Shown one piece after another: positions 1 through 45,497 of a stretch of 45,497 nucleotides of DNA. The stretch is taken from assembly GCA_014764025.1 (NCBI GenBank), contig JACXUD010000002.1, positions 1 to 45,497 on the forward strand, written 5' to 3'. Position 1 is the stretch's first letter, and each line of letters opens with the position of its first letter. The stretch is from Campylobacterota bacterium (GTDB lineage Bacteria > Campylobacterota > Campylobacteria > Campylobacterales > Sulfurimonadaceae). The notes under the pieces were generated by a model. The model saw only the letters and a list, made by a program, of their open reading frames with translations. It searched no databases and was not told the origin of the DNA. The position numbers and the translations under genes are program-made.

Positions 1-161
1 CCTACAGGAACATCAGAGCTCAAAGCACGGATTTTAACTGAATCTTCTAAAATTTCATTATATCGTTCTACAGCTTCAAAAAAACTAAGATTAAAATAAT
101 CTAACAGTAAAACAAAAATAATTAGAAATATAGAAATATAAAATAAATTTCTATATGACAT
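1..161 (-). CDS. N-terminal part of a membrane-anchored protein, cut by the window edge
   Basis: The minus-strand frame is open from an ATG at 161-159 to the window edge (53 codons). It starts MSYRNLFYIS and has one strongly hydrophobic stretch at about residues 5-23, then a hydrophilic region (FEAVERYNEILEDSV). This is the look of a protein with an N-terminal signal anchor and a domain outside the membrane. There is no clear Shine-Dalgarno sequence, and a plausible -10 (TATTAT, 179-174) would leave a leader of only a few bases. It diverges from the gene at 281 and shares its operator region. Family not recognised. Confidence 0.55.
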   Translation of the reverse strand, partial: MSYRNLFYISIFLIIFVLLLDYFNLSFFEAVERYNEILEDSVKIRALSSDVPV

Positions 162-195
162 ATTTTTGAAAAAATAATATCATAAATTTAAACAA

Positions 196-249
196 TTTAA
201 CAATTTTTTTGTTAAAACTATTGACAAATAACAATTTTATTGTTATAAT
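196..249 (+). promoter_or_regulatory. Divergent promoter region with two TAACAA-N5-TTGTTA operators
   Basis: A textbook promoter reads TTGACA (221-226), 17-bp spacer, TATAAT (244-249), driving the gene at 281. A palindrome ATAACAA-N5-TTGTTAT (228-246) fills the spacer and touches the -10. A second copy, TTTAACAA-N5-TTGTTAAA (196-216), has its centre 31 bp away, about three helical turns. On the other strand this copy contains a possible -35 (TTGTTA) for the leftward gene. The layout suits a dimeric repressor controlling both divergent genes; the repressor is not identified. Confidence 0.7.
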
Positions 250-280
250 TGTATAAATAAAAAAATTAAAAGGAAAAAAA

Positions 281-631
281 ATGAAAATAGCTACACTAAT
301 CGAATTAAAAAGAGCAGTCAAAGACGCCCAAACAGCCCTTAATGAGGCCATCAGGGCCGAACTGTTTAAGAGGGAAAACCTCTTAGATGAACCGGGTAAA
401 CCAGTTCGTCTAAGAGACGAGGTCGAAATTGGTGGGGCAGTATATAAAGTGTACTGCCAAAGGGGGGATAGTGATATGTATCACGAAACGCATTACTCCC
501 TACCCATAACGGAGGAGTACGCCTATAAAGGCTATCCGGGTAGGATAGCCTTTACCATACTCCGTAAAATGGAGTTTGGTAGTCCCTTTCCCCTCACATC
601 GGGGAGAGTAGTGGATGCCGAAATCCACTAA
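281..631 (+). CDS. Hypothetical protein, 116 aa, behind a strong repressible promoter
   Basis: I do not recognise the family. The ATG follows an AAAGGAAAAAAA ribosome-binding leader. Residues 1-35 look like one charged helix (MKIATLIELKRAVKDAQTAL); the rest is mixed, with basic and aromatic residues (VYKVYCQRGD, YHETHY) and no signal peptide or membrane segment, so it is probably a cytosolic single-domain protein. It sits behind a consensus sigma-70-type promoter with a palindrome in the spacer, so its expression is probably normally repressed. A transposase relic begins in another frame at its 3' end. Confidence 0.7.
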   Translation: MKIATLIELKRAVKDAQTALNEAIRAELFKRENLLDEPGKPVRLRDEVEIGGAVYKVYCQRGDSDMYHETHYSLPITEEYAYKGYPGRIAFTILRKMEFGSPFPLTSGRVVDAEIH

Positions 632-726
632 TAGAGGGTATTTCTGCTTCGCAGGTATCCTCTATTAACAAGGGGCTGGATGAACAGGTAGAAGCGTTTA
701 GAAACAGATCTCTGCAAGAAGAGTAT
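622..726 (+). pseudogene. Relic of an IS256-family (Mutator-type) transposase
   Basis: In the frame starting at 622 the DNA encodes a 35-codon stretch, NPLIEGISASQVSSINKG at 622-675 followed by LDEQVEAFRNRSLQEEY to 726. This matches the conserved segment of IS256-family transposases just before the catalytic region (typically GISKSQVSRICKELDERVEAFLNRPLE). The similarity ends abruptly at 726, exactly at the stop codon of the opposing rep gene, and nothing transposase-like precedes it. It is a fragment of about 105 bp without start, DDE residues or inverted repeats. It suggests a past IS insertion, deletion or recombination joining the rep region to its present neighbour. Confidence 0.7.
631..665 (+). 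terminator. Hairpin after the 281 gene
   Basis: ATAGAGGgTA (631-640) pairs with TAtCCTCTAT (656-665), and an inner stem CTGC-ttc-GCAG extends the hairpin. It begins at the stop codon of the upstream gene. There is no T-run after it, so intrinsic termination is uncertain. It also overlaps the transposase relic. Confidence 0.4.
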
Positions 727-1856
727 CACAAGAAAAGGGAAGGATGCGTTGGATCTTTTATAAAATTCTCATATCTTCCATTGGGAGTTTTTAGGGCATC
801 GATCTCTTCTTTTGACATCCCATATTTTTGTTGAAGCATCCCTCTGTAAACTTCTTCTATTCCCTCAAATTCTTCTCTAAAAATTAGAGTCTTTAATTTT
901 TGGATATATTTCTCAGGATTTTCTACCTTATCTTTTTTATGCAGCATTATCCATAGAGTAAGTTCTTCGACTCTTTGGAATGGTATTCTGCAAATCGGAT
1001 CCTTTCGTGTTCTTTCTCTTGCCCAGGAAAAAACAAATTTCCTAGACTTCTTATGATAAAAGCAGATCATCAGCACCCCAGTCACCCGAAACATATCCTC
1101 TAATCCTCTTGTGATACCCTTGAGCATTCTTGATGGATGAGAATAGTTAGTTCCGAATTTTTCATTAAGCTGATCTATGTCTTGTTTAAGTACACCCACA
1201 TTCTCCCCACCTTCTCTGTTTGGTAGATTGTAGTACCTTTCATACATTTCGTAAAGTTTGTAGCCGTATTTGCTGCGATAAAGCGAACTAATCTCTAGGT
1301 TAATATTTGTATATCCGGCTTTAGACACCAGGTACTCCAAGAAAATTTCCTCTATCTCGATATCGACAATATGCTGAGTCTCCTTGAAGATCAGTATTTT
1401 CCCCAAAAAACTTGTGATCCCAAAAAGAACCTCTTTTTCTTCACCTTCTTCTGTTTTTGTTTTAAAGTCTCTTACTGGTATAGGTAATCTGAGCTCTGCA
1501 AGGGCTGAAGTGATTCTATCTACATAGTCGTTATTCTTCTGTAAGCCAGTTTTTCTTCTAAGGCTTGAGAGTTCGAGCTTCATTTTTCGCTGACCCGTTA
1601 ATTGGAAGTAATGCAATATTGCGTCTTGGAGCTTCATAGCCAAAAGGGATAATTCGCCATTTTTTGCATCGGTTATGGCATTATTCTTTTTTAGAACAAC
1701 AAAGTGTTTTGCTTTTGCAACCCTTAAAAGTTCTTTTTCTTTTTCTCTTCGCTTCAGCTCTTCAGTATCAAGAAGATCAGAGTAAGCCCTCTCATTTTTT
1801 TCTTTTTCGACCAATGTTAGTGTTACAGAAGTTTCTTTCTCGTCCTCATTAGGCAT
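726..1856 (-). CDS. Plasmid replication initiator, Rep_3/RepB type
   Basis: The protein has about 376 aa from the ATG at 1856 (MPNEDEKETS). That ATG has an AAAAGGAGC ribosome-binding site; an in-frame ATG seven codons upstream lies inside an iteron and has none. A segment near residue 60 (KNNAITDAKNGELSLLAMKL then a helix) is typical of the first winged helix of Rep_3 initiators, and the later LYEMYERYYN and FGTNYSHPSRMLKGI region fits the second. Such proteins bind iterons as monomers, open the origin and repress their own promoter as dimers. The adjoining iterons, one of them just upstream of the ribosome-binding site, support both roles. The first 50 residues are charged and poorly conserved. 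Confidence 0.85.
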   Translation of the reverse strand: MPNEDEKETSVTLTLVEKEKNERAYSDLLDTEELKRREKEKELLRVAKAKHFVVLKKNNAITDAKNGELSLLAMKLQDAILHYFQLTGQRKMKLELSSLRRKTGLQKNNDYVDRITSALAELRLPIPVRDFKTKTEEGEEKEVLFGITSFLGKILIFKETQHIVDIEIEEIFLEYLVSKAGYTNINLEISSLYRSKYGYKLYEMYERYYNLPNREGGENVGVLKQDIDQLNEKFGTNYSHPSRMLKGITRGLEDMFRVTGVLMICFYHKKSRKFVFSWARERTRKDPICRIPFQRVEELTLWIMLHKKDKVENPEKYIQKLKTLIFREEFEGIEEVYRGMLQQKYGMSKEEIDALKTPNGRYENFIKDPTHPSLFL

Positions 1857-1871
1857 AAAAGCTCCTTTTGT

Positions 1872-2013
1872 CCTCATTATGAGTAATTTTTTTATTTTAT
1901 CCTCTACGACCTTAATAATTTAAGAAATTTATATCCTCATTATGAGTAATTAGCTCCTCATTATGAGTAAAAATAGTCCTCATTGTGAGTAAAATAGTCC
2001 TCATTGTGAGTAG
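1872..2013 (+). repeat. Five iterons, CCTCATTATGAGTAA
   Basis: Copies start at 1872, 1935, 1956, 1978 and 1999. The last two read CCTCATTGTGAG and the final one ends in TAG. Spacing between 1935, 1956, 1978 and 1999 is 21, 22 and 21 bp, two turns of the helix, as expected for Rep-binding iterons. Each unit contains the inverted repeat CTCAT-T-ATGAG, so it could be read by a dimer as well as a monomer. Confidence 0.9.
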
Positions 2014-2149
2014 TTTATGCTTTATGCTGTCCTGAAAATGGGAACTTACAGAAGAATTAACTATTAAGTCAGTATATTAAAACCTAAAAAACTAGAATAT
2101 TTTCCGATAAATTTGGTACTGATCTAAACTGCCAACGAAAAACTTTAAT

Positions 2150-2164
2150 CCTCATTATGAGTAA
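2150..2164 (+). repeat. Sixth, isolated iteron copy
   Basis: A perfect CCTCATTATGAGTAA lies 151 bp past the start of the fifth copy, in the same orientation, and just upstream of the promoter of the gene at 2235. It could support looping between Rep molecules (handcuffing) or Rep control of the downstream small genes. Confidence 0.85.
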
Positions 2165-2200
2165 TATATAAAATACAAAGATACATTTTAATTTATTTAT

Positions 2201-2218
2201 AATATAATACAGTATATT
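2201..2218 (+). promoter_or_regulatory. Operator AATATA-N6-TATATT over a TATAAT box
   Basis: TATAAT at 2203-2208 is embedded in a perfect AATATA/TATATT palindrome and followed by the leader AAGAAAAGGAA before the ATG at 2235. The -35 (GATACA, 2180-2185) is weak. This is the first of eight such modules in the window. Confidence 0.65.
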
Positions 2219-2234
2219 AAGAAAAGGAAATAAA

Positions 2235-2354
2235 ATGAAAGATTTAACGATTGAAGAAATCATGGAAAAGCACAAAGGAATAATGACCGTAGAACAATTC
2301 GATGAGCTATTCGACCCAGTAACGGAGGGCGATGATTTAGGGGAGAGATTGTAG
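2235..2354 (+). CDS. Small acidic protein, 39 aa
   Basis: It starts at an ATG 6 nt after AAAAGGAA and ends TTGTAG; the stop overlaps the GTG start of the next gene (TAGTG), so the two are translationally coupled. The sequence (MKDLTIEEIMEKHKGIMTVE then QFDELFDPVTEGDDLGERL) is acidic and helical, without membrane segments. Family not recognised; a small adaptor, antitoxin-like or regulatory role is possible but not shown. Confidence 0.65.
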   Translation: MKDLTIEEIMEKHKGIMTVEQFDELFDPVTEGDDLGERL

Positions 2355-2701
2355 TGTCTCAATGGAGTTGGAAAGATGTGGAGAATATGCTAGATGAATA
2401 CAAGGATCGTAACCTCTCACAAGATGAACATATTTTTGCTTCAGAGATTTTCCTGAAAAGATTTTTTGAAAACCATATACCTTCTTTTGAAGGGCTTAGT
2501 GCTGATGAAGGGTGTGAAGAAATCGTTAATCAGTTAGGGCTTTACATTAAGGAAGATGAGAAGTTAAACGAAGGGATGACTTTACATATCGAAGAGCACA
2601 ATATTGAGGGGGATATCGTTTTTGTGACGTATCTTCTAGGGGCAGAAGAGGAACTTGAGGATTTTAAGGTAGAGAAAAAAGTAAGGGAGGCTATCGAATA
2701 A
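2354..2701 (+). CDS. Hypothetical acidic protein, 115 aa
   Basis: GTG start (VSQWSWKDVENMLDEY) overlapping the stop codon of the 39-aa gene, so synthesis probably depends on it. The protein is strongly acidic, soluble and mostly helical (SQDEHIFASEIFLKRFFE, then an acidic C-terminal half). No known motif recognised. A 24-bp perfect palindrome follows two bases after the stop codon, between this gene and the convergent gene at 2953. Confidence 0.7.
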   Translation: MSQWSWKDVENMLDEYKDRNLSQDEHIFASEIFLKRFFENHIPSFEGLSADEGCEEIVNQLGLYIKEDEKLNEGMTLHIEEHNIEGDIVFVTYLLGAEEELEDFKVEKKVREAIE

Positions 2702-2702
2702 T

Positions 2703-2726
2703 ATCTAACTCGACGTCGAGTTAGAT
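2703..2726. repeat. 3'-end palindrome, copy 1 (24 bp)
   Basis: CTAACTCGACGTCGAGTTAG with AT/AT flanks forms a perfect palindrome between the convergent genes ending at 2701 and 2726. It is one of four related elements (5791, 8274, 14137). There is no long T-run on either side; it may act as a bidirectional terminator or a protein-binding site. Confidence 0.8.
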
Positions 2727-2953
2727 TACTTTATGGTCTTTTTAAACTCCTCAAGGAGAACAGCATCTTCTTGAGAAATGACCACCATCCCCTTATCGGA
2801 TAAGGAAATATATTTCACTAGAGCATCATTTATATACCCCTCAACCAATCCACTTCTTATTATCCCTTCACTTACTTTTTTCTCAAGCGTATTCTCAAGA
2901 GTTTCCATTACGATCCGACCAAGTAGCTTCTTTAATTTCTTTTTGTTTTTCAT
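2726..2953 (-). CDS. Small basic protein, 75 aa
   Basis: Start ATG with a good AAGGAG ribosome-binding site about 6 nt upstream. The first 16 residues are lysine-rich (MKNKKKLKKLLGRIVME) and the rest is an amphipathic alpha/beta domain ending VVISQEDAVLLEEFKKTIK. It could be a nucleic-acid-binding or antitoxin-type protein, but no family is recognised. It converges on the acidic 115-aa gene across the palindrome. Confidence 0.65.
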   Translation of the reverse strand: MKNKKKLKKLLGRIVMETLENTLEKKVSEGIIRSGLVEGYINDALVKYISLSDKGMVVISQEDAVLLEEFKKTIK

Positions 2954-3149
2954 GGGCTACTCCTTTTTTAAAGTGTAGGGTAATGCTGAAGTGTCGTCAA
3001 TACCGGATAGATAACTATATGCAACTTTATAGAACATTACAAAATAAACATTTTTCCAGTGTGTGAATAGGAAACATATTTTAATCATATACACTTCTTG
3101 TATTTCAAAAACTCTTTGGGAAAACCTTAGTTCGTGCAGAAAAAATCAT

Positions 3150-3155
3150 TATAAT
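3150..3155 (+). promoter_or_regulatory. -10 box for the topoisomerase gene
   Basis: TATAAT at 3150-3155 lies 32 bp upstream of the ATG at 3188, in A-rich DNA without a good -35. The 234-bp gap upstream (2954-3187) otherwise holds only a weak AGTGT/ACACT inverted repeat. Confidence 0.5.
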
Positions 3156-3187
3156 CTACTCAAAACGGACTTGAGGACTTTTACAGA

Positions 3188-5794
3188 ATGAAGACTTTAA
3201 TCCTCACGGAAAAAAGGGATGCGGGTGCAGAGCTCGCCTCCACTCTTGGAGAATTTGGTACAGATCTTGACCGTATCAAGGCCAAGGGGAAAGCAGACGG
3301 GTTTATTGAGAGTGAAAACTTTATCGTATGTTGGGCTGCGGGGCATTTATTCGAGCAGTGTATGCCTGAAGCCATTCGAGCTGATTTTGCTCTCTTTAAA
3401 AAACTGGATACTCCGTTGGCTTACCGAATGGAAGAAATGCGTGACGGGATCAGGGATTTACCTTCCGGTGACAAAACAAAGAAGCGGCAGATCACAATAC
3501 TCCGAAACCTATTCAGACGCAACGATATTTCAAGGATCATAAGTGCGGTAGATGCTGATGCGGAAGGAGAAGGAATTGCTGCGGGGATGCTCTCTCTTGG
3601 AGGACACGGCAAAGGTGTTCCTATTCTCCGTTTTTGGAATACCGGATCTTTTAAATCCAAAACAGCCGTTCAAAAAGCCATGAACGAGCTTCAACCTTAT
3701 GATGCACCAAAATATAAGGCACTCTACCACTCATATCTAGCTAGATCCGTTTGTGATTACCTACTGGGAATGAAGCTAACGAAGGTGGCCTCTGAGCATT
3801 ATAATAAAATGTTCATCTTTGGACGAGTTAAGGCGGTGATCACTTCCCTGGTCGGAATGAGAGAGATAGAGATTGCCAATTTTAAGCCGGAGCCATTTTG
3901 GAGTATGTCGGCAAAGTTTGGGGATTTAGAGCTCTCGCATTTTTATTTTGTAGAAGAACAGCAGATAGACCAAAAGACCGGAGAGAACAAGACGACTTTC
4001 CTCAAAGAGAAAAACTATATTATCAGAGCAGACATAGATAAGGTTTTGGCTGATCTTGCAGAACATGTGAATAAAGTGGAGATCAAGAAGATCGAGGTGA
4101 GACAAACCTCATCAAAGACCCGCCCTCTTCCACTTTCGGGATCTGATTTTGCTTCTGAAATGATGGGAAAATTCAAAATCACCTATAACCAGTGTAATGA
4201 TATGCTTCAGTATCTAAGGGACAACGGCTTTACTACCTACCAGGGAACAAACGGAAGATACTTTTCTCCTGATGATGAAGCCGATGTTGTTACTGCACTC
4301 GGTACGGCGAACACTTATTTTCAGGTTGCGGGAAATTTTGACAAGAGCAGCTACATCTTTAATGGGAAAAAAGCGGCCAAACAAAACCACCCTCCTCTAC
4401 ACCTTACCGGAAGCGTTCCTTCGGAGCGAGATATTAATAAGTGGGCAAACGACAAACTCCCTCACATTAAAGAGGGTTATGAAACGATTGCGAAAAGAAT
4501 TCTTGTAGCCTTCTTGGAAGATGATCTCATCGAGGAACAGCATCTACTTGTTTCAACTCCTGGCGGGTACTTCTTTGAGCTTAGAGGAAGAAAAGCGATC
4601 AAGCAAGGATGGAGAAGCTTTATTGGAGAAGAAATCAAGGATACCACCTTTGATGTAAACCAGTTTAATGTCGGCAACACTATTACCTTGAGCAACATAG
4701 AAGTTTCCGAAGGGATGACAAAGAAGCCTCTACTCTATACCGAGAAGACTCTTCTTGATGTTCTCCTGAATGTTACCAAAGTGGTCGATGGCTATATCAA
4801 GGAAGCAAAGACACCAAATGAGATCAAGAAGTATAAAAAGATGAAGAAGCTCCTAAAAGAGGCCGGGGGCATCGGCACGGATAGGACGAGATCGGATATC
4901 ATTTCTTCACTATTCAAGAACGGGGTTTTCAGAAAGAACGGCAAAGGATACATTACGCTCACGGAAAGCGGTCAGGAGATATTCAATATCTACCCTAGAC
5001 TACTTAAAAGCGTTGAGTTTGCAGCTTCATGGGAAAATGTATTGGAGTCGATCCGACAAGGAAAGACTGATTACAAAGATTTTATCAAGTCAGTCGATGA
5101 TGTGCTGATGGATAAAATGATCCCTGAGATCATAAACGGTGTAGGAGGGAAGGTCCAGGCCGTAGGAGAAAGAGAGAAGGTTATAAGAAATAAACTTGCC
5201 GGAGCTATCTGTCCTTTATGCGGTAAGGGGGTCGATGAGTCAGACAAGCAGTACACTTGTGAGAATGTTTCTTTCGGGAAGAGCAAGGGGTGTGCCTTTA
5301 AGCTAAACAAAGACCTTGCCAAGACATTAGGAAGAAAGCTTGATGGATTGAATGACTTTAATGCCTTTGTGACCTCAACCGAAACCTCACCTATGAAAGA
5401 GAACGCCCATGCGATCTATTTTAATCCTTCTAACAAAAAATACTTCTTTGAGGTTATTTGGGAGAACGCTGCAAACACAGAGGGCTCTTCGGGTGGCAAT
5501 ACTGTATCCGCAGGTAATAGCAGTGCAATTTGCGAGACAGCGAAAACCTTCAAGAAGGGAAATGAGTATTTCTTTAAAAATTTACATGGCGGCGATATCA
5601 CTATGGATCAAGCCAAAAAACTGTTCGATGGAGAAGAGGTACAAGTTAGTAGGAAGAATAAAGAGGACAAGAAATATACCCTCTCAGTTAAATACAAAGG
5701 AGAGCCGATGCTTGAGACCGCCTTTGTGAATAATAGTATTATTGGAGGGAGCAAGAGAGGCAAAGGTAGAGGAAAAATCAACTTTAACTTCTAA
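3188..5794 (+). CDS. DNA topoisomerase type IA (topoisomerase III / TraE-like)
   Basis: 868 aa. It should pass one DNA strand through a transient break, resolving plasmid replication or transfer intermediates. The TOPRIM domain shows E8 (LILTEKR) and the acidic motif DADAEGEG at 122-129. ARSVCDYLLGMKLTKV (about 185-200) and FGRVKAVITSLVG match the family core. The nucleophile region reads FTTYQGTNGRYFS (348-360), placing the tyrosine at 351, but the usual Y-P-R-T-D is Y-Q-G-T-N, losing the conserved arginine. GGIGTDRTRSDII is the later conserved block. A four-cysteine zinc-binding element (CPLCG ... C ... GC) lies near residue 675, followed by topoisomerase C-terminal repeats. The stop codon lies inside a palindrome. 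Confidence 0.9.
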   Translation: MKTLILTEKRDAGAELASTLGEFGTDLDRIKAKGKADGFIESENFIVCWAAGHLFEQCMPEAIRADFALFKKLDTPLAYRMEEMRDGIRDLPSGDKTKKRQITILRNLFRRNDISRIISAVDADAEGEGIAAGMLSLGGHGKGVPILRFWNTGSFKSKTAVQKAMNELQPYDAPKYKALYHSYLARSVCDYLLGMKLTKVASEHYNKMFIFGRVKAVITSLVGMREIEIANFKPEPFWSMSAKFGDLELSHFYFVEEQQIDQKTGENKTTFLKEKNYIIRADIDKVLADLAEHVNKVEIKKIEVRQTSSKTRPLPLSGSDFASEMMGKFKITYNQCNDMLQYLRDNGFTTYQGTNGRYFSPDDEADVVTALGTANTYFQVAGNFDKSSYIFNGKKAAKQNHPPLHLTGSVPSERDINKWANDKLPHIKEGYETIAKRILVAFLEDDLIEEQHLLVSTPGGYFFELRGRKAIKQGWRSFIGEEIKDTTFDVNQFNVGNTITLSNIEVSEGMTKKPLLYTEKTLLDVLLNVTKVVDGYIKEAKTPNEIKKYKKMKKLLKEAGGIGTDRTRSDIISSLFKNGVFRKNGKGYITLTESGQEIFNIYPRLLKSVEFAASWENVLESIRQGKTDYKDFIKSVDDVLMDKMIPEIINGVGGKVQAVGEREKVIRNKLAGAICPLCGKGVDESDKQYTCENVSFGKSKGCAFKLNKDLAKTLGRKLDGLNDFNAFVTSTETSPMKENAHAIYFNPSNKKYFFEVIWENAANTEGSSGGNTVSAGNSSAICETAKTFKKGNEYFFKNLHGGDITMDQAKKLFDGEEVQVSRKNKEDKKYTLSVKYKGEPMLETAFVNNSIIGGSKRGKGRGKINFNF

Positions 5795-5810
5795 CTCGAT
5801 ATCGAGTTAG
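5791..5810. repeat. 3'-end palindrome, copy 2
   Basis: CTAACTCGATATCGAGTTAG is a perfect palindrome and contains the TAA stop codon of the topoisomerase (5792-5794). It is followed directly by a true intrinsic terminator, so at this copy termination does not need the palindrome. Confidence 0.85.
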
Positions 5811-5815
5811 ACCTC

Positions 5816-5846
5816 AAAGCCCTATTTTTCGGGCTTTATTTTTATT
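5816..5846 (+). terminator. Rho-independent terminator after the topoisomerase
   Basis: AAAGCCC (5816-5822), an 8-nt loop, GGGCTTT (5831-5837), then ATTTTTATT. A standard intrinsic terminator. Confidence 0.85.
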
Positions 5847-5853
5847 CTTAATC

Positions 5854-5883
5854 TTGATTTTGTATCATTGTTTTCACTAAACT
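5854..5883 (+). promoter_or_regulatory. Promoter of the HU gene
   Basis: TTGATT (5854-5859), 18-bp spacer, TAAACT (5878-5883). The TTGATTTTG core and the 18-bp spacing are shared with the promoters of the lipoprotein gene (8355) and the pilin-like gene (40869). Confidence 0.5.
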
Positions 5884-5918
5884 CAAACGTACAAAAAATT
5901 TACAAAAAAAGGATATTT

Positions 5919-6203
5919 ATGACAAAAGCAGAATTCGTAGAGCTTGTTCAGAAGAATGGTGAGTTTAAAAGCAAGGCAGCAGCAGAAAAAGCAGTAAAAG
6001 CGTTCATTGACTCTGTTACTGAAGCATTGGTTAAAAAAGAAACCGTTTCTCTAGTTGGTTTTGGAACATTCTCGACAGTAGAGGTAGCTGAAAAATCAGG
6101 TACAGTACCGGGCACTAACAAGACTTATAAAAAAGCTGCACATACAGCACCAAAATTCAAGTTTGGTAGCACGACAAAAGAAGCGGTTGCTCAGGCAAAA
6201 TAA
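5919..6203 (+). CDS. HU-family nucleoid protein
   Basis: 94 aa from the ATG at 5919 (MTKAEFVELVQKNG), 7 nt after AAAAAAGGAT; a longer in-frame start has no ribosome-binding site. The helical N-terminus and VSLVGFGTFSTVEVAEKSG are classic HU. The DNA-wrapping arm reads KSGTVPGTNKTYKKAAHTAP instead of the usual RxGRNPxTG form, though the proline and basic residues remain. It bends and coats DNA and on plasmids may act in replication, recombination or silencing. It sits between the topoisomerase and SSB genes. Confidence 0.9.
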   Translation: MTKAEFVELVQKNGEFKSKAAAEKAVKAFIDSVTEALVKKETVSLVGFGTFSTVEVAEKSGTVPGTNKTYKKAAHTAPKFKFGSTTKEAVAQAK

Positions 6204-6224
6204 GGAATTTCCTTTAAAATTTTA

Positions 6225-6245
6225 GGGAGAAAAACAGTTTCTCCC
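6225..6245 (+). terminator. Hairpin after the HU gene
   Basis: GGGAGAAA (6225-6232), loop AACAG, TTTCTCCC (6238-6245). The stem is perfect but a C-rich tract follows rather than T's, so terminator strength is uncertain. Confidence 0.5.
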
Positions 6246-6327
6246 TCCCCTGCTCCACAAAATAATAAAATTTCCCAAAAAAACTTCATTTTTTAGTGCA
6301 TTTTTATTTACTTTATATATTATTTAT

Positions 6328-6345
6328 GATATGCTTAATTATATT
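6328..6345 (+). promoter_or_regulatory. Operator GATATG-N6-TATATT at the ssb promoter
   Basis: An imperfect member of the GATATA-N6-TATATC family, in the context TTTATGATATGCT, 17 bp upstream of the ssb ATG. The -10 would be TATGCT (6330-6335). It lacks the AAGAAAAGGAA leader of other members; the ribosome-binding site is AAGGAG. Confidence 0.5.
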
Positions 6346-6362
6346 AAAACAAGGAGTAAGTT

Positions 6363-6893
6363 ATGGACTTTAACAGCTTTATAGTTGCGGGTAATTTGAC
6401 TCGTGATATTGAGATCCACTATGCACAAGGTGGGATTGCGATTGCCAAAACTGGAATTGCGACAAATAGACACTATAAGTCGCAAACGGGTGAGCCGAAA
6501 ACAGAGGTGATGTTTATTGATCTAGTGTTCTTTGGGAGAACTGCCGAGATCGCAAACCAATATTTACAAAAGGGTGCAAATATCCTAGTGCAAGGTAGAA
6601 TTGTATTTGAACAGTGGACGGCTCAAGATGGCAGCAAGAGAAGCAAGCACGTTGTTCATGTTGAAACGCTTCAGATGGGAAATAAGCCAAATGAAGAGCA
6701 AGGGCAACCTCAACAACAGCAACAGCAACAGCAAGGCAACAACCAAAATCAGAACTACCAACAAAACAGAGGCAACCAAAACCAAAATCACAGACAACAA
6801 CATAACAACCAAAATTACGGTCATAATGGTAATCAAGGTGGAAACTACCAACAACCAAACTATGTCTATGATGAGGAAGAAATCCCAGTATAG
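6363..6893 (+). CDS. ssb: Single-stranded DNA-binding protein
   Basis: 176 aa. The OB-fold is residues 1-107, opening MDFNSFIVAGNLTRDIEIHY, with FIDLVFFGRTAEIANQYLQKG and ILVQGRIVFEQW as in bacterial SSB. Residues 115-160 are a tail almost entirely of Q, N, G and H, an intrinsically disordered linker. The C-terminal tip is DEEEIPV rather than the canonical DDDIPF that docks partner proteins; loss of the final phenylalanine could weaken binding to host SSB partners. It would coat single strands during plasmid replication and transfer. Start chosen for AAGGAG at 6351-6356. Confidence 0.93.
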   Translation: MDFNSFIVAGNLTRDIEIHYAQGGIAIAKTGIATNRHYKSQTGEPKTEVMFIDLVFFGRTAEIANQYLQKGANILVQGRIVFEQWTAQDGSKRSKHVVHVETLQMGNKPNEEQGQPQQQQQQQQGNNQNQNYQQNRGNQNQNHRQQHNNQNYGHNGNQGGNYQQPNYVYDEEEIPV

Positions 6894-6894
6894 C

Positions 6895-6919
6895 AGAGAA
6901 AGGGCAACCGCCCTTCTCT
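6895..6919 (+). terminator. Probable terminator after ssb
   Basis: AGAGAAaGGGC pairs with GCCCTTCTCT across loop AACC, with a one-base bulge, followed by a C/T-rich tract ending CTTTTT. It begins two bases after the ssb stop codon. Confidence 0.6.
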
Positions 6920-7005
6920 TCCCCCTCTTTTTATCTCCCTAAACCTTTTATCCTGCTTTTTTTGTAGCTATAATCACCCAACAACACAATGCAAAGCGAG
7001 TTATT

Positions 7006-8277
7006 ATGGTTATTCAATTAGGTCACGACAGAAAAAGCAAAGAGCCTATTAATATCGATCTTGACAATATCATTTCGGGTCATTTCATTGTATTCGGCGG
7101 GTCAGGGGTTGGGAAAAGTTACACTCTGAGAAGTCTGGCACAAGCCTTTTCCAAAGCAAGAAAAGAAGTAGTTATCTTCGATGTTCACGGTGACTTGCTC
7201 CCAAATCATCCTGACGTTTCTTCTGTAAGGATTTCTCAGGAGAGTAATGTTGGGTTGCAGCCGTTTAAGATCAATCTTGATCCTGAGTTCGGAGGTGTGA
7301 TTAATGCTATAAAAAGCTTTGTTTACTCGATAGACTCTGCAAAGAAATTAGGAACAAGACAAGAGAGCGTACTCCGTAAGCTTTTGGAGGACTTGTTTGC
7401 AAAGAACGGCTTCTATGCCGACAATCCTCAGAGTTGGAGACTAGACTGGGACAATTGGCCCGGAAGACCCCATAAGAAGAGATACCCTACCTTTGAGGAT
7501 CTGATCCGCTTTGCAAAGAGCAAGCAAAGAGAAATATTTCTCGGAAAGAACGCTCAGAGCCTTTCAAAAATGAATACCTTCATTAAAAAGTCCCATGCAG
7601 TAAAGAAAAAGAAAATGCACGGCGAGATAGTCGATGAATCTGAGCTTGAGAGATTAAAAGATGAGGCAGTGAACGCATACATTGAATTTCTTGACAGCAA
7701 TACAGAGGAAAAAACGGTAGAGGATGTACTGAGATATACAAGTCTCGAAGTTATCGCTTCGGTCATCGAAAGATTAGAGTCTATTTATTATTCAGGGGTA
7801 TTCAAGTCCGGGGAGATTATTTTTGATCCTTCTAAGAGGATCCATCGCTACGATCTTTCTACGCTGCCAACTGCTGACCAAAAGCTTTTTGTAAACCTGG
7901 TACTCAAAGACGAGTTTATCAAAGCAAAAGAGTTTGGTTTTGGAGGAAAGCTAAGAAGATTTATCCTGCTCGATGAAAGCAAGGAGTTCCTGAAGGAAGA
8001 CGATGACAATATGCTGATCAGAATGATCCTAGAGGTTAGAAAATATGGGGTCGGTATGCTTTTGGGAGCTCAGAATATTACCCATTTCCCGGATGATGTG
8101 ATCACTAACGTAGGAACAAAGCTTGTCCTTGGTGTTGATTCAAACTATCTAACCGCATTTTCCAAGAAGCTTCAAGTTTCCGTTGATGTACTTAAAAGAA
8201 TTATTCCTCAGAAAAGCTTCTTGATGGAAATAAAAGAGAAGGGAAAGCAAAGCAAAACTATCGAGGTAGTAATCTAA
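7006..8277 (+). CDS. HerA/FtsK-superfamily ATPase (possible DNA pump or coupling protein)
   Basis: 423 aa. A Walker A motif, GGSGVGKS, lies at residues 31-38 and a Walker B, ILLDES, at about 320-325. GAQNITHFPDDVI near residue 360 resembles the sensor region of HerA/VirD4/VirB4-type motors. FDVHGDLLP after the P-loop matches the FDPKGD/HGEY position of this class. It may couple DNA to the transfer channel or act as a helicase or translocase; it lacks N-terminal membrane helices, so it would be a soluble or peripheral coupling protein. The TAA stop lies inside palindrome copy 3. TATAAT precedes it at 6969-6974 after a T-run. Confidence 0.75.
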   Translation: MVIQLGHDRKSKEPINIDLDNIISGHFIVFGGSGVGKSYTLRSLAQAFSKARKEVVIFDVHGDLLPNHPDVSSVRISQESNVGLQPFKINLDPEFGGVINAIKSFVYSIDSAKKLGTRQESVLRKLLEDLFAKNGFYADNPQSWRLDWDNWPGRPHKKRYPTFEDLIRFAKSKQREIFLGKNAQSLSKMNTFIKKSHAVKKKKMHGEIVDESELERLKDEAVNAYIEFLDSNTEEKTVEDVLRYTSLEVIASVIERLESIYYSGVFKSGEIIFDPSKRIHRYDLSTLPTADQKLFVNLVLKDEFIKAKEFGFGGKLRRFILLDESKEFLKEDDDNMLIRMILEVRKYGVGMLLGAQNITHFPDDVITNVGTKLVLGVDSNYLTAFSKKLQVSVDVLKRIIPQKSFLMEIKEKGKQSKTIEVVI

Positions 8278-8293
8278 CTCGATGTCGAGTTAG
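8274..8293. repeat. 3'-end palindrome, copy 3
   Basis: CTAACTCGATGTCGAGTTAG, with arms extended by AT on each side; only the two central bases do not pair. It contains the stop codon of the ATPase gene (8275-8277). No T-run follows. Confidence 0.8.
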
Positions 8294-8345
8294 ATGCCCT
8301 CATCCCCCTATTACTCTATTTTCGCCTTATATCCCAATTTATTTT

Positions 8346-8384
8346 GTCGTAGTATTGATTTTGAACTTTTTTAATAGCTACAAT
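8346..8384 (+). promoter_or_regulatory. Promoter of the lipoprotein gene with a conserved upstream block
   Basis: TTGATT (8355-8360), N18, TACAAT (8379-8384). A 23-bp block around the -35, containing GTAGTATTGATTTTGAAC, is identical to the one upstream of the pilin-like gene at 40926. This suggests shared control of two surface-protein genes that are 32 kb apart. Confidence 0.6.
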
Positions 8385-8411
8385 GATATCCATAAAACAC
8401 AAGGACTTTAC

Positions 8412-9653
8412 ATGAAACTACTCACACTTTCAAGCTCATTAGTGGCTGCGGCGTTGTTATTGACGGCTTGTGGCGAATCGATTATCGGACCAGGAGACCT
8501 AGAAGATACCGACACGCTCTACAAGGGAATGCTATATGAAGATGGAAACTATACGCTTCAGTTCTATATTCCTTCAGACGCATTCTTTGATGATGAAACA
8601 ACCGAAGGAAAACCAAGCTCGGTCACAATCCTTGAGATTCCACAAAACGGAACTCTAAACGTAACGCCTGAGCACGACTATATCTATACCCCTAATAAAG
8701 ATTATTTCGGAAGCGACGTTATGAAGCTATCTGTATATGACTCAAGCACTTCGATTACTACGATCTATACACAGCCTTTTGAAGTTCTCCCGGTGAATGA
8801 CGCTCCAGTTATTAGTGGTACACCAACAACCTCCATTGATCTCGGACAAGAGTACACATTCTTGCCAAATGTGACGGACATCGACAATGCTCCCGAAGAT
8901 TTTACATTCAGTATTTCGGAAAAACCGTACTGGGCAGACTTTAACGTAACTACCGGAGCACTTACTGGGACAGCAGAGGGTGAGGGCGGTGCGGTTTATT
9001 CCGATATCGTGATCAGCGTAAGTGATGGAAATGATACAGTGTCATTGCCGCCATTCTCTATTACGGTGCATGGAGACGGAACGGGTGGAGGAGCACCAGT
9101 TACGGAATTTGTGGACGTAAGTACCTCTACGATCCAGGAGGATACAAGCTCTACTTATGCATACGAAAATGATGGTGGAAGCTATACATACTCTATCTAC
9201 ACATATCCTACACATGGAGCAGTTGGGGTGGGGGGAAGTTCATCTACCTACACGCCTTTTGAGAATTACTATGGAGAGGACTCTTATCAATTAAAAAGAA
9301 CAGATACGGCAGCAGGAACAGCAGTGGTCTATACTATCCCTATTAATGTTCTCCCGGTGAACGATGCACCTGAGATCAGTGGAATACCAACCACCAGGGT
9401 AGAGGTGAACGACAATTACGCATTTACGCCGCTAGTAACCGATGTTGATAATTCTCCTGAAGAATTGACGTTCTCTATTAGCAATAAGCCTTCATGGGCA
9501 TCGTTTGACGTTATTGACGGATCATTGACCGGAACAGTGCCAAGTGATGCGAGTGGAAAAACTTACTATGGAGTTACGATCAGTGTAGATGATGGAGACA
9601 AGATCACTTCTCTCCCAAGTTTTGACATCATAGTAGATGTTACAGCCCCTTAA
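8412..9653 (+). CDS. Surface lipoprotein with duplicated cadherin/Ig-like modules
   Basis: 413 aa from the ATG at 8412, behind AAGGA. The signal peptide ends in a lipobox (LLLTAC, acylated Cys about residue 20), so the protein is lipid-anchored. The rest is two copies of a two-part module. Each has a cadherin-like part ending VLPVNDAP, then an Ig-like (He_PIG type) part with the pattern ISGxPTT, TDxDNxPE, LTFSISxKPxWAxFxV, GxLTGT. The conserved DxDN residues suggest calcium binding. Such proteins act in adhesion or at the mating surface. The 3' end overlaps the convergent membrane-protein gene by 14 bp. Confidence 0.85.
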   Translation: MKLLTLSSSLVAAALLLTACGESIIGPGDLEDTDTLYKGMLYEDGNYTLQFYIPSDAFFDDETTEGKPSSVTILEIPQNGTLNVTPEHDYIYTPNKDYFGSDVMKLSVYDSSTSITTIYTQPFEVLPVNDAPVISGTPTTSIDLGQEYTFLPNVTDIDNAPEDFTFSISEKPYWADFNVTTGALTGTAEGEGGAVYSDIVISVSDGNDTVSLPPFSITVHGDGTGGGAPVTEFVDVSTSTIQEDTSSTYAYENDGGSYTYSIYTYPTHGAVGVGGSSSTYTPFENYYGEDSYQLKRTDTAAGTAVVYTIPINVLPVNDAPEISGIPTTRVEVNDNYAFTPLVTDVDNSPEELTFSISNKPSWASFDVIDGSLTGTVPSDASGKTYYGVTISVDDGDKITSLPSFDIIVDVTAP

Positions 9654-10086
9654 AGTGTAGGCTCTCTTTTATAAGAGGGCTCACTTCCTCTCCTGCACTT
9701 ATTCCTAAATACATCATTCCAAGCAATCCTGCAACAAGAAAGACCAAGCCTATGAGCTCTAGTGGAGTTCGATACCTTCTGAATCCCTTTGTAAGCAGAT
9801 AAGTTCCAATACCTAGTCCAATACCGACATATAGCAGCAGGTCAATAAGGCTGCCTGAGACCTTAAAATAGCTTAACATCAAGAATATCCCAAAATAAAG
9901 AAGAACGACCAATAGAAACCCGAAAAAGGAATAAAGACGCATAAACATTTTTAGCTTGCTTTCTTGGTGCTTCAGCTCGGAGGGATCTTCCCCAAAAAAG
10001 TCTTCCGAGTTGTCGTAGGTGGTATCTAAAGCACCGGAGCCAGGAAGTTTTTTGCTTAGTCGAACAAAGGAGTATTGTGTTCTCAT
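9640..10086 (-). CDS. Membrane protein, 148 aa, three predicted helices
   Basis: A hydrophilic N-terminus of about 50 residues is followed by hydrophobic segments near residues 49-72, 78-100 and 110-130. The ATG overlaps the stop codon of the upstream gene (ATGA), so the two are co-translated. Family not recognised. With its partner it forms an isolated minus-strand pair between the lipoprotein and the 11232 gene. Confidence 0.7.
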   Translation of the reverse strand: MRTQYSFVRLSKKLPGSGALDTTYDNSEDFFGEDPSELKHQESKLKMFMRLYSFFGFLLVVLLYFGIFLMLSYFKVSGSLIDLLLYVGIGLGIGTYLLTKGFRRYRTPLELIGLVFLVAGLLGMMYLGISAGEEVSPLIKESLHFKGL

Positions 10087-11093
10087 TTTAAATCCTCGCT
10101 TTTTAGATAGTTTGTCGCCTCAAGAATGGTTTGCCTGGTGTTATTTATCGTTTCTTTCCCAAAATAATCCTCTAGCAGCTTCATAAGCCTATCGGCAAAT
10201 TCTCCTTCTTCAGGAAGAACTTTCCCTAGAATAACAGAGAAAGCCTTCAGTTTCCCATTGAGATATCTTTCAGCAGAGATCTTTTGAGAAGTGCGTGATG
10301 CGTTAAGGGAACGTTCTTCCAGTATATTCTCCAATACCAAAAAGGTGATGTTGTTGAGGTTTCCTTGCACAAGATAAGAGGAAGAGAGCCCGGAAACTTT
10401 TTCAGGATCAGCCACGGTTTCGAGTAGGGTGGCAAAAATCGACAAGAGTGCATCGTCCTGCACTTGCTCCCCGACCCTTCCTCCATTAAACAGATCTAGC
10501 ATGATCTTTGAAGCTTCTTTGTACTTATCGAGCTTGATACCGCTTTTTTCTAGCAGTTCGTCCCTTTTTTTGACTAGCTTTTCTCCACCATAAGCGTTGA
10601 TCGATGTGATCAGTCCTTTGGATATCTTCTGATTGAACTCTGCTTCGGCCCTATGAAACTCTTCAACGCCCAAAAAAGCAAGAAGCACATCGAGGCGATG
10701 TTCGACCTCAAAGAACTCCCCGGCATGAGGATACTCCATAACAGAAACTTTGAGGATTCTCTTGAGTGTTCTTGTGATCTCTCCAAAGGCGAAAAAGTCT
10801 TTCATTGTGTTTTGCATGGTGACGTACTTATAGAACAAGAAAGCTGCGGGAGTAAGGTTTGCCTTAACGCCCTCAAAACATATCTCCATAGACTCTCTAT
10901 CTTTGATATGTTCTTTTTTTGCGGCTATCAGGAAAAGAAGCTCACTAAAGAAAAAGTGCGACTTGAAATCTTCCCACTCCTTAGAGCCGTCCTTCTCTTT
11001 GACTTTAACAAAAAGTTCACGGATCTCTTTATCTACAGTGTCGAGACTCATTCCTGCGTTCACTAGATCCTGAGCTCCTTGTGCTTTAAACAT
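10083..11093 (-). CDS. Hypothetical soluble helical protein, 336 aa
   Basis: Start taken at the ATG at 11093 (MFKAQGAQDLVNAGMSL), 7 nt after GAGGA; a TTG five codons upstream lies on that ribosome-binding site. The protein is nearly all alpha-helical and charged, without signal peptide or membrane segments. No family recognised. It is translationally coupled to the membrane protein at 10086; the pair could form a peripheral/integral membrane complex. Confidence 0.7.
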   Translation of the reverse strand: MFKAQGAQDLVNAGMSLDTVDKEIRELFVKVKEKDGSKEWEDFKSHFFFSELLFLIAAKKEHIKDRESMEICFEGVKANLTPAAFLFYKYVTMQNTMKDFFAFGEITRTLKRILKVSVMEYPHAGEFFEVEHRLDVLLAFLGVEEFHRAEAEFNQKISKGLITSINAYGGEKLVKKRDELLEKSGIKLDKYKEASKIMLDLFNGGRVGEQVQDDALLSIFATLLETVADPEKVSGLSSSYLVQGNLNNITFLVLENILEERSLNASRTSQKISAERYLNGKLKAFSVILGKVLPEEGEFADRLMKLLEDYFGKETINNTRQTILEATNYLKSEDLK

Positions 11094-11176
11094 CTTTTTT
11101 CCTCGCAAATTTATAAAATATATCAGATTGTATCATAAATTTTTACACGGTGTCAATAAAAAATATTTAAAAGTAA

Positions 11177-11215
11177 TTGACAATAAAAAATATTTAAGAT
11201 ATAATTAAATATATT
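11177..11215 (+). promoter_or_regulatory. Consensus promoter with GATATA-N6-TATATT operator
   Basis: TTGACA (11177-11182), 17-bp spacer, TATAAT (11200-11205). The palindrome at 11198-11215 overlaps the -10 and start site, and the leader AAGAAAAGGAAATATC follows. It drives the gene at 11232 and probably the helicase behind it. It is the clearest example of the window's shared promoter/operator module. Confidence 0.8.
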
Positions 11216-11231
11216 AAGAAAAGGAAATATC

Positions 11232-11741
11232 ATGTTATTCGCATTAATCAAGGATACGCAAATACCGAGCTTTTTGGAGGGTAAAGTAGGCCTTATCTCC
11301 CCTCAAGGCAATATGGTCACAGAATTAACACCCGGGGCCCTTACTCTGATCTCGACAGAGAACTCTATGAGCAAGAATACTATAAAGAAATTGGAAGGGA
11401 AACTCAATATCACCTTTTTTACCAAAAAAGGTATTCCGTTTTTAATATTTGACTTCAACGGAAGTACCATTTCTTCACCCGTAGTCAAGTTTTCACAGAA
11501 GCTTGAAAGCAATGCACTGTTTATACTGGGGATCGATACAGAGACAAAGATACTGAAAGTGCAGAGAATGATTGGGTTGCCAATGGCTATGATCCAAGAT
11601 ATCAATAGGGTGATTAATTCCGTACCGGAAGAAAAGCTTGTGGATAACATTTATGCGGTTTTTGATAGTGTATCGGATCGCCAGATGATCAAGAAGGGAA
11701 AAACCTACACAGTGGGAATGCCTGAAGAAAACTACAGATAG
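11232..11741 (+). CDS. Hypothetical protein, 169 aa, first gene of the helicase operon
   Basis: Begins MLFALIKDTQIPSFLEGKVG behind AAAAGGAA. It looks like a soluble alpha/beta protein (hydrophobic strands at FLIFDFNG and LFILGIDTET); no catalytic motif recognised. The next gene's ribosome-binding site overlaps its stop codon, so it is co-expressed with the RecD-like helicase and may work with it. It shares its leader and first codons in style with the gene at 23033, but the proteins are otherwise unlike. Confidence 0.7.
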   Translation: MLFALIKDTQIPSFLEGKVGLISPQGNMVTELTPGALTLISTENSMSKNTIKKLEGKLNITFFTKKGIPFLIFDFNGSTISSPVVKFSQKLESNALFILGIDTETKILKVQRMIGLPMAMIQDINRVINSVPEEKLVDNIYAVFDSVSDRQMIKKGKTYTVGMPEENYR

Positions 11742-11750
11742 GAGAAAGTG

Positions 11751-14135
11751 ATGAGTGCATTATTTGATATAAATGCCACTACAACCTATGTTGCGAAGAT
11801 AAAGACCATCAAGTATAGAAATGCTGAAGGATATATTATCGCCTCTACTTCAGGGAAATTAACAGTAAAGGGAACAGTTCACCATGACCCTGATGATCTC
11901 ATTGGGGTATCTATCTCTTTCCAAGGGAACAAAGATGTGAATAAGGAGTATGGGGATCATTTTGTTTTCACTAGCTATACGATCAAAGGAGGGTACGGTA
12001 TTTTCTTTCTGACGAAACTTTGCGGAGTACCCAAAAGGTCGGCCCAGGAAATTATTGATAAACTGGGCGATAAGGACGGCTCAAGACTTGAGAATGTGAT
12101 AGAGAATAATCCCAAGTCACTTCTTAATATCCGTGGAATTTCCGATAAGCGTCTTTCCCATATCATTGCAGCCTTTCATGCCAACAAACATTTACGTTCC
12201 GTAACCGAGTTTCTTTTTGATTTTGACGTATCGCCAAGCAAAGTAAAGAAGATACACGACTTCTATGTGGAAAGAAAAAAGAATCCGGTGGAAGAGCTCA
12301 GGAGAAATCCTTTTGATCTAATCCGAATCGGTGGGATAGGTTTCCGTTCAGCCGATGGCATAGCGATCAAGATGGGATTGCCATTCAATTCGCCTTTCCG
12401 TATTCAGAGTGGACTCGTTTTTGTAACCTCTGAGCATTGCGAGCAGGGTGGACACACCTATATCGATGTCGAAGAGCTTTACGAAAAGTCATCCGAAATA
12501 CTCAGTAGGAATAATAGTGTCATAAGCAGAGAAGAGCTTGAAGAGGCACTAATGGTTTCAGCCCTAGAAAAGAAAACCCTTGACTTTGTGGACAAAGAAC
12601 ACACCAAAGTATCCCTACCTTACCTGATCGCTTCAGAGAAATACATACACCGTACACTTTTGGATAATAGAGATATTTTCGGGAAGCCTATCCTAGTAGA
12701 TATCGGCAAGTATATTCAGGAGTGTGAAGAAGAAGGGAAAAAGCTTACCGGAAAAGAAGATTTTGAACTGGATCCGCAACAAAGAAAAGCTATCGAGATC
12801 GCCAATATGCTGCCAAATGTTTTTTATATTTCAGGAGTTGCCGGAAGCGGTAAAACAAGTACCAGTAAATACATCATGGAGCTTTTTCTAAAAATATACA
12901 ATAAGAGCGAAATCGTTGGAACAGCATTAAGTGGAGTTGCAGCTAACCGTATTCAAACAGCTACGGGGTTTGCGGGAAGAACAATACACTCCCTTCTTTC
13001 TTTCAAAGGAAGCACATGGGAATTCAATGAGAACAATAAGCTACCCTATAAAGTGATTATGCTTGATGAGGCGGGAATGGTTTCAAGCCAACTATTCAGC
13101 ACACTCCTGAAAGCAATAGACTTCACAAAAACTCATCTTTTCATTGTCGGAGATCATGCTCAACTAAAGAGCATCGGGAGTGGAAATGTATTCTTAAATA
13201 TTCTACAAGGAGAGCTTTGTAAAGGAGTGCAGCTTACTACGGTGCATAGAACAGATATGGACCAGGTAATCAATATATTTTCTACTGAATATATCAGACA
13301 AGGGAAAGTCCCCGAAGGATACAAAAGGGGAGACTATAAGGATTTCAAGTTTATAAGCAAGCAGATCCCGAACTACTGGCAGCTTAAAAACACTCTTTCA
13401 AAAAAAGAGCTCACAGAAATGAGAGAGCAGTTAAAGGTTGATATTACCGAGGAGATAAGACAAATTGCTTTGAGTCATAGAGAGGAAATAATGAAGATAT
13501 ACATTAGTGATGTCAAAGGGTATATCAATGGATTCCAGGTCATTTCTCCTATGCGTTCTAACCTGCTCGGTGTTGAAGAGCTCAATAAGACGCTACAAGA
13601 GGTATTTAACCCAATGCAATATAGTGGAATGCTAGAGGTGGGAGACAAGATTTTTAAACCAAGAGACAAGGTACTGCATCTTAAAAATTCAGATAGAAAA
13701 ACGTGCAGCATGGATATTTACAGAAAGCATATCAAAAGAGAAAAAGAGCTCTATGAGAGTTCAGAAGTAGAAGAGACAAAAGTATTTAATGGCATGATCG
13801 GTGTTATCCTCAAAGTAATGCTAAAAGAGGATCTGATCACTGTCTATTATCCAAACGAAGAGAAGGTGGCGTTCTATAAAAAGAAAGATTTTGCAGAAAA
13901 AAATATTGAGCACGGATTTTGCCAAACAACGCATAAGTCGCAAGGCTCGGAGTATAAGACGGTATGTTTTGTCTCCTCATCGAGCCATTGGTCCATGTTG
14001 AACTCCGAGCTTGTTTACACCGCTTGTACCAGGGCAAAAAAGATGCTTTATGTTGTGGGGGAGGATTATGCGTTTGAGCGTGGGTGCAAGAACAAAGAGG
14101 AGAACGAGAGAAAGACGATTCTTTCGCTTCTCTAA
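11751..14135 (+). CDS. RecD2-like DNA helicase (superfamily 1B)
   Basis: 794 aa. Start at the ATG at 11751, six bases after AGGAG; a GTG immediately before it is too close to that site. The N-terminal part has an OB-like region and helix-hairpin-helix repeats (SLLNIRGISDKR, LIRIGGIGFRSADG), as in RecD2. Helicase motifs follow: Walker A GVAGSGKTST (about 362-371), Walker B VIMLDEAGM (about 436), motif III VGDHAQLKS (about 466), TTHKSQGSEYKT (about 726) and the arginine motif YTACTRAKKMLYV (about 754). RecD2 proteins unwind DNA 5'-3' in repair; plasmid relatives may aid replication or processing of transferred strands. No relaxase domain is fused to it. Palindrome copy 4 follows by one base. 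Confidence 0.88.
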   Translation: MSALFDINATTTYVAKIKTIKYRNAEGYIIASTSGKLTVKGTVHHDPDDLIGVSISFQGNKDVNKEYGDHFVFTSYTIKGGYGIFFLTKLCGVPKRSAQEIIDKLGDKDGSRLENVIENNPKSLLNIRGISDKRLSHIIAAFHANKHLRSVTEFLFDFDVSPSKVKKIHDFYVERKKNPVEELRRNPFDLIRIGGIGFRSADGIAIKMGLPFNSPFRIQSGLVFVTSEHCEQGGHTYIDVEELYEKSSEILSRNNSVISREELEEALMVSALEKKTLDFVDKEHTKVSLPYLIASEKYIHRTLLDNRDIFGKPILVDIGKYIQECEEEGKKLTGKEDFELDPQQRKAIEIANMLPNVFYISGVAGSGKTSTSKYIMELFLKIYNKSEIVGTALSGVAANRIQTATGFAGRTIHSLLSFKGSTWEFNENNKLPYKVIMLDEAGMVSSQLFSTLLKAIDFTKTHLFIVGDHAQLKSIGSGNVFLNILQGELCKGVQLTTVHRTDMDQVINIFSTEYIRQGKVPEGYKRGDYKDFKFISKQIPNYWQLKNTLSKKELTEMREQLKVDITEEIRQIALSHREEIMKIYISDVKGYINGFQVISPMRSNLLGVEELNKTLQEVFNPMQYSGMLEVGDKIFKPRDKVLHLKNSDRKTCSMDIYRKHIKREKELYESSEVEETKVFNGMIGVILKVMLKEDLITVYYPNEEKVAFYKKKDFAEKNIEHGFCQTTHKSQGSEYKTVCFVSSSSHWSMLNSELVYTACTRAKKMLYVVGEDYAFERGCKNKEENERKTILSLL

Positions 14136-14136
14136 T

Positions 14137-14156
14137 CTAACTCGATGTCGAGTTAG
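14137..14156. repeat. 3'-end palindrome, copy 4
   Basis: CTAACTCGATGTCGAGTTAG between the convergent helicase gene (stop at 14133-14135) and the minus-strand gene whose TAA (14155-14153) lies inside the palindrome. This copy most clearly suggests a two-way 3'-end element. Confidence 0.85.
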
Positions 14157-14467
14157 GAGAAAATTACATTTTTGCTTTTGGATATATCTTCAGTGTAAGC
14201 GATATTGTTGCACACCTCTAAAATAGCTTCCTCTTTTTCCGTCTCTGAAAAAATATTAATGCAGACAAAAACCTCATCATACTGTTCTTCTTCCCAAGGA
14301 ATAACGAATTTATTGGTATTTACGCTGATCTCATCGTTAAACTGGTGTGACAGATCCTCTTTAAGCTTATAAATAGCCTCATCTGCCATATTCTCTAATT
14401 CGACTTTTGAAAGGTCTAATCTTCCTTCCTCATCGTGTTTGTTTGTGAATTTCCAATAGTATTTCAT
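14153..14467 (-). CDS. Hypothetical acidic protein, about 104 aa
   Basis: Start taken at the ATG at 14467 (MKYYWKFTNKHDEEGRLDLS). Earlier in-frame ATGs exist but read MVSFFQLFKGVGKHI, which looks like untranslated leader. A GGG-rich stretch precedes the start at 9-16 nt, so initiation is not certain. The protein is acidic and soluble, with no motif recognised. Its stop codon lies in palindrome copy 4. Confidence 0.55.
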   Translation of the reverse strand: MKYYWKFTNKHDEEGRLDLSKVELENMADEAIYKLKEDLSHQFNDEISVNTNKFVIPWEEEQYDEVFVCINIFSETEKEEAILEVCNNIAYTEDISKSKNVIFS

Positions 14468-14631
14468 TATGTGTTTCCCGACCCCCTTGAATAACTGAAA
14501 AAACGATACCATAAAAAAATCACCAATCAATACTTTCACTTCCCAAATAACTTATTTTACGAAAAACTGTTTGATTTAGACATTGTTTGACTTTTAGTGT
14601 TATACTTAATGAAAAACAAAAGGCTTTTAGT

Positions 14632-15003
14632 TTGACAACTCCCCTCTCTGATCCGAGTAAAGTGATGATCATAATGCTGACCAATAGCCCGCACATCGAT
14701 CCAACCATGCTAGAGATATTGAGGAGTGACCTGGTGAGAGAGAGTGGTGATCCTGGTACTAAGGTGGCATTTATCCATGAGGAGACTACACCGGATGGAG
14801 AACGCTACACATTTCTTCAGCCAAAAAACGGTTTCGTGAAAGAGTTGTACTTGTATGATCATAAGAGATTAGAGCAGTTCCGAGAAAAAAATCACTGCGA
14901 CACACTATGGCACAAATGCCAAAAGCCCACACTTGAGCAGATAGTCCACCAAGCAAAACTGATAAAGCTCTCTGAGCAGGGTATGGCTATTCAACCCTTG
15001 TGA
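14632..15003 (+). CDS. Hypothetical protein, 123 aa, TTG start
   Basis: The most plausible start is TTG at 14632 (LTTPLSDPSKVMIIMLTNSP), with AAAAGG upstream and a -10 (TATACT) about 25 bp before that. A TTG at 14587 overlaps the promoter. Residues 10-20 form a hydrophobic strand; the rest is soluble (HEETTPDGERYTFLQPKNGF). No family recognised. Its 3' end overlaps the convergent RusA-like gene by 17 bp. Confidence 0.55.
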   Translation: MTTPLSDPSKVMIIMLTNSPHIDPTMLEILRSDLVRESGDPGTKVAFIHEETTPDGERYTFLQPKNGFVKELYLYDHKRLEQFREKNHCDTLWHKCQKPTLEQIVHQAKLIKLSEQGMAIQPL

Positions 15004-15565
15004 GGTAGGCTACTACTTTGTAGGTATTATTGATCACCTCATCATCTTGAGGCTTATGCCTTTGAAGACACTTTCTGTTATCGTCCACGATTAAACCAAG
15101 TACACCGGATCCTTTTAGCTTCGGTACAGAAAAGGTATCCTGAAAAGCCTTGATAGAGTTATTGTCCGTATCTCTTGAGTTTGGATTATGGAAGTAGTAT
15201 TCCACTCTCGCTTTTTCCATTGGTACGATCTTTTTGTGAATCGCTCTGTTTTTCAGCAGCCAATCCTTTGCAGCCTTTTTGATAGCGTTCTTGTATCTGA
15301 TCGCTTCCGTTCTCGAAAAACTGTTGATGTTATTTGTAGAGTAGTGCCTTCCGGTAAGAGTGATCTTGTAGCCGTTCTCCAAAAATTCCACATCGTAGAT
15401 GTACGAGAAGGTCATAGATCCTTTTGTTTTGTTTCCCTTGTTTTGGGAGATACCCATCGCTTCTCTGAACTGTTCCGATGAAATACTATCGTTCTCCGAT
15501 AGATTGTACTTCTTCCTGATCTGTTTGATCGCACTAGGGGAAACCATAGACCCTAAAACACCCAT
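14987..15565 (-). CDS. RusA-like Holliday-junction resolvase
   Basis: 192 aa with an AAGGAG ribosome-binding site. The C-terminal 80 residues carry the RusA pattern: a strand ARVEYYFHNPN, then RDTDNNSIKAFQDTF (131-145, Asp132 and Asp134), then LGLIVDDNRKCLQ (157-168, Asp161 and Asp162). RusA cuts four-way DNA junctions with such aspartates and a nearby lysine (Lys139 fits). The first 50 residues are an extra, HTH-like extension (AIKQIRKKYNLSENDSISSE) not found in short RusA proteins. With topoisomerase, SSB, HU and RecD2 it completes a plasmid recombination/resolution kit. Assignment is by motif, hence moderate confidence. Confidence 0.7.
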   Translation of the reverse strand: MGVLGSMVSPSAIKQIRKKYNLSENDSISSEQFREAMGISQNKGNKTKGSMTFSYIYDVEFLENGYKITLTGRHYSTNNINSFSRTEAIRYKNAIKKAAKDWLLKNRAIHKKIVPMEKARVEYYFHNPNSRDTDNNSIKAFQDTFSVPKLKGSGVLGLIVDDNRKCLQRHKPQDDEVINNTYKVVAYLTRVE

Positions 15566-15694
15566 CTAAACCACTCCTTTTTTACAAATCATTATATCAT
15601 AAATAAAATATAAAAGTAACTTTTTAGTGAATTTAAAGCCGATAAAACCGAATATAAAAAATTTAAAAAAATACCACTATTTTGTTAAAAATAC

Positions 15695-15733
15695 TTGCAT
15701 TTAATTCATATCTATGATATAATGAGATATATC
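15695..15733 (+). promoter_or_regulatory. Promoter with GATATA-N6-TATATC operator upstream of the methylase-like gene
   Basis: TTGCAT (15695-15700), N17, TATAAT (15718-15723). The palindrome 15716-15733 overlaps the -10 and start site as at 11177. Transcription would begin near 15730, inside or after the first possible ATG of the next reading frame, which complicates that gene's start. The AAGAAAAGGAA leader is missing here. Confidence 0.65.
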
Positions 15734-15928
15734 ATCACTAATGACATCGAGGAGGTATCCAAAGATTTAGATATCGACAAAATCATCTACAAGGACTCTA
15801 TGGACCTATGGAGCTATTGGAGTAGAGAGACAAGCTATCGCTCACTGGCAAAGAATGGAGAAGAGCCTAAAGAGCTTGAAATAGCCATAGAAGTTGCGAA
15901 AATGCGTTTTTTGCCGCTTAAATTATAA
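15722..15928 (+). CDS. Small protein, 68 aa (or 42 aa from an internal start)
   Basis: The frame reads MRYIITNDIEEVSKDLDIDK from 15722, but that ATG lies within the -10/operator and has no ribosome-binding site. An internal ATG at 15800 (MDLWSYWSRETSYRSLAK) has AAGGA four bases upstream and fits the predicted transcript start, giving 42 aa. Both are listed because the longer frame looks protein-like throughout. Acidic and soluble, family unknown. It precedes the methylase-like gene by 10 bp and is probably co-transcribed with it. Confidence 0.5.
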   Translation: MRYIITNDIEEVSKDLDIDKIIYKDSMDLWSYWSRETSYRSLAKNGEEPKELEIAIEVAKMRFLPLKL

Positions 15929-15938
15929 AAGGAATACT

Positions 15939-16622
15939 ATGAGATACGACGAAGCCAAAAAAGCGTTTATAAAGGATTTAGAGAGTTTTGCATATAAACA
16001 CAGAGGTTATGATGTGTTTGGGGATTTTGTGGAAATGGCTGCGATCAGTCTTTATCAGCCTTTCCGACAAAGCGAGAAGCTAGAGAAGAGGTATCTTGAT
16101 ATAGTTGGAAAATACACCAAAGAAGAGTCTAAGATTTTCGGGAAACTTCTGAGATATGTAGTAGAGGGTTTGACGGACAAATTTGGGGACTTCTTGGGTG
16201 AGTGCTATATGGATAAAGAGTTCGGAAACAAGCATCAAGGGCAATTCTTTACCCCTTATACGATCTCAAAATTCATGGCAGCTCTTTCCGTTGGGAGTAT
16301 TGACACTATGGAAAACAAGAGGATCTCTGAGCCGGCAGCAGGGTCGGGAGGTATGATTATTGCCATAGCCGATCACTTGCAAGAAAATGGGATCAATTAT
16401 CAGAAGATGATGGATGTTCAGGCCATTGACGTAAGCCCTCTCAGTTTTTATATGTGTTATATCCAGTTGAGTTTATTGCATATACCCGCAGAGTGCATTT
16501 GGGGGAACACTTTGAAAATGGATATCTTTGATACTTGGTACACTCCCGCATACCTTCTAAAAAAGTATGACCTTGAAACCCTAAAAACTACAAAGGTGGA
16601 AGAACTGGGAAAAGCCAGTTAA
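15939..16622 (+). CDS. N6-adenine methylase-like protein lacking the NPPY motif
   Basis: 227 aa from the ATG at 15939 (AAAGG ribosome-binding site). Residues 100-114 (QGQFFTPYTISKFMA) and 131-139 (EPAAGSGGM) match the SAM-binding region of type I HsdM / N6 DNA methylases, and QAIDVSPLSFYMC continues that fold. After IWGNTLKMDIFDTWYTPAY (187-205), where NPPY/F would be expected soon after, the protein ends without it. It therefore keeps the cofactor site but lacks the usual catalytic motif IV; short proteins of this style may be a plasmid/phage subfamily. No specificity or restriction subunit is adjacent. Function could be atypical methylation, regulation or degeneration. Confidence 0.75.
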   Translation: MRYDEAKKAFIKDLESFAYKHRGYDVFGDFVEMAAISLYQPFRQSEKLEKRYLDIVGKYTKEESKIFGKLLRYVVEGLTDKFGDFLGECYMDKEFGNKHQGQFFTPYTISKFMAALSVGSIDTMENKRISEPAAGSGGMIIAIADHLQENGINYQKMMDVQAIDVSPLSFYMCYIQLSLLHIPAECIWGNTLKMDIFDTWYTPAYLLKKYDLETLKTTKVEELGKAS

Positions 16623-16635
16623 GTCCACTTTTCCC
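16604..16635 (+). terminator. Alternative hairpins at the end of the methylase-like gene
   Basis: GGGAAAAG (16607-16614) can pair with CTTTTCCC (16628-16635). The overlapping AACTGG (16604-16609) can instead pair with CCAGTT (16615-16620). The two are mutually exclusive; no T-run follows. A weak terminator is likely. Confidence 0.4.
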
Positions 16636-16666
16636 GCCTCTAAAAAACTACCAAATTTCTTCTAAA

Positions 16667-16828
16667 ATGTCCTTCTTTATTCTCTATGAGGGAAAGGTGT
16701 GTACTTTTGGAAGTGCAGGTCAAGATTTTACGCCTGAATGGTTAGAAGAGAATATTTTAATGGATGCAGACGGTATCTTTTGCAAAAAATGTGTCAATGT
16801 TGCACGAAAACTTCTTAATAATTCTTAG
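16667..16828 (+). CDS. Small cysteine-containing protein, 53 aa
   Basis: The sequence starts MSFFILYEGKVCTFGSAGQD and ends with FCKKCVNVARKLLNNS. A C-x2-C pair near the C-terminus and another Cys at residue 12 hint at a small metal-binding or redox protein. No strong ribosome-binding site is visible. It converges on the EAL gene with a 4-bp overlap of stop codons. Family unknown. Confidence 0.5.
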   Translation: MSFFILYEGKVCTFGSAGQDFTPEWLEENILMDADGIFCKKCVNVARKLLNNS

Positions 16829-17613
16829 ATCGCCTGACCTATGGGTGAGAGTGAACGCTCTTCATTCCACAATGCTAAGTCCTTTAGCAAATACCCCTGA
16901 ATAAAATTTATTCCCGCAAAGTTGGCACATTGCTTATGGATCAGCGTCTCTACGCCTTCAAGGATTATCTCCTTGCCGTACCTTTTGCACATTTCCGTAA
17001 ACCCTTTTAGGAATTCAAGCTGCTCATCATCTTCAGATGCCCGGTGCGTCAAGGAGACATCGATCTTGATAATATCCGATCTCATAAAAAGTACCGAAGA
17101 GAACAGAGAGTCGATTGAGAAGATGTCATCCAGTGCGATCCTGAAGCGTCCACTCAGGGAAGGGTTTTCTTTGAGCTTGTCGATAAATACCTTAGACCTT
17201 TCTATTTCCTTATGGGATTTTGACTCTTTGATCTCCAATACGATATTGTCATGCTTTCCTATGAAGCTTTCCCAATGTGCGATATGTTCGTCCTTTGTAA
17301 TGTGGCAAGGGTTGAGGTTTAGGAAAAGAGGCGTGTTGTGAGGACGGTGTTTTACCTGATGCGATTTTGTAAGCATTTCAAGCCGATGGTACTCATCGCT
17401 ATCTTTCTCAAATAACGAGAAAAAGAACTCTGGAGAGAACAGTTTTCCTTCATATTCAAATCTCGCTAGGGCTTCGTTCCCTATAAGAATAGAGGAGCCG
17501 AGATCGACAATAGGCTGATATTCGGTTCGTATAGAAACATTCTTGATCACCTCATCAAGAGGCAGAAGCTCAAGCTTCTTTATGTCCTGGCGTGTTGCTG
17601 TACCTAGCTTCAT
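16825..17613 (-). CDS. EAL-domain cyclic-di-GMP phosphodiesterase
   Basis: 262 aa, start at the ATG at 17613 with AAGGA six bases upstream; a TTG seven codons earlier is not needed. It is a stand-alone EAL domain: EAL at 47-49 (GNEALAR), N99 (FLNLNP), E127 (VLEIKES), D162-D163 (ALDD), K183 (IIKID), E219-E222 (EGVE) and QGYLL at 239-243. All the metal and general-base positions of active EAL enzymes appear kept, though DDFG reads DDIF. It would hydrolyse c-di-GMP to pGpG, favouring the motile state or altering surface and pilus behaviour of the host. No sensor or GGDEF domain is attached. Confidence 0.88.
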   Translation of the reverse strand: MKLGTATRQDIKKLELLPLDEVIKNVSIRTEYQPIVDLGSSILIGNEALARFEYEGKLFSPEFFFSLFEKDSDEYHRLEMLTKSHQVKHRPHNTPLFLNLNPCHITKDEHIAHWESFIGKHDNIVLEIKESKSHKEIERSKVFIDKLKENPSLSGRFRIALDDIFSIDSLFSSVLFMRSDIIKIDVSLTHRASEDDEQLEFLKGFTEMCKRYGKEIILEGVETLIHKQCANFAGINFIQGYLLKDLALWNEERSLSPIGQAI

Positions 17614-17763
17614 TATTTTCCTTGTGTTTCCCAACTAAAACGTCAATTTTATCAAATAAAAAGTTCTCTCAAAAGATTTTCTTAAACTCTTTCGGTTTTT
17701 CCCATTTTTTAGCCTAAATAGTGCAAAATAATTCAAAATAAATTTATCTTTTATATTATTTAT

Positions 17764-17781
17764 GATATAACGAGGTATATC
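17764..17781 (+). promoter_or_regulatory. Operator GATATA-N6-TATATC before the zinc-ribbon/nuclease pair
   Basis: A perfect palindrome overlapping TATAAC (17766-17771) and followed by AAGAAAAGGGAA. The -35 (TTTATC, 17743-17748) is poor. It controls the 17799 gene and, by overlap, the secreted nuclease. Confidence 0.7.
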
Positions 17782-17798
17782 AAGAAAAGGGAATAATC

Positions 17799-18107
17799 AT
17801 GGAATTCAAGACACCAAGATATCTAAAAGAGTACGAGTGCGTATGCGGAGAAAAATGGAATGATGTGTGGGATTGTGAATGTAACGATCACTGTCCTGAG
17901 TGCAACAAAGAGATAGAACCTCAAAGTTCTCAAGTGATCTCCGTAATGTATTGTCCTGAGTGTGGAAACCATGATAATGATGGCCACAATAGCGAGCATG
18001 ATCCTTGTGTATGCTGCGGAAGTGAAACAGAATGGAAAATATTTAACGGAAGCCATGAGGCTTATGATCTGTTTGCGGAGAAAAACTTCCCAAAGGATAG
18101 AAAATGA
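17799..18107 (+). CDS. Cysteine-rich zinc-ribbon protein, 102 aa
   Basis: Several Cys pairs are visible: CVCG (14-17), CEC (27-29), CPEC (33-36), CPEC (53-56) and CVCC (71-74). This suggests two or more zinc ribbons. There is no signal peptide. Its stop overlaps the ATG of the nuclease gene (ATGA), so the two are translationally coupled. It could be an inhibitor or helper of the nuclease, or a nucleic-acid-binding regulator; neither is shown. Confidence 0.7.
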   Translation: MEFKTPRYLKEYECVCGEKWNDVWDCECNDHCPECNKEIEPQSSQVISVMYCPECGNHDNDGHNSEHDPCVCCGSETEWKIFNGSHEAYDLFAEKNFPKDRK

Positions 18108-19066
18108 AGAAGATCACGTTAGTTGGAATTATATGTGCGGCGATTTTCTCCAATGGAGCAGAGATTGAATTCAAAGAAAAACTAAAGTCGTTTAAAGAAG
18201 AGTATTCTCATAAGTACCGAGAGTTTGTGACGGAGCTTAAAAGTAACGCCGAAGATATCTCTTCAGAGTATTTTACTAAAGAGGAAACCTCATCAAGCGG
18301 AAGCTCTCCGATAAACCTAAAAAACATCAAGAGAAAAAGCGAAGAGATACTTACCGATATCTCTCATAATTTTATGCCGGAAAAAGAAGAGACTGCCCAA
18401 AGCAGAACGGGTCGTATTTCTGAAAATAAGAGAAGACTACACTTTCCGATTAATGAAAGATTGCTTCTCTCTAAAACGGGATGTAGAAAATATGGTGATC
18501 AGCTTGTGGACAAAAAATACTACAAAGCTTGTTATAACTATGACTACAAGGCTTCGATCTTTGTCGGTTATGAGCTTGACGGTGCATTGGTCAATGAGTT
18601 AAACATAGGAGAAAGACCAAAGTTCTATTCAGAGCCGATGATCCCTCGAAGATATCAGGCAAATTACGGGGACTGGTCAAATACCGGATATGACAGAGGA
18701 CACGCTGCACCCGACGCTTCAATGGACTTTTCCAAAGAAGCACAGAACAGCACCTATTCCCTGGTAAACATTTGGGCTCAAGCGGCGATGGTCAATCGTA
18801 AGACATGGATCAAAGCGGAGAAGTATTCAAGATATGTTGCGGTGAAGCTTGGAAGATTAAAAGTATTGGATATTGCAGTGTTTCCTCAAAAGCCGATCAG
18901 GATAGGAAGAGGCAAGGTAGCAGTGCCATACGCTTTTTATAAAGTGCTTTACAATGATGAGCAGAACTTCAGAAGATGTTTTTATTATGAGAACGATAAG
19001 AACGTCAATGTCTCAGCAGATAAGCTCAAGGGGCATATCATAGAATGTAGCGAGGTGACGTTTTAG
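18104..19066 (+). CDS. Secreted DNA/RNA non-specific endonuclease (DRGH type)
   Basis: 320 aa. A signal peptide covers residues 1-19 (MKKITLVGIICAAIFSNGA). A charged, poorly conserved region to about 105 precedes the nuclease domain. The active-site motif DRGH is at 197-200 (YDRGHAAPDA), followed by the conserved asparagine/glutamine pattern N222, Q226 and N231 (LVNIWAQAAMVNRKTW), as in Serratia-type/NUC1 enzymes. Such enzymes use the His as base and the Asn to hold magnesium. Outside the cytoplasm it could degrade foreign DNA, process DNA at the cell surface or attack competitors. The coupled zinc-ribbon gene precedes it. Confidence 0.87.
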   Translation: MKKITLVGIICAAIFSNGAEIEFKEKLKSFKEEYSHKYREFVTELKSNAEDISSEYFTKEETSSSGSSPINLKNIKRKSEEILTDISHNFMPEKEETAQSRTGRISENKRRLHFPINERLLLSKTGCRKYGDQLVDKKYYKACYNYDYKASIFVGYELDGALVNELNIGERPKFYSEPMIPRRYQANYGDWSNTGYDRGHAAPDASMDFSKEAQNSTYSLVNIWAQAAMVNRKTWIKAEKYSRYVAVKLGRLKVLDIAVFPQKPIRIGRGKVAVPYAFYKVLYNDEQNFRRCFYYENDKNVNVSADKLKGHIIECSEVTF

Positions 19067-19069
19067 AGT

Positions 19070-19101
19070 ATAGGGTAAAGGCTAGTAGCCGTTTTCCCTA
19101 T
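19070..19101 (+). terminator. Strong hairpin just after the nuclease gene
   Basis: ATAGGG-t-AAA-(g)GGCTA pairs with TAGCC-gTTT-t-CCCTAT; it starts four bases after the stop codon. No T-run follows. Its right arm runs into a TATAAT (19099-19104), so it may instead be part of the promoter region of the structured stretch that follows. Confidence 0.45.
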
Positions 19102-19324
19102 AATTGCGGAGCGTTTCTGTTTCTCGGAAGATGTAGTGACTCACTATAAAGATATGTGGCCTACCGAGAAATAGAAACCGAAGATGTGCTACGGGGCCTT
19201 CAAGTATCTCGAAAGTATCTCGAAAGTATCAGGCAACCGAATCTACAGATGAGGTTAGCTTATGCTATGGGAATAGATACGCCACCCGAACAAAAATAAA
19301 ATCCTAAACTATTTTGGATTTTTT
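19099..19324 (+). ncRNA. Possible structured RNA with its own promoter and terminator
   Basis: The 325 bp between the nuclease and thyX (19067-19391) hold no clear gene. A TATAAT box (19099-19104) is followed by GTTTC-tg-TTTCTCGG (19112-19126), which pairs with CCGAGAAA-ta-GAAAC (19164-19178). Inside lies TAGTG-act-CACTA. Then come repeats of AAAGTATCTCG (about 19203-19230) and finally a true terminator, AAAATCC-N11-GGATTTT plus T's (19298-19324). That is the outline of a small RNA of about 200 nt. A competing reading is a decayed gene: after a TAA at 19147, one frame stays open to 19299 and reads like protein (EDVLRGLQVSRKYLESIRQP). Confidence 0.4.
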
Positions 19325-19391
19325 AGAAAACTGCACTACCTCACTTTTTGATATCCGCTATCATACTAACAATACACTAAAGGAAAACACG

Positions 19392-20219
19392 ATGCTTTCT
19401 TACAAAAAACCAAAAGTCACCCTACTTCAGGAGTCCGGGTTAGGAGTTGCGGAGATCGCAGCGAGAACTTGCTATGACAGTTTTGAGAATTCAGAGAACG
19501 ACTGTATCAGGAACTATAAAGAGGATTTTGATAGGGATGCGATCAATTCCATCGAGGACTCAGAGCTTCTTGCTAATCTTGCATGGGTACATCATCATCA
19601 TTCTATCTTGGAACACGCAACACTGAGCTTTTTGGTTGAGGGAATAAGCAGGGGAGTGCTTCAGGAACACGCAAGGCATCGCATTCAGGCAATTTCGTGC
19701 CGAAGCACAAGATACACAATGTCATCGGTATTAAATGCTTTTGCGGCCTCTATGAAATGTACCAATGAGTTAGTGTTTTTTATCAATAAGATCATGGAGC
19801 TTGATATGTTTGTCGTTGATGAAGAGGAATATCTCTTTCTTGAGATTGAGTGTCTATTCAATAAGCTCAAGTATCATAGGCACAAGTACGAAGAGGATAG
19901 TGATTTTCTCAAAGAGATCATAGCAGCTTCTTCACTTGGTTATATGGACGAGTTGGGCGATAACCCGGAAGCTCTTTACCAGGCACTACAAAACGGGAAG
20001 AGGAAAAGAAACGTCGGAGACAAATTTAAACATATCGTGACCGATAACTGGAAGGTAGATATGGTGGTCACTTTCAATATCCGAAGTTTAAAAAATTACT
20101 TTGATCTTCGTGATTCAGGAGCAGCATGGTTTCAGATCCAGTGGCTCGCTCAAGCCATAAAAGAAGCAACACCTATGAAGTATCTAAAGCTCATCGATAA
20201 AAAGTACAAGGATATTTAG
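19392..20219 (+). CDS. thyX: Flavin-dependent thymidylate synthase (ThyX)
   Basis: 275 aa from the ATG at 19392, seven bases after AGGA; a longer start lacks a ribosome-binding site. The family signature RHR-x7-S is present at 95-105 and reads on to RY at 107-108 (RHRIQAISCRSTRY). It departs from the usual RHRxxSxNExSxRY in the middle (S, N and E become A, S and C). LEHATLSFLVEGISRGVLQE before it and RSLKNYFDLR near the C-terminus also fit. ThyX makes dTMP from dUMP using FAD, NADPH and methylene-tetrahydrofolate. Carriage on a plasmid may raise thymidylate supply or match a host lacking thyA, as phages often do. A terminator follows. Confidence 0.85.
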   Translation: MLSYKKPKVTLLQESGLGVAEIAARTCYDSFENSENDCIRNYKEDFDRDAINSIEDSELLANLAWVHHHHSILEHATLSFLVEGISRGVLQEHARHRIQAISCRSTRYTMSSVLNAFAASMKCTNELVFFINKIMELDMFVVDEEEYLFLEIECLFNKLKYHRHKYEEDSDFLKEIIAASSLGYMDELGDNPEALYQALQNGKRKRNVGDKFKHIVTDNWKVDMVVTFNIRSLKNYFDLRDSGAAWFQIQWLAQAIKEATPMKYLKLIDKKYKDI

Positions 20220-20225
20220 CTTTTA

Positions 20226-20245
20226 TGGCAGAGGTTTCTCTGCCA
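20226..20245 (+). terminator. Terminator after thyX
   Basis: TGGCAGAG (20226-20233), loop GTTT, CTCTGCCA (20238-20245), a perfect 8-bp stem followed 12 bases later by TTTTTT. Likely intrinsic terminator. Confidence 0.6.
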
Positions 20246-20277
20246 AACTCTTGATATTTTTTCTCAAAACCGAAAAA

Positions 20278-20392
20278 TACGTTAAAATACGTTTAAGTTT
20301 CAACGAGAAATTACCCCATATTACTCTCATTTATCTACATTGTGTTTTATTCATAGGATACTTTCACGTTCATGTCACGTTCATGTCACGTT
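20278..20392 (+). repeat. YACGTT direct repeats upstream of the 20515 gene
   Basis: TACGTT occurs at 20278 and 20288 (10-bp step), and CACGTT at 20365, 20376 and 20387 (11-bp steps, inside a tandem ACGTTCATGTC). The helical phasing suggests binding sites for a regulator of the gene at 20515. A TATAAT-type box follows at 20411-20416. The rest of 20220-20514 holds no convincing gene. Confidence 0.45.
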
Positions 20393-20514
20393 GTGAGTAT
20401 CAAAATGGTATAATTACACATACTGATGGACACAAAGAAAAAGAAATGTTGGGAGACAAATAAGCTTTTAATAGGCTCTTGGAATCAGAAGAGTCACCAA
20501 ATAAGGATGTGTTA

Positions 20515-20922
20515 ATGAAAAGATATTACACAAAAGATCTCCGCACCGGAAGATGGGTGTGTTTAGGTATTCACAAGAACAAAGAGGGAGCAGAGGAGTA
20601 TTCTGAAGCTCTAGGCATCGAGCATGATGTAATCCGTGATGAAGAAGACCAGTTTGGATATATAGAAAAGATCTCTGAAGTTCTTGGAAGAGATAAGGCC
20701 GGAAGTATTCCCGAAGCTTTTGACTATGTTTATAAGCTCGATCTCGAAACGGCAGAAAAGGTAATCAATAGATATCGTTTCTCTGAAGATACAAAAGATC
20801 ATTCTTTGTTTTATGTGGATGAAGAAAACAAAATTGTGATGAGGTTTGATAAAGAGAGTTCTCTACTTTTTTCACAACTTCCAAAAAATAAAATCCGTGT
20901 AAACGGAAATACTCTCCAATAG
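20515..20922 (+). CDS. Hypothetical acidic protein, 135 aa
   Basis: Start at the ATG at 20515 (MKRYYTKDLRTGRWVCLGIH) behind AAGGAT; a TTG 12 codons earlier is possible but lacks a site. The N-terminal 30 residues resemble a small beta-hairpin module, and the rest is acidic and alpha/beta (YKLDLETAEKVINRYRF). No family recognised. The upstream TATAAT-like box and the phased YACGTT repeats suggest individual regulation. Confidence 0.6.
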   Translation: MKRYYTKDLRTGRWVCLGIHKNKEGAEEYSEALGIEHDVIRDEEDQFGYIEKISEVLGRDKAGSIPEAFDYVYKLDLETAEKVINRYRFSEDTKDHSLFYVDEENKIVMRFDKESSLLFSQLPKNKIRVNGNTLQ

Positions 20923-21014
20923 TCTTGTGTTTAGGAGAGCCTTATAAGGAGATAAATTATTCCTATAGACCTGATTATCCGAGAAGTGTATTTGTAGCAA
21001 CAAAGGAGTAGGGT
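20923..21014 (+). other. Gap with a possible 29-codon reading frame
   Basis: One frame from the TTG at 20925 encodes LCLGEPYKEINYSYRPDYPR and ends at a TAG at 21012. It looks protein-like but has no ribosome-binding site. It may be a small coupled peptide, the trace of a frameshift, or chance. Confidence 0.25.
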
Positions 21015-21284
21015 ATGGGACAGACAGTAAACGAAGACTTCATCCGTGCACATACCAGGAGAGGGAGACCCAATGAGTCTCAGGCGATTATCCTTGGGAT
21101 CGATCACGAAGCGACCATAGAGGATGGGTGAGAGAATCAGGTTTGCGGAAAAGTTATCACTAATGCTTCTGCGGAACTTTTCAAACTTCTTGATGGAGCA
21201 AAGTCTTCCAGTGTACAACAGAAGATCATTAACAAATTCAAAGAGGACAAAAAGCCACGTTTGTTTTAGTGGCTAAAGCGTAGA
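21015..21284 (+). pseudogene. Small gene interrupted by an in-frame TGA
   Basis: An ATG at 21015 with an excellent AAGGAG site opens a frame of 89 codons that looks coding throughout (MGQTVNEDFIRAHTRRGRPN..., then ENQVCGKVITNASAELFKLL...). It is broken by TGA at 21129-21131 (codon 39). There is no good restart downstream. The simplest reading is a nonsense mutation giving a 38-aa product. Programmed readthrough or a sequencing error is also possible. No SECIS-like hairpin was looked for in depth, and no selenoprotein family is recognised. Confidence 0.5.
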
Positions 21285-21323
21285 TAAACGATAAAGATAT
21301 TAAAATTTCAGAGAACTAAAAGG

Positions 21324-21509
21324 ATGGAGCTTATTAAGCAGATCATTTGCATGGCAGCTCTCATAATTGGGATCAATGTTTTTTGGTATAGTTTGTCTCT
21401 TATCGGGGCTTTCCCTTTTGACTGGAGACGGTCCTTGCCGATAGCCTTGACAGTAGCGATCCTGAATATGGCAGCGTCACAAAAGACCTATAGGGCTGAA
21501 CAAGCATAG
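21324..21509 (+). CDS. Small membrane protein, 61 aa
   Basis: Two hydrophobic segments (about 5-28 and 36-52) separated by FPFDWRRS, so a small two-helix inner-membrane protein. AAAAGG lies directly against the ATG, which is unusually close, so the true start could differ. No homology recognised. Confidence 0.5.
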   Translation: MELIKQIICMAALIIGINVFWYSLSLIGAFPFDWRRSLPIALTVAILNMAASQKTYRAEQA

Positions 21510-21515
21510 GCAAAT

Positions 21516-21701
21516 ATCCCCCAGTTGGGTGCAGGGCTCAGGGGGATGTATCATACTGCACCAAAAGGACGGGCATTCTTTAAATTTTCTTTTCTATGGT
21601 CGTTCAAAAACGGAACAAGCTCATTGAGAGTCAAAATCCGTTAGAAGTGGGAGGTGATATACCCGCTTCAGGCGTGGGAGGTGATATACCCACGCTTCCT
21701 A
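21516..21701 (+). ncRNA. Hairpin-rich stretch with tandem matching stem-loops
   Basis: The 325 bp between 21510 and 21834 hold no clear gene but several stems: ATCCCCC (21516-21522) with GGGGGAT (21541-21547); AACGGA (21609-21614) with TCCGTT (21637-21642); and two tandem hairpins. Hairpin A is GAAGTGGG (21644-21651) with CCCGCTTC (21662-21669). Hairpin B is GCGTGGG (21672-21678) with CCCACGC (21689-21695). Both loops are AGGTGATATA. The outer stems differ yet both still pair, as expected when selection acts on RNA structure. No promoter or terminator is obvious, so this may be an untranslated leader or a protein-binding RNA element. Confidence 0.5.
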
Positions 21702-21777
21702 ACATTTCCCCCAATTCAATCCAACTAAAAATTACTCAAAAATAATCCATAAAGCCTCTATTATTTTCTTATTTCTA

Positions 21778-21816
21778 TTGCAATAAATATGTATTTATGA
21801 TATAATATAGTATATC
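21778..21816 (+). promoter_or_regulatory. Promoter with GATATA-N6-TATATC operator (21835 gene)
   Basis: TTGCAA (21778-21783), N17, TATAAT (21801-21806); palindrome at 21799-21816, then AAGAAAAGGAA. About 50 bp from CTATTGCAATAAATATG to the leader are nearly identical to 22975-23028, so this promoter was duplicated. Confidence 0.8.
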
Positions 21817-21834
21817 AAGAAAAGGAAAGAAGAT

Positions 21835-22299
21835 ATGATTACACTGACAAAGTTCTTGACAAACTTGCGGGGAAATTCGCACCGAAAGTTCAAATCTTGG
21901 CGGAGGGCAAATAAAATGGCAGGGCATTTACCACTACTAAACGAAAACGGCGGCTGTAAGTTCTTTCACGATCTTGGCGACCTCACATACGGAGAGCTGT
22001 CTGCTGCGATCAATGAGATCAAGGAAGTATTTGGCGGCATGGCGAGAGCGATCACATTTATGTCTCCTTGGGACGAAACAAAAAGAGACGGCAGAAAGCA
22101 TATTGGGAAGCTCAGAAAGCTCCCGCACGTTTATGCGGCATTTACAGAGGAGGAAGAGGGTAGAAAAGAGGGCTCACTTGAGGCGTACATCTATTCCCCG
22201 AAACTTCTCAAGGATAAAAATTTTTTAGGAACATTCGAGGTGCATTATGTTGCTGAAATGAAGAGCGAGAAGATCGTTCAAATCTACTATGTGGCATAG
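21835..22299 (+). CDS. Hypothetical basic protein, 154 aa
   Basis: Starts MITLTKFLTNLRGNSHRKFK behind AAAAGGAAAG. The N-terminal 30 residues are very basic; the rest is a soluble alpha/beta domain (ITFMSPWDETKRDGRKHIGK, then SLEAYIYSPKLL and a final strand KIVQIYYVA). No family recognised. First gene of a run with the genes at 22312 and 22745, all with good ribosome-binding sites and short gaps. Confidence 0.65.
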   Translation: MITLTKFLTNLRGNSHRKFKSWRRANKMAGHLPLLNENGGCKFFHDLGDLTYGELSAAINEIKEVFGGMARAITFMSPWDETKRDGRKHIGKLRKLPHVYAAFTEEEEGRKEGSLEAYIYSPKLLKDKNFLGTFEVHYVAEMKSEKIVQIYYVA

Positions 22300-22311
22300 G
22301 AGGACGGAATT

Positions 22312-22728
22312 ATGGCAAGACTATCAGTAACGTCAGTTTATTTCCCGGAAAGAGGGCAGGGTGCAGTTGAACCAACGGATCTGCTTTTTGAGTGTAAAGA
22401 GAACTACAGAAATGATTTTGTTTACCGCAAACTTATTCCCGATCAAAAAGCAAAGTATCACCATGAGAAAGGTACTTCCTTTTGTGTGAAGCCTACGGGC
22501 AAGTGGTGGCACGAAGATGATTTTGCAACAAAATGGATAAACCCGCAGAAAACAAGGCTTTGGATCGTAAAACACTACGACGGTATCATTAGAGAGCTTG
22601 AGGCACTATATATACCAGGAGAGGGATGGAAAGAGGGCAGTAGCCTATCGGCATTTCTCAAAGAGGCACAAGAGCGTATGACCTCATCCGTTGAGGTGAT
22701 CGATACCGAGACCAGTCAGATTGCATAA
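22312..22728 (+). CDS. Hypothetical protein, 138 aa
   Basis: AGGAGG lies 7 bases before the ATG. It begins MARLSVTSVYFPERGQGAVE and contains several aromatic-rich strands (FVYRKLIPDQKAKYHHEKG, GKWWHEDDFATKWI). Probably a compact soluble domain; family unknown. It lies 12 bp after the previous gene, so it is in the same operon. Confidence 0.65.
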   Translation: MARLSVTSVYFPERGQGAVEPTDLLFECKENYRNDFVYRKLIPDQKAKYHHEKGTSFCVKPTGKWWHEDDFATKWINPQKTRLWIVKHYDGIIRELEALYIPGEGWKEGSSLSAFLKEAQERMTSSVEVIDTETSQIA

Positions 22729-22744
22729 TATTTCGGAGAGCACA

Positions 22745-22918
22745 ATGGCGGCACAAGCATTAGACAAGAACGGACAACGGATCATAGTAGGCGATAATAT
22801 CAAAAACCACGACCAAAATGGCAAGACATTCCATGTGGACAGCACTATGTATGCCGTACTTGTAGGACTTTTTAACACTAACAGAACGAAGCAGCATTCA
22901 CACCTTGAGATCATCTGA
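22745..22918 (+). CDS. Small protein, 57 aa
   Basis: ATG at 22745 with GGAG seven bases upstream (MAAQALDKNGQRIIVGDNIK). The pattern of short strands (QRIIVGDNIKNHDQNGKTFH, MYAVLVGLF) suggests a small beta-barrel of SH3 or KOW type, but this is only an impression. Third gene in the 21835 operon. No terminator is evident before the next promoter. Confidence 0.55.
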   Translation: MAAQALDKNGQRIIVGDNIKNHDQNGKTFHVDSTMYAVLVGLFNTNRTKQHSHLEII

Positions 22919-22977
22919 TCTACTTGGTGTATTCCATTATTTTTTTTCATTTTTTCTCTTATTTTCCCCTTTTACTA

Positions 22978-23016
22978 TTGCAATAAATATGTATTTATGA
23001 TATAATGTATTATATC
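22978..23016 (+). promoter_or_regulatory. Promoter with GATATA-N6-TATATC operator (23033 gene)
   Basis: TTGCAA (22978-22983), N17, TATAAT (23001-23006); palindrome at 22999-23016, then AAGAAAAGGAAATATC as at 11216. A near-exact copy of the promoter at 21778. Confidence 0.8.
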
Positions 23017-23032
23017 AAGAAAAGGAAATATC

Positions 23033-23266
23033 ATGTTGTTAGCAATCATTACTCACCATTACACACCTACTAAAAAAATCGAGGAATTTAACCCGCAGTT
23101 GGAAGATTTGGAATGTGTCGTTGATACTATCATGCAGAACACGATCCTTGTCAAAGGCAAGGACGAAGCAGAACTTGACGAAAACATTAAGGTGGTGAGT
23201 GACTTTATCGAACAAAATATGAATGACGGCTACACACAAATAAACGTCAGAAAACATACACTGTAG
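23033..23266 (+). CDS. Hypothetical acidic protein, 77 aa
   Basis: Starts MLLAIITHHYTPTKKIEEFN. A short alpha/beta protein, acidic in its middle (KGKDEAELDENIKVVSDFIE), with no known motif. It sits behind one of the strongest copies of the shared promoter module and is followed 13 bp later by a small zinc-ribbon gene. Confidence 0.65.
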   Translation: MLLAIITHHYTPTKKIEEFNPQLEDLECVVDTIMQNTILVKGKDEAELDENIKVVSDFIEQNMNDGYTQINVRKHTL

Positions 23267-23279
23267 GGGAGGCAATATT

Positions 23280-23423
23280 ATGGCAAAGAAAGTTTTATGG
23301 TGTCCGAGAAATTGCGGGATCATCCACATCGAAGAACCTACAGAGGGGAAGTGTGAATGCGGATCGAGCGATATCCAAGATACGATAGGTATTTTGCGTC
23401 ACAGATTCGGAAAGCTCGTATGA
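23280..23423 (+). CDS. Zinc-ribbon miniprotein, 47 aa
   Basis: ATG at 23280 with GGGGAGG seven bases upstream. CPRNCG (8-13) and CECG (29-32) give a C-x3-C ... C-x-C arrangement suited to binding one zinc. The rest is short and basic (ILRHRFGKLV). Its TGA overlaps a following ATG (ATGA), which opens only a 12-codon frame. It resembles in style the Cys-rich proteins at 16667 and 17799. Confidence 0.6.
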   Translation: MAKKVLWCPRNCGIIHIEEPTEGKCECGSSDIQDTIGILRHRFGKLV

Positions 23424-23430
23424 GGAAACT

Positions 23431-23616
23431 TTGTCGGAAATGCCAAATAGCTACGTAGTGTTTGTTTTTACAATACTCTTTAATGTCGCCTTTTTTTACG
23501 GTATAATATCCGCAAGGTTGGCAGTTCCCGACAGACTCTCTTTCCGCAAAGGAAAAGGTAAACCTGCCATATTACGCAAAATAATACTTCCTTTTAAGTG
23601 TGTGTTGATTGTATAA
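23431..23616 (+). CDS. Small single-pass membrane protein, 61 aa
   Basis: A TTG at 23431 has AGGA about six bases upstream; an ATG three codons later is the alternative start. Residues 9-28 are hydrophobic (VVFVFTILFNVAFFYGIISA), followed by a basic tail (RLSFRKGKGKPAILRK) ending in a second short hydrophobic run. No family recognised. Uncertain because it is short and lacks a strong start. Confidence 0.4.
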   Translation: MSEMPNSYVVFVFTILFNVAFFYGIISARLAVPDRLSFRKGKGKPAILRKIILPFKCVLIV

Positions 23617-23663
23617 CGAGAGCAGTGCAGTTTGTTCATTCGCATATTTAGAAAGGAATACTT

Positions 23664-24647
23664 ATGCCCACAAAAACACAAGAAAACATTACCCCGGCCC
23701 CCCAAGTCATAACAATGATCTCATATAGCAGCAAAGATGATGATGAGGTATTGGATCTCCCTACACTTGAACAATTTAAACTCCAGGCCAAACTCATCAA
23801 ACTCATTGCGGGAAATTCTCTCAAATCCAGTAATGCGCATCATCTTTTAGCCAAGAGATACGGCTACAATTCATGGCAGATCATTAAGCCTGTCATTGAG
23901 AAGAATGACGCATTGAGAAATTTGCGGAAAACCGAGAACGAAGAAGCGATAGACAATAAGCGCATAGAGATCATTAGGGAGAACGATAAGATTATCAGGC
24001 AGCATGAGATTGAGGGAAAAGAAAAAGAATTTGATGTATCAAAACTCAAAACCATAGAGATAGTAATACCTGAAAGCAAGAAAGGTAATTTATTGTGGAA
24101 ATATGTGCTTGATGCTTTTTTGAATAACATCATACCAATAGTGACAGAGCACAGAAAGACTCATGGGTTTGACAACCATTCTCACGGAACAAATCAAACC
24201 GAGACAGAGCGCAATGGGTACAAAATATTATTAGTGTTGATGGAGTTTGCAGGAAGTGAATATAACTACCATGAGCTTTTGAGGGCTTGTGTGCAAATGC
24301 ACTTTGTCTTAATTCCTGCAAATCCCGAATTGCAACGCCCGTCACGAAACGAGCATTATTTTTACTACAAACAAAGAGGGATCATTAAAACGCTGCTCGA
24401 CAAAAACGTGGATAATATTGCTTCCGTATTAAGCGAAAGGGTATCTAATCTCTTGTCGGTACTTATAGGAGGAGATATTGATGCGTTCAAAAATCACAAG
24501 CTTGGAGAGTCGGTAGATAAGTCCATAATGTCTGAAGAGGGAAAAGAAGAGCAGAAAGCGCTTGAGCGCAGATTTAAGATTGCGATGGAAAGCGGGAAGA
24601 TGCTCGAATTGTGCAATATTTACAACAAGAAAACACAACGGGGATGA
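23664..24647 (+). CDS. Hypothetical protein with a helical domain found in mobile-element proteins, 327 aa
   Basis: AAAGGAATACTT precedes the ATG. Residues 33-77 (LPTLEQFKLQAKLIKLIAGN, then NAHHLLAKRYGYNSWQIIKP) match the style of a small helical module (xLAxxxGYxSWxxL) seen at the N-termini of various plasmid and phage proteins. A charged coiled-coil-like linker (90-125) follows, then a helical C-terminal domain with RNEHYFYYKQRGIIKTLLDK. No catalytic motif recognised; probably cytosolic. It converges with the minus-strand gene at 24650, two bases away. Confidence 0.6.
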   Translation: MPTKTQENITPAPQVITMISYSSKDDDEVLDLPTLEQFKLQAKLIKLIAGNSLKSSNAHHLLAKRYGYNSWQIIKPVIEKNDALRNLRKTENEEAIDNKRIEIIRENDKIIRQHEIEGKEKEFDVSKLKTIEIVIPESKKGNLLWKYVLDAFLNNIIPIVTEHRKTHGFDNHSHGTNQTETERNGYKILLVLMEFAGSEYNYHELLRACVQMHFVLIPANPELQRPSRNEHYFYYKQRGIIKTLLDKNVDNIASVLSERVSNLLSVLIGGDIDAFKNHKLGESVDKSIMSEEGKEEQKALERRFKIAMESGKMLELCNIYNKKTQRG

Positions 24648-24649
24648 GG

Positions 24650-25384
24650 TCAAACCTCATCCTTTCTTTTGTAGAAAATTGAATCTCCGATAGAGAAATA
24701 GTTCTTTACGATTTTATCCGTTTTGGAATCACTTCTCTTTCCTCCATCTTCATCGCTATCATCAAAGAATAGAATATTAGGCACAGAAGCTCTTAAATGG
24801 GTATCGTGAGAGCTTTTATCGCTTAGGGTATAGTAGAGGACGGGATAATACGTTTTCTCCTTAAATCGTGAGATAATCACATCATAGTCATCAAAGTTAT
24901 CCACAACTGTTTTCAGGTTTTGTCTATCGATCTCACACTCTTGCTCTAATTCGCTGAGAAGTTCCGCATATTTTTCTTCAGAAATATCCCCTTTCTCTAA
25001 AGACTCTTTGAGGAGCTTCTTCTTTTTTCTCTCGGAAATGATAAACTCACCCTCGATCTCTCTACGCACTTTTACTGGATTTGTCAGGTTTTTGTATTTA
25101 TGCTTTGTCTTCATCACATATTTGTAAGCCGCCAGAGACGGATTTATAATTTTCGCAATAGTAAAGAACGGGTCTTTTACTTCCCCCTTGGAGTGAGCGA
25201 GTATTCCCTTTGCAGCGTTTTCCATTAAGAGTATTTCATTAAGCGTCTCTTTATCTACCAGGTAAATCTCTGCATCCATAAACTGAATAGGGGACGCCGC
25301 TTTGTGCTTTAGAATATTATAGACTTTAATACGCACCTCATCAAGTGCAGTGTGATTGTCTTTAACCTCTTCTACTTTTCCCAT
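24650..25384 (-). CDS. Hypothetical charged protein, 244 aa
   Basis: AAAGGAG precedes the ATG. The sequence is mostly helical and rich in Lys and Glu (SERKKKKLLKESLEKGDISE) with an acidic patch FFDDSDEDGGKRSD near the C-terminus. No signal peptide or membrane segment, no family recognised. It follows the 25987 gene with a 39-bp gap and is probably co-transcribed. Confidence 0.6.
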   Translation of the reverse strand: MGKVEEVKDNHTALDEVRIKVYNILKHKAASPIQFMDAEIYLVDKETLNEILLMENAAKGILAHSKGEVKDPFFTIAKIINPSLAAYKYVMKTKHKYKNLTNPVKVRREIEGEFIISERKKKKLLKESLEKGDISEEKYAELLSELEQECEIDRQNLKTVVDNFDDYDVIISRFKEKTYYPVLYYTLSDKSSHDTHLRASVPNILFFDDSDEDGGKRSDSKTDKIVKNYFSIGDSIFYKRKDEV

Positions 25385-25423
25385 AATGTCTCCTTTATAG
25401 TCTTATAATATCCTTCAGGGAAA

Positions 25424-25987
25424 TTACTCCCCAACTCTATCTTCTTGCCGACTCTTTTGTAGCTCCATCTTTTTACGGGAACTCTCCTCGGTGGCACTAT
25501 TGACCCTATTCTCCAAATCATTACAGAAATTTGTCATAAGATCAGGGAGTGCAGCCATTTGATATCTGTCAAAAGCTACACCAAACTGTTTTACTGGATC
25601 TCTCATATTAATAAAATAAGTATCTACCCGGATAGGCTTTTTATCATTGTCTTTTCCGTCACGCAATTTATGACCAAGAGTTAAAGCCTTCATAAAGTTA
25701 TTAGATCCGGTAACAAGTCTAAAGTCATTCGCTATTTTATTTTTCTGCAATACCTTGAGTGCAATAATGAGTGATCTAAGTTTCAGGCAATCCAACTGCA
25801 TAGTAACCGTGTTCGCCTCATCCCTTTGGAAGTTATTGAATACTGTGATATGAATATGCTCTTTGATCTGATACTGCTCAATTACAATATGACCCTCAAG
25901 CTGAATATACCCATTGGAAATTCCACGCAAATCTCTTCTTGATACCAGTAGTTTTTCTACGGAACTTTTATCGGTTTGCTGCTGCAT
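25424..25987 (-). CDS. Hypothetical protein, 187 aa
   Basis: A GAGG site precedes the ATG. It begins MQQQTDKSSVEKLLVSRRDL; the middle is alpha/beta (HIVIEQYQIKEHIHITVFNN) and the last 30 residues are a charged helix. No motif recognised. It is divergent from the StbA/TraK-like operon and its promoter must lie close to the 10-bp repeat array, so it may be under the same control. Confidence 0.6.
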   Translation of the reverse strand: MQQQTDKSSVEKLLVSRRDLRGISNGYIQLEGHIVIEQYQIKEHIHITVFNNFQRDEANTVTMQLDCLKLRSLIIALKVLQKNKIANDFRLVTGSNNFMKALTLGHKLRDGKDNDKKPIRVDTYFINMRDPVKQFGVAFDRYQMAALPDLMTNFCNDLENRVNSATEESSRKKMELQKSRQEDRVGE

Positions 25988-26040
25988 TGGTCCTCTTACC
26001 TTTTTTCATAATTATATCACAGTGTCATACGCTAGTGCTA

Positions 26041-26130
26041 AAAAAATGCAAAAGATTGCAATAAATTATAAAAAAATGCAAAGAATTACAAAAGATTGCA
26101 AAGAATTACAAAAGATTGCTAAAGATGTGT
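26041..26130 (+). repeat. Nine phased 10-bp repeats (centromere- or oriT-like binding array)
   Basis: Read in steps of ten from 26041: AAAAAATGCA, AAAGATTGCA, ATAAATTATA, AAAAAATGCA, AAGAATTACA, AAAGATTGCA, AAGAATTACA, AAAGATTGCT, AAAGATGTGT. Consensus AAAGATTGCA, in phase with the helix. The array runs directly into TATAAT (26131-26136), so a protein bound to it would also control the operon. Similar phased short repeats precede partition or transfer-adaptor genes such as the stb operon of R388. Confidence 0.75.
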
Positions 26131-26136
26131 TATAAT
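26131..26136 (+). promoter_or_regulatory. -10 box of the partition/transfer operon
   Basis: TATAAT directly after the 10-bp repeat array; the -35 would lie within the repeats. The leader of about 55 bp ends in AGGGAAATAGGA before the ATG at 26197. Confidence 0.65.
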
Positions 26137-26196
26137 CCACAGAATGACAGACGGGGAACTAATAAGGTTTCACGGAAAGAGAATAGGGAAATAGGA

Positions 26197-26694
26197 ATGG
26201 ATGATAAGTTGATCAACGAAAACCTACTGAAAGAGATCACAAAACCCACCAAATACAAGAAAATAAGCCTCTCTACACGCCAAAAGGCAATTATTTGGGC
26301 ACTAAAGTACGAGTATGATCTCACACTCGAAAATATTGTGCTATATCTTGAGAAGGCAGAGGGTATCGCTACTAATGTTGATAAGGTCTATCGAGTGCTT
26401 AAAAAAATGAGTGAAGAAGTTGAACAAGGTAAAGACGTTATTTTTCCTAAAAAGACTACCAAATCCGACAAAAACGATAAAAAAAAGAAAGAAGAAACAC
26501 CTCAAAAACAAGAAGAAAACACTACTACTGAAAAAGAAGAGGAAAACGAAGGTTGTAACCTTGATTTCGATTTATCCGATAAAGTACAATATGACGAACA
26601 AGGAAATATCACTGATGAATCAATGGCTTTCATTAGAGAAGAATTCAAGAAATTCAAAAATTTCAATAATCAAGAAGAGAGGAAGAAAGAGTGA
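26197..26694 (+). CDS. Putative DNA-binding adaptor of the partition/transfer operon
   Basis: 165 aa from the ATG at 26197 (MDDKLINENLLKEITKPTKY). Residues 28-75 (ISLSTRQKAIIWALKYEYDL, then LYLEKAEGIATNVDKVYRVL) look like a winged or plain helix-turn-helix domain. A long low-complexity linker of Lys, Glu, Thr and Gln follows, then an acidic C-terminus. By position (first gene, repeat array upstream, ParA-like gene next) it should bind the repeats, like StbA of R388 or TraK of RP4. That role is inferred, not seen in a known family match. Its TGA overlaps the GTG of the next gene (GTGA). Confidence 0.55.
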   Translation: MDDKLINENLLKEITKPTKYKKISLSTRQKAIIWALKYEYDLTLENIVLYLEKAEGIATNVDKVYRVLKKMSEEVEQGKDVIFPKKTTKSDKNDKKKKEETPQKQEENTTTEKEEENEGCNLDFDLSDKVQYDEQGNITDESMAFIREEFKKFKNFNNQEERKKE

Positions 26695-27518
26695 GCAACG
26701 GAAAAAAACCCCCAGTCATATTGATATCAATCGGAGTAAAAGGTGGACCAGGTAAGAGTGTCACAGCAATTCATTTCCTAACGGGATATTTGGGCCTTAA
26801 AAAAGAAGATAGAGAGTATATGATCTTAGAATTTGATGCTCACAATAGAACGCTTGATAACTTCAATAGTGAGATCAGTGGAAAAGTAGTAGGGAAAAAT
26901 GATACAGAGATCAGAGACAATCTTTCGGATATCGAGTTTGATGCCGACGAAAAGAACATTATTATTGACGTAGGGGGAAGCGAGAACACGGAGCGTTTCT
27001 TGGAGTATATCAAATCACGCAAAGAGACTTTTAAAAATGCAATATTTATTATCCCTGAACTTAACGAGCCTGATCATAGTGCAGATAAAACCGTAGAACT
27101 CATAAGAGGCGTATTGGATAATCCTAAGATCATTGTAGCACTCAACAAGTATAGGGGAGAAAAGAGCAAAGAGGAAGAGTTTGGTTTTATTTACGGTATG
27201 GAACAGTTCGATATTCCTGCTAAACCTTTTATAAAAGATAAGTGCATAAGCATTGTGACTATTCCTGAGTGTGAGGTTTCACTAGGACTTGCAAAGATCA
27301 AAAAGCAAACACTATACGGACTATCCAATATCGCAAGAATGACAGCCGGATTTACAACAGCACAAAAGAAAGTGCTTTGGAGTGAAGACGGAGAGACTCC
27401 TTGTGATAAAGAAACATATCGTACAGAGAGCAGATCGCTTGATGCCTCCATACAAGCCCTTGAAACCCTCAAAAAAGCAGAAGGGCTATTTAAGGCAATC
27501 GATGGGCTTAGAAAATGA
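26691..27518 (+). CDS. ParA-like ATPase, TraL/StbB type
   Basis: 275 aa, GTG start overlapping the previous stop. A deviant Walker A, KGGPGKS, lies at 17-23 (ISIGVKGGPGKSVTA), with Walker-B-like IIIDVGGSEN at 90-99. FDAHNRTLDNF (49-58) and IIVALNKYRGE fit the TraL/StbB group of ParA-type ATPases, which serve plasmid transfer and stability rather than classical ParABS. The late segment VTIPECEVSLGL also fits. It would use ATP to position the plasmid or transfer intermediate, together with its neighbours. Residue assignments are by eye. Confidence 0.75.
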   Translation: MSNGKKPPVILISIGVKGGPGKSVTAIHFLTGYLGLKKEDREYMILEFDAHNRTLDNFNSEISGKVVGKNDTEIRDNLSDIEFDADEKNIIIDVGGSENTERFLEYIKSRKETFKNAIFIIPELNEPDHSADKTVELIRGVLDNPKIIVALNKYRGEKSKEEEFGFIYGMEQFDIPAKPFIKDKCISIVTIPECEVSLGLAKIKKQTLYGLSNIARMTAGFTTAQKKVLWSEDGETPCDKETYRTESRSLDASIQALETLKKAEGLFKAIDGLRK

Positions 27519-28069
27519 ACGACACAGAAAGAAGAAGGGCAGAGAGTCTATTAGATGTCGTATCCCTACTTGAATTTGTAGCCGACAATCTCAAGGATAT
27601 TTCCAAAGGGCCAGTCAATGCCATGAAAGCAACTGAGCTCACCCTTAAAAACATAGATATCGCTGCCAATGAATTGATCTCTACCCTTAAAGAGAGAGAA
27701 GCTTCTATTCGCAAAAAAGAGAGAAGTATCTTTATTCCTGAAGATGATTTTGAAAATTTGGTATCAAAGCTCAATGAGGTTAGAAATATTCTCGATAAAG
27801 AGAAAGACAACAGTATCCCCCTTTCTATCAAGGAGCTCTCCCAAAAGCAAGCTGAAATGAGCGAGGTCTTTGGAGATTTAAAAAAAACCCTTATTGAAGA
27901 GATAGCAAAGCTGAAAACCCAACAGACAAACTCTTATCAAAAGACTACCAAAAAGAGCATAGAGCCTAAAAAGTACAGCGAAATGGGTATCGTTGGAGGG
28001 TTGTGTTTTGTGGGTGGGATTGCGGTTGGAATCTTGTCTGTTCTTCTTTATATTTCACAGTCTTACTGA
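27515..28069 (+). CDS. Tail-anchored coiled-coil protein, third gene of the ParA-like operon
   Basis: 184 aa, ATG overlapping the stop of the ATPase (ATGA). Residues 1-140 are helical and charged, with long heptad-like stretches (LISTLKEREASIRKKERS, LSQKQAEMSEVFGDLKKTLI). A single hydrophobic helix at 158-180 (MGIVGGLCFVGGIAVGILSV) lies near the C-terminus with only four residues after it. It is therefore probably anchored to the inner membrane by its tail. RP4 TraM occupies the same place after TraK and TraL, so a membrane-docking role for the DNA/ATPase complex is suggested. Confidence 0.6.
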   Translation: MNDTERRRAESLLDVVSLLEFVADNLKDISKGPVNAMKATELTLKNIDIAANELISTLKEREASIRKKERSIFIPEDDFENLVSKLNEVRNILDKEKDNSIPLSIKELSQKQAEMSEVFGDLKKTLIEEIAKLKTQQTNSYQKTTKKSIEPKKYSEMGIVGGLCFVGGIAVGILSVLLYISQSY

Positions 28070-28100
28070 ACTCGTCAGTGCATTGACGAGTTCTTATTTT
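28068..28100. terminator. Bidirectional-type terminator between convergent operons
   Basis: GAACTCGTCA (28068-28077), loop GTGCAT, TGACGAGTTC (28084-28093), then TTATTTT. A perfect 10-bp stem. It overlaps the stop codon of the 28069 gene and ends at the stop of the minus-strand DsbC-like gene. Confidence 0.85.
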
Positions 28101-28951
28101 ATGTCTTTAGTTCTTCCCAAAACACCATTAATAAAAATTTTCGGAGTGCTATTTACAGCAAGAGATAATCCGGCTTCAATCTCTTTGTCGATCTCAGGAA
28201 GGTCTATTTTATAGAGTTCTTCTTTATCGGCTGAATACCCACTTATCTTCTCTATCTCAGAGGCGATGAAATCAACATCGTTAGAAGAGACCAAAGAGGA
28301 CTTTACCTTTAGTACCCCTGCATTGTAGATCGATGAGGTTATATCTATTCCTTTACGATGAGCTTGTGCCATGATCGCTGAAACTGTTTTACTTGAAGGA
28401 AATTTGCCAATAGGAAAATGATAGAGATATACTGCATAGTCCTTTTTTTCTTGAGTTATCTTCTTCTCTATCTCAGCATACGCAGTTCGGCAGTATGGAC
28501 ACCAAGGGTCAGAAAAAATGAGAATTTTATTCTCGCTCTTACCATTTCCTAAAATGAGATTTTTTTCAGTGTAAAAGATCGAGGGATCTATTTTTGGGAT
28601 AGCCATAGAAGTTAAACTGCGTCCATCTAAGGTAAAAAGTCCAGTAGCCACAATACCTTCAGAAGAGAGAAACAGTATATCGCTTCTAGTGGAAACCTTA
28701 ATGATCCCATTTTTATCTTTGTCTTCAGTAGTATATTTAACAACGTATCCGGTAAACCAATCTGCACCTGGTACGGTAGTTGTTCCTGATACTTCAACAC
28801 TCTTGACTTTGAAGTTCTCATTCCTTACTTCAAAGGGATGGAGCATATTTCTAGCAAACTGTTCCACTTTTGCTTCAAGCCCAAAATCATCACCCAGTAA
28901 AAGCGAGGCAAGTACCGCAGTGGAAAGAATGGCATTTTTAACTATTTTCAA
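28094..28951 (-). CDS. Periplasmic DsbC/DsbG-like thiol:disulfide oxidoreductase
   Basis: 285 aa. Start taken at the TTG at 28951 behind AAGGAGATCAC, which places a signal peptide at the N-terminus (KIVKNAILSTAVLASLLLGD); the first ATG, further upstream, would bury it. A dimerisation-like N-terminal part precedes a thioredoxin fold with CPYC in IFSDPWCPYCRTAY and a cis-proline in VNSTPKIFING. It would shuffle or isomerise disulfides of secreted proteins; T4SS and pilus operons often carry such an enzyme for cysteine-containing components. It is the last gene of the leftward transfer-like operon. Confidence 0.8.
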   Translation of the reverse strand: MKIVKNAILSTAVLASLLLGDDFGLEAKVEQFARNMLHPFEVRNENFKVKSVEVSGTTTVPGADWFTGYVVKYTTEDKDKNGIIKVSTRSDILFLSSEGIVATGLFTLDGRSLTSMAIPKIDPSIFYTEKNLILGNGKSENKILIFSDPWCPYCRTAYAEIEKKITQEKKDYAVYLYHFPIGKFPSSKTVSAIMAQAHRKGIDITSSIYNAGVLKVKSSLVSSNDVDFIASEIEKISGYSADKEELYKIDLPEIDKEIEAGLSLAVNSTPKIFINGVLGRTKDIK

Positions 28952-29027
28952 GTGATCTCCTTGTGATGGAAAAGGTTTAAGGATAGTAGATGAGGATTGT
29001 GAAGAGAAAAGCGTGAAGCAATGATCC

Positions 29028-29594
29028 CTAAAGTACCATATCTTCATACCTTACATCTTTGTTGAATATCTTTTCTCCAATATCGACTTTATTCTCAAGA
29101 TCATGTCTTAAAGAGACAAGGTGTTCAAAACAGAGCATGAGTTCTGTTTTGGATTTAGATTGAAAGTCCCCCCATTTGCTAGTAAGGAAGGATTTAACCG
29201 CCTTTTCTTCTTTTTTGTCATTTGGATATTTAAGATTATGTCTCCGTGTTACTTCTCTTGCAAGTGCAGCTTCTCCTATGCACTCCGCAACAAAGAAATA
29301 ATGGGCAATCCAAATATTCTCTTCTTCTTGAGAGATCATAAACATATTTTTAAAATGTTGAAGTCCAGCCTCAGTCCAAAGACCTCTTATTGAGTTATTG
29401 TTTTTTACCGTGTATATATAATGAGAAGAGTCAAAAATGTTGTCTTGTAAGAATTGTTCAGTCAGTTCTATAAAAGCAGTAGTACGAAGCGTTTTTTGCA
29501 TCTGCTTCTTCGTGTATAATTTTTTCTCACTGAAATCGTCCACAAGATACCAGTGATCATTCCTTCTTGACAAAGAACTACATTCAATTTCCAT
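29028..29594 (-). CDS. Hypothetical soluble protein, 188 aa
   Basis: GGGAGGA precedes the ATG at about 10 bases. It starts MEIECSSLSRRNDHWYLVDD; residues 20-90 (KKQMQKTLRTTAFIELTEQF, GLWTEAGLQHFKNMF) look like a regulator or antirepressor-type alpha/beta domain, without certainty. Mostly helical afterwards. No family recognised. It precedes the DsbC-like gene in the same direction. Confidence 0.6.
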   Translation of the reverse strand: MEIECSSLSRRNDHWYLVDDFSEKKLYTKKQMQKTLRTTAFIELTEQFLQDNIFDSSHYIYTVKNNNSIRGLWTEAGLQHFKNMFMISQEEENIWIAHYFFVAECIGEAALAREVTRRHNLKYPNDKKEEKAVKSFLTSKWGDFQSKSKTELMLCFEHLVSLRHDLENKVDIGEKIFNKDVRYEDMVL

Positions 29595-29707
29595 GTCTTT
29601 TAGTCCTCCCTTACCATAAAAACATAGCTATAATATCAAAAAAACCTAAAGAATTATAGAAAAAAAAGTAATTTCTCTAAAAAAAGGCAAACTTTTAAGG
29701 ATTTTTT

Positions 29708-30103
29708 TTAACTTTTCAATTTTTTTATAGTATTAAGAGCTATATCATCTTTATTATGATTGGCGATGATAATATCTTCTTTTTTTACCGTCTCAGGAGT
29801 AGCTAATCTTAACTGTAGCTCCAAATCCTTCTCGATAGAAGTTTTTATTGATTCTTTATACTCATCTACAAGCTCTTTTTCTGCCATGGGGGTTTCAACC
29901 TTTTCGAGTTTTTCAAGCGGGACCAAAGAGTAGATTAGGGCATTTTTTATATTCGCACCTTCTCTAATGAGGGCAGAGATAAGACTCTTTCCTGGGATAC
30001 CCAATTTTCTAGCTTCGGCAACTACAATAGCTTGTCTGTAAGGTAGGTATTTTTGCATCATATACTCATTTGTTAATATATTAAGTTCATGCCCATAAGT
30101 CAT
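29708..30103 (-). CDS. Hypothetical protein, 131 aa
   Basis: Starts MTYGHELNILTNEYMMQKYL at an ATG overlapping the stop of the 412-aa gene (ATGA). Helical and soluble, with no signal peptide; GIPGKSLISALI only superficially resembles a P-loop and lacks the flanking strand and glycine spacing. Coupled to the preceding gene. Function unknown. The 113-bp gap after it (29595-29707) is A/T-rich and holds nothing recognisable. Confidence 0.6.
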   Translation of the reverse strand: MTYGHELNILTNEYMMQKYLPYRQAIVVAEARKLGIPGKSLISALIREGANIKNALIYSLVPLEKLEKVETPMAEKELVDEYKESIKTSIEKDLELQLRLATPETVKKEDIIIANHNKDDIALNTIKKLKS

Positions 30104-31338
30104 ATCTTGATACCTTCGATTTTATGCTTCTGTCCATTTTCGGTTTTACTCTCTAGTGCGGTAGGAAAAATATCAGTCAATACAAAACCCTGATTATATA
30201 CCAATGAAAGATCATATATCTTATTGGGCTTAACCTTAACGGCAATATCATTTTTAATATCTAGTGTTAAAGTGAGACCATTTTCGTCAAGTAGTGTAGT
30301 GCTATCTCGAGAAGATGAAATGATCTTAGCATTTACTTTAATTGGTATTTTAGCAAAAAGAGCAGGGTTGATATCGCTTTTCCTAACATATTCAGTAAAA
30401 TTTCGTAAAGAGGATAGCGTGATCATGCCAGTTCCAAGCTTTTCTTGCCACCATGCAGAGATATAGTCATCCCGAAAATCTTCCGAATTTTTAATATTAA
30501 AAGCAACACACCCAACAAGCTCATTGTATCCTTTTTTGTATTTAGGTAAAAGCGAGAGCCTTTTGGTTGTGTCAGAGTTTTCCAAAAGTGCCAGGAGCGA
30601 ATTGTCTCCGAACAAATTCAAAGAGGTGAGCATTATTGGATTGACGTATCCAAGTTCACTTATGCTTTTTAATATCTCTGCACCCAAGAAAGGGGGAACA
30701 TTAAGCTCTATAACTTCAATTTCTCCTTCTTGAGGTATGGTGTGACCGGACAGAAATTGATAGATATTTTTTGAGTAATAGTCTTTGCTTTCATTGAGAA
30801 TATTAGTTATAGTATCCACTTGCATTTTTGCCGTGTCAGTGTTTTCTACGATAGAGTTTATCCAAAGAGGATCAAGGGAATTGCTTCTAATGACACTAAG
30901 GCTATTGAGATCAAAGTTTTTTAGTAAGTTAGTGTGCGGTGGTATAGAGCTAGAAGAAACACCGCTTGAAATTCCCAAAAGGAAATCTTTTACGAAGAGC
31001 TCATTGTCTTCAATGGATAGATTTTCGTGTTTTGCTTTAGAAGAATGTGCGGAGTTTGCCAAGATGCTGCCGATCATGTCTTTTGCGTTATTGATCGAGA
31101 AAATATAGTCAGCCTTAGAGCACATATATTCAAGCTCGCTTCTTTCGATTGATAGTTGCTCGGCAAGAGAGGGCATATAAGCAGTAATGGCACTTGTGAG
31201 TTTGGATACTTTTTTTAGCAGTGAGGTGATGTGTAGTAGAGGCAGGACTTCCTCTTGTTTGTTTTGGGCGACGATAAGAATGTTCTTTTCTCTTAGTAGG
31301 GCTTCCCTTACCATCAAGAAAGCGTAGTTATTGGACAT
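30100..31338 (-). CDS. Hypothetical protein, 412 aa, of the leftward transfer-like operon
   Basis: GGGAGGA lies ten bases before the ATG. The first third (MSNNYAFLMVREALLREKNI...) is helical; a middle part includes EIEVIELNVPPFLGAEILKS; the last 90 residues look beta-rich (IPIKVNAKIISSSRDSTTLL, LTLTLDIKNDIAVKVKPNKI). No signal peptide or membrane helices, so probably cytosolic and possibly a component of the transfer apparatus. No family recognised. Confidence 0.6.
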   Translation of the reverse strand: MSNNYAFLMVREALLREKNILIVAQNKQEEVLPLLHITSLLKKVSKLTSAITAYMPSLAEQLSIERSELEYMCSKADYIFSINNAKDMIGSILANSAHSSKAKHENLSIEDNELFVKDFLLGISSGVSSSSIPPHTNLLKNFDLNSLSVIRSNSLDPLWINSIVENTDTAKMQVDTITNILNESKDYYSKNIYQFLSGHTIPQEGEIEVIELNVPPFLGAEILKSISELGYVNPIMLTSLNLFGDNSLLALLENSDTTKRLSLLPKYKKGYNELVGCVAFNIKNSEDFRDDYISAWWQEKLGTGMITLSSLRNFTEYVRKSDINPALFAKIPIKVNAKIISSSRDSTTLLDENGLTLTLDIKNDIAVKVKPNKIYDLSLVYNQGFVLTDIFPTALESKTENGQKHKIEGIKI

Positions 31339-31414
31339 TGTACCCCAATCCTCCCAGTCTATTTTATTAAATTATACAAGAAGGAAGAGCCCAAAGAGTC
31401 AAATCAAGAACAGT

Positions 31415-31843
31415 TTAGGAAAAGGAAAATTTCTTATGAAGTTTGCTATTGGCTTCAAACGCTTTTAGCACTTCAACTATGTACTCAACAGAGAAAGCAC
31501 CTTTAAGCACAGCATCCCTTTTGAAGTTTTCATACTCATTTTTCACAAGTGCGACAAATCTGTTTTTAAATAAGTCGTGCACACTCTTCAAATTAGTTGG
31601 GGTGGCTACAACGTATTCTTTAGAAATCGTAAACTCCATAAAGGTATTTGATCCCAAAAGGTTGTTTAGCTCATCAAGAGCATCTTTTTTGATCTTTCCT
31701 CCAACCAGGAAGAAGTCACGGATAACCTCATCGGGAGATAGGGAGGTGTTTGCAATATGGATGGTGTCAGAAGAGTTGCTGTATCCTTGCAACATAGTCC
31801 CGACAGTAAAGCTAAATGGTTTTAAGTGCTTTTTGGTTGTCAT
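31415..31843 (-). CDS. Hypothetical protein, 142 aa
   Basis: Strong AAGGAGG site before the ATG. Begins MTTKKHLKPFSFTVGTMLQG; alpha/beta, soluble, with a C-terminal helix (YIVEVLKAFEANSKLHKKF). No motif recognised. It lies between the large membrane-protein gene and the 412-aa gene in the same direction; the 115-bp gap upstream could hold a promoter. Confidence 0.6.
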   Translation of the reverse strand: MTTKKHLKPFSFTVGTMLQGYSNSSDTIHIANTSLSPDEVIRDFFLVGGKIKKDALDELNNLLGSNTFMEFTISKEYVVATPTNLKSVHDLFKNRFVALVKNEYENFKRDAVLKGAFSVEYIVEVLKAFEANSKLHKKFSFS

Positions 31844-31958
31844 TTATGCCTCCTTTTTTTGAAATTTATCATAAATATACAACTTTGTCAAGTGGTGGAG
31901 TTTTTGGGTATTCGCAAAATAAGTGATTTATTACACATATTCTGAATCCCAATTTTTC

Positions 31959-34628
31959 TTACCCCACTGGGTTAATTACCTTACCTCCAACACTCTGTTT
32001 CATTTCTTGGCTTGACTCTTTTAGGGACTCAAGACCTCCATCTACACCAACCAATTTCAAAAACCAACTCTTGTAATTGTAGATCAAAATTAGAGAAATA
32101 ATTAGAGTTGCAAACAATGAAAATATCATCGTCATTCCATTTATACCACTAATCATGACAGCACTTTGAATACTGTTCCCTGCTTGGGTCAATAGACCCG
32201 CATCGCTATTATTCGCTTCTGTTAGTACGCCAGTCATTGACTCCGACGCATTATCGATCACCGTTACGATAAGGCTCATTAGTAACCCAAATAGTCCCTT
32301 GAATGTCATGGCAACCGGAATTAAGAGTGAGGCGGTGATAACCATAAGCACCGGAGAGAATGAAATAGCAAAGAGGGAAGTAAGGAAGTGCCCTAAATGA
32401 TTTTTTGTCCCGCCTTTAGCCATGAACGCATAATATATCCCTATGACCATACTTGAGAAAAAGAAGAATATGGTCTCCACAAAGAGCATAATGATCTGAA
32501 GTACCAAAAATGCCGAAATTGTCATCATCGTTACGGCTGAAACCATGAATGTCGCTACTATAACAGAAAGGTATAGTGCTGCAATGCCCACAAGATAAGA
32601 ACTGCCAGCAGCGATTAGACTCATAGTTCCTGAGATCATTTTCCCAACTGGGCCAAAATAAGAAAGTCCTGAAGAGAGCTTGGAAGTTATAAAAGAAACA
32701 AGTCTTTTCATCCAACTTTTTCCCTCTTCCGTATCTCCTTTGGCCTTTTCGGGGTCCGTAATGAAGATATCGCTCATTATCCCCTTTACCATTTTATAGA
32801 GTTCCGAGAAACCAGGAACTAAAAACCAATAACTGTTCGTAACCAGTCCTGAGTTTAGAGCACCCTCTAAAGCTTCGTCCATTACAGTTTCCACAAACCC
32901 ATCCGCTTCACTTCCTAGTTTGTCTTTGTTTTCTTGTTGTGCATTCTCAAGCCCTTTGGCGTAAGACCCGCTATTGTCTTTTGTGACCTCATCATAAAGA
33001 AATATCTCAGCATTATCCAAAAAGAAATAACTTACTGGGATAGCAGAAATGAATCCCCAACCAACATGATTTTGACCAAATTGCAAAAGAGCAAGGAAGT
33101 CCATGAGGGAATTTGCGGAGTTTCCGCTAGTATTCATAAGATCTCTGTATCTTTCAAGTTCATCCTTGAGTGTTACATAGCTAATGAGTGTTTCTTGAAG
33201 ATCAGAAGAGATATCCCCTTCAAGCTTTGAGCAAGCTCCAACAAGTAATCTGTCTGTTTCGATCTGTACGTTTTCCTGCTTGAGAATATTTTCATTTACG
33301 CCGTAGTTGTTTTGGTTTATCTGAGCACTTTTCTCTTTAGGGAACAACTGAGTATCCGTATAGTTAAAATAAGGACGGCAAATATCCTCATAGAATGCAA
33401 CCTCCCTGATTAGCTTCACCTTCTTAACCTCATAAGAAGAGAGTTTTTCTCCAATAGTGATGTAACGCTGCTCATCTATATCAATAAACCCACTTTTTTT
33501 TGCAAGTAAAGAAAAGTAGATCGCCATTACATAGTCAGAGGACCTATTTGCCAAATAAGTACCAGTCTGTACACCGATGCGGATGGTTTTTTGAGCGATA
33601 GAGCTCCAATTCTCTATTTTTTGTGTCTCTGCGGAACTGACGTTTATGTTGGTCGAAAAACCACTATCTTTAATATCTCCATCATTGAATACCGGGGCTG
33701 AAAAGAATAGAATGGCGATCATTGCGGTAGAGAAGAAGGAGAGGGCATTTGTTTGGAAAGGCTCAGTTCCATACTTTTCAAACATTTTTCTAAAGAGATA
33801 ATATCCCGAAGAATAGAGCATACCTAAAGCAAACATCGTCATAACGATATCACTAAATATTTTCTTTAATGCCTCTATGGTGAGTATGTAGTATCCTAAA
33901 ACTTGACGATCCGCAAAGTCTAAAGGGCTAATATACTCTATCGTTGCCTTGTCTGAAGACTCTTCTCCGGTAAAGAAGCTAACAACATCGCTCCAAAAAC
34001 CTGAGTCCGAGATTTCACTTCTAAGGATATTAAACTCTTTTTTAATTACTGCCTCTCCCGCATCGTTGATGTATCCTTCTTCAAAGAAATCCGGGTCAAG
34101 TGTAAAAGTTCCCATAAGGACAGAAGAAAGAGTTTTGGTGTATTCAGTATGGGAGTCGATAGGGTGTGTTTTTACAAAATCATTATATTTGGCTTCCCAA
34201 GCTTTTTTTGCTTCAGCATTTTTAGACATTACATTCGAGATAAGCTTGTCGAGTTCTGCTTTACTTAGTGTTGCAAGATAGGTGGGATCAAATTCTACCT
34301 TACGACCTTTAATTTGGCCAATATAGGCTTCAAGCTTACTTTGGTTTTCTGCCAGGATCGCATCACCTCTATTATCTGCTGCATCTTTTTCATATTCTTT
34401 ATTACAGTCTGTAGTAACCGTAATGTCCTCGGACTTGCTACTGGTCGCAGAGTAGGTGCAGAGAGCTTTACCATTTTTAATATCTAGCTCACTTAGATAG
34501 CCATATTGCTGATCATTATTTGGATGTGAAGGACACGAATAGGCTTTCCAGTTATCGGAGCCGCACCCTTTAGCGTGAAGAAGCACCTGAGAGTAGGCAA
34601 GCAGTAAAAAAACAAAAAACCTTTTCAT
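31959..34628 (-). CDS. Large polytopic membrane protein, DotA/TraY- or TraG-like T4SS component
   Basis: 889 aa with a signal peptide (MKRFFVFLLLAYSQVLLHAK), then a large hydrophilic periplasmic part (about 20-245) with several cysteines (GCGSDN, YSCPSH). At least seven further hydrophobic segments follow: near 250-275 and 295-312, then a cluster around 635-750 (GIAALYLSVIVATFMVSAVT, VETIFFFFSSMVIGIYYAFM) and more near 765-860. This plan of exported N-terminus, long loops and clustered C-terminal helices is that of DotA/TraY (IncI type IVB systems) or TraG of F. Such proteins form or stabilise the inner-membrane channel. The placement beside lipoprotein and VirB9/VirB10-like genes supports a T4SS role; exact family is uncertain. 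Confidence 0.6.
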   Translation of the reverse strand: MKRFFVFLLLAYSQVLLHAKGCGSDNWKAYSCPSHPNNDQQYGYLSELDIKNGKALCTYSATSSKSEDITVTTDCNKEYEKDAADNRGDAILAENQSKLEAYIGQIKGRKVEFDPTYLATLSKAELDKLISNVMSKNAEAKKAWEAKYNDFVKTHPIDSHTEYTKTLSSVLMGTFTLDPDFFEEGYINDAGEAVIKKEFNILRSEISDSGFWSDVVSFFTGEESSDKATIEYISPLDFADRQVLGYYILTIEALKKIFSDIVMTMFALGMLYSSGYYLFRKMFEKYGTEPFQTNALSFFSTAMIAILFFSAPVFNDGDIKDSGFSTNINVSSAETQKIENWSSIAQKTIRIGVQTGTYLANRSSDYVMAIYFSLLAKKSGFIDIDEQRYITIGEKLSSYEVKKVKLIREVAFYEDICRPYFNYTDTQLFPKEKSAQINQNNYGVNENILKQENVQIETDRLLVGACSKLEGDISSDLQETLISYVTLKDELERYRDLMNTSGNSANSLMDFLALLQFGQNHVGWGFISAIPVSYFFLDNAEIFLYDEVTKDNSGSYAKGLENAQQENKDKLGSEADGFVETVMDEALEGALNSGLVTNSYWFLVPGFSELYKMVKGIMSDIFITDPEKAKGDTEEGKSWMKRLVSFITSKLSSGLSYFGPVGKMISGTMSLIAAGSSYLVGIAALYLSVIVATFMVSAVTMMTISAFLVLQIIMLFVETIFFFFSSMVIGIYYAFMAKGGTKNHLGHFLTSLFAISFSPVLMVITASLLIPVAMTFKGLFGLLMSLIVTVIDNASESMTGVLTEANNSDAGLLTQAGNSIQSAVMISGINGMTMIFSLFATLIISLILIYNYKSWFLKLVGVDGGLESLKESSQEMKQSVGGKVINPVG

Positions 34629-34641
34629 CTAATCCCTTTTT

Positions 34642-35865
34642 TTATTTTTGTGAGTTTTGAAGTGCTTCAAGCTCGGCTTCAAGTTCCTCTAATGACATAC
34701 TACTCTCTGAAGTCTTTTTATTTTCGTTTTCAGAAACAGTTTTGGTTTTTTCTGTCGGCTTCGTTTGGCTCGTTGAGGTGTTCTCTATGACATGGTTATT
34801 GAGGACCGGAACTGTCTCAGTAACATCGGATTTACCTTCTCCGAATATAGGCTCTTTTTTGAAGATATTAGGCTGATCAACTTTATATCCTTCCATATTT
34901 CCGTCAGTCGCTAATTGGACATCCACATAGAAAACTCTGTTTTGATTCACTTTAAATGTATAAGGCAAGTCCTGAACATAGCTTTCCCCGATCACTTTAG
35001 ATATTTCGCTCACGAACTGAATACCCGCCAAAGCCCAATACGTTGCTTTGTCCGGCGGTAAAGTGTTTGTTGCTTGCGTGACCGTAGTGCCGCCGATCCC
35101 GTCAGTTACCACGATCTCTTGTTGCGTTCTTGAAGCTCTTTCGTCCTCTATATATGCCTGAGCATTTTGCCCAACGATACCAAGCCCCTTGTAGGCCCCC
35201 GTAGCTAACATCTTTTGGAGTTTATGATCATTAACTACATTCGCAAGATTGAGAGAGTTTTTATCTTTCGTAAGGACCACACCGTTACTGATAGGGTAGC
35301 GTTTATCGCCATTTGCAATATAGAGAGGGTTTCCGACAAGGGCTTTGGCATAGAACTCAGGAACTAAAGAAACCGCAAGAGAGGATTTCCCAAAAGGCTC
35401 ATTGAAGTCACACTCTAAATATGCGTAGGTAGCCATTCTCTCTACAAGCATTTCATTTGTGGTATAACAGTATCCTCTAACAAAGCGAGGTATTCTAGCT
35501 TTTTCATCCGCTTCCTCTTTTTGAGCTTTCAGTAGAGCGATCTGTTTCACAAGCTCTTTCTTCTTGAAGTCTAGCTGATGCTCTTCAACATCAAAAGTGA
35601 AGTCCTTGGCATGACTCTTACTGTATAGAAGTTCCTTGTTTTCCATATCTTGTTCGGCATGGAATTTAAGATGCTCATAGATGACCTCTTCATATTTTGA
35701 CTTAGTCATGTTAGAGTGAGTTGGAGTTACGTCACGATAGGTACTATCTGTTTCAACGCCACCCTCTGTCATTTGCTCAAGAATTGCGGAACTGCCTTGT
35801 GCTGCAAAAACAGGAGTTTGTGCCAACAATAAAGCTAAGGTGGTAAGTGTGGTTATTTTTTTCAT
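34642..35865 (-). CDS. Exported T4SS-like core protein (VirB10/TraO-like candidate)
   Basis: 407 aa. A signal peptide or anchor covers 1-22 (MKKITTLTTLALLLAQTPVFA). Residues 100-130 form a charged coiled coil (FKKKELVKQIALLKAQKEEADE). The central domain starts FVRGYCYTTNEMLVERMATY; YVQDLPYTFKVNQNRVFYVD then VQL (about 306-328) resembles the closing strand of VirB10/TraB domains (polar residue, P, hydrophobic strands before an acidic tail). A Ser/Thr/Lys-rich tail follows. These similarities are weak and positional; I treat it as a core-complex candidate. Its ATG overlaps the stop of the lipoprotein gene (ATGA). Confidence 0.5.
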   Translation of the reverse strand: MKKITTLTTLALLLAQTPVFAAQGSSAILEQMTEGGVETDSTYRDVTPTHSNMTKSKYEEVIYEHLKFHAEQDMENKELLYSKSHAKDFTFDVEEHQLDFKKKELVKQIALLKAQKEEADEKARIPRFVRGYCYTTNEMLVERMATYAYLECDFNEPFGKSSLAVSLVPEFYAKALVGNPLYIANGDKRYPISNGVVLTKDKNSLNLANVVNDHKLQKMLATGAYKGLGIVGQNAQAYIEDERASRTQQEIVVTDGIGGTTVTQATNTLPPDKATYWALAGIQFVSEISKVIGESYVQDLPYTFKVNQNRVFYVDVQLATDGNMEGYKVDQPNIFKKEPIFGEGKSDVTETVPVLNNHVIENTSTSQTKPTEKTKTVSENENKKTSESSMSLEELEAELEALQNSQK

Positions 35866-36167
35866 TGGTTGCTTCTTTTGTAGTCTTTTACGATATTGCT
35901 GAATCTGTTTATACTGCTTGCTTCACCGTATGCCACTTTTGTTTCTTGATTGATACTTGAAAGTGAAGTGTCTATTGTCTCTACGATATCACGCCTGAAG
36001 TCATCAAAATCCTCTATATCTTTTTCGTAGGACTCAAGTATTGCTTCATGCTCAGGATTGATCACTTCCTTTTTTTCATCAGGAAGCGAAAGTGGACGGG
36101 AAGAGCACCCCGAAAACACAAAAACTGAAAGTATAGAAAATGCTAAAATTGTGCTACCAATCTTCAT
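35862..36167 (-). CDS. Small lipoprotein, VirB7/DotD-like position
   Basis: 101 aa with a lipoprotein signal (ILAFSILSVFVFSGC; acylated Cys at residue 21) followed by SSRPLSLPDEKKE. The rest is an acidic helix-rich region (EHEAILESYEKDIEDFDDFR). Small lipoproteins in this position pin the VirB9/DotH-like ring to the outer membrane. The ATG overlaps the stop of the upstream VirB9/DotH-like gene (TAATG) and its own stop overlaps the next gene, so three core genes are tightly coupled. Confidence 0.75.
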   Translation of the reverse strand: MKIGSTILAFSILSVFVFSGCSSRPLSLPDEKKEVINPEHEAILESYEKDIEDFDDFRRDIVETIDTSLSSINQETKVAYGEASSINRFSNIVKDYKRSNQ

Positions 36168-37117
36168 TATTTAATATCCTCATAATATTCGTCATGTTCA
36201 TAGATTTCATCATCTGAAGTTCTGCGATCTGATTTTTCATGCTTTGAAATCTCGTACATATCTTCTTTTGAGTCGGGCTTGGAGCAAATACCGTCAAATC
36301 TCTTTCCTCCAAATCCCTCATATTTGGTTTCAATGCGATAATTGATATCGTTTAGCGAAATGAAGCCAAATTTATCATCCCGGATAATATAAAAAGGAAC
36401 ATTTTGATAGATCAAAACATCAAAAACACCATCTTCGGTAAAAATCAAAGAAGGATCACACTCTGCAAGGGTAAAGTAGGCATCTAAGATTTCTTCATAC
36501 GGGACATTTGGCTTATCGATATAGATGATCATGGTTGATATATATTGATTTCCTTCTGCCAATGGAGAAGAGTAGGCATCGGGATTGGGCCTATTTGGTA
36601 AATGCCTATACAGATTGATTGTCATTCCGGTATTTTTTTGACCATCGGTAAGAGCCACAAATATATTACCTTCAAGAAAATTCCTCTTTGGCTTGATGGT
36701 TAGAATATTTGCGGAGTGCTCAAGCCTATCAAGTTCTTCGGAAGGCAATGCACCCGTTATTTTGTATCTATCAGGGAAAAATACAGTGGTAGTAAACTCG
36801 CTAGTAACCTCAAGGCTATCTATCGACTTAAAAGGTTTTTCTAGTGGTGTCATAAGCATTTCAAGACCTTCTGTTCGGTGCATGGTACGCTGAAATTCAT
36901 CCCTTTTTTGAGTCACTTCCCTAGCAACATCTTTATCAAGATCCATTTCAAACCTATTGCGGATCAAGTTCGAGTTATCTTTATTCTTATCCTTGTTGTC
37001 AGGTAAAGGTAAAGAAGTTGCGGCAGCTCCCTTTTGGTCATAGTTATAACCGTTTGCACCGAAAGCCAGTGCAGTAACCAAAAAAAGACCTAATGATTTT
37101 TTATATCCCATCTTTGT
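36167..37117 (-). CDS. Secreted beta-rich protein, VirB9/DotH-like T4SS core candidate
   Basis: 316 aa from the ATG at 37117 (MGYKKSLGLFLVTALAFGAN), with a signal peptide to about residue 19. Residues 95-165 read as a beta sandwich: SLEVTSEFTTTVFFPDRYKI, then LEHSANILTIKPKRNFLEGN and IFVALTDG. This follows the VirB9/DotH plan (strand, loop, LxIKP, N-I-V-V-x-T-D-G). The C-terminal part is unlike known members and ends in a charged D/E/Y-rich tail. It would form part of the outer-membrane ring with the adjacent lipoprotein. Gene overlaps on both sides support an operon. Confidence 0.55.
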   Translation of the reverse strand, partial: TKMGYKKSLGLFLVTALAFGANGYNYDQKGAAATSLPLPDNKDKNKDNSNLIRNRFEMDLDKDVAREVTQKRDEFQRTMHRTEGLEMLMTPLEKPFKSIDSLEVTSEFTTTVFFPDRYKITGALPSEELDRLEHSANILTIKPKRNFLEGNIFVALTDGQKNTGMTINLYRHLPNRPNPDAYSSPLAEGNQYISTMIIYIDKPNVPYEEILDAYFTLAECDPSLIFTEDGVFDVLIYQNVPFYIIRDDKFGFISLNDINYRIETKYEGFGGKRFDGICSKPDSKEDMYEISKHEKSDRRTSDDEIYEHDEYYEDIK

Positions 37118-37481
37118 AGCACCTCTTCTTTCTTCTGTTTTTAAGTCCATTATAAATCCCCCAGGATACTTTTGAAAATAAGAGTATCCCGTTCAGCTTT
37201 TCATCCTTAATACCATTGTTATCCACAAGATTTAACTTTGTTTCGTTGGTCAATTTTGACTTGAGGTAAAAATAGATAAAGCCACCCGCCAAGAGTGCGG
37301 CTATACTCAAGAAAAAATATCCCCCATAGACCATATTGAGCATAAGGGCAGAAAGGGAGGAGACAAAAAGCACAAAACCCTTAGTTGTAAACCCATATTT
37401 TCCGAAAGAGATCTTTCGATTGAACTGCTTATTAAAAATAAAGTTCAAATAGAGCCTTTCTATATCTTTATGGTTTGCCAT
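37101..37481 (-). CDS. Two-helix membrane protein, VirB3-like in size
   Basis: 126 aa from the ATG at 37481 (MANHKDIERLYLNFIFNKQF), five bases after GGGAG; a TTG four codons earlier lies on that site. Two hydrophobic helices span about 34-75 (GFVLFVSSLSALMLNMVYGG, YFFLSIAALLAGGFIYFYL), with a charged C-terminus. VirB3/TraL proteins are about 100 aa with this layout, so the comparison is suggestive only. Its 3' end overlaps the next gene by 17 bp. Confidence 0.6.
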   Translation of the reverse strand: MANHKDIERLYLNFIFNKQFNRKISFGKYGFTTKGFVLFVSSLSALMLNMVYGGYFFLSIAALLAGGFIYFYLKSKLTNETKLNLVDNNGIKDEKLNGILLFSKVSWGIYNGLKNRRKKRCYKDGI

Positions 37482-37482
37482 A

Positions 37483-38160
37483 TCAACTCCCAAAAAGTAG
37501 CTTGTGCCATATATGCTGAAGTGCCATAAAGAATGAAAAATCTTTGTCCGAAGTCAAAACCACTACAAGAGCACTACCTATAACAGTATGAATATAGAAC
37601 AGCACGACAGAGAAAAAGAAAAAGACAGCAGAGCCACCAACCCTAGCTAGTCCACTTTCATTTTGCATAGCATTAGCTCCAAAGGCACGTTTGAGCGAGA
37701 TCATTACAATGATCATCGGAATCAAAACGTAAATCATGGTTAAGGCTATGCCGACAAATTTCATGTAGAGCCCAAAGCTCTCCGCAACAAGCTTTCCAAG
37801 AGAAGATCCGTCTGCCGTTATTGCAAAATCGGTTGTCATCCATGCACTAATAAAAGTGCTATCCGTAGCGGTATCGAGCATAAAGAAGTTCTTGAGACCT
37901 ACTGCGGGAGTAAAGGCGGGCATTCCTGAGAACACTAACCCTACAAAGCCAAGTCCTAAAACACCTATAAAGAGAAGCCCAATATGTATGCCAACACTTT
38001 CGAGAATGATCTCAAGGGAATCACCTCCATTAACATTTCCTTTTCTCTCTTCCTTCTCCTGGTACTGCTTATAGTAAAGAGCAATAGGTAAAAGATGGAA
38101 AAAGAGTGCGAGCGATCCGTAAACCATTGCCATACCCGCTTCAAAATGTGTATTGACCAT
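37483..38160 (-). CDS. Polytopic membrane protein, 225 aa
   Basis: Hydrophobic segments near residues 10-30, 55-80, 130-155 and 172-200 indicate about four membrane helices. A loop of 45 residues (about 85-125) is probably outside. Its stop lies two bases before the ATG of the next gene (TGATATG). No sequence match recognised; a channel-associated T4SS component (TraQ/IcmC-like in size) is a guess from context. Confidence 0.6.
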   Translation of the reverse strand: MVNTHFEAGMAMVYGSLALFFHLLPIALYYKQYQEKEERKGNVNGGDSLEIILESVGIHIGLLFIGVLGLGFVGLVFSGMPAFTPAVGLKNFFMLDTATDSTFISAWMTTDFAITADGSSLGKLVAESFGLYMKFVGIALTMIYVLIPMIIVMISLKRAFGANAMQNESGLARVGGSAVFFFFSVVLFYIHTVIGSALVVVLTSDKDFSFFMALQHIWHKLLFGS

Positions 38161-38174
38161 TTAGCTTCCCGTTC

Positions 38175-39287
38175 TTATAAAATCTTAGACAGTGGTATGT
38201 TGAATGAAAATGTCTTTCCGTCGAAAAAACGAACTTTATAGGTGAATGAATCCATTCTTTCGTTTATTTCCACAAGGTTGAAAAGGGCATTGAATTTTTC
38301 ACCCGGAAGAACGATCCCCGTTTCCCTTCCGGTTGTAATCTCTCTCATGGAGATTCCCCCTTCAAAGAATTTAAACTCGTAAAGTTCCGAGAGCGGGATC
38401 GTGATACTTTTGATCGGCTCTTGGATACCCTTATATTCAAGAACAGTTTTAATCTCAATATCACCTAGTCTTTTCTTTCCTGAAGCGTTATAGGAAAAAG
38501 AGCCCAGTTTATAACCTTTATCTAATTCAGAATTTTCTTTGTAAGGAGTAGAATTTATAATAAAACGAATCGAGTCACCAATGATCGTAAACTCCTTAGA
38601 GTTTCCAATAACAGTGTAAGCCCCCTTTTTAATGGTCACTAAATCATTAGGATCAGGAAGGTCTTTTGTTTCAGGAGCAGAGGCGGTGTTGGCAGTGACT
38701 TTATTCACAATAGGAAGTTCGGGCTTTTTTGAGCTTGCGGCAGTGGTCGTATCTTGAGTTGAGGCAGGAGTGGAAGAAGTAGGCACTGCGACCTTGGAAT
38801 CATCCGCAACCTTTTCTTTTTTAAGAGAGAGTCCCAATGGGCTTGCCCCTGAATTAACCATGGCCTTCTTTTTGTTTTCTGCCCCATTTTCTGTTTGCAT
38901 GGTTTGTGATACTTGAGAAGCAGGAGCCGAATCAAAAGCAACATACTTTTTAATCTGACTATAACCCAATACAATAATTACAATCAAAGCGAATATTTTG
39001 AGCTCCAAATTCTTTTCAAGAAAACCGGGCTTATTGAGATCATCCTCAAGTTCACCGTTCCCAGGAACAGACTTAGTCTCTATATCTACTTTGTCTATGT
39101 TTTTTGCCGGAGCACTCTTTTTTGAAAAGAATATTTCGCCCAGTGTAGCAAGCATAGAAGAAAGCCCACTCTTTTTTTCTTCGTTATTATTGGTCTTTTT
39201 TCCTACTTGTGAAAGGTGTGCTACGACTTTTAACCTCTTTTCTTTTGACTGTTTTTGTAATTGAAACCCCGCTTCAGTAGAGAGCAT
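38175..39287 (-). CDS. Bitopic inner-membrane protein with a periplasmic domain, 370 aa
   Basis: Start at the ATG at 39287 (MLSTEAGFQLQKQSKEKRLK), seven bases after AAGGA. A basic cytoplasmic region of about 95 residues is followed by one membrane helix (LKIFALIVIIVLGYSQI), a Ser/Thr/Ala/Lys-rich linker (about 120-215) and a beta-rich domain (YTVIGNSKEFTIIGDSIRFI ... VRFFDGKTFSFNIPLSKIL). This topology matches scaffold proteins such as DotF/IcmG/TraP or the N-terminal half of VirB10. First gene of the leftward operon. Confidence 0.6.
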   Translation of the reverse strand: MLSTEAGFQLQKQSKEKRLKVVAHLSQVGKKTNNNEEKKSGLSSMLATLGEIFFSKKSAPAKNIDKVDIETKSVPGNGELEDDLNKPGFLEKNLELKIFALIVIIVLGYSQIKKYVAFDSAPASQVSQTMQTENGAENKKKAMVNSGASPLGLSLKKEKVADDSKVAVPTSSTPASTQDTTTAASSKKPELPIVNKVTANTASAPETKDLPDPNDLVTIKKGAYTVIGNSKEFTIIGDSIRFIINSTPYKENSELDKGYKLGSFSYNASGKKRLGDIEIKTVLEYKGIQEPIKSITIPLSELYEFKFFEGGISMREITTGRETGIVLPGEKFNALFNLVEINERMDSFTYKVRFFDGKTFSFNIPLSKIL

Positions 39288-39435
39288 TTGCAAATCCTTA
39301 ATATTTTTCTAAACTTTTTTGGTTTTCCTTTCGGATGCCACTTTTTCTGCTAAACTTTACCAATAAAAAAATCATCCTACAAGGTTTTTGTGGAGTGATA
39401 TTCATATTTTTAAAAGACCAAAAAAGGACTGCATA
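39288..39435. promoter_or_regulatory. Divergent promoter region between the two transfer-like operons
   Basis: 148 bp between oppositely directed operons. On the plus strand an extended -10, TGCTAAACT (39348-39356), follows a T-rich stretch (CTTTTTC) as is common in Campylobacterota. The leader to 39436 ends in AAAAAAGGA. No member of the GATATA palindrome family is present here, so the transfer-like operons appear to be under other control. Confidence 0.4.
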
Positions 39436-40392
39436 ATGGCAAGAGAGCTAACAGAGATCGATAAAAAAAGAATTGCTGAGATTGTAAGTTTGCTAAGAGC
39501 AATAGAAGATAATCGGAGAAACCTCAAGGTAGCTAATCCTATGGTCCAAGTATTCCTTGATAGGGAAAAGGCGATCCACGAAGCCTATGAGCAAAAACTA
39601 CTTCAAGAGGAAGAATATCAAGAGACAAAAAAACGACTTGAAGAAGAAATAAAGAAGTTTAATGAGACAAGCCCCGACTTTATAAACAATGAACTCTCAT
39701 TAAATGAAACCTATCTTTTTTCCCTATTAGATAATACAAGCGAAGAAGCAGTACCTCAAGACGTAAAAACACACATCAAGGCAACTATAGCAGACAGCGA
39801 GAGGGATTTTGATACTGATGAGATAAAAGCGATGATCATTGAGGGGATACCAACAGAGGCCCAAGATGAGATAGAGGAAATCGAAGCAGAAATTGATACC
39901 TCAGCTCCAACCAAAGAGATCATTAAGAGTTTTCGTACTATGGCTAAAGCTATTAGTGCAGCACTTGAAAAAGTAAAAGAGGCAATAGCGATCTTGGATG
40001 AGTACCTAAAATCCAAAAATATCAATGTAGATAAAAAACAACCAGTGGCGACAGTAGAAGCACAAGCTAAAACAGAGGTCAAAACGGAAACGGCAAAAGA
40101 GGTGACAGTGGAAACACCTAAAGAAGAGGAGAATACTGTATCAGTAGAGCAGACTCAGACAGTTACTCTTGGAAGCGACCTTGAGCCTAAAGAAGAAGAG
40201 GCAAAAGTAGTAGCAGTTGCCAAAACTACAGAGGAAGAGAAGCCTGAAGAGGAAGAGAGAATTTTCCCAAAAGAACAAGGAGAGGAAAAGGTAGTGATCT
40301 CAAAAGATATGAAGAAACCAGTATTGCCTCCTATTACGGAAGATGATATGTTAAACTACGGCAGCAGCCCAACCGGAATGCCGGGATATTAG
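39436..40392 (+). CDS. Acidic coiled-coil protein, 318 aa
   Basis: Start at the ATG at 39436 (MARELTEIDKKRIAEIVSLL) behind AAGGA. The protein is very rich in Glu, Lys, Thr and Val; residues 1-90 and 130-200 are predicted coiled coils (VKTHIKATIADSERDFDTDE, AEIDTSAPTKEIIKSFRTMA), and residues 205-300 are low-complexity. No signal peptide or membrane helix. It is first in the rightward transfer-like operon; a cytosolic scaffold or regulator role is possible. Confidence 0.6.
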   Translation: MARELTEIDKKRIAEIVSLLRAIEDNRRNLKVANPMVQVFLDREKAIHEAYEQKLLQEEEYQETKKRLEEEIKKFNETSPDFINNELSLNETYLFSLLDNTSEEAVPQDVKTHIKATIADSERDFDTDEIKAMIIEGIPTEAQDEIEEIEAEIDTSAPTKEIIKSFRTMAKAISAALEKVKEAIAILDEYLKSKNINVDKKQPVATVEAQAKTEVKTETAKEVTVETPKEEENTVSVEQTQTVTLGSDLEPKEEEAKVVAVAKTTEEEKPEEEERIFPKEQGEEKVVISKDMKKPVLPPITEDDMLNYGSSPTGMPGY

Positions 40393-40403
40393 GAATATAG
40401 GAA

Positions 40404-40817
40404 ATGAAAAAAATCTATCTTCTTTTCTTGCTTTTAATGAACTCGCTTTATGCGGGAACAACAGAGGAATATCTTGATTTTCTTGAGAATACATGGCAAA
40501 GCTTTTTTGACATGATGAACTCTTTTATGTGGATACTCGCAATAGTTCCCGTAGCAGTAGTGCTTCATGGCTTGATATATTCATTCCAAAAGCTAAAAAA
40601 AGCGAGAGAGGACGCAGCAAGATCCGGCATGGCTCTCAGCTTTGAGGAATTAGGAGATACTGCTGTCCACACGCTCGGATACCTCACGGCAGTTTATCTA
40701 ATCTACGGAATGTTTGCCATGATCTTTGCCGGAGCACCTGATATTGGGTATGGATGGGAACATTTAGTACATACGCATTGGTCAGAATTTCTATCAAGTG
40801 GAAATACAACACCATAA
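40404..40817 (+). CDS. Pilin-like exported membrane protein 1, 137 aa
   Basis: Signal peptide MKKIYLLFLLLMNSLYAG, then two hydrophobic helices (about 40-62, IVPVAVVLHGLI, and 90-110, YLTAVYLIYGMFAMIFAG) separated by a basic loop. It ends LVHTHWSEFLSSGNTTP. The C-terminal V-x-x-HWS-x-FL pattern recurs in the protein at 40926, so the two are paralogues. Size and layout resemble VirB2/TrbC pilins or the IcmD/TraR group of IncI systems. Confidence 0.6.
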   Translation: MKKIYLLFLLLMNSLYAGTTEEYLDFLENTWQSFFDMMNSFMWILAIVPVAVVLHGLIYSFQKLKKAREDAARSGMALSFEELGDTAVHTLGYLTAVYLIYGMFAMIFAGAPDIGYGWEHLVHTHWSEFLSSGNTTP

Positions 40818-40859
40818 ACCTTCTTAACACTTAATTTTTACTTTTTTACCTTTTTTGAA

Positions 40860-40898
40860 GTCGTAGTATTGATTTTGAACTTCTTTTTTCTGTAACAT
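40860..40898 (+). promoter_or_regulatory. Promoter of the second pilin-like gene with the conserved TTGATTTTGAAC block
   Basis: TTGATT (40869-40874), N18, TAACAT (40893-40898). The 23 bp from 40860 to 40882 are identical to 8346-8368. Its presence inside an operon means the second pilin-like gene has its own start point. Confidence 0.6.
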
Positions 40899-40925
40899 TT
40901 TTTCACTACACAAAAAAGGATCAGT

Positions 40926-41366
40926 ATGAAAAATTTACTTGCAGTGGGAAGTAGAAGGTTGAGTGAAAATAAACTTTTGGTATTTTTTGCTCTTTTTATG
41001 CTCTCTTCGGTAGCGGCTATGGCAGCAAGCGGAGACGCATCGATTACGGGGACGGGAGAAAATGCTAAAACAGAAGTAGGAGCTATCATCCGGGCGGTTA
41101 TTTGGGTTGGAGCCTTTATTCCTATTGGATTACCATTATGGGCAATGTCGAAAGTTAAAGATTGGCTTGCGAACAAAGAAGAGCAAGGGCAGTATGAGCC
41201 TAAAATTATGAAAATGTCAAAAATTGCAGCAGCAGGTTTTGCGGGACTTGCGTTTTCCTATCTGATCCTTGGTTTCTTCGGAGGGGTATTGGTTGGACTT
41301 TCTTTCTCAGAAAGTTGGAGTATGTTTGTAACGGATCATTGGTCTAGCTTCTTGACTAAATCTTAA
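40926..41366 (+). CDS. Pilin-like exported membrane protein 2, 146 aa
   Basis: A long N-terminal signal region ends VAAMAAS (cleavage about residue 33-34). Two hydrophobic helices follow (IIRAVIWVGAFIPIGLPLWA and AAAGFAGLAFSYLILGFFGG) around a short charged loop, giving a mature protein of about 112 aa, typical of VirB2/TraA pilins. It ends SMFVTDHWSSFLTKS, related to the end of the preceding protein. Its own promoter and AAGGAT site suggest high expression. It is the best candidate for the major pilin of the system. Confidence 0.65.
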   Translation: MKNLLAVGSRRLSENKLLVFFALFMLSSVAAMAASGDASITGTGENAKTEVGAIIRAVIWVGAFIPIGLPLWAMSKVKDWLANKEEQGQYEPKIMKMSKIAAAGFAGLAFSYLILGFFGGVLVGLSFSESWSMFVTDHWSSFLTKS

Positions 41367-41387
41367 TCCGAACTATTAAATGGAATA

Positions 41388-42524
41388 ATGATGTTCAAAA
41401 AAATCACAAGTACCTTAATAGTGGGAAGTGTCCTAGCGACACTTTCCTTTGCCAAAGAAAACAGCTTTAATTATTACTCTGATGGAATTTATGATGGCTA
41501 TATCCAAATAAGCAAGGATATACAGTCTGGACTCAACGAAAGATATATGGCTGAGTATGATGGGAAATACTTAGTGATGATGGATGTCACAGACAGTTCC
41601 ATAGTTGATATTATTTTCTATAAGACAGTCGGAGCCAAAAACTCTTTGAAGCCTATTACGGTTGATTATGTAGAGAATGGTCGAACTTATCTAGTGTTTG
41701 ATAGTTTTCTGCGAAGTGCCAATGCACATTTTCTACAAAAGAAACTTATAGAATATGGCTTGGAAACCAAAGTCTATCTTGGTGAGGGTGCAGAATCTTA
41801 TAAGAGAAACCCAGTGGTGATCAAAAAAATGATCGAGGATCTGAAGTATGCTATACGCAATGTTCCCGTAAAGGTAGTAACGGTAGAAGCAGACGGCAAC
41901 GCACCCGCACTCCCGCCTATACGCAGAACAAGCGGTACGCAAAGCTACACAAGTGAAGGCAAGCACGACAATGTAGTGGTTGATTTCCTTGAGCTTCAAA
42001 GGGAATACTGCCGTTCAGGTGAGAAAAAAGGCGATTTTTTCTATCTGCGAGGAAAAAAATATAAAGTTGGAGACAGCATTAACGGCCTCAGCATAACAAG
42101 AATAAGCAATGCAAAGATCACACTTCTTGGAACAGACGGGAAGTATTACAATATACAACCAGGTAAATGTGAAGAGGATGGTAGAGGTGATGAATCTAAA
42201 GTGGAGATCACGAAAGAGGTCGTTGAAACAAAAGAAAATGAAGCAACCACCTCAGCAACTACCACAACCACTGTAACACAAAAAGGGGAAAGCACACCGA
42301 CTGACAAGCGCCTAAAGTATATGTGTGATTTTACTCAGATCTATACTGCAAAGAATGAGGAGGGGGAGGATATCAGAATAAGCGACACCCCTTATTTCAA
42401 CTCAAAGCAAAAAGAGGTATATGCTCAAGGTGTCGAAACAAATAGCGTAAAAGTAAGAAGCAGTGGAGCAGATACCATTATTCTTTCCTCAAGGCATTTT
42501 AAGAAATATTGTGAAAGAAAGTAG
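41388..42524 (+). CDS. Exported protein with a PilP-like domain, 378 aa
   Basis: Two adjacent ATGs (41388, 41391); the signal peptide is MFKKITSTLIVGSVLATLSFA. The first domain (about 25-165) is alpha/beta. Residues 210-250 (FFYLRGKKYKVGDSINGLSI, then TRISNAKITLLGTDGKYYNI) match the PilP/GspC homology-region pattern: K-x-GD-x-I-x-G-x-x-I ... V-x-L-x-x-G. A Thr/Glu-rich linker and a final domain with CDFTQIYTAKNEEGED follow. Such domains bridge inner- and outer-membrane rings of pilus and secretion machines. Confidence 0.6.
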   Translation: MMFKKITSTLIVGSVLATLSFAKENSFNYYSDGIYDGYIQISKDIQSGLNERYMAEYDGKYLVMMDVTDSSIVDIIFYKTVGAKNSLKPITVDYVENGRTYLVFDSFLRSANAHFLQKKLIEYGLETKVYLGEGAESYKRNPVVIKKMIEDLKYAIRNVPVKVVTVEADGNAPALPPIRRTSGTQSYTSEGKHDNVVVDFLELQREYCRSGEKKGDFFYLRGKKYKVGDSINGLSITRISNAKITLLGTDGKYYNIQPGKCEEDGRGDESKVEITKEVVETKENEATTSATTTTTVTQKGESTPTDKRLKYMCDFTQIYTAKNEEGEDIRISDTPYFNSKQKEVYAQGVETNSVKVRSSGADTIILSSRHFKKYCERK

Positions 42525-42532
42525 AAACTAAA

Positions 42533-43147
42533 ATGGATAGAAAAGAAAAATCACTTTATCTGCTTTTTACGGAGTCCTTAGTGGGCGTTCATGCCATAAG
42601 AGGTACTTCGATAGAAAAGTATGAGAACTATCCACTTACCTTCCCAGTGTCAGCAGAAGAGACGAATGGGAACTATCAATACAAGACTGCACTACTCAAG
42701 AATAAAACTTTTAATGAGGTTTTAAAGCGTTACAGAGAGACGAAGCCATACTATAAGGATGTCACGATCCTGGTGGGGTTTGATCTTGATAGAATGGGAG
42801 AGCTTATGTCAGGTGCATTAAGGGCATCATTGGAAGCTTCAGGGGTAGAGGGGAAAGATGTATTCAGAACACCATTGACCGAAGATGGCTATATTGTAGT
42901 GAAGAGCTTCGCTAAACATTCTTTTTACCTAAAAGTTCTCTATTGGCAAGAGCAATTAATGTCTATATTACGCAAAGCCGGGATCAAGAAAAATGTTGGA
43001 TTCGCAAAAGCTTTTTCCCTCAAATATGCCCTTAAAAATGCAGGGCAAATCTTTGGTATTAGTAATGCGTCGAGAATCAATAAACAAGGAACTTCAACCG
43101 CAACAGTGGTCACAAAGTTCTTTCAAAAAGAAAAAGAGGCACTATGA
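42533..43147 (+). CDS. Stand-alone TOPRIM protein resembling a cut-down type IA topoisomerase
   Basis: 204 aa. LYLLFTESLVGVHAIRG (8-24) matches the topoisomerase start (LxIxES, catalytic Glu14). VTILVGFDLDRMGELMSGAL (77-96) is the DxDxxGE motif of the TOPRIM domain, comparable to DADREGE in topoisomerases. Near the end, NKQGTSTATVVTKFF (183-197) resembles the GTxATRAxII block of the same family. The long middle of a topoisomerase, including the Tyr domain, is absent. It may be a metal-dependent nuclease or nucleotidyl enzyme, or a regulatory partner. It has no clear ribosome-binding site and ends in an overlap with the next gene. Confidence 0.6.
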   Translation: MDRKEKSLYLLFTESLVGVHAIRGTSIEKYENYPLTFPVSAEETNGNYQYKTALLKNKTFNEVLKRYRETKPYYKDVTILVGFDLDRMGELMSGALRASLEASGVEGKDVFRTPLTEDGYIVVKSFAKHSFYLKVLYWQEQLMSILRKAGIKKNVGFAKAFSLKYALKNAGQIFGISNASRINKQGTSTATVVTKFFQKEKEAL

Positions 43148-43812
43148 GCAACTCTAATGACACCACGATACTGAGAGAAAACCTATTTACATTTATGTTT
43201 GCACCATATTTCGGAATGGTTAAACCCATAAAGGGCTACCAGGTTGAGATCGACAAAAACAAGAAGCGTAAATTGGTATCGATCTATTCTGAGGAGAAAT
43301 TCTACCCTCTCTTCCCGGTGGACAATCCTTTAAAGCATACAAATAAGTATCTCTTTGTACTGCAAGCCCTTTTCCTTCCTATTGTCTTCTGTCTTACTAC
43401 GATCTTCTTGGGGTATAGAATGACCTTTCATTTCAATGAAGTGGCCCTATGGATAGGACAAGGTTTATTCGTGGTTATAGCAGCAGACATGATAGTCGTA
43501 CTTTCAAAATTTCATAAATACAAGGTTGGATTGAGCGACATAATTAAGCACGACAAATTAAAAATGGTTTTGCTAGTGTTGCTATTTTTGGCCGGAGCAG
43601 TTATGACACAAGTGGCATACATAGGATTTATAGAGCTAACCTCTTATTTTATGATGATCGTGGGTTATGGATCTTTTATAGAATACATTAAAAAGCAAAT
43701 GTTTGTTTTGGCTTCAGAGAATATATCTTATTGGGAATACCCATTGATCGTAGATGCAGCAACGGGAAGAACGGAAAGTTACTATGTTGCAGTACCGAGT
43801 ATAGAAAACTAA
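43144..43812 (+). CDS. Polytopic membrane protein, 222 aa
   Basis: A soluble N-terminus of about 65 residues precedes four hydrophobic segments (about 69-91, 102-122, 139-158 and 161-180). The final 40 residues are soluble (YWEYPLIVDAATGRTESYYV). The ATG overlaps the previous stop (ATGA). No family recognised; by context an inner-membrane component of the transfer-like apparatus. Confidence 0.6.
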   Translation: MSNSNDTTILRENLFTFMFAPYFGMVKPIKGYQVEIDKNKKRKLVSIYSEEKFYPLFPVDNPLKHTNKYLFVLQALFLPIVFCLTTIFLGYRMTFHFNEVALWIGQGLFVVIAADMIVVLSKFHKYKVGLSDIIKHDKLKMVLLVLLFLAGAVMTQVAYIGFIELTSYFMMIVGYGSFIEYIKKQMFVLASENISYWEYPLIVDAATGRTESYYVAVPSIEN

Positions 43813-43828
43813 AAAAAATGGAGAAAAG

Positions 43829-44191
43829 ATGAGAAAGATAGTTATAGCGACAGTATTAATGTTATTCGCAAATATGCTCTATGGTAGAGACGGTGTAAGA
43901 GTGTCGGTGTATGAAGTTCCATACGGTGAGGTAGAGAACGTCGATCCTGACAATATGGGACGTATTTACAGTTCTGTATCGGGAGCCAAGCCAACTAAAG
44001 TTTACAAGAGAAAGAACGCAAGAGGGTACGAGCTTAGAAAAGATAACGTAGTTGTTATTATGCCCACAAGGGGAGCTAATCAGCGAGACTTCGAAGCACT
44101 ATTAGATATTGTATCTCAATATGCCAAGAAGCTCAAAGGACCTAATAGCGTAGGAATATCAAGAACTATAACAAGTCTAAAGAGAATGTAG
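43829..44191 (+). CDS. Small exported protein, 120 aa
   Basis: Signal peptide MRKIVIATVLMLFANMLYGR, then a soluble basic domain (RVSVYEVPYGEVENVDPDNM ... VYKRKNARGYELRKDNVVVI). GGAG lies seven bases before the ATG. Periplasmic by prediction. No motif recognised; it sits between two operon genes with gaps of about 15 bp. Confidence 0.65.
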   Translation: MRKIVIATVLMLFANMLYGRDGVRVSVYEVPYGEVENVDPDNMGRIYSSVSGAKPTKVYKRKNARGYELRKDNVVVIMPTRGANQRDFEALLDIVSQYAKKLKGPNSVGISRTITSLKRM

Positions 44192-44205
44192 GCAAGGAGA
44201 GGATC

Positions 44206-44817
44206 ATGTTGCACCATTCACCATCTAAAATAGAAGAAGCAGAATGGAGAAAAGGCTTATCAGCTAGACTTAAAGATAAAGAAGTCCTGGCAGCATTTTA
44301 CGACGAAGCTTCGGATGAGATCGCAGAAGAAAGAAAAGCCAAATATGTTTCTTACCATGTGCGAAAGATGGTTGATGATGGATACAAAGGAGTTTATACC
44401 GGAGAGGAAATTATTTCCGCAGTAAAGGACAGAAAATCAAAAGTTTTTGACGATACGGTGGATATTATAGTTTCCAAAATGCTTACGAGTGTGTTTAGGA
44501 AGCTTGGCGAGGATAATGAGAATAAAGCATTGCAATTTGATGACTTTCTTTTTCTTGCTCTTTCCAGGAATGATGCAAAAGTGAGAGACGCAGCATTTAA
44601 GTATATGCTAAATAGTCCTGAAGCAGAACAGCCAACAAGGGTCGGGTTTATTGGTAAGAGTTTTTCAAGTAGCCTCAATGAGATATCCATAAGTGTAGAG
44701 GCAAGCGGGTTAGATATGATCTCTGAATTATTTTTTACCACCTTTAGAAATCCTTCAGAAGCGAGGGAGAGTGTGGCTATTCCTTCGCCTGAAAATATAA
44801 TAAAAATAAGTATCTAG
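44206..44817 (+). CDS. Hypothetical soluble protein, 203 aa
   Basis: AAGGAG precedes the ATG. Mostly helical (MLHHSPSKIEEAEWRKGLSA, IISAVKDRKSKVFDDTVDII). No signal peptide or membrane helix, no motif recognised. Followed ten bases later by a GTG-start gene with a strong ribosome-binding site. Confidence 0.6.
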   Translation: MLHHSPSKIEEAEWRKGLSARLKDKEVLAAFYDEASDEIAEERKAKYVSYHVRKMVDDGYKGVYTGEEIISAVKDRKSKVFDDTVDIIVSKMLTSVFRKLGEDNENKALQFDDFLFLALSRNDAKVRDAAFKYMLNSPEAEQPTRVGFIGKSFSSSLNEISISVEASGLDMISELFFTTFRNPSEARESVAIPSPENIIKISI

Positions 44818-44827
44818 GAGGTAGCGA

Positions 44828-45340
44828 GTGGAAATCGGTAACGATCTGTACCCAGTCACACGGATACTTGCACCAAAGTTCTATATCAATGTAGATAAGC
44901 ATAACGCATTAGGGAATATAATTCTTATGGTTGTCGATGCTTTCAAGACAAAAGAAGAGGGGAGACGATCTTTAGGGGAAGAAAACTCCATAGTGGCCGA
45001 AAGAGGGGAGTCAGACATAAGCCTGAATGTGTTCAATGATGGTATGTTTGTTAAGGTGATCACCCCTACCGAAATGATTAAAGGGAAGGTGCTTGTGGCA
45101 ATGAAGCCTCTCTTGAGCAATATTTGGGAGCTAGAAAAGGAGAGGCAGACAGAGATCGTAAGCCAGGTTAAAAGAGGAATGCTTTCGGCTTTTGAATTCA
45201 ATGGAGAGTTTCCTATGTCTAACATCGTAGAAATGGATATTATGCTCTCAAGATATGCAAAAGAGGAGAACAACAAATCGCTCTTTGTGCCAATCTCTTC
45301 AGATGTTTTGATAAAAAACACCACAATTAAAAGAAAATAA
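44828..45340 (+). CDS. Hypothetical soluble protein, 170 aa, GTG start
   Basis: GTG at 44828 follows AGGAGGTAGCGA. Begins VEIGNDLYPVTRILAPKFYI; alpha/beta with a charged helix near residue 105 (WELEKERQTEIVSQVKRGML). No family recognised. Last gene of the rightward operon; a new promoter follows immediately, and no terminator is evident. Confidence 0.6.
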   Translation: MEIGNDLYPVTRILAPKFYINVDKHNALGNIILMVVDAFKTKEEGRRSLGEENSIVAERGESDISLNVFNDGMFVKVITPTEMIKGKVLVAMKPLLSNIWELEKERQTEIVSQVKRGMLSAFEFNGEFPMSNIVEMDIMLSRYAKEENNKSLFVPISSDVLIKNTTIKRK

Positions 45341-45350
45341 TTAAAAATAA

Positions 45351-45389
45351 TTGACAACGTAGTATATTTATGATATACTTAGTTATATT
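45351..45389 (+). promoter_or_regulatory. Promoter with GATATA-N6-TATATT operator for the final lipoprotein
   Basis: TTGACA (45351-45356), N17, TATACT (45374-45379); palindrome at 45372-45389. The spacing is identical to that at 11177. The ribosome-binding leader is AAGGGGAAATAGG. Confidence 0.75.
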
Positions 45390-45414
45390 TTAATAAAAAT
45401 TAAGGGGAAATAGG

Positions 45415-45497
45415 ATGAAAAAAATTTATCAAATGAGCACAGTGGCGATACTTGCTTTGGGACTTACAGCGTGTGGTGGTGGAAGCTCTGATGGTGG
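45415..45497 (+). CDS. Start of a lipoprotein, cut by the window edge
   Basis: The open frame reads MKKIYQMSTVAILALGLTAC then GGGSSDG up to the edge. It is a lipoprotein signal with lipobox LTAC at residues 17-20, and the glycine/serine run after Cys is common in Campylobacterota surface lipoproteins. The function of the missing part is unknown. It is a member of the shared GATATA-N6-TATATC promoter group. Confidence 0.75.
   Translation, partial: MKKIYQMSTVAILALGLTACGGGSSDG

Follow-up and report, generated by a model that had tools for sequence, protein, structure and literature searches.

Do the promoters scattered over this stretch of DNA answer to a single plasmid-encoded repressor? A few proteobacterial plasmids (RP4, R388) are known to have global repressors that permit a post-transfer burst of gene expression. 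The original prediction proposed a plasmid-wide operator set, comprising eight GATATA-N6-TATATC palindromes or close variants placed over −10 boxes. We followed up this proposal in the window (the whole 45,497-nt stretch analyzed, here C71) and in a second contig of the same assembly, C265 (79.6 kb). The resulting shared 18-base dyad, present at no fewer than 15 promoters, strongly suggests one plasmid repressor acting over scattered DNA-handling genes.

A palindrome at extended −10 promoters

All eight proposed palindromes are present: four are exact (15716, 17764, 21799, and 22999), two carry one mismatch (11198 and 45372), and two carry two mismatches (2201 and 6328). With up to two mismatches allowed, the window contains 15 matches versus 3.1 expected, a count reached in 0 of 100 shuffles. 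Six of the seven matches beyond the original eight are not promoter-like. The seventh, at 11117–11134 on the minus strand, combines TTGACA-18-TACAAT with a start codon 23 nt 3′, and constitutes a ninth window site that had been missed (Table 1). Together with six more on C265, the sites number at least 15 on C71 and C265; all 15 fall in non-coding DNA, which accounts for 8–12% of the sequence, and in most the start codon follows 16–18 nt 3′. The proposed consensus was recovered, but because the right arm ends in C in five and in T in nine of 14 sites, the putative operator is better written RATATA-N6-TATATY.

A weight matrix applied to the 125 kb recovered exactly its 14 source sites, at 28.7–52.3 bits. 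The next-best match, with the sites' own reverse strands set aside, was the 11117 site at 13.1 bits, and nothing scored 9 or above in five order-2 Markov copies. Within the site alignment, the dyad spanning positions 1–18 with a gap of 6 ranked first of 915, with conservation of 1.45 and 1.34 bits per base in the arms and 0.32 in the center.

The sites have the features of σ70 promoters, with the extended −10 TGATATAAT in most and TTGACA or a TTG-box 17–18 bp away in about half; the five −35 hexamers reported to lie 17 bp from the −10 do so. The left arm, GATATA, doubles as the G and first bases of the extended −10. As GATATA is thereby part of an ordinary extended −10, only the right arm provides independent evidence of an operator. 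The right arm is no generic promoter feature: TATATY is missing from four other TATGATATAAT promoters of the same genome. The leader AAGAAAAGG(G)AA, originally noted in five copies, occurs at five window sites (2201, 11198, 17764, 21799, and 22999) and one C265 site, and precedes no other of the 135 ORFs on the two contigs. At 15716, 45372, and C265:20046 the leader is different but the right arm is kept, and a purely conserved mRNA leader was rejected on this ground; comparison with Rfam gave no match. MerR-type activation was also rejected, as the dyad lies 3′ of the spacer and the spacing is a normal 17 bp. Site 15716 is atypical in lacking the AAGAAAAGG leader, with the N6-MTase-like ORF about 204 nt 3′.

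Table 1. Putative operator sites, predicted target genes, and an internal control in the window
Feature	Coordinates	Strand	Details
Putative operator/−10 AATATAATACAGTATATT	2201..2218	+	5′ of 39-aa ORF (2235-2354) and overlapping 115-aa ORF (2354-2701); adjoins origin iterons
Putative operator/−10 GATATGCTTAATTATATT	6328..6345	+	5′ of ssb
Putative operator/−10 GATACAATCTGATATATT	11117..11134	−	−35 TTGACA 11156-11151, spacer 18; divergent from 11198
Putative operator/−10 GATATAATTAAATATATT	11198..11215	+	−35 TTGACA 11177-11182; drives 11232-11741 and RecD2-like helicase
Putative operator/−10 GATATAATGAGATATATC	15716..15733	+	−35 TTGCAT 15695-15700
Putative operator/−10 GATATAACGAGGTATATC	17764..17781	+	5′ of zinc-ribbon ORF and NucA-type endonuclease
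Putative operator/−10 GATATAATATAGTATATC	21799..21816	+	−35 TTGCAA 21778-21783; 5′ of ORFs 21835-22299 and 22312-22728
Putative operator/−10 GATATAATGTATTATATC	22999..23016	+	−35 TTGCAA 22978-22983; 77-aa ORF (23033-23266), then 47-aa zinc-ribbon-like ORF (23280-23423), 3′
Putative operator/−10 GATATACTTAGTTATATT	45372..45389	+	−35 TTGACA 45351-45356; lipoprotein-like ORF from 45415, cut by contig end, 3′
ssb, single-strand DNA-binding protein (target)	6363..6893	+	PF00436, 1.6e-27
169-aa ORF (target)	11232..11741	+	Weak match to PHROG 12389 (unknown function)
RecD2-like helicase (target)	11748..14135	+	PF13604, 3.7e-31; PF14490, 1.4e-21
Short N6-methylase-like ORF (target)	15939..16622	+	PF02384, 3.5e-12
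Zinc-ribbon-like ORF (target)	17799..18107	+	From sequence; no family match over cut-off
NucA-type DNA/RNA non-specific endonuclease (target)	18104..19066	+	PF01223, 2.6e-33
Two ORFs of unknown function, 154 and 138 aa (targets)	21835..22728	+	
341-aa ORF (probable target of site 11117)	10083..11108	−	TTG 11108; ATG 11093 likelier
TTATGATATAAT promoter without right arm (internal control)	15581..15602	−	Same plasmid; 5′ of 14987-15565

Replicon specificity and target genes

The genome-wide tests were pattern searches. At no more than one mismatch, TTATGATATAATNNNNTATATY has 13 sites, every one on C71 or C265, while the remaining 372 contigs have none; the motif is not equally common in the host chromosome. 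Among 399 genomes of the order, the genome containing these contigs is an outlier with its 13 sites, the runner-up having five scattered over its contigs, and a clustered site set was found in no genome but its own. The full motif was found in none of 228 genomes of the family. A single site in a Bacilli MAG was the one match in a whole-genome collection, and 10 single matches occurred among viral contigs; both were taken as chance. Queries with the RecD2-like helicase, the 169-aa ORF, a 1218-aa ORF, and the candidate repressor described below returned no related plasmid, and Campylobacterota plasmids with Rep and ssb relatives had no site in those scanned. These searches turned up no motif-bearing relative of the plasmid that would provide a phylogenetic footprint.

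C71 and C265, which encode coupling-protein, secretin, and VirB4/HerA-like genes, probably form one large, undescribed conjugative plasmid, whose host group is probably Campylobacterota. The targets originally assigned (ssb, the RecD2-like helicase, the N6-methylase fragment, and the zinc-ribbon/NucA-type pair) hold. Across both contigs, the site-bearing operons encode ssb, recT, a nuclease, the RecD2-like helicase, Mrr-type and NucA-type nucleases, an MTase fragment, and unknowns.

A putative repressor and competing explanations

The idea of a plasmid-wide operator set over the −10 is upheld by this placement at 15 or more promoters on C71 and C265. We computed directly where the sites lie, that they are specific to this replicon, that they sit at promoters, and that they form a symmetric dyad; from this we infer repressor binding. 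RATATA-N6-TATATY is probably the operator of one plasmid-encoded repressor that would cover the −10 and start point and block RNA polymerase. Because the dyad lies over both elements, a bound dimer would exclude the polymerase from these extended −10 promoters, several of which have a good −35. In a settled host, the dispersed DNA-handling operons would be held low, and upon plasmid entry into a repressor-free cell the site-bearing operons would be expressed in a burst. Judging by RP4 and R388, these genes may plausibly stay silent until the plasmid is transferred.

The best candidate for the repressor, though one less likely than not, is a 114-aa orphan winged-helix-like protein (C265:20097-20441). 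Its gene is preceded by its own copy of the site, the weakest of the set. The protein has no family match and no credible relatives in the 399 genomes or PLSDB; two weak matches were judged unrelated proteins. For known repressor families, the KORA domain (PF16509) had no match over cut-off in the whole genome (best 12.9 bits, on another contig), and HTH_3 (PF01381) matched on other contigs only, with none on C71 or C265. The fuller proposal is more tentative still: this protein of no known family would silence the 15 or more promoters through RATATA-N6-TATATY and free a program of recombination, nuclease, and establishment functions on entry, forming an independently evolved KorA-like circuit.

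Alternatively, the repressor may be real but control something other than early transfer, namely an SOS-like or prophage-like response to stress or induction. Its targets are recombination and nuclease genes, and pAMYT, a Malaciobacter mytili plasmid of phage-like look, carries nuclease-recT-...-ssb in one stretch. We consider this assignment doubtful given the coupling-protein, secretin, and VirB4/HerA-like genes noted above, a conjugative Campylobacter plasmid that likewise groups ssb, a Cas4-like nuclease, and bet, and the lack of a LexA-like (S24 peptidase) gene among about 60 Pfam-scanned ORFs of the 135 on C71 and C265.

Another view dispenses with a repressor and sees uniform strong σ70 promoters, conserved for strength, escape, or σ-dependent pausing, like those of early lytic-phage genes. 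Such a set exists in genome G434, from another family of the order, which was rejected as a second regulon, being a T4-like phage with uniform promoters, and was kept as a control. At least 16 of its promoters share TATGGTATAATANGGTATATT and a purine-rich leader, with ATG usually 15–21 nt on. They also carry TATATT, equally spaced from the −10; the right arm could therefore be, in part, a property of the promoter, and TATATY itself looks like a −10. The phage start region, however, is evenly conserved (center 1.02, right arm 1.02, leader 0.94) and its dyad ranks 14th, whereas the plasmid sites have two conserved half-sites around a free center and a top-ranked dyad. Together with the missing right arm at the four other TATGATATAAT promoters, this makes a repressor-free explanation unlikely. 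Recent duplication of one promoter cassette with no common regulation is highly improbable: about 25 identical bases 5′ of the palindromes at 21799 and 22999 make at least one duplication likely, but at the remaining sites the upstream region, center, and often the leader vary while both arms are fixed.

Comparison with known systems

The arrangement proposed here, a single repressor acting on the dyad, recalls the KorA regulon of RP4/RK2 (IncP), in which inverted repeats also lie over the −10 of several dispersed promoters and negative control gives way to a post-transfer burst, with ssb and maintenance genes among those expressed (PMC9723621, PMC7314908). The inverted repeat recognized by KorA of RP4 lies at the −10 of each target promoter; this operator is gapless, while the dyad described here has a 6-bp spacer and another sequence, and KorA of pWW0 recognizes an inverted repeat with a 6-bp spacer (PMC9723621). 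Seven sites are given for KorA (PMC7314908), compared with 15 here, and, unlike the KorA regulon, this genome has no KORA-domain protein over cut-off.

In the ArdK/StbA network of R388 (IncW), one repressor similarly controls ssb and unknown or anti-restriction operons through strong promoters and negative feedback; Pssb is among the promoters that ArdK represses, and conjugation is followed by a rise in ssb (PMC3937220). ArdK sites are direct repeats beside the −35 (PMC9723621), in contrast to the inverted repeat over the −10 found here. The T4-like phage early promoters share near-identical extended −10 elements, short purine-rich leaders, and a fixed start distance, but favor no 1–18 dyad. 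The ssb-nuclease-bet/recT blocks of pCIG1485E and pAMYT have similar gene functions, yet their genes are contiguous with no matching sites, whereas here they are scattered. The putative operator would mark an early-gene set of the plasmid whose many unknowns are leads for establishment and anti-defense functions. With another operator and no KorA-family protein, an unrelated plasmid has apparently reached the same design as RP4 and R388.

Distribution of the sites

All eight 18-bp dyads (GATATA-N6-TATATC or close variants) placed over -10 boxes of C71 by the original prediction, and read there as a repressor regulon, were found in the sequence (2201, 6328, 11198, 15716, 17764, 21799, 22999 and 45372). 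A 39-column weight matrix, trained on these and six sites of C265, a 79.6-kb contig of the same assembly, recovered exactly its 14 training sites (28.7 to 52.3 bits). With the sites' own reverse strands set aside, the next-best match scored 13.1 bits; in five order-2 Markov copies nothing exceeded 9 bits. This match, divergent from site 11198, is probably a real site by its sequence.

The window is the entire contig C71 (45,497 bases), one of 374 contigs in a 2.2-Mb assembly. Searching the whole genome for TTATGATATAATNNNNTATATY with at most one mismatch gave 13 matches, eight on C71 and five on C265, and zero in the remaining 372 contigs (about 2.07 Mb); the refuting condition of the original prediction, equal frequency of the motif in host chromosomal DNA, was thereby checked and did not hold. 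Two mismatches added the last two sites, a self-complementary match on both strands of C9, and a C123 match that is an ordinary promoter. Among 399 genomes of the order, only this one had 13 matches, the runner-up having five, over five contigs.

Replication features and additional sites (bare coordinates, C71)
Feature	Position	Strand	Details
Rep3 initiator	726-1877	minus	
Six iteron-like copies of TCCTCATTRTGAGTAA	1864-2165		adjoin Rep3 initiator
13.1-bit site	11117-11134	minus	TTGACA, 18 bp, TACAAT, right arm TATATT; start codon 23 nt downstream
Site	C265:9842	minus	296-aa ORF, then Mrr-type nuclease (PF04471, 4e-27)
Site	C265:11498	minus	463-aa ORF; Malaciobacter relative annotated PD-(D/E)XK nuclease
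Site	C265:11587	plus	short leader ORFs
Site	C265:20046	plus	114-aa winged-helix-like ORF
Site	C265:27620	minus	RecT (PF03837, 6e-37)
Site	C265:32027	minus	108-aa unknown ORF

The first ATG of a 68-aa ORF (15722-15928) falls within palindrome 15716, and a ribosome-site-like GAGGAGG at about 15748 has no start codon after it. The short transcript predicted from site C265:11587 (about 11600-11850) has a predicted hairpin near the ribosome site, a terminator-like repeat and a 28-aa ORF, MKKKYSTPKLHCYGKRPQNPKPIIIKRTA, whose YxxPxLxxxG pattern resembles that of lasso-peptide leaders.

Promoter and putative operator signals

The left arm overlaps the extended -10 box TGATATAAT, and the first position is G in 13 of 14 sites; the matching right-arm base is C in five and T in nine. 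Because that box overlaps the left arm and needs its G, this arm by itself proves nothing about an operator. The right arm, unlike the left, is sequence evidence for one, since four other TATGATATAAT promoters (C71 at 15599; three on other contigs) lack any TATATY-like sequence there. The left arm carries 1.45 bits of information per base and the right arm 1.34, compared with 0.32 for the four central bases and 0.76 for the leader. When all 915 possible dyads of the aligned block are scored, the 1-18 dyad comes first.

Several site promoters have TTGACA or TTGCAA 17-18 bp away and look strong. An unlikely rival reading is that the sites are uniform strong promoters with no repressor. Our yardstick was G434, a genome from another family of the order, which at first looked like a second regulon and then served as a control. 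At least 16 near-identical promoters, TTTTAAGC...TTATGGTATAATANGGTATATT, with a fixed start distance, occur on contigs C199, C307, C63 and C1, which look like T4-like phage from tail-sheath-like and topoisomerase-like ORFs recognized by inspection. They share TATATT at the same offset and a purine-rich leader with the plasmid sites, which shows that strong promoters can yield part of the pattern without a dyad. However, their conservation is even (1.02 for the centre, 1.02 for the right arm and 0.94 for the leader) and their 1-18 dyad ranks only fourteenth, making a repressor-free origin of the plasmid sites unlikely. That the right arm is simply a conserved messenger end was dismissed, because sites 15716, 45372 and C265:20046 keep it without leader AAGAAAAGG.

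Plasmid and host

The host very probably belongs to the Campylobacterota, because the Rep3 initiator has matches solely in plasmids of that group (the best, from Sulfurospirillum diekertiae, at 49.5% identity) and the C71 SSB is 73% identical, across its core, to an SSB from Sulfurovum mangrovi. The common operator-like sites are an argument for grouping C71 with C265. The two contigs also complement each other in gene content, with Rep3 encoded on C71 and ParA, a coupling protein and a secretin on C265, and we infer a single molecule. Site 2201 adjoins the iterons, and part of it recurs at 2065-2080. On C265, a parB-like gene after parA (13112-13906) is apparently broken into three ORFs, and 71367-72329 encodes a further ParB_N protein. 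C71 encodes a ThyX-type thymidylate synthase (19314-20219; PF02511, 4e-28) and an EAL-domain protein (16825-17634); pCIG1485E and pHRV44, two conjugative plasmids of Campylobacterota, carry EAL genes as well.

Candidate repressor and known systems

Among site-bearing operons, only C265:20097-20441 encodes a winged-helix-like protein by inspection; its helix IKFLVWLVEKN, recognition-helix-like TVSNTMRFLCELGYAEKV and wing-like ESGKGNKNERYSLV read like a winged helix. It had zero matches in Pfam, PHROGs, NCBIfam and PDB, and no credible relatives among the 399 genomes or in PLSDB. On C71 and C265, no KORA domain exceeded the cut-off and no HTH_3 domain was found. The repressor may be some other protein, as the protein scan took in roughly half of 135 ORFs.

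With a repressor dimer bound to the dyad, the region from about -12 to +3 would be occupied and RNA polymerase kept off the promoter. By analogy with R388 and RP4, expression of its targets would stay low in an established host and rise briefly when the plasmid enters a new cell; a stress response is a possible alternative to such a burst. Strong promoters under a single repressor, as proposed here, are the arrangement in both plasmids. In R388, Pssb is among the promoters that ArdK represses, and expression of the genes concerned overshoots following conjugation (PMC3937220). In RP4, the inverted repeats bound by KorA lie at the -10 (PMC9723621), comparable with the plasmid dyads, and zygotic induction is described for klcA, ssb and other genes (PMC7314908). 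We regard the plasmid-wide operator set as ordinary in kind and new in its parts: it is predicted to work like the KorA and ArdK systems, with no claim of membership in them.

Follow-up and report, generated by a model that had tools for sequence, protein, structure and literature searches.

What does a ParA-type ATPase do when its gene lies between those of a predicted DNA-binding protein and a membrane-anchored protein, behind an array of phased repeats? This question is raised by a locus of a Campylobacterota bacterium (GCA_014764025.1), within the stretch of 45,497 nucleotides (contig JACXUD010000002.1, positions 1-45,497) that we call the window. We consider it fairly probable that this locus belongs to a conjugative-type Campylobacterota plasmid and represents a divergent module of the Stb type (StbABC/TraKLM-like), and we infer its mechanism from the features described below.

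The operon and its three proteins

The three genes, here called A, B, and C, lie on the forward strand in that order and overlap by 4 bases at each junction, which bears out the three-gene, overlap-coupled operon proposed in an earlier note on this DNA. Gene A (26197-26694, +) starts with ATG and encodes 165 residues with a predicted HTH core, a charged linker, and a C-terminal helix, in the position of StbA/TraK. Gene B (26691-27518, +) starts with GTG and encodes a 275-residue ATPase of the ParA/MinD superfamily, of the StbB/TraL kind, and gene C (27515-28069, +) encodes 184 residues in the StbC/TraM position, with a long charged region that looks helical and a single membrane segment at the C-terminus. 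A stem-loop with a T-rich tail (28068-28093, +) resembles an intrinsic terminator; because 2 such structures were found in the region against 1.5 expected, the stem is weak when taken alone, and it is its place at the end of the operon that supports it. A DsbG/thioredoxin-like protein is encoded at 28094-29047. On the other side of the operon, a divergent orphan gene of 187 aa (25424-25987, -), which matches none outside the window's own genome, occupies the position that is held by a MobC/TrwA/TraJ-type relaxosome gene in pHCD, R388, R751, and others.

The earlier reading of B as a TraL/StbB-like ParA ATPase is supported by the alignment of whole families. When a profile of eleven Campylobacterota B proteins was compared with a profile of eight StbB/TraL proteins, hhalign gave a probability of 99.4 and an E of 7.6e-22 (for one comparison) over 229 columns, end to end. 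By itself, B has weak Pfam matches to the ParA superfamily and matches NCBIfam StbB at E 3.4e-5 with 23.4 bits, below the cut-off of 200. Its deviant Walker A motif is KGGPGKS, with the signature lysine, and the eleven B proteins have in common the motifs KGGxGK, E-x-D-x-x-N, and D-x-GG, with K17, G18, G19, K22, E47, D49, N52, D93, G95, and G96 invariant. Solved proteins related to B by sequence are MipZ and Soj, while by fold the B model, whose P-loop is of low confidence, is nearest in VIA-align to ParF (Z 11.3, 191 residues) and also to FleN, FlhG, and MinD. A Foldseek list headed by triosephosphate isomerases was set aside for its poor rmsd; VIA-align puts ParA-type folds first.

For A and C, the note had seen no recognisable match, and Pfam, NCBIfam, and PHROGs indeed return weak, unrelated-looking matches only. 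Window A is an orphan: tblastn in plasmids gave no match, and a search of 397 Campylobacterota genomes with A alone gave nothing convincing, the best non-self E being 0.003 in a 434-residue frame. The AlphaFold2 model of A (overall pLDDT 55.8) has helices at residues 27-39, 44-53, and 61-76 (pLDDT about 77-83) and a C-terminal helix at 140-164. The predicted HTH core (residues 25-78) aligns best in VIA-align with a small-terminase DNA-binding domain (Z 9.2, rmsd 1.3, 53 residues), and the rows after the small-terminase chains are mostly other DNA-binding HTH domains; StbA is absent among the VIA-align rows, and Foldseek gave no E below 0.86.

The link between A and StbA/TraK is provided by relatives. 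A profile of 14 relatives' A proteins aligned with a profile of seven StbA/TraK proteins with a probability of 96.1 and a score of 56.8, while the reversed profile reached 10.3 (probability 0.10) and 40 column shuffles at most 12.2 (probability at most 0.23). Left out of the A profile were the near-copies L011, L012, L015, L017, and L065, as well as upstream frames (63-68 aa) in L010 and L020 that are apparently of another HTH kind. Window A itself matches the A-family profile at the HTH (residues 38-68) with a score of 22.7, which none of 100 column shuffles reached (maximum 13.1), at a probability of only 9.4. Pfam DUF5338 matches A of L022 (4.8e-4), L014 (5.6e-4), and L016 (0.02), all below cut-off. 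A match of 7pc1, the solved domain of StbA, at 5.5e-18 was rejected as circular, given that the profile contains R388 StbA, and against a profile of the A relatives alone plain HMMER gave E 0.57; the assignment of A thus rests on the profile-profile result with its controls. Judging from the model, window A is a probable, unproven DNA-binding HTH protein: the predicted core, with pLDDT about 80, speaks for the DNA-binding role proposed earlier, although A is without a detectable close homologue.

The membrane tail that had been predicted for C corresponds to one strong hydrophobic segment at residues 159-177 of 184 (27989-28045, +; 19 residues with a mean Kyte-Doolittle of 2.42), after which only 7 residues remain. 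A C-terminal membrane segment is present in 15 of the 15 Campylobacterota C proteins examined, window included (hydropathy 1.48 to 2.74 in the other 14), and in eight of eight proteobacterial StbC/TraM-position proteins (1.67 to 2.66); because some have tens of residues after the segment, the term tail-anchored is exact for only part of the C proteins. Sequence homology between C and the other Campylobacterota C proteins was not found (2.35, reversed control 0.99), and the likeness of C to StbC/TraM is architectural.

These proteins also allow for a simpler reading, namely plain plasmid partition, in which a type Ib-like ParA and its adaptor would act on a phased-repeat centromere, without a mating role and with C as an accessory. 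ParF/ParG of TP228 (type Ib) is like the window in joining a ParA-type ATPase to a small protein that binds a site made of repeats. B is without an N-terminal HTH, as in type Ib partition, and has ParF and other ParA-type ATPases as its nearest solved folds; furthermore, the window has a single strong array of its kind, which is centromere-like, and no other ParA or ParB among the scanned proteins. We nevertheless find this reading unlikely, since B groups with StbB/TraL by profile and its relatives adjoin MOB genes. Type Ib adaptors are ribbon-helix-helix proteins, whereas A is, with moderate confidence, predicted to have three helices in an HTH arrangement instead, and we know of no type Ib system with a membrane-anchored partner comparable to C.

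The repeat array and its promoters

The array lies between two divergent promoters and consists of nine degenerate 10-bp direct repeats (26040-26129, no strand assigned; consensus AAAARATTRC), as described earlier apart from a start one base further to the left. The ninth unit, TAAAGATGTG, is weak, and TRF reports a period of 10 and 8.4 copies. The stretch 25988-26196 has a phased-repeat score of 36.6, a value reached by none of 500 dinucleotide shuffles (mean 7.0, sd 1.3, maximum 13.2); the z of the array is 21.7. By TRF rows and the shuffle test, the array is among the strongest of the window, where no other phased copies of its units exceed random-sequence maxima. It does run into the TATAAT of the operon, as had been claimed: the operon promoter has the extended -10 box TGTGTTATAAT at 26126-26136 (+), and the divergent gene has its own extended -10 box, TGTGATATAAT, at 26011-26021 (-). 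Both boxes fit TGxTATAAT and together constitute the inverted pair I7; a generic -35/-10 scan does not include TGTGTTATAAT in its list.

We regard the array as a putative binding site of protein A. Another possibility, which we think improbable, is that it represents the usual Campylobacterota promoter signature or a bent A-tract rather than a protein-specific site. According to the available text of PMC3656092, C. jejuni sigma-70 promoters combine TGxTATAAT with a periodic A/T-rich pattern and have no clear -35 box, and the window has two such boxes as well as A-runs that recur every 10 bases. However, the array is 90 bp long and is conserved beyond its A-tracts, with T at unit position 8 in eight of nine units and C at position 10 in seven of nine. 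Moreover, most of 96 control intergenic regions score far below it, with a median z of 0.95; two of them reach a z of at least 15 and 12 a z of at least 5. Among these 12 are the stb regions of R388 and Caminibacter as well as two regions upstream of replication genes.

Other repeats were observed in the window. A 21-bp array of 3.7 copies (1934-2012) just upstream of a Rep3-type initiator gene (726-1877, -) probably corresponds to the plasmid's iterons, and perfect 11-bp tandem repeats of 2.6 copies each, AAGTATCTCGA (19202-19230) and TCACGTTCATG (20364-20392), surround a ThyX-like gene (19314-20219). In addition, the window encodes proteins with an N6 methylase domain (15894-16622) and an EAL domain (16825-17634) and a DNA/RNA non-specific endonuclease (18104-19066).

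The note had tied its proposal to the conservation of the repeats in relatives with the same operon, and this was seen only in part. Phased repeats at a z of at least 3 precede the operon in six of seven proteobacterial regions (R388, pXap41, IncN, IncI2, pNY9, and pS121; not R751) but in only four of 16 Campylobacterota relatives (L007, L013, L016, and L022), none of which is close (B at most 28% identical). The tested stretches were 350 bp upstream, which may include coding sequence (e.g., L007), or hand-set intergenic regions; the proteobacterial set comprised seven plasmids from 1,929 records and R388 itself, plus R751, with pPP1-1 lacking a StbA row. From these counts, phased repeats often, but not always, accompany the operon, and they are also seen elsewhere, e.g., as likely iterons. 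Very strong arrays were observed near other B operons: the 10-bp AAGTAGAAAA is repeated 13.9 times at L113:17512-17651, and a 22-bp unit 3.9 times, in perfect copies, at L114:6468-6552.

Relatives, mobility genes, and the chromosomal pair

B is found at E of 0.001 or lower in 67 of the 397 Campylobacterota genomes, and a pattern scan of species genomes yielded 205 candidate stretches, of which 60 were confirmed. In a 43-row tree, the B proteins of Campylobacterota split from the proteobacterial ones with support of 90/80, and window B sits on a long branch inside a group of 12 rows that is of the non-chromosomal type (99/98), with a best identity of 28% in the tree set. Viral contigs yielded no member of the B family, and a phage origin was therefore dropped. 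Sequence comparison points to the Campylobacterota StbB as a separate clade with rearranged partners, which offers a new angle on these systems.

The rearrangement of partners can be seen in the 92 B loci that we classed: 57 are B-C pairs with a C of 82-89 aa, 14 have the order A-B-C, 8 have B with a NikA/MobC-like gene, 4 have the order C-B-A, 1 is B-C without a called A, and 8 are of other kinds. This classification was made by script and includes duplicates (e.g., L003/L012, L022/L065, L008/L040, and L029/L049) and the window as L001, and nine distinct A-B-C loci besides the window are left after the removal of copies and the doubtful L010 and L020. For one of the eight loci with a NikA/MobC-like gene, Pfam identifies the product as NikA-like (PF21983, 3.3e-20).

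Mobility genes accompany several of these relatives. On pHCD, the trio has mobC/relaxase genes on one side and a replication gene on the other; NikA-like genes are found near B in G074, G319, G370, G187, and G256, followed by a relaxase in G319, and G250 has a relaxase and a NikA-like gene on the same contig as B, about 30 kb away. A search of 17 genomes gave a relaxase (PF03432) in 7 of them and a NikA-like match in 7. A Caminibacter pacificus plasmid that carries a B gene matches the window proteins at 31959, 34642, 36167, and 42533 as well as SSB; its sister genome has a 95-aa protein after B with a weak NikA-like match (0.02), and an array of 21-bp period upstream of B has a z of 16.4 in the sister genome (350 bp) and of 6.1 in the plasmid (781 bp). 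In the window itself, no relaxase or MobC/NikA-type gene was found among 46 proteins scanned with Pfam, and the contig has no terminal overlap, so its completeness is open to doubt. A PF03432 relaxase and a NikA-like gene do occur in the window's own genome, on contig C146 (L108) of 3,283 bp. By eye, this relaxase looks to be part of a ColE1-type mobilisation set, and it was rejected as the partner of the window; C146 is probably a small mobilisable plasmid of its own that shares the cell or bin with the window.

The B-C pairs lead to a different kind of genome. In the Arcobacteraceae-type family, 95 of 104 genomes have a chromosomal B relative at E of 1e-10 or lower; the chromosomes encode the StbB-like ATPase and a protein of 82-89 aa whose membrane segment is C-terminal, without A. 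Examples are L040:6016-6801 and, similarly, L008, L025, L032, and most of L042-L092; the pair is preceded by an endonuclease III-like or YmdB-like gene (named by eye). The chromosomal ATPase clade (99/100) joins B of pHCD (94/95). The retention of B and C without A suggests that the pair can work without a DNA adaptor, and this, together with the genes in common with the Caminibacter plasmid that flank the operon, would fit a regulatory or membrane-positioning module of a neighbouring transfer machine in which DNA binding serves autoregulation only, a reading that we find quite improbable given that, outside those chromosomes, B is mostly beside a small DNA-binding-type partner, either HTH or NikA-like.

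Tentatively, we also entertain a broader possibility, namely that the ancestral working unit is the StbB-like ATPase together with the protein anchored by its C-terminus. This pair would be a ParA-type switch tethered to the membrane, to which plasmids couple one or another DNA adaptor (an HTH protein encoded before or after, or a NikA-like one) along with a matching array, and a pHCD-like pair would have been domesticated on Arcobacteraceae chromosomes. If this were true, all systems of the Stb/TraKLM class would have their membrane anchor in the StbC/TraM protein, for which R388 showed no phenotype, and the window would present the plasmid form, with an exceptionally clean array.

A model of function and its known counterparts

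In the Stb-type reading that we favour, several copies of A would sit side by side on the array, on the same helix face, where they would mark the plasmid and repress both promoters (autorepression). B, with C as its membrane tether, would act ATP-dependently on the A-bound DNA, moving the A-array complex to the membrane or releasing it, and could in this manner switch the plasmid between two places, one that ensures stable inheritance and one at the membrane, close to the mating machine. Stb is one of the few systems where a single operon governs both inheritance position and mating. The recurrent membrane-anchored third protein gives StbC a testable role, the Campylobacterota branch adds swapped adaptors and permuted gene order, and the chromosomal relatives provide bacteria where B can be studied without a plasmid.

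A literature search of limited coverage, consisting of titles and abstract openings, revealed no Campylobacterota StbA/StbB/StbC system. Within the phylum, the plasmid pHCD of Helicobacter cetorum has the same A-B-C order, with its trio beside mobC and relaxase genes; in contrast to the window, phased repeats were not found there by the shuffle test (z -0.8), and its B is 28% identical. The traKLM genes of IncP (R751/RP4) have the same order and kind of proteins. TraL_RP4 carries the KGG signature, according to the available text of PMC3098194, and the TraM-position protein of R751 ends, like window C, in a membrane segment (1.99). R751 differs from the window in that the shuffle test found no phased repeats (z -0.7) and in that TraJ and TraI adjoin.

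R388 has a comparable plan: its stbABC is also a three-gene operon with a 4-base A-B overlap and encodes an HTH protein, an StbB ATPase, and, in third place, a protein whose C-terminal part contains a membrane segment (mean hydropathy 2.08), with phased direct repeats ahead of the operon. The available text of PMC3098194 describes these repeats, the stbDRs, as bound by StbA, and they are at the same place as the window array. It also reports that StbA is needed for stability and acts against transfer, that transfer depends on StbB only when StbA is present, and that StbC is an orphan whose deletion is without effect; the words "transmembrane" and "coiled" are absent from its main text. By analogy, these genetics may serve as a model for the operon's function in the window plasmid. 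A TTGCA core common to the window, R388, and pNY9 units was given no weight, as it is short, may be due to chance, and is on the other strand in R388. Several differences stand beside these likenesses: the R388 repeats have an 11-bp spacing and the unit TTGCATCAT, whereas the units in the window span 10 bp and are rich in A; the signature of B is the classical KGGxGKS, that of R388 SGxxGK; no sequence match is detectable for A or C; and on the other side R388 has TrwA-type and MOB genes in place of the orphan gene of the window. Thus, of the parallel with stb and traKLM drawn in the earlier note, the part concerning B and the overall plan is well supported, that concerning A is weaker, and that concerning C is one of architecture.
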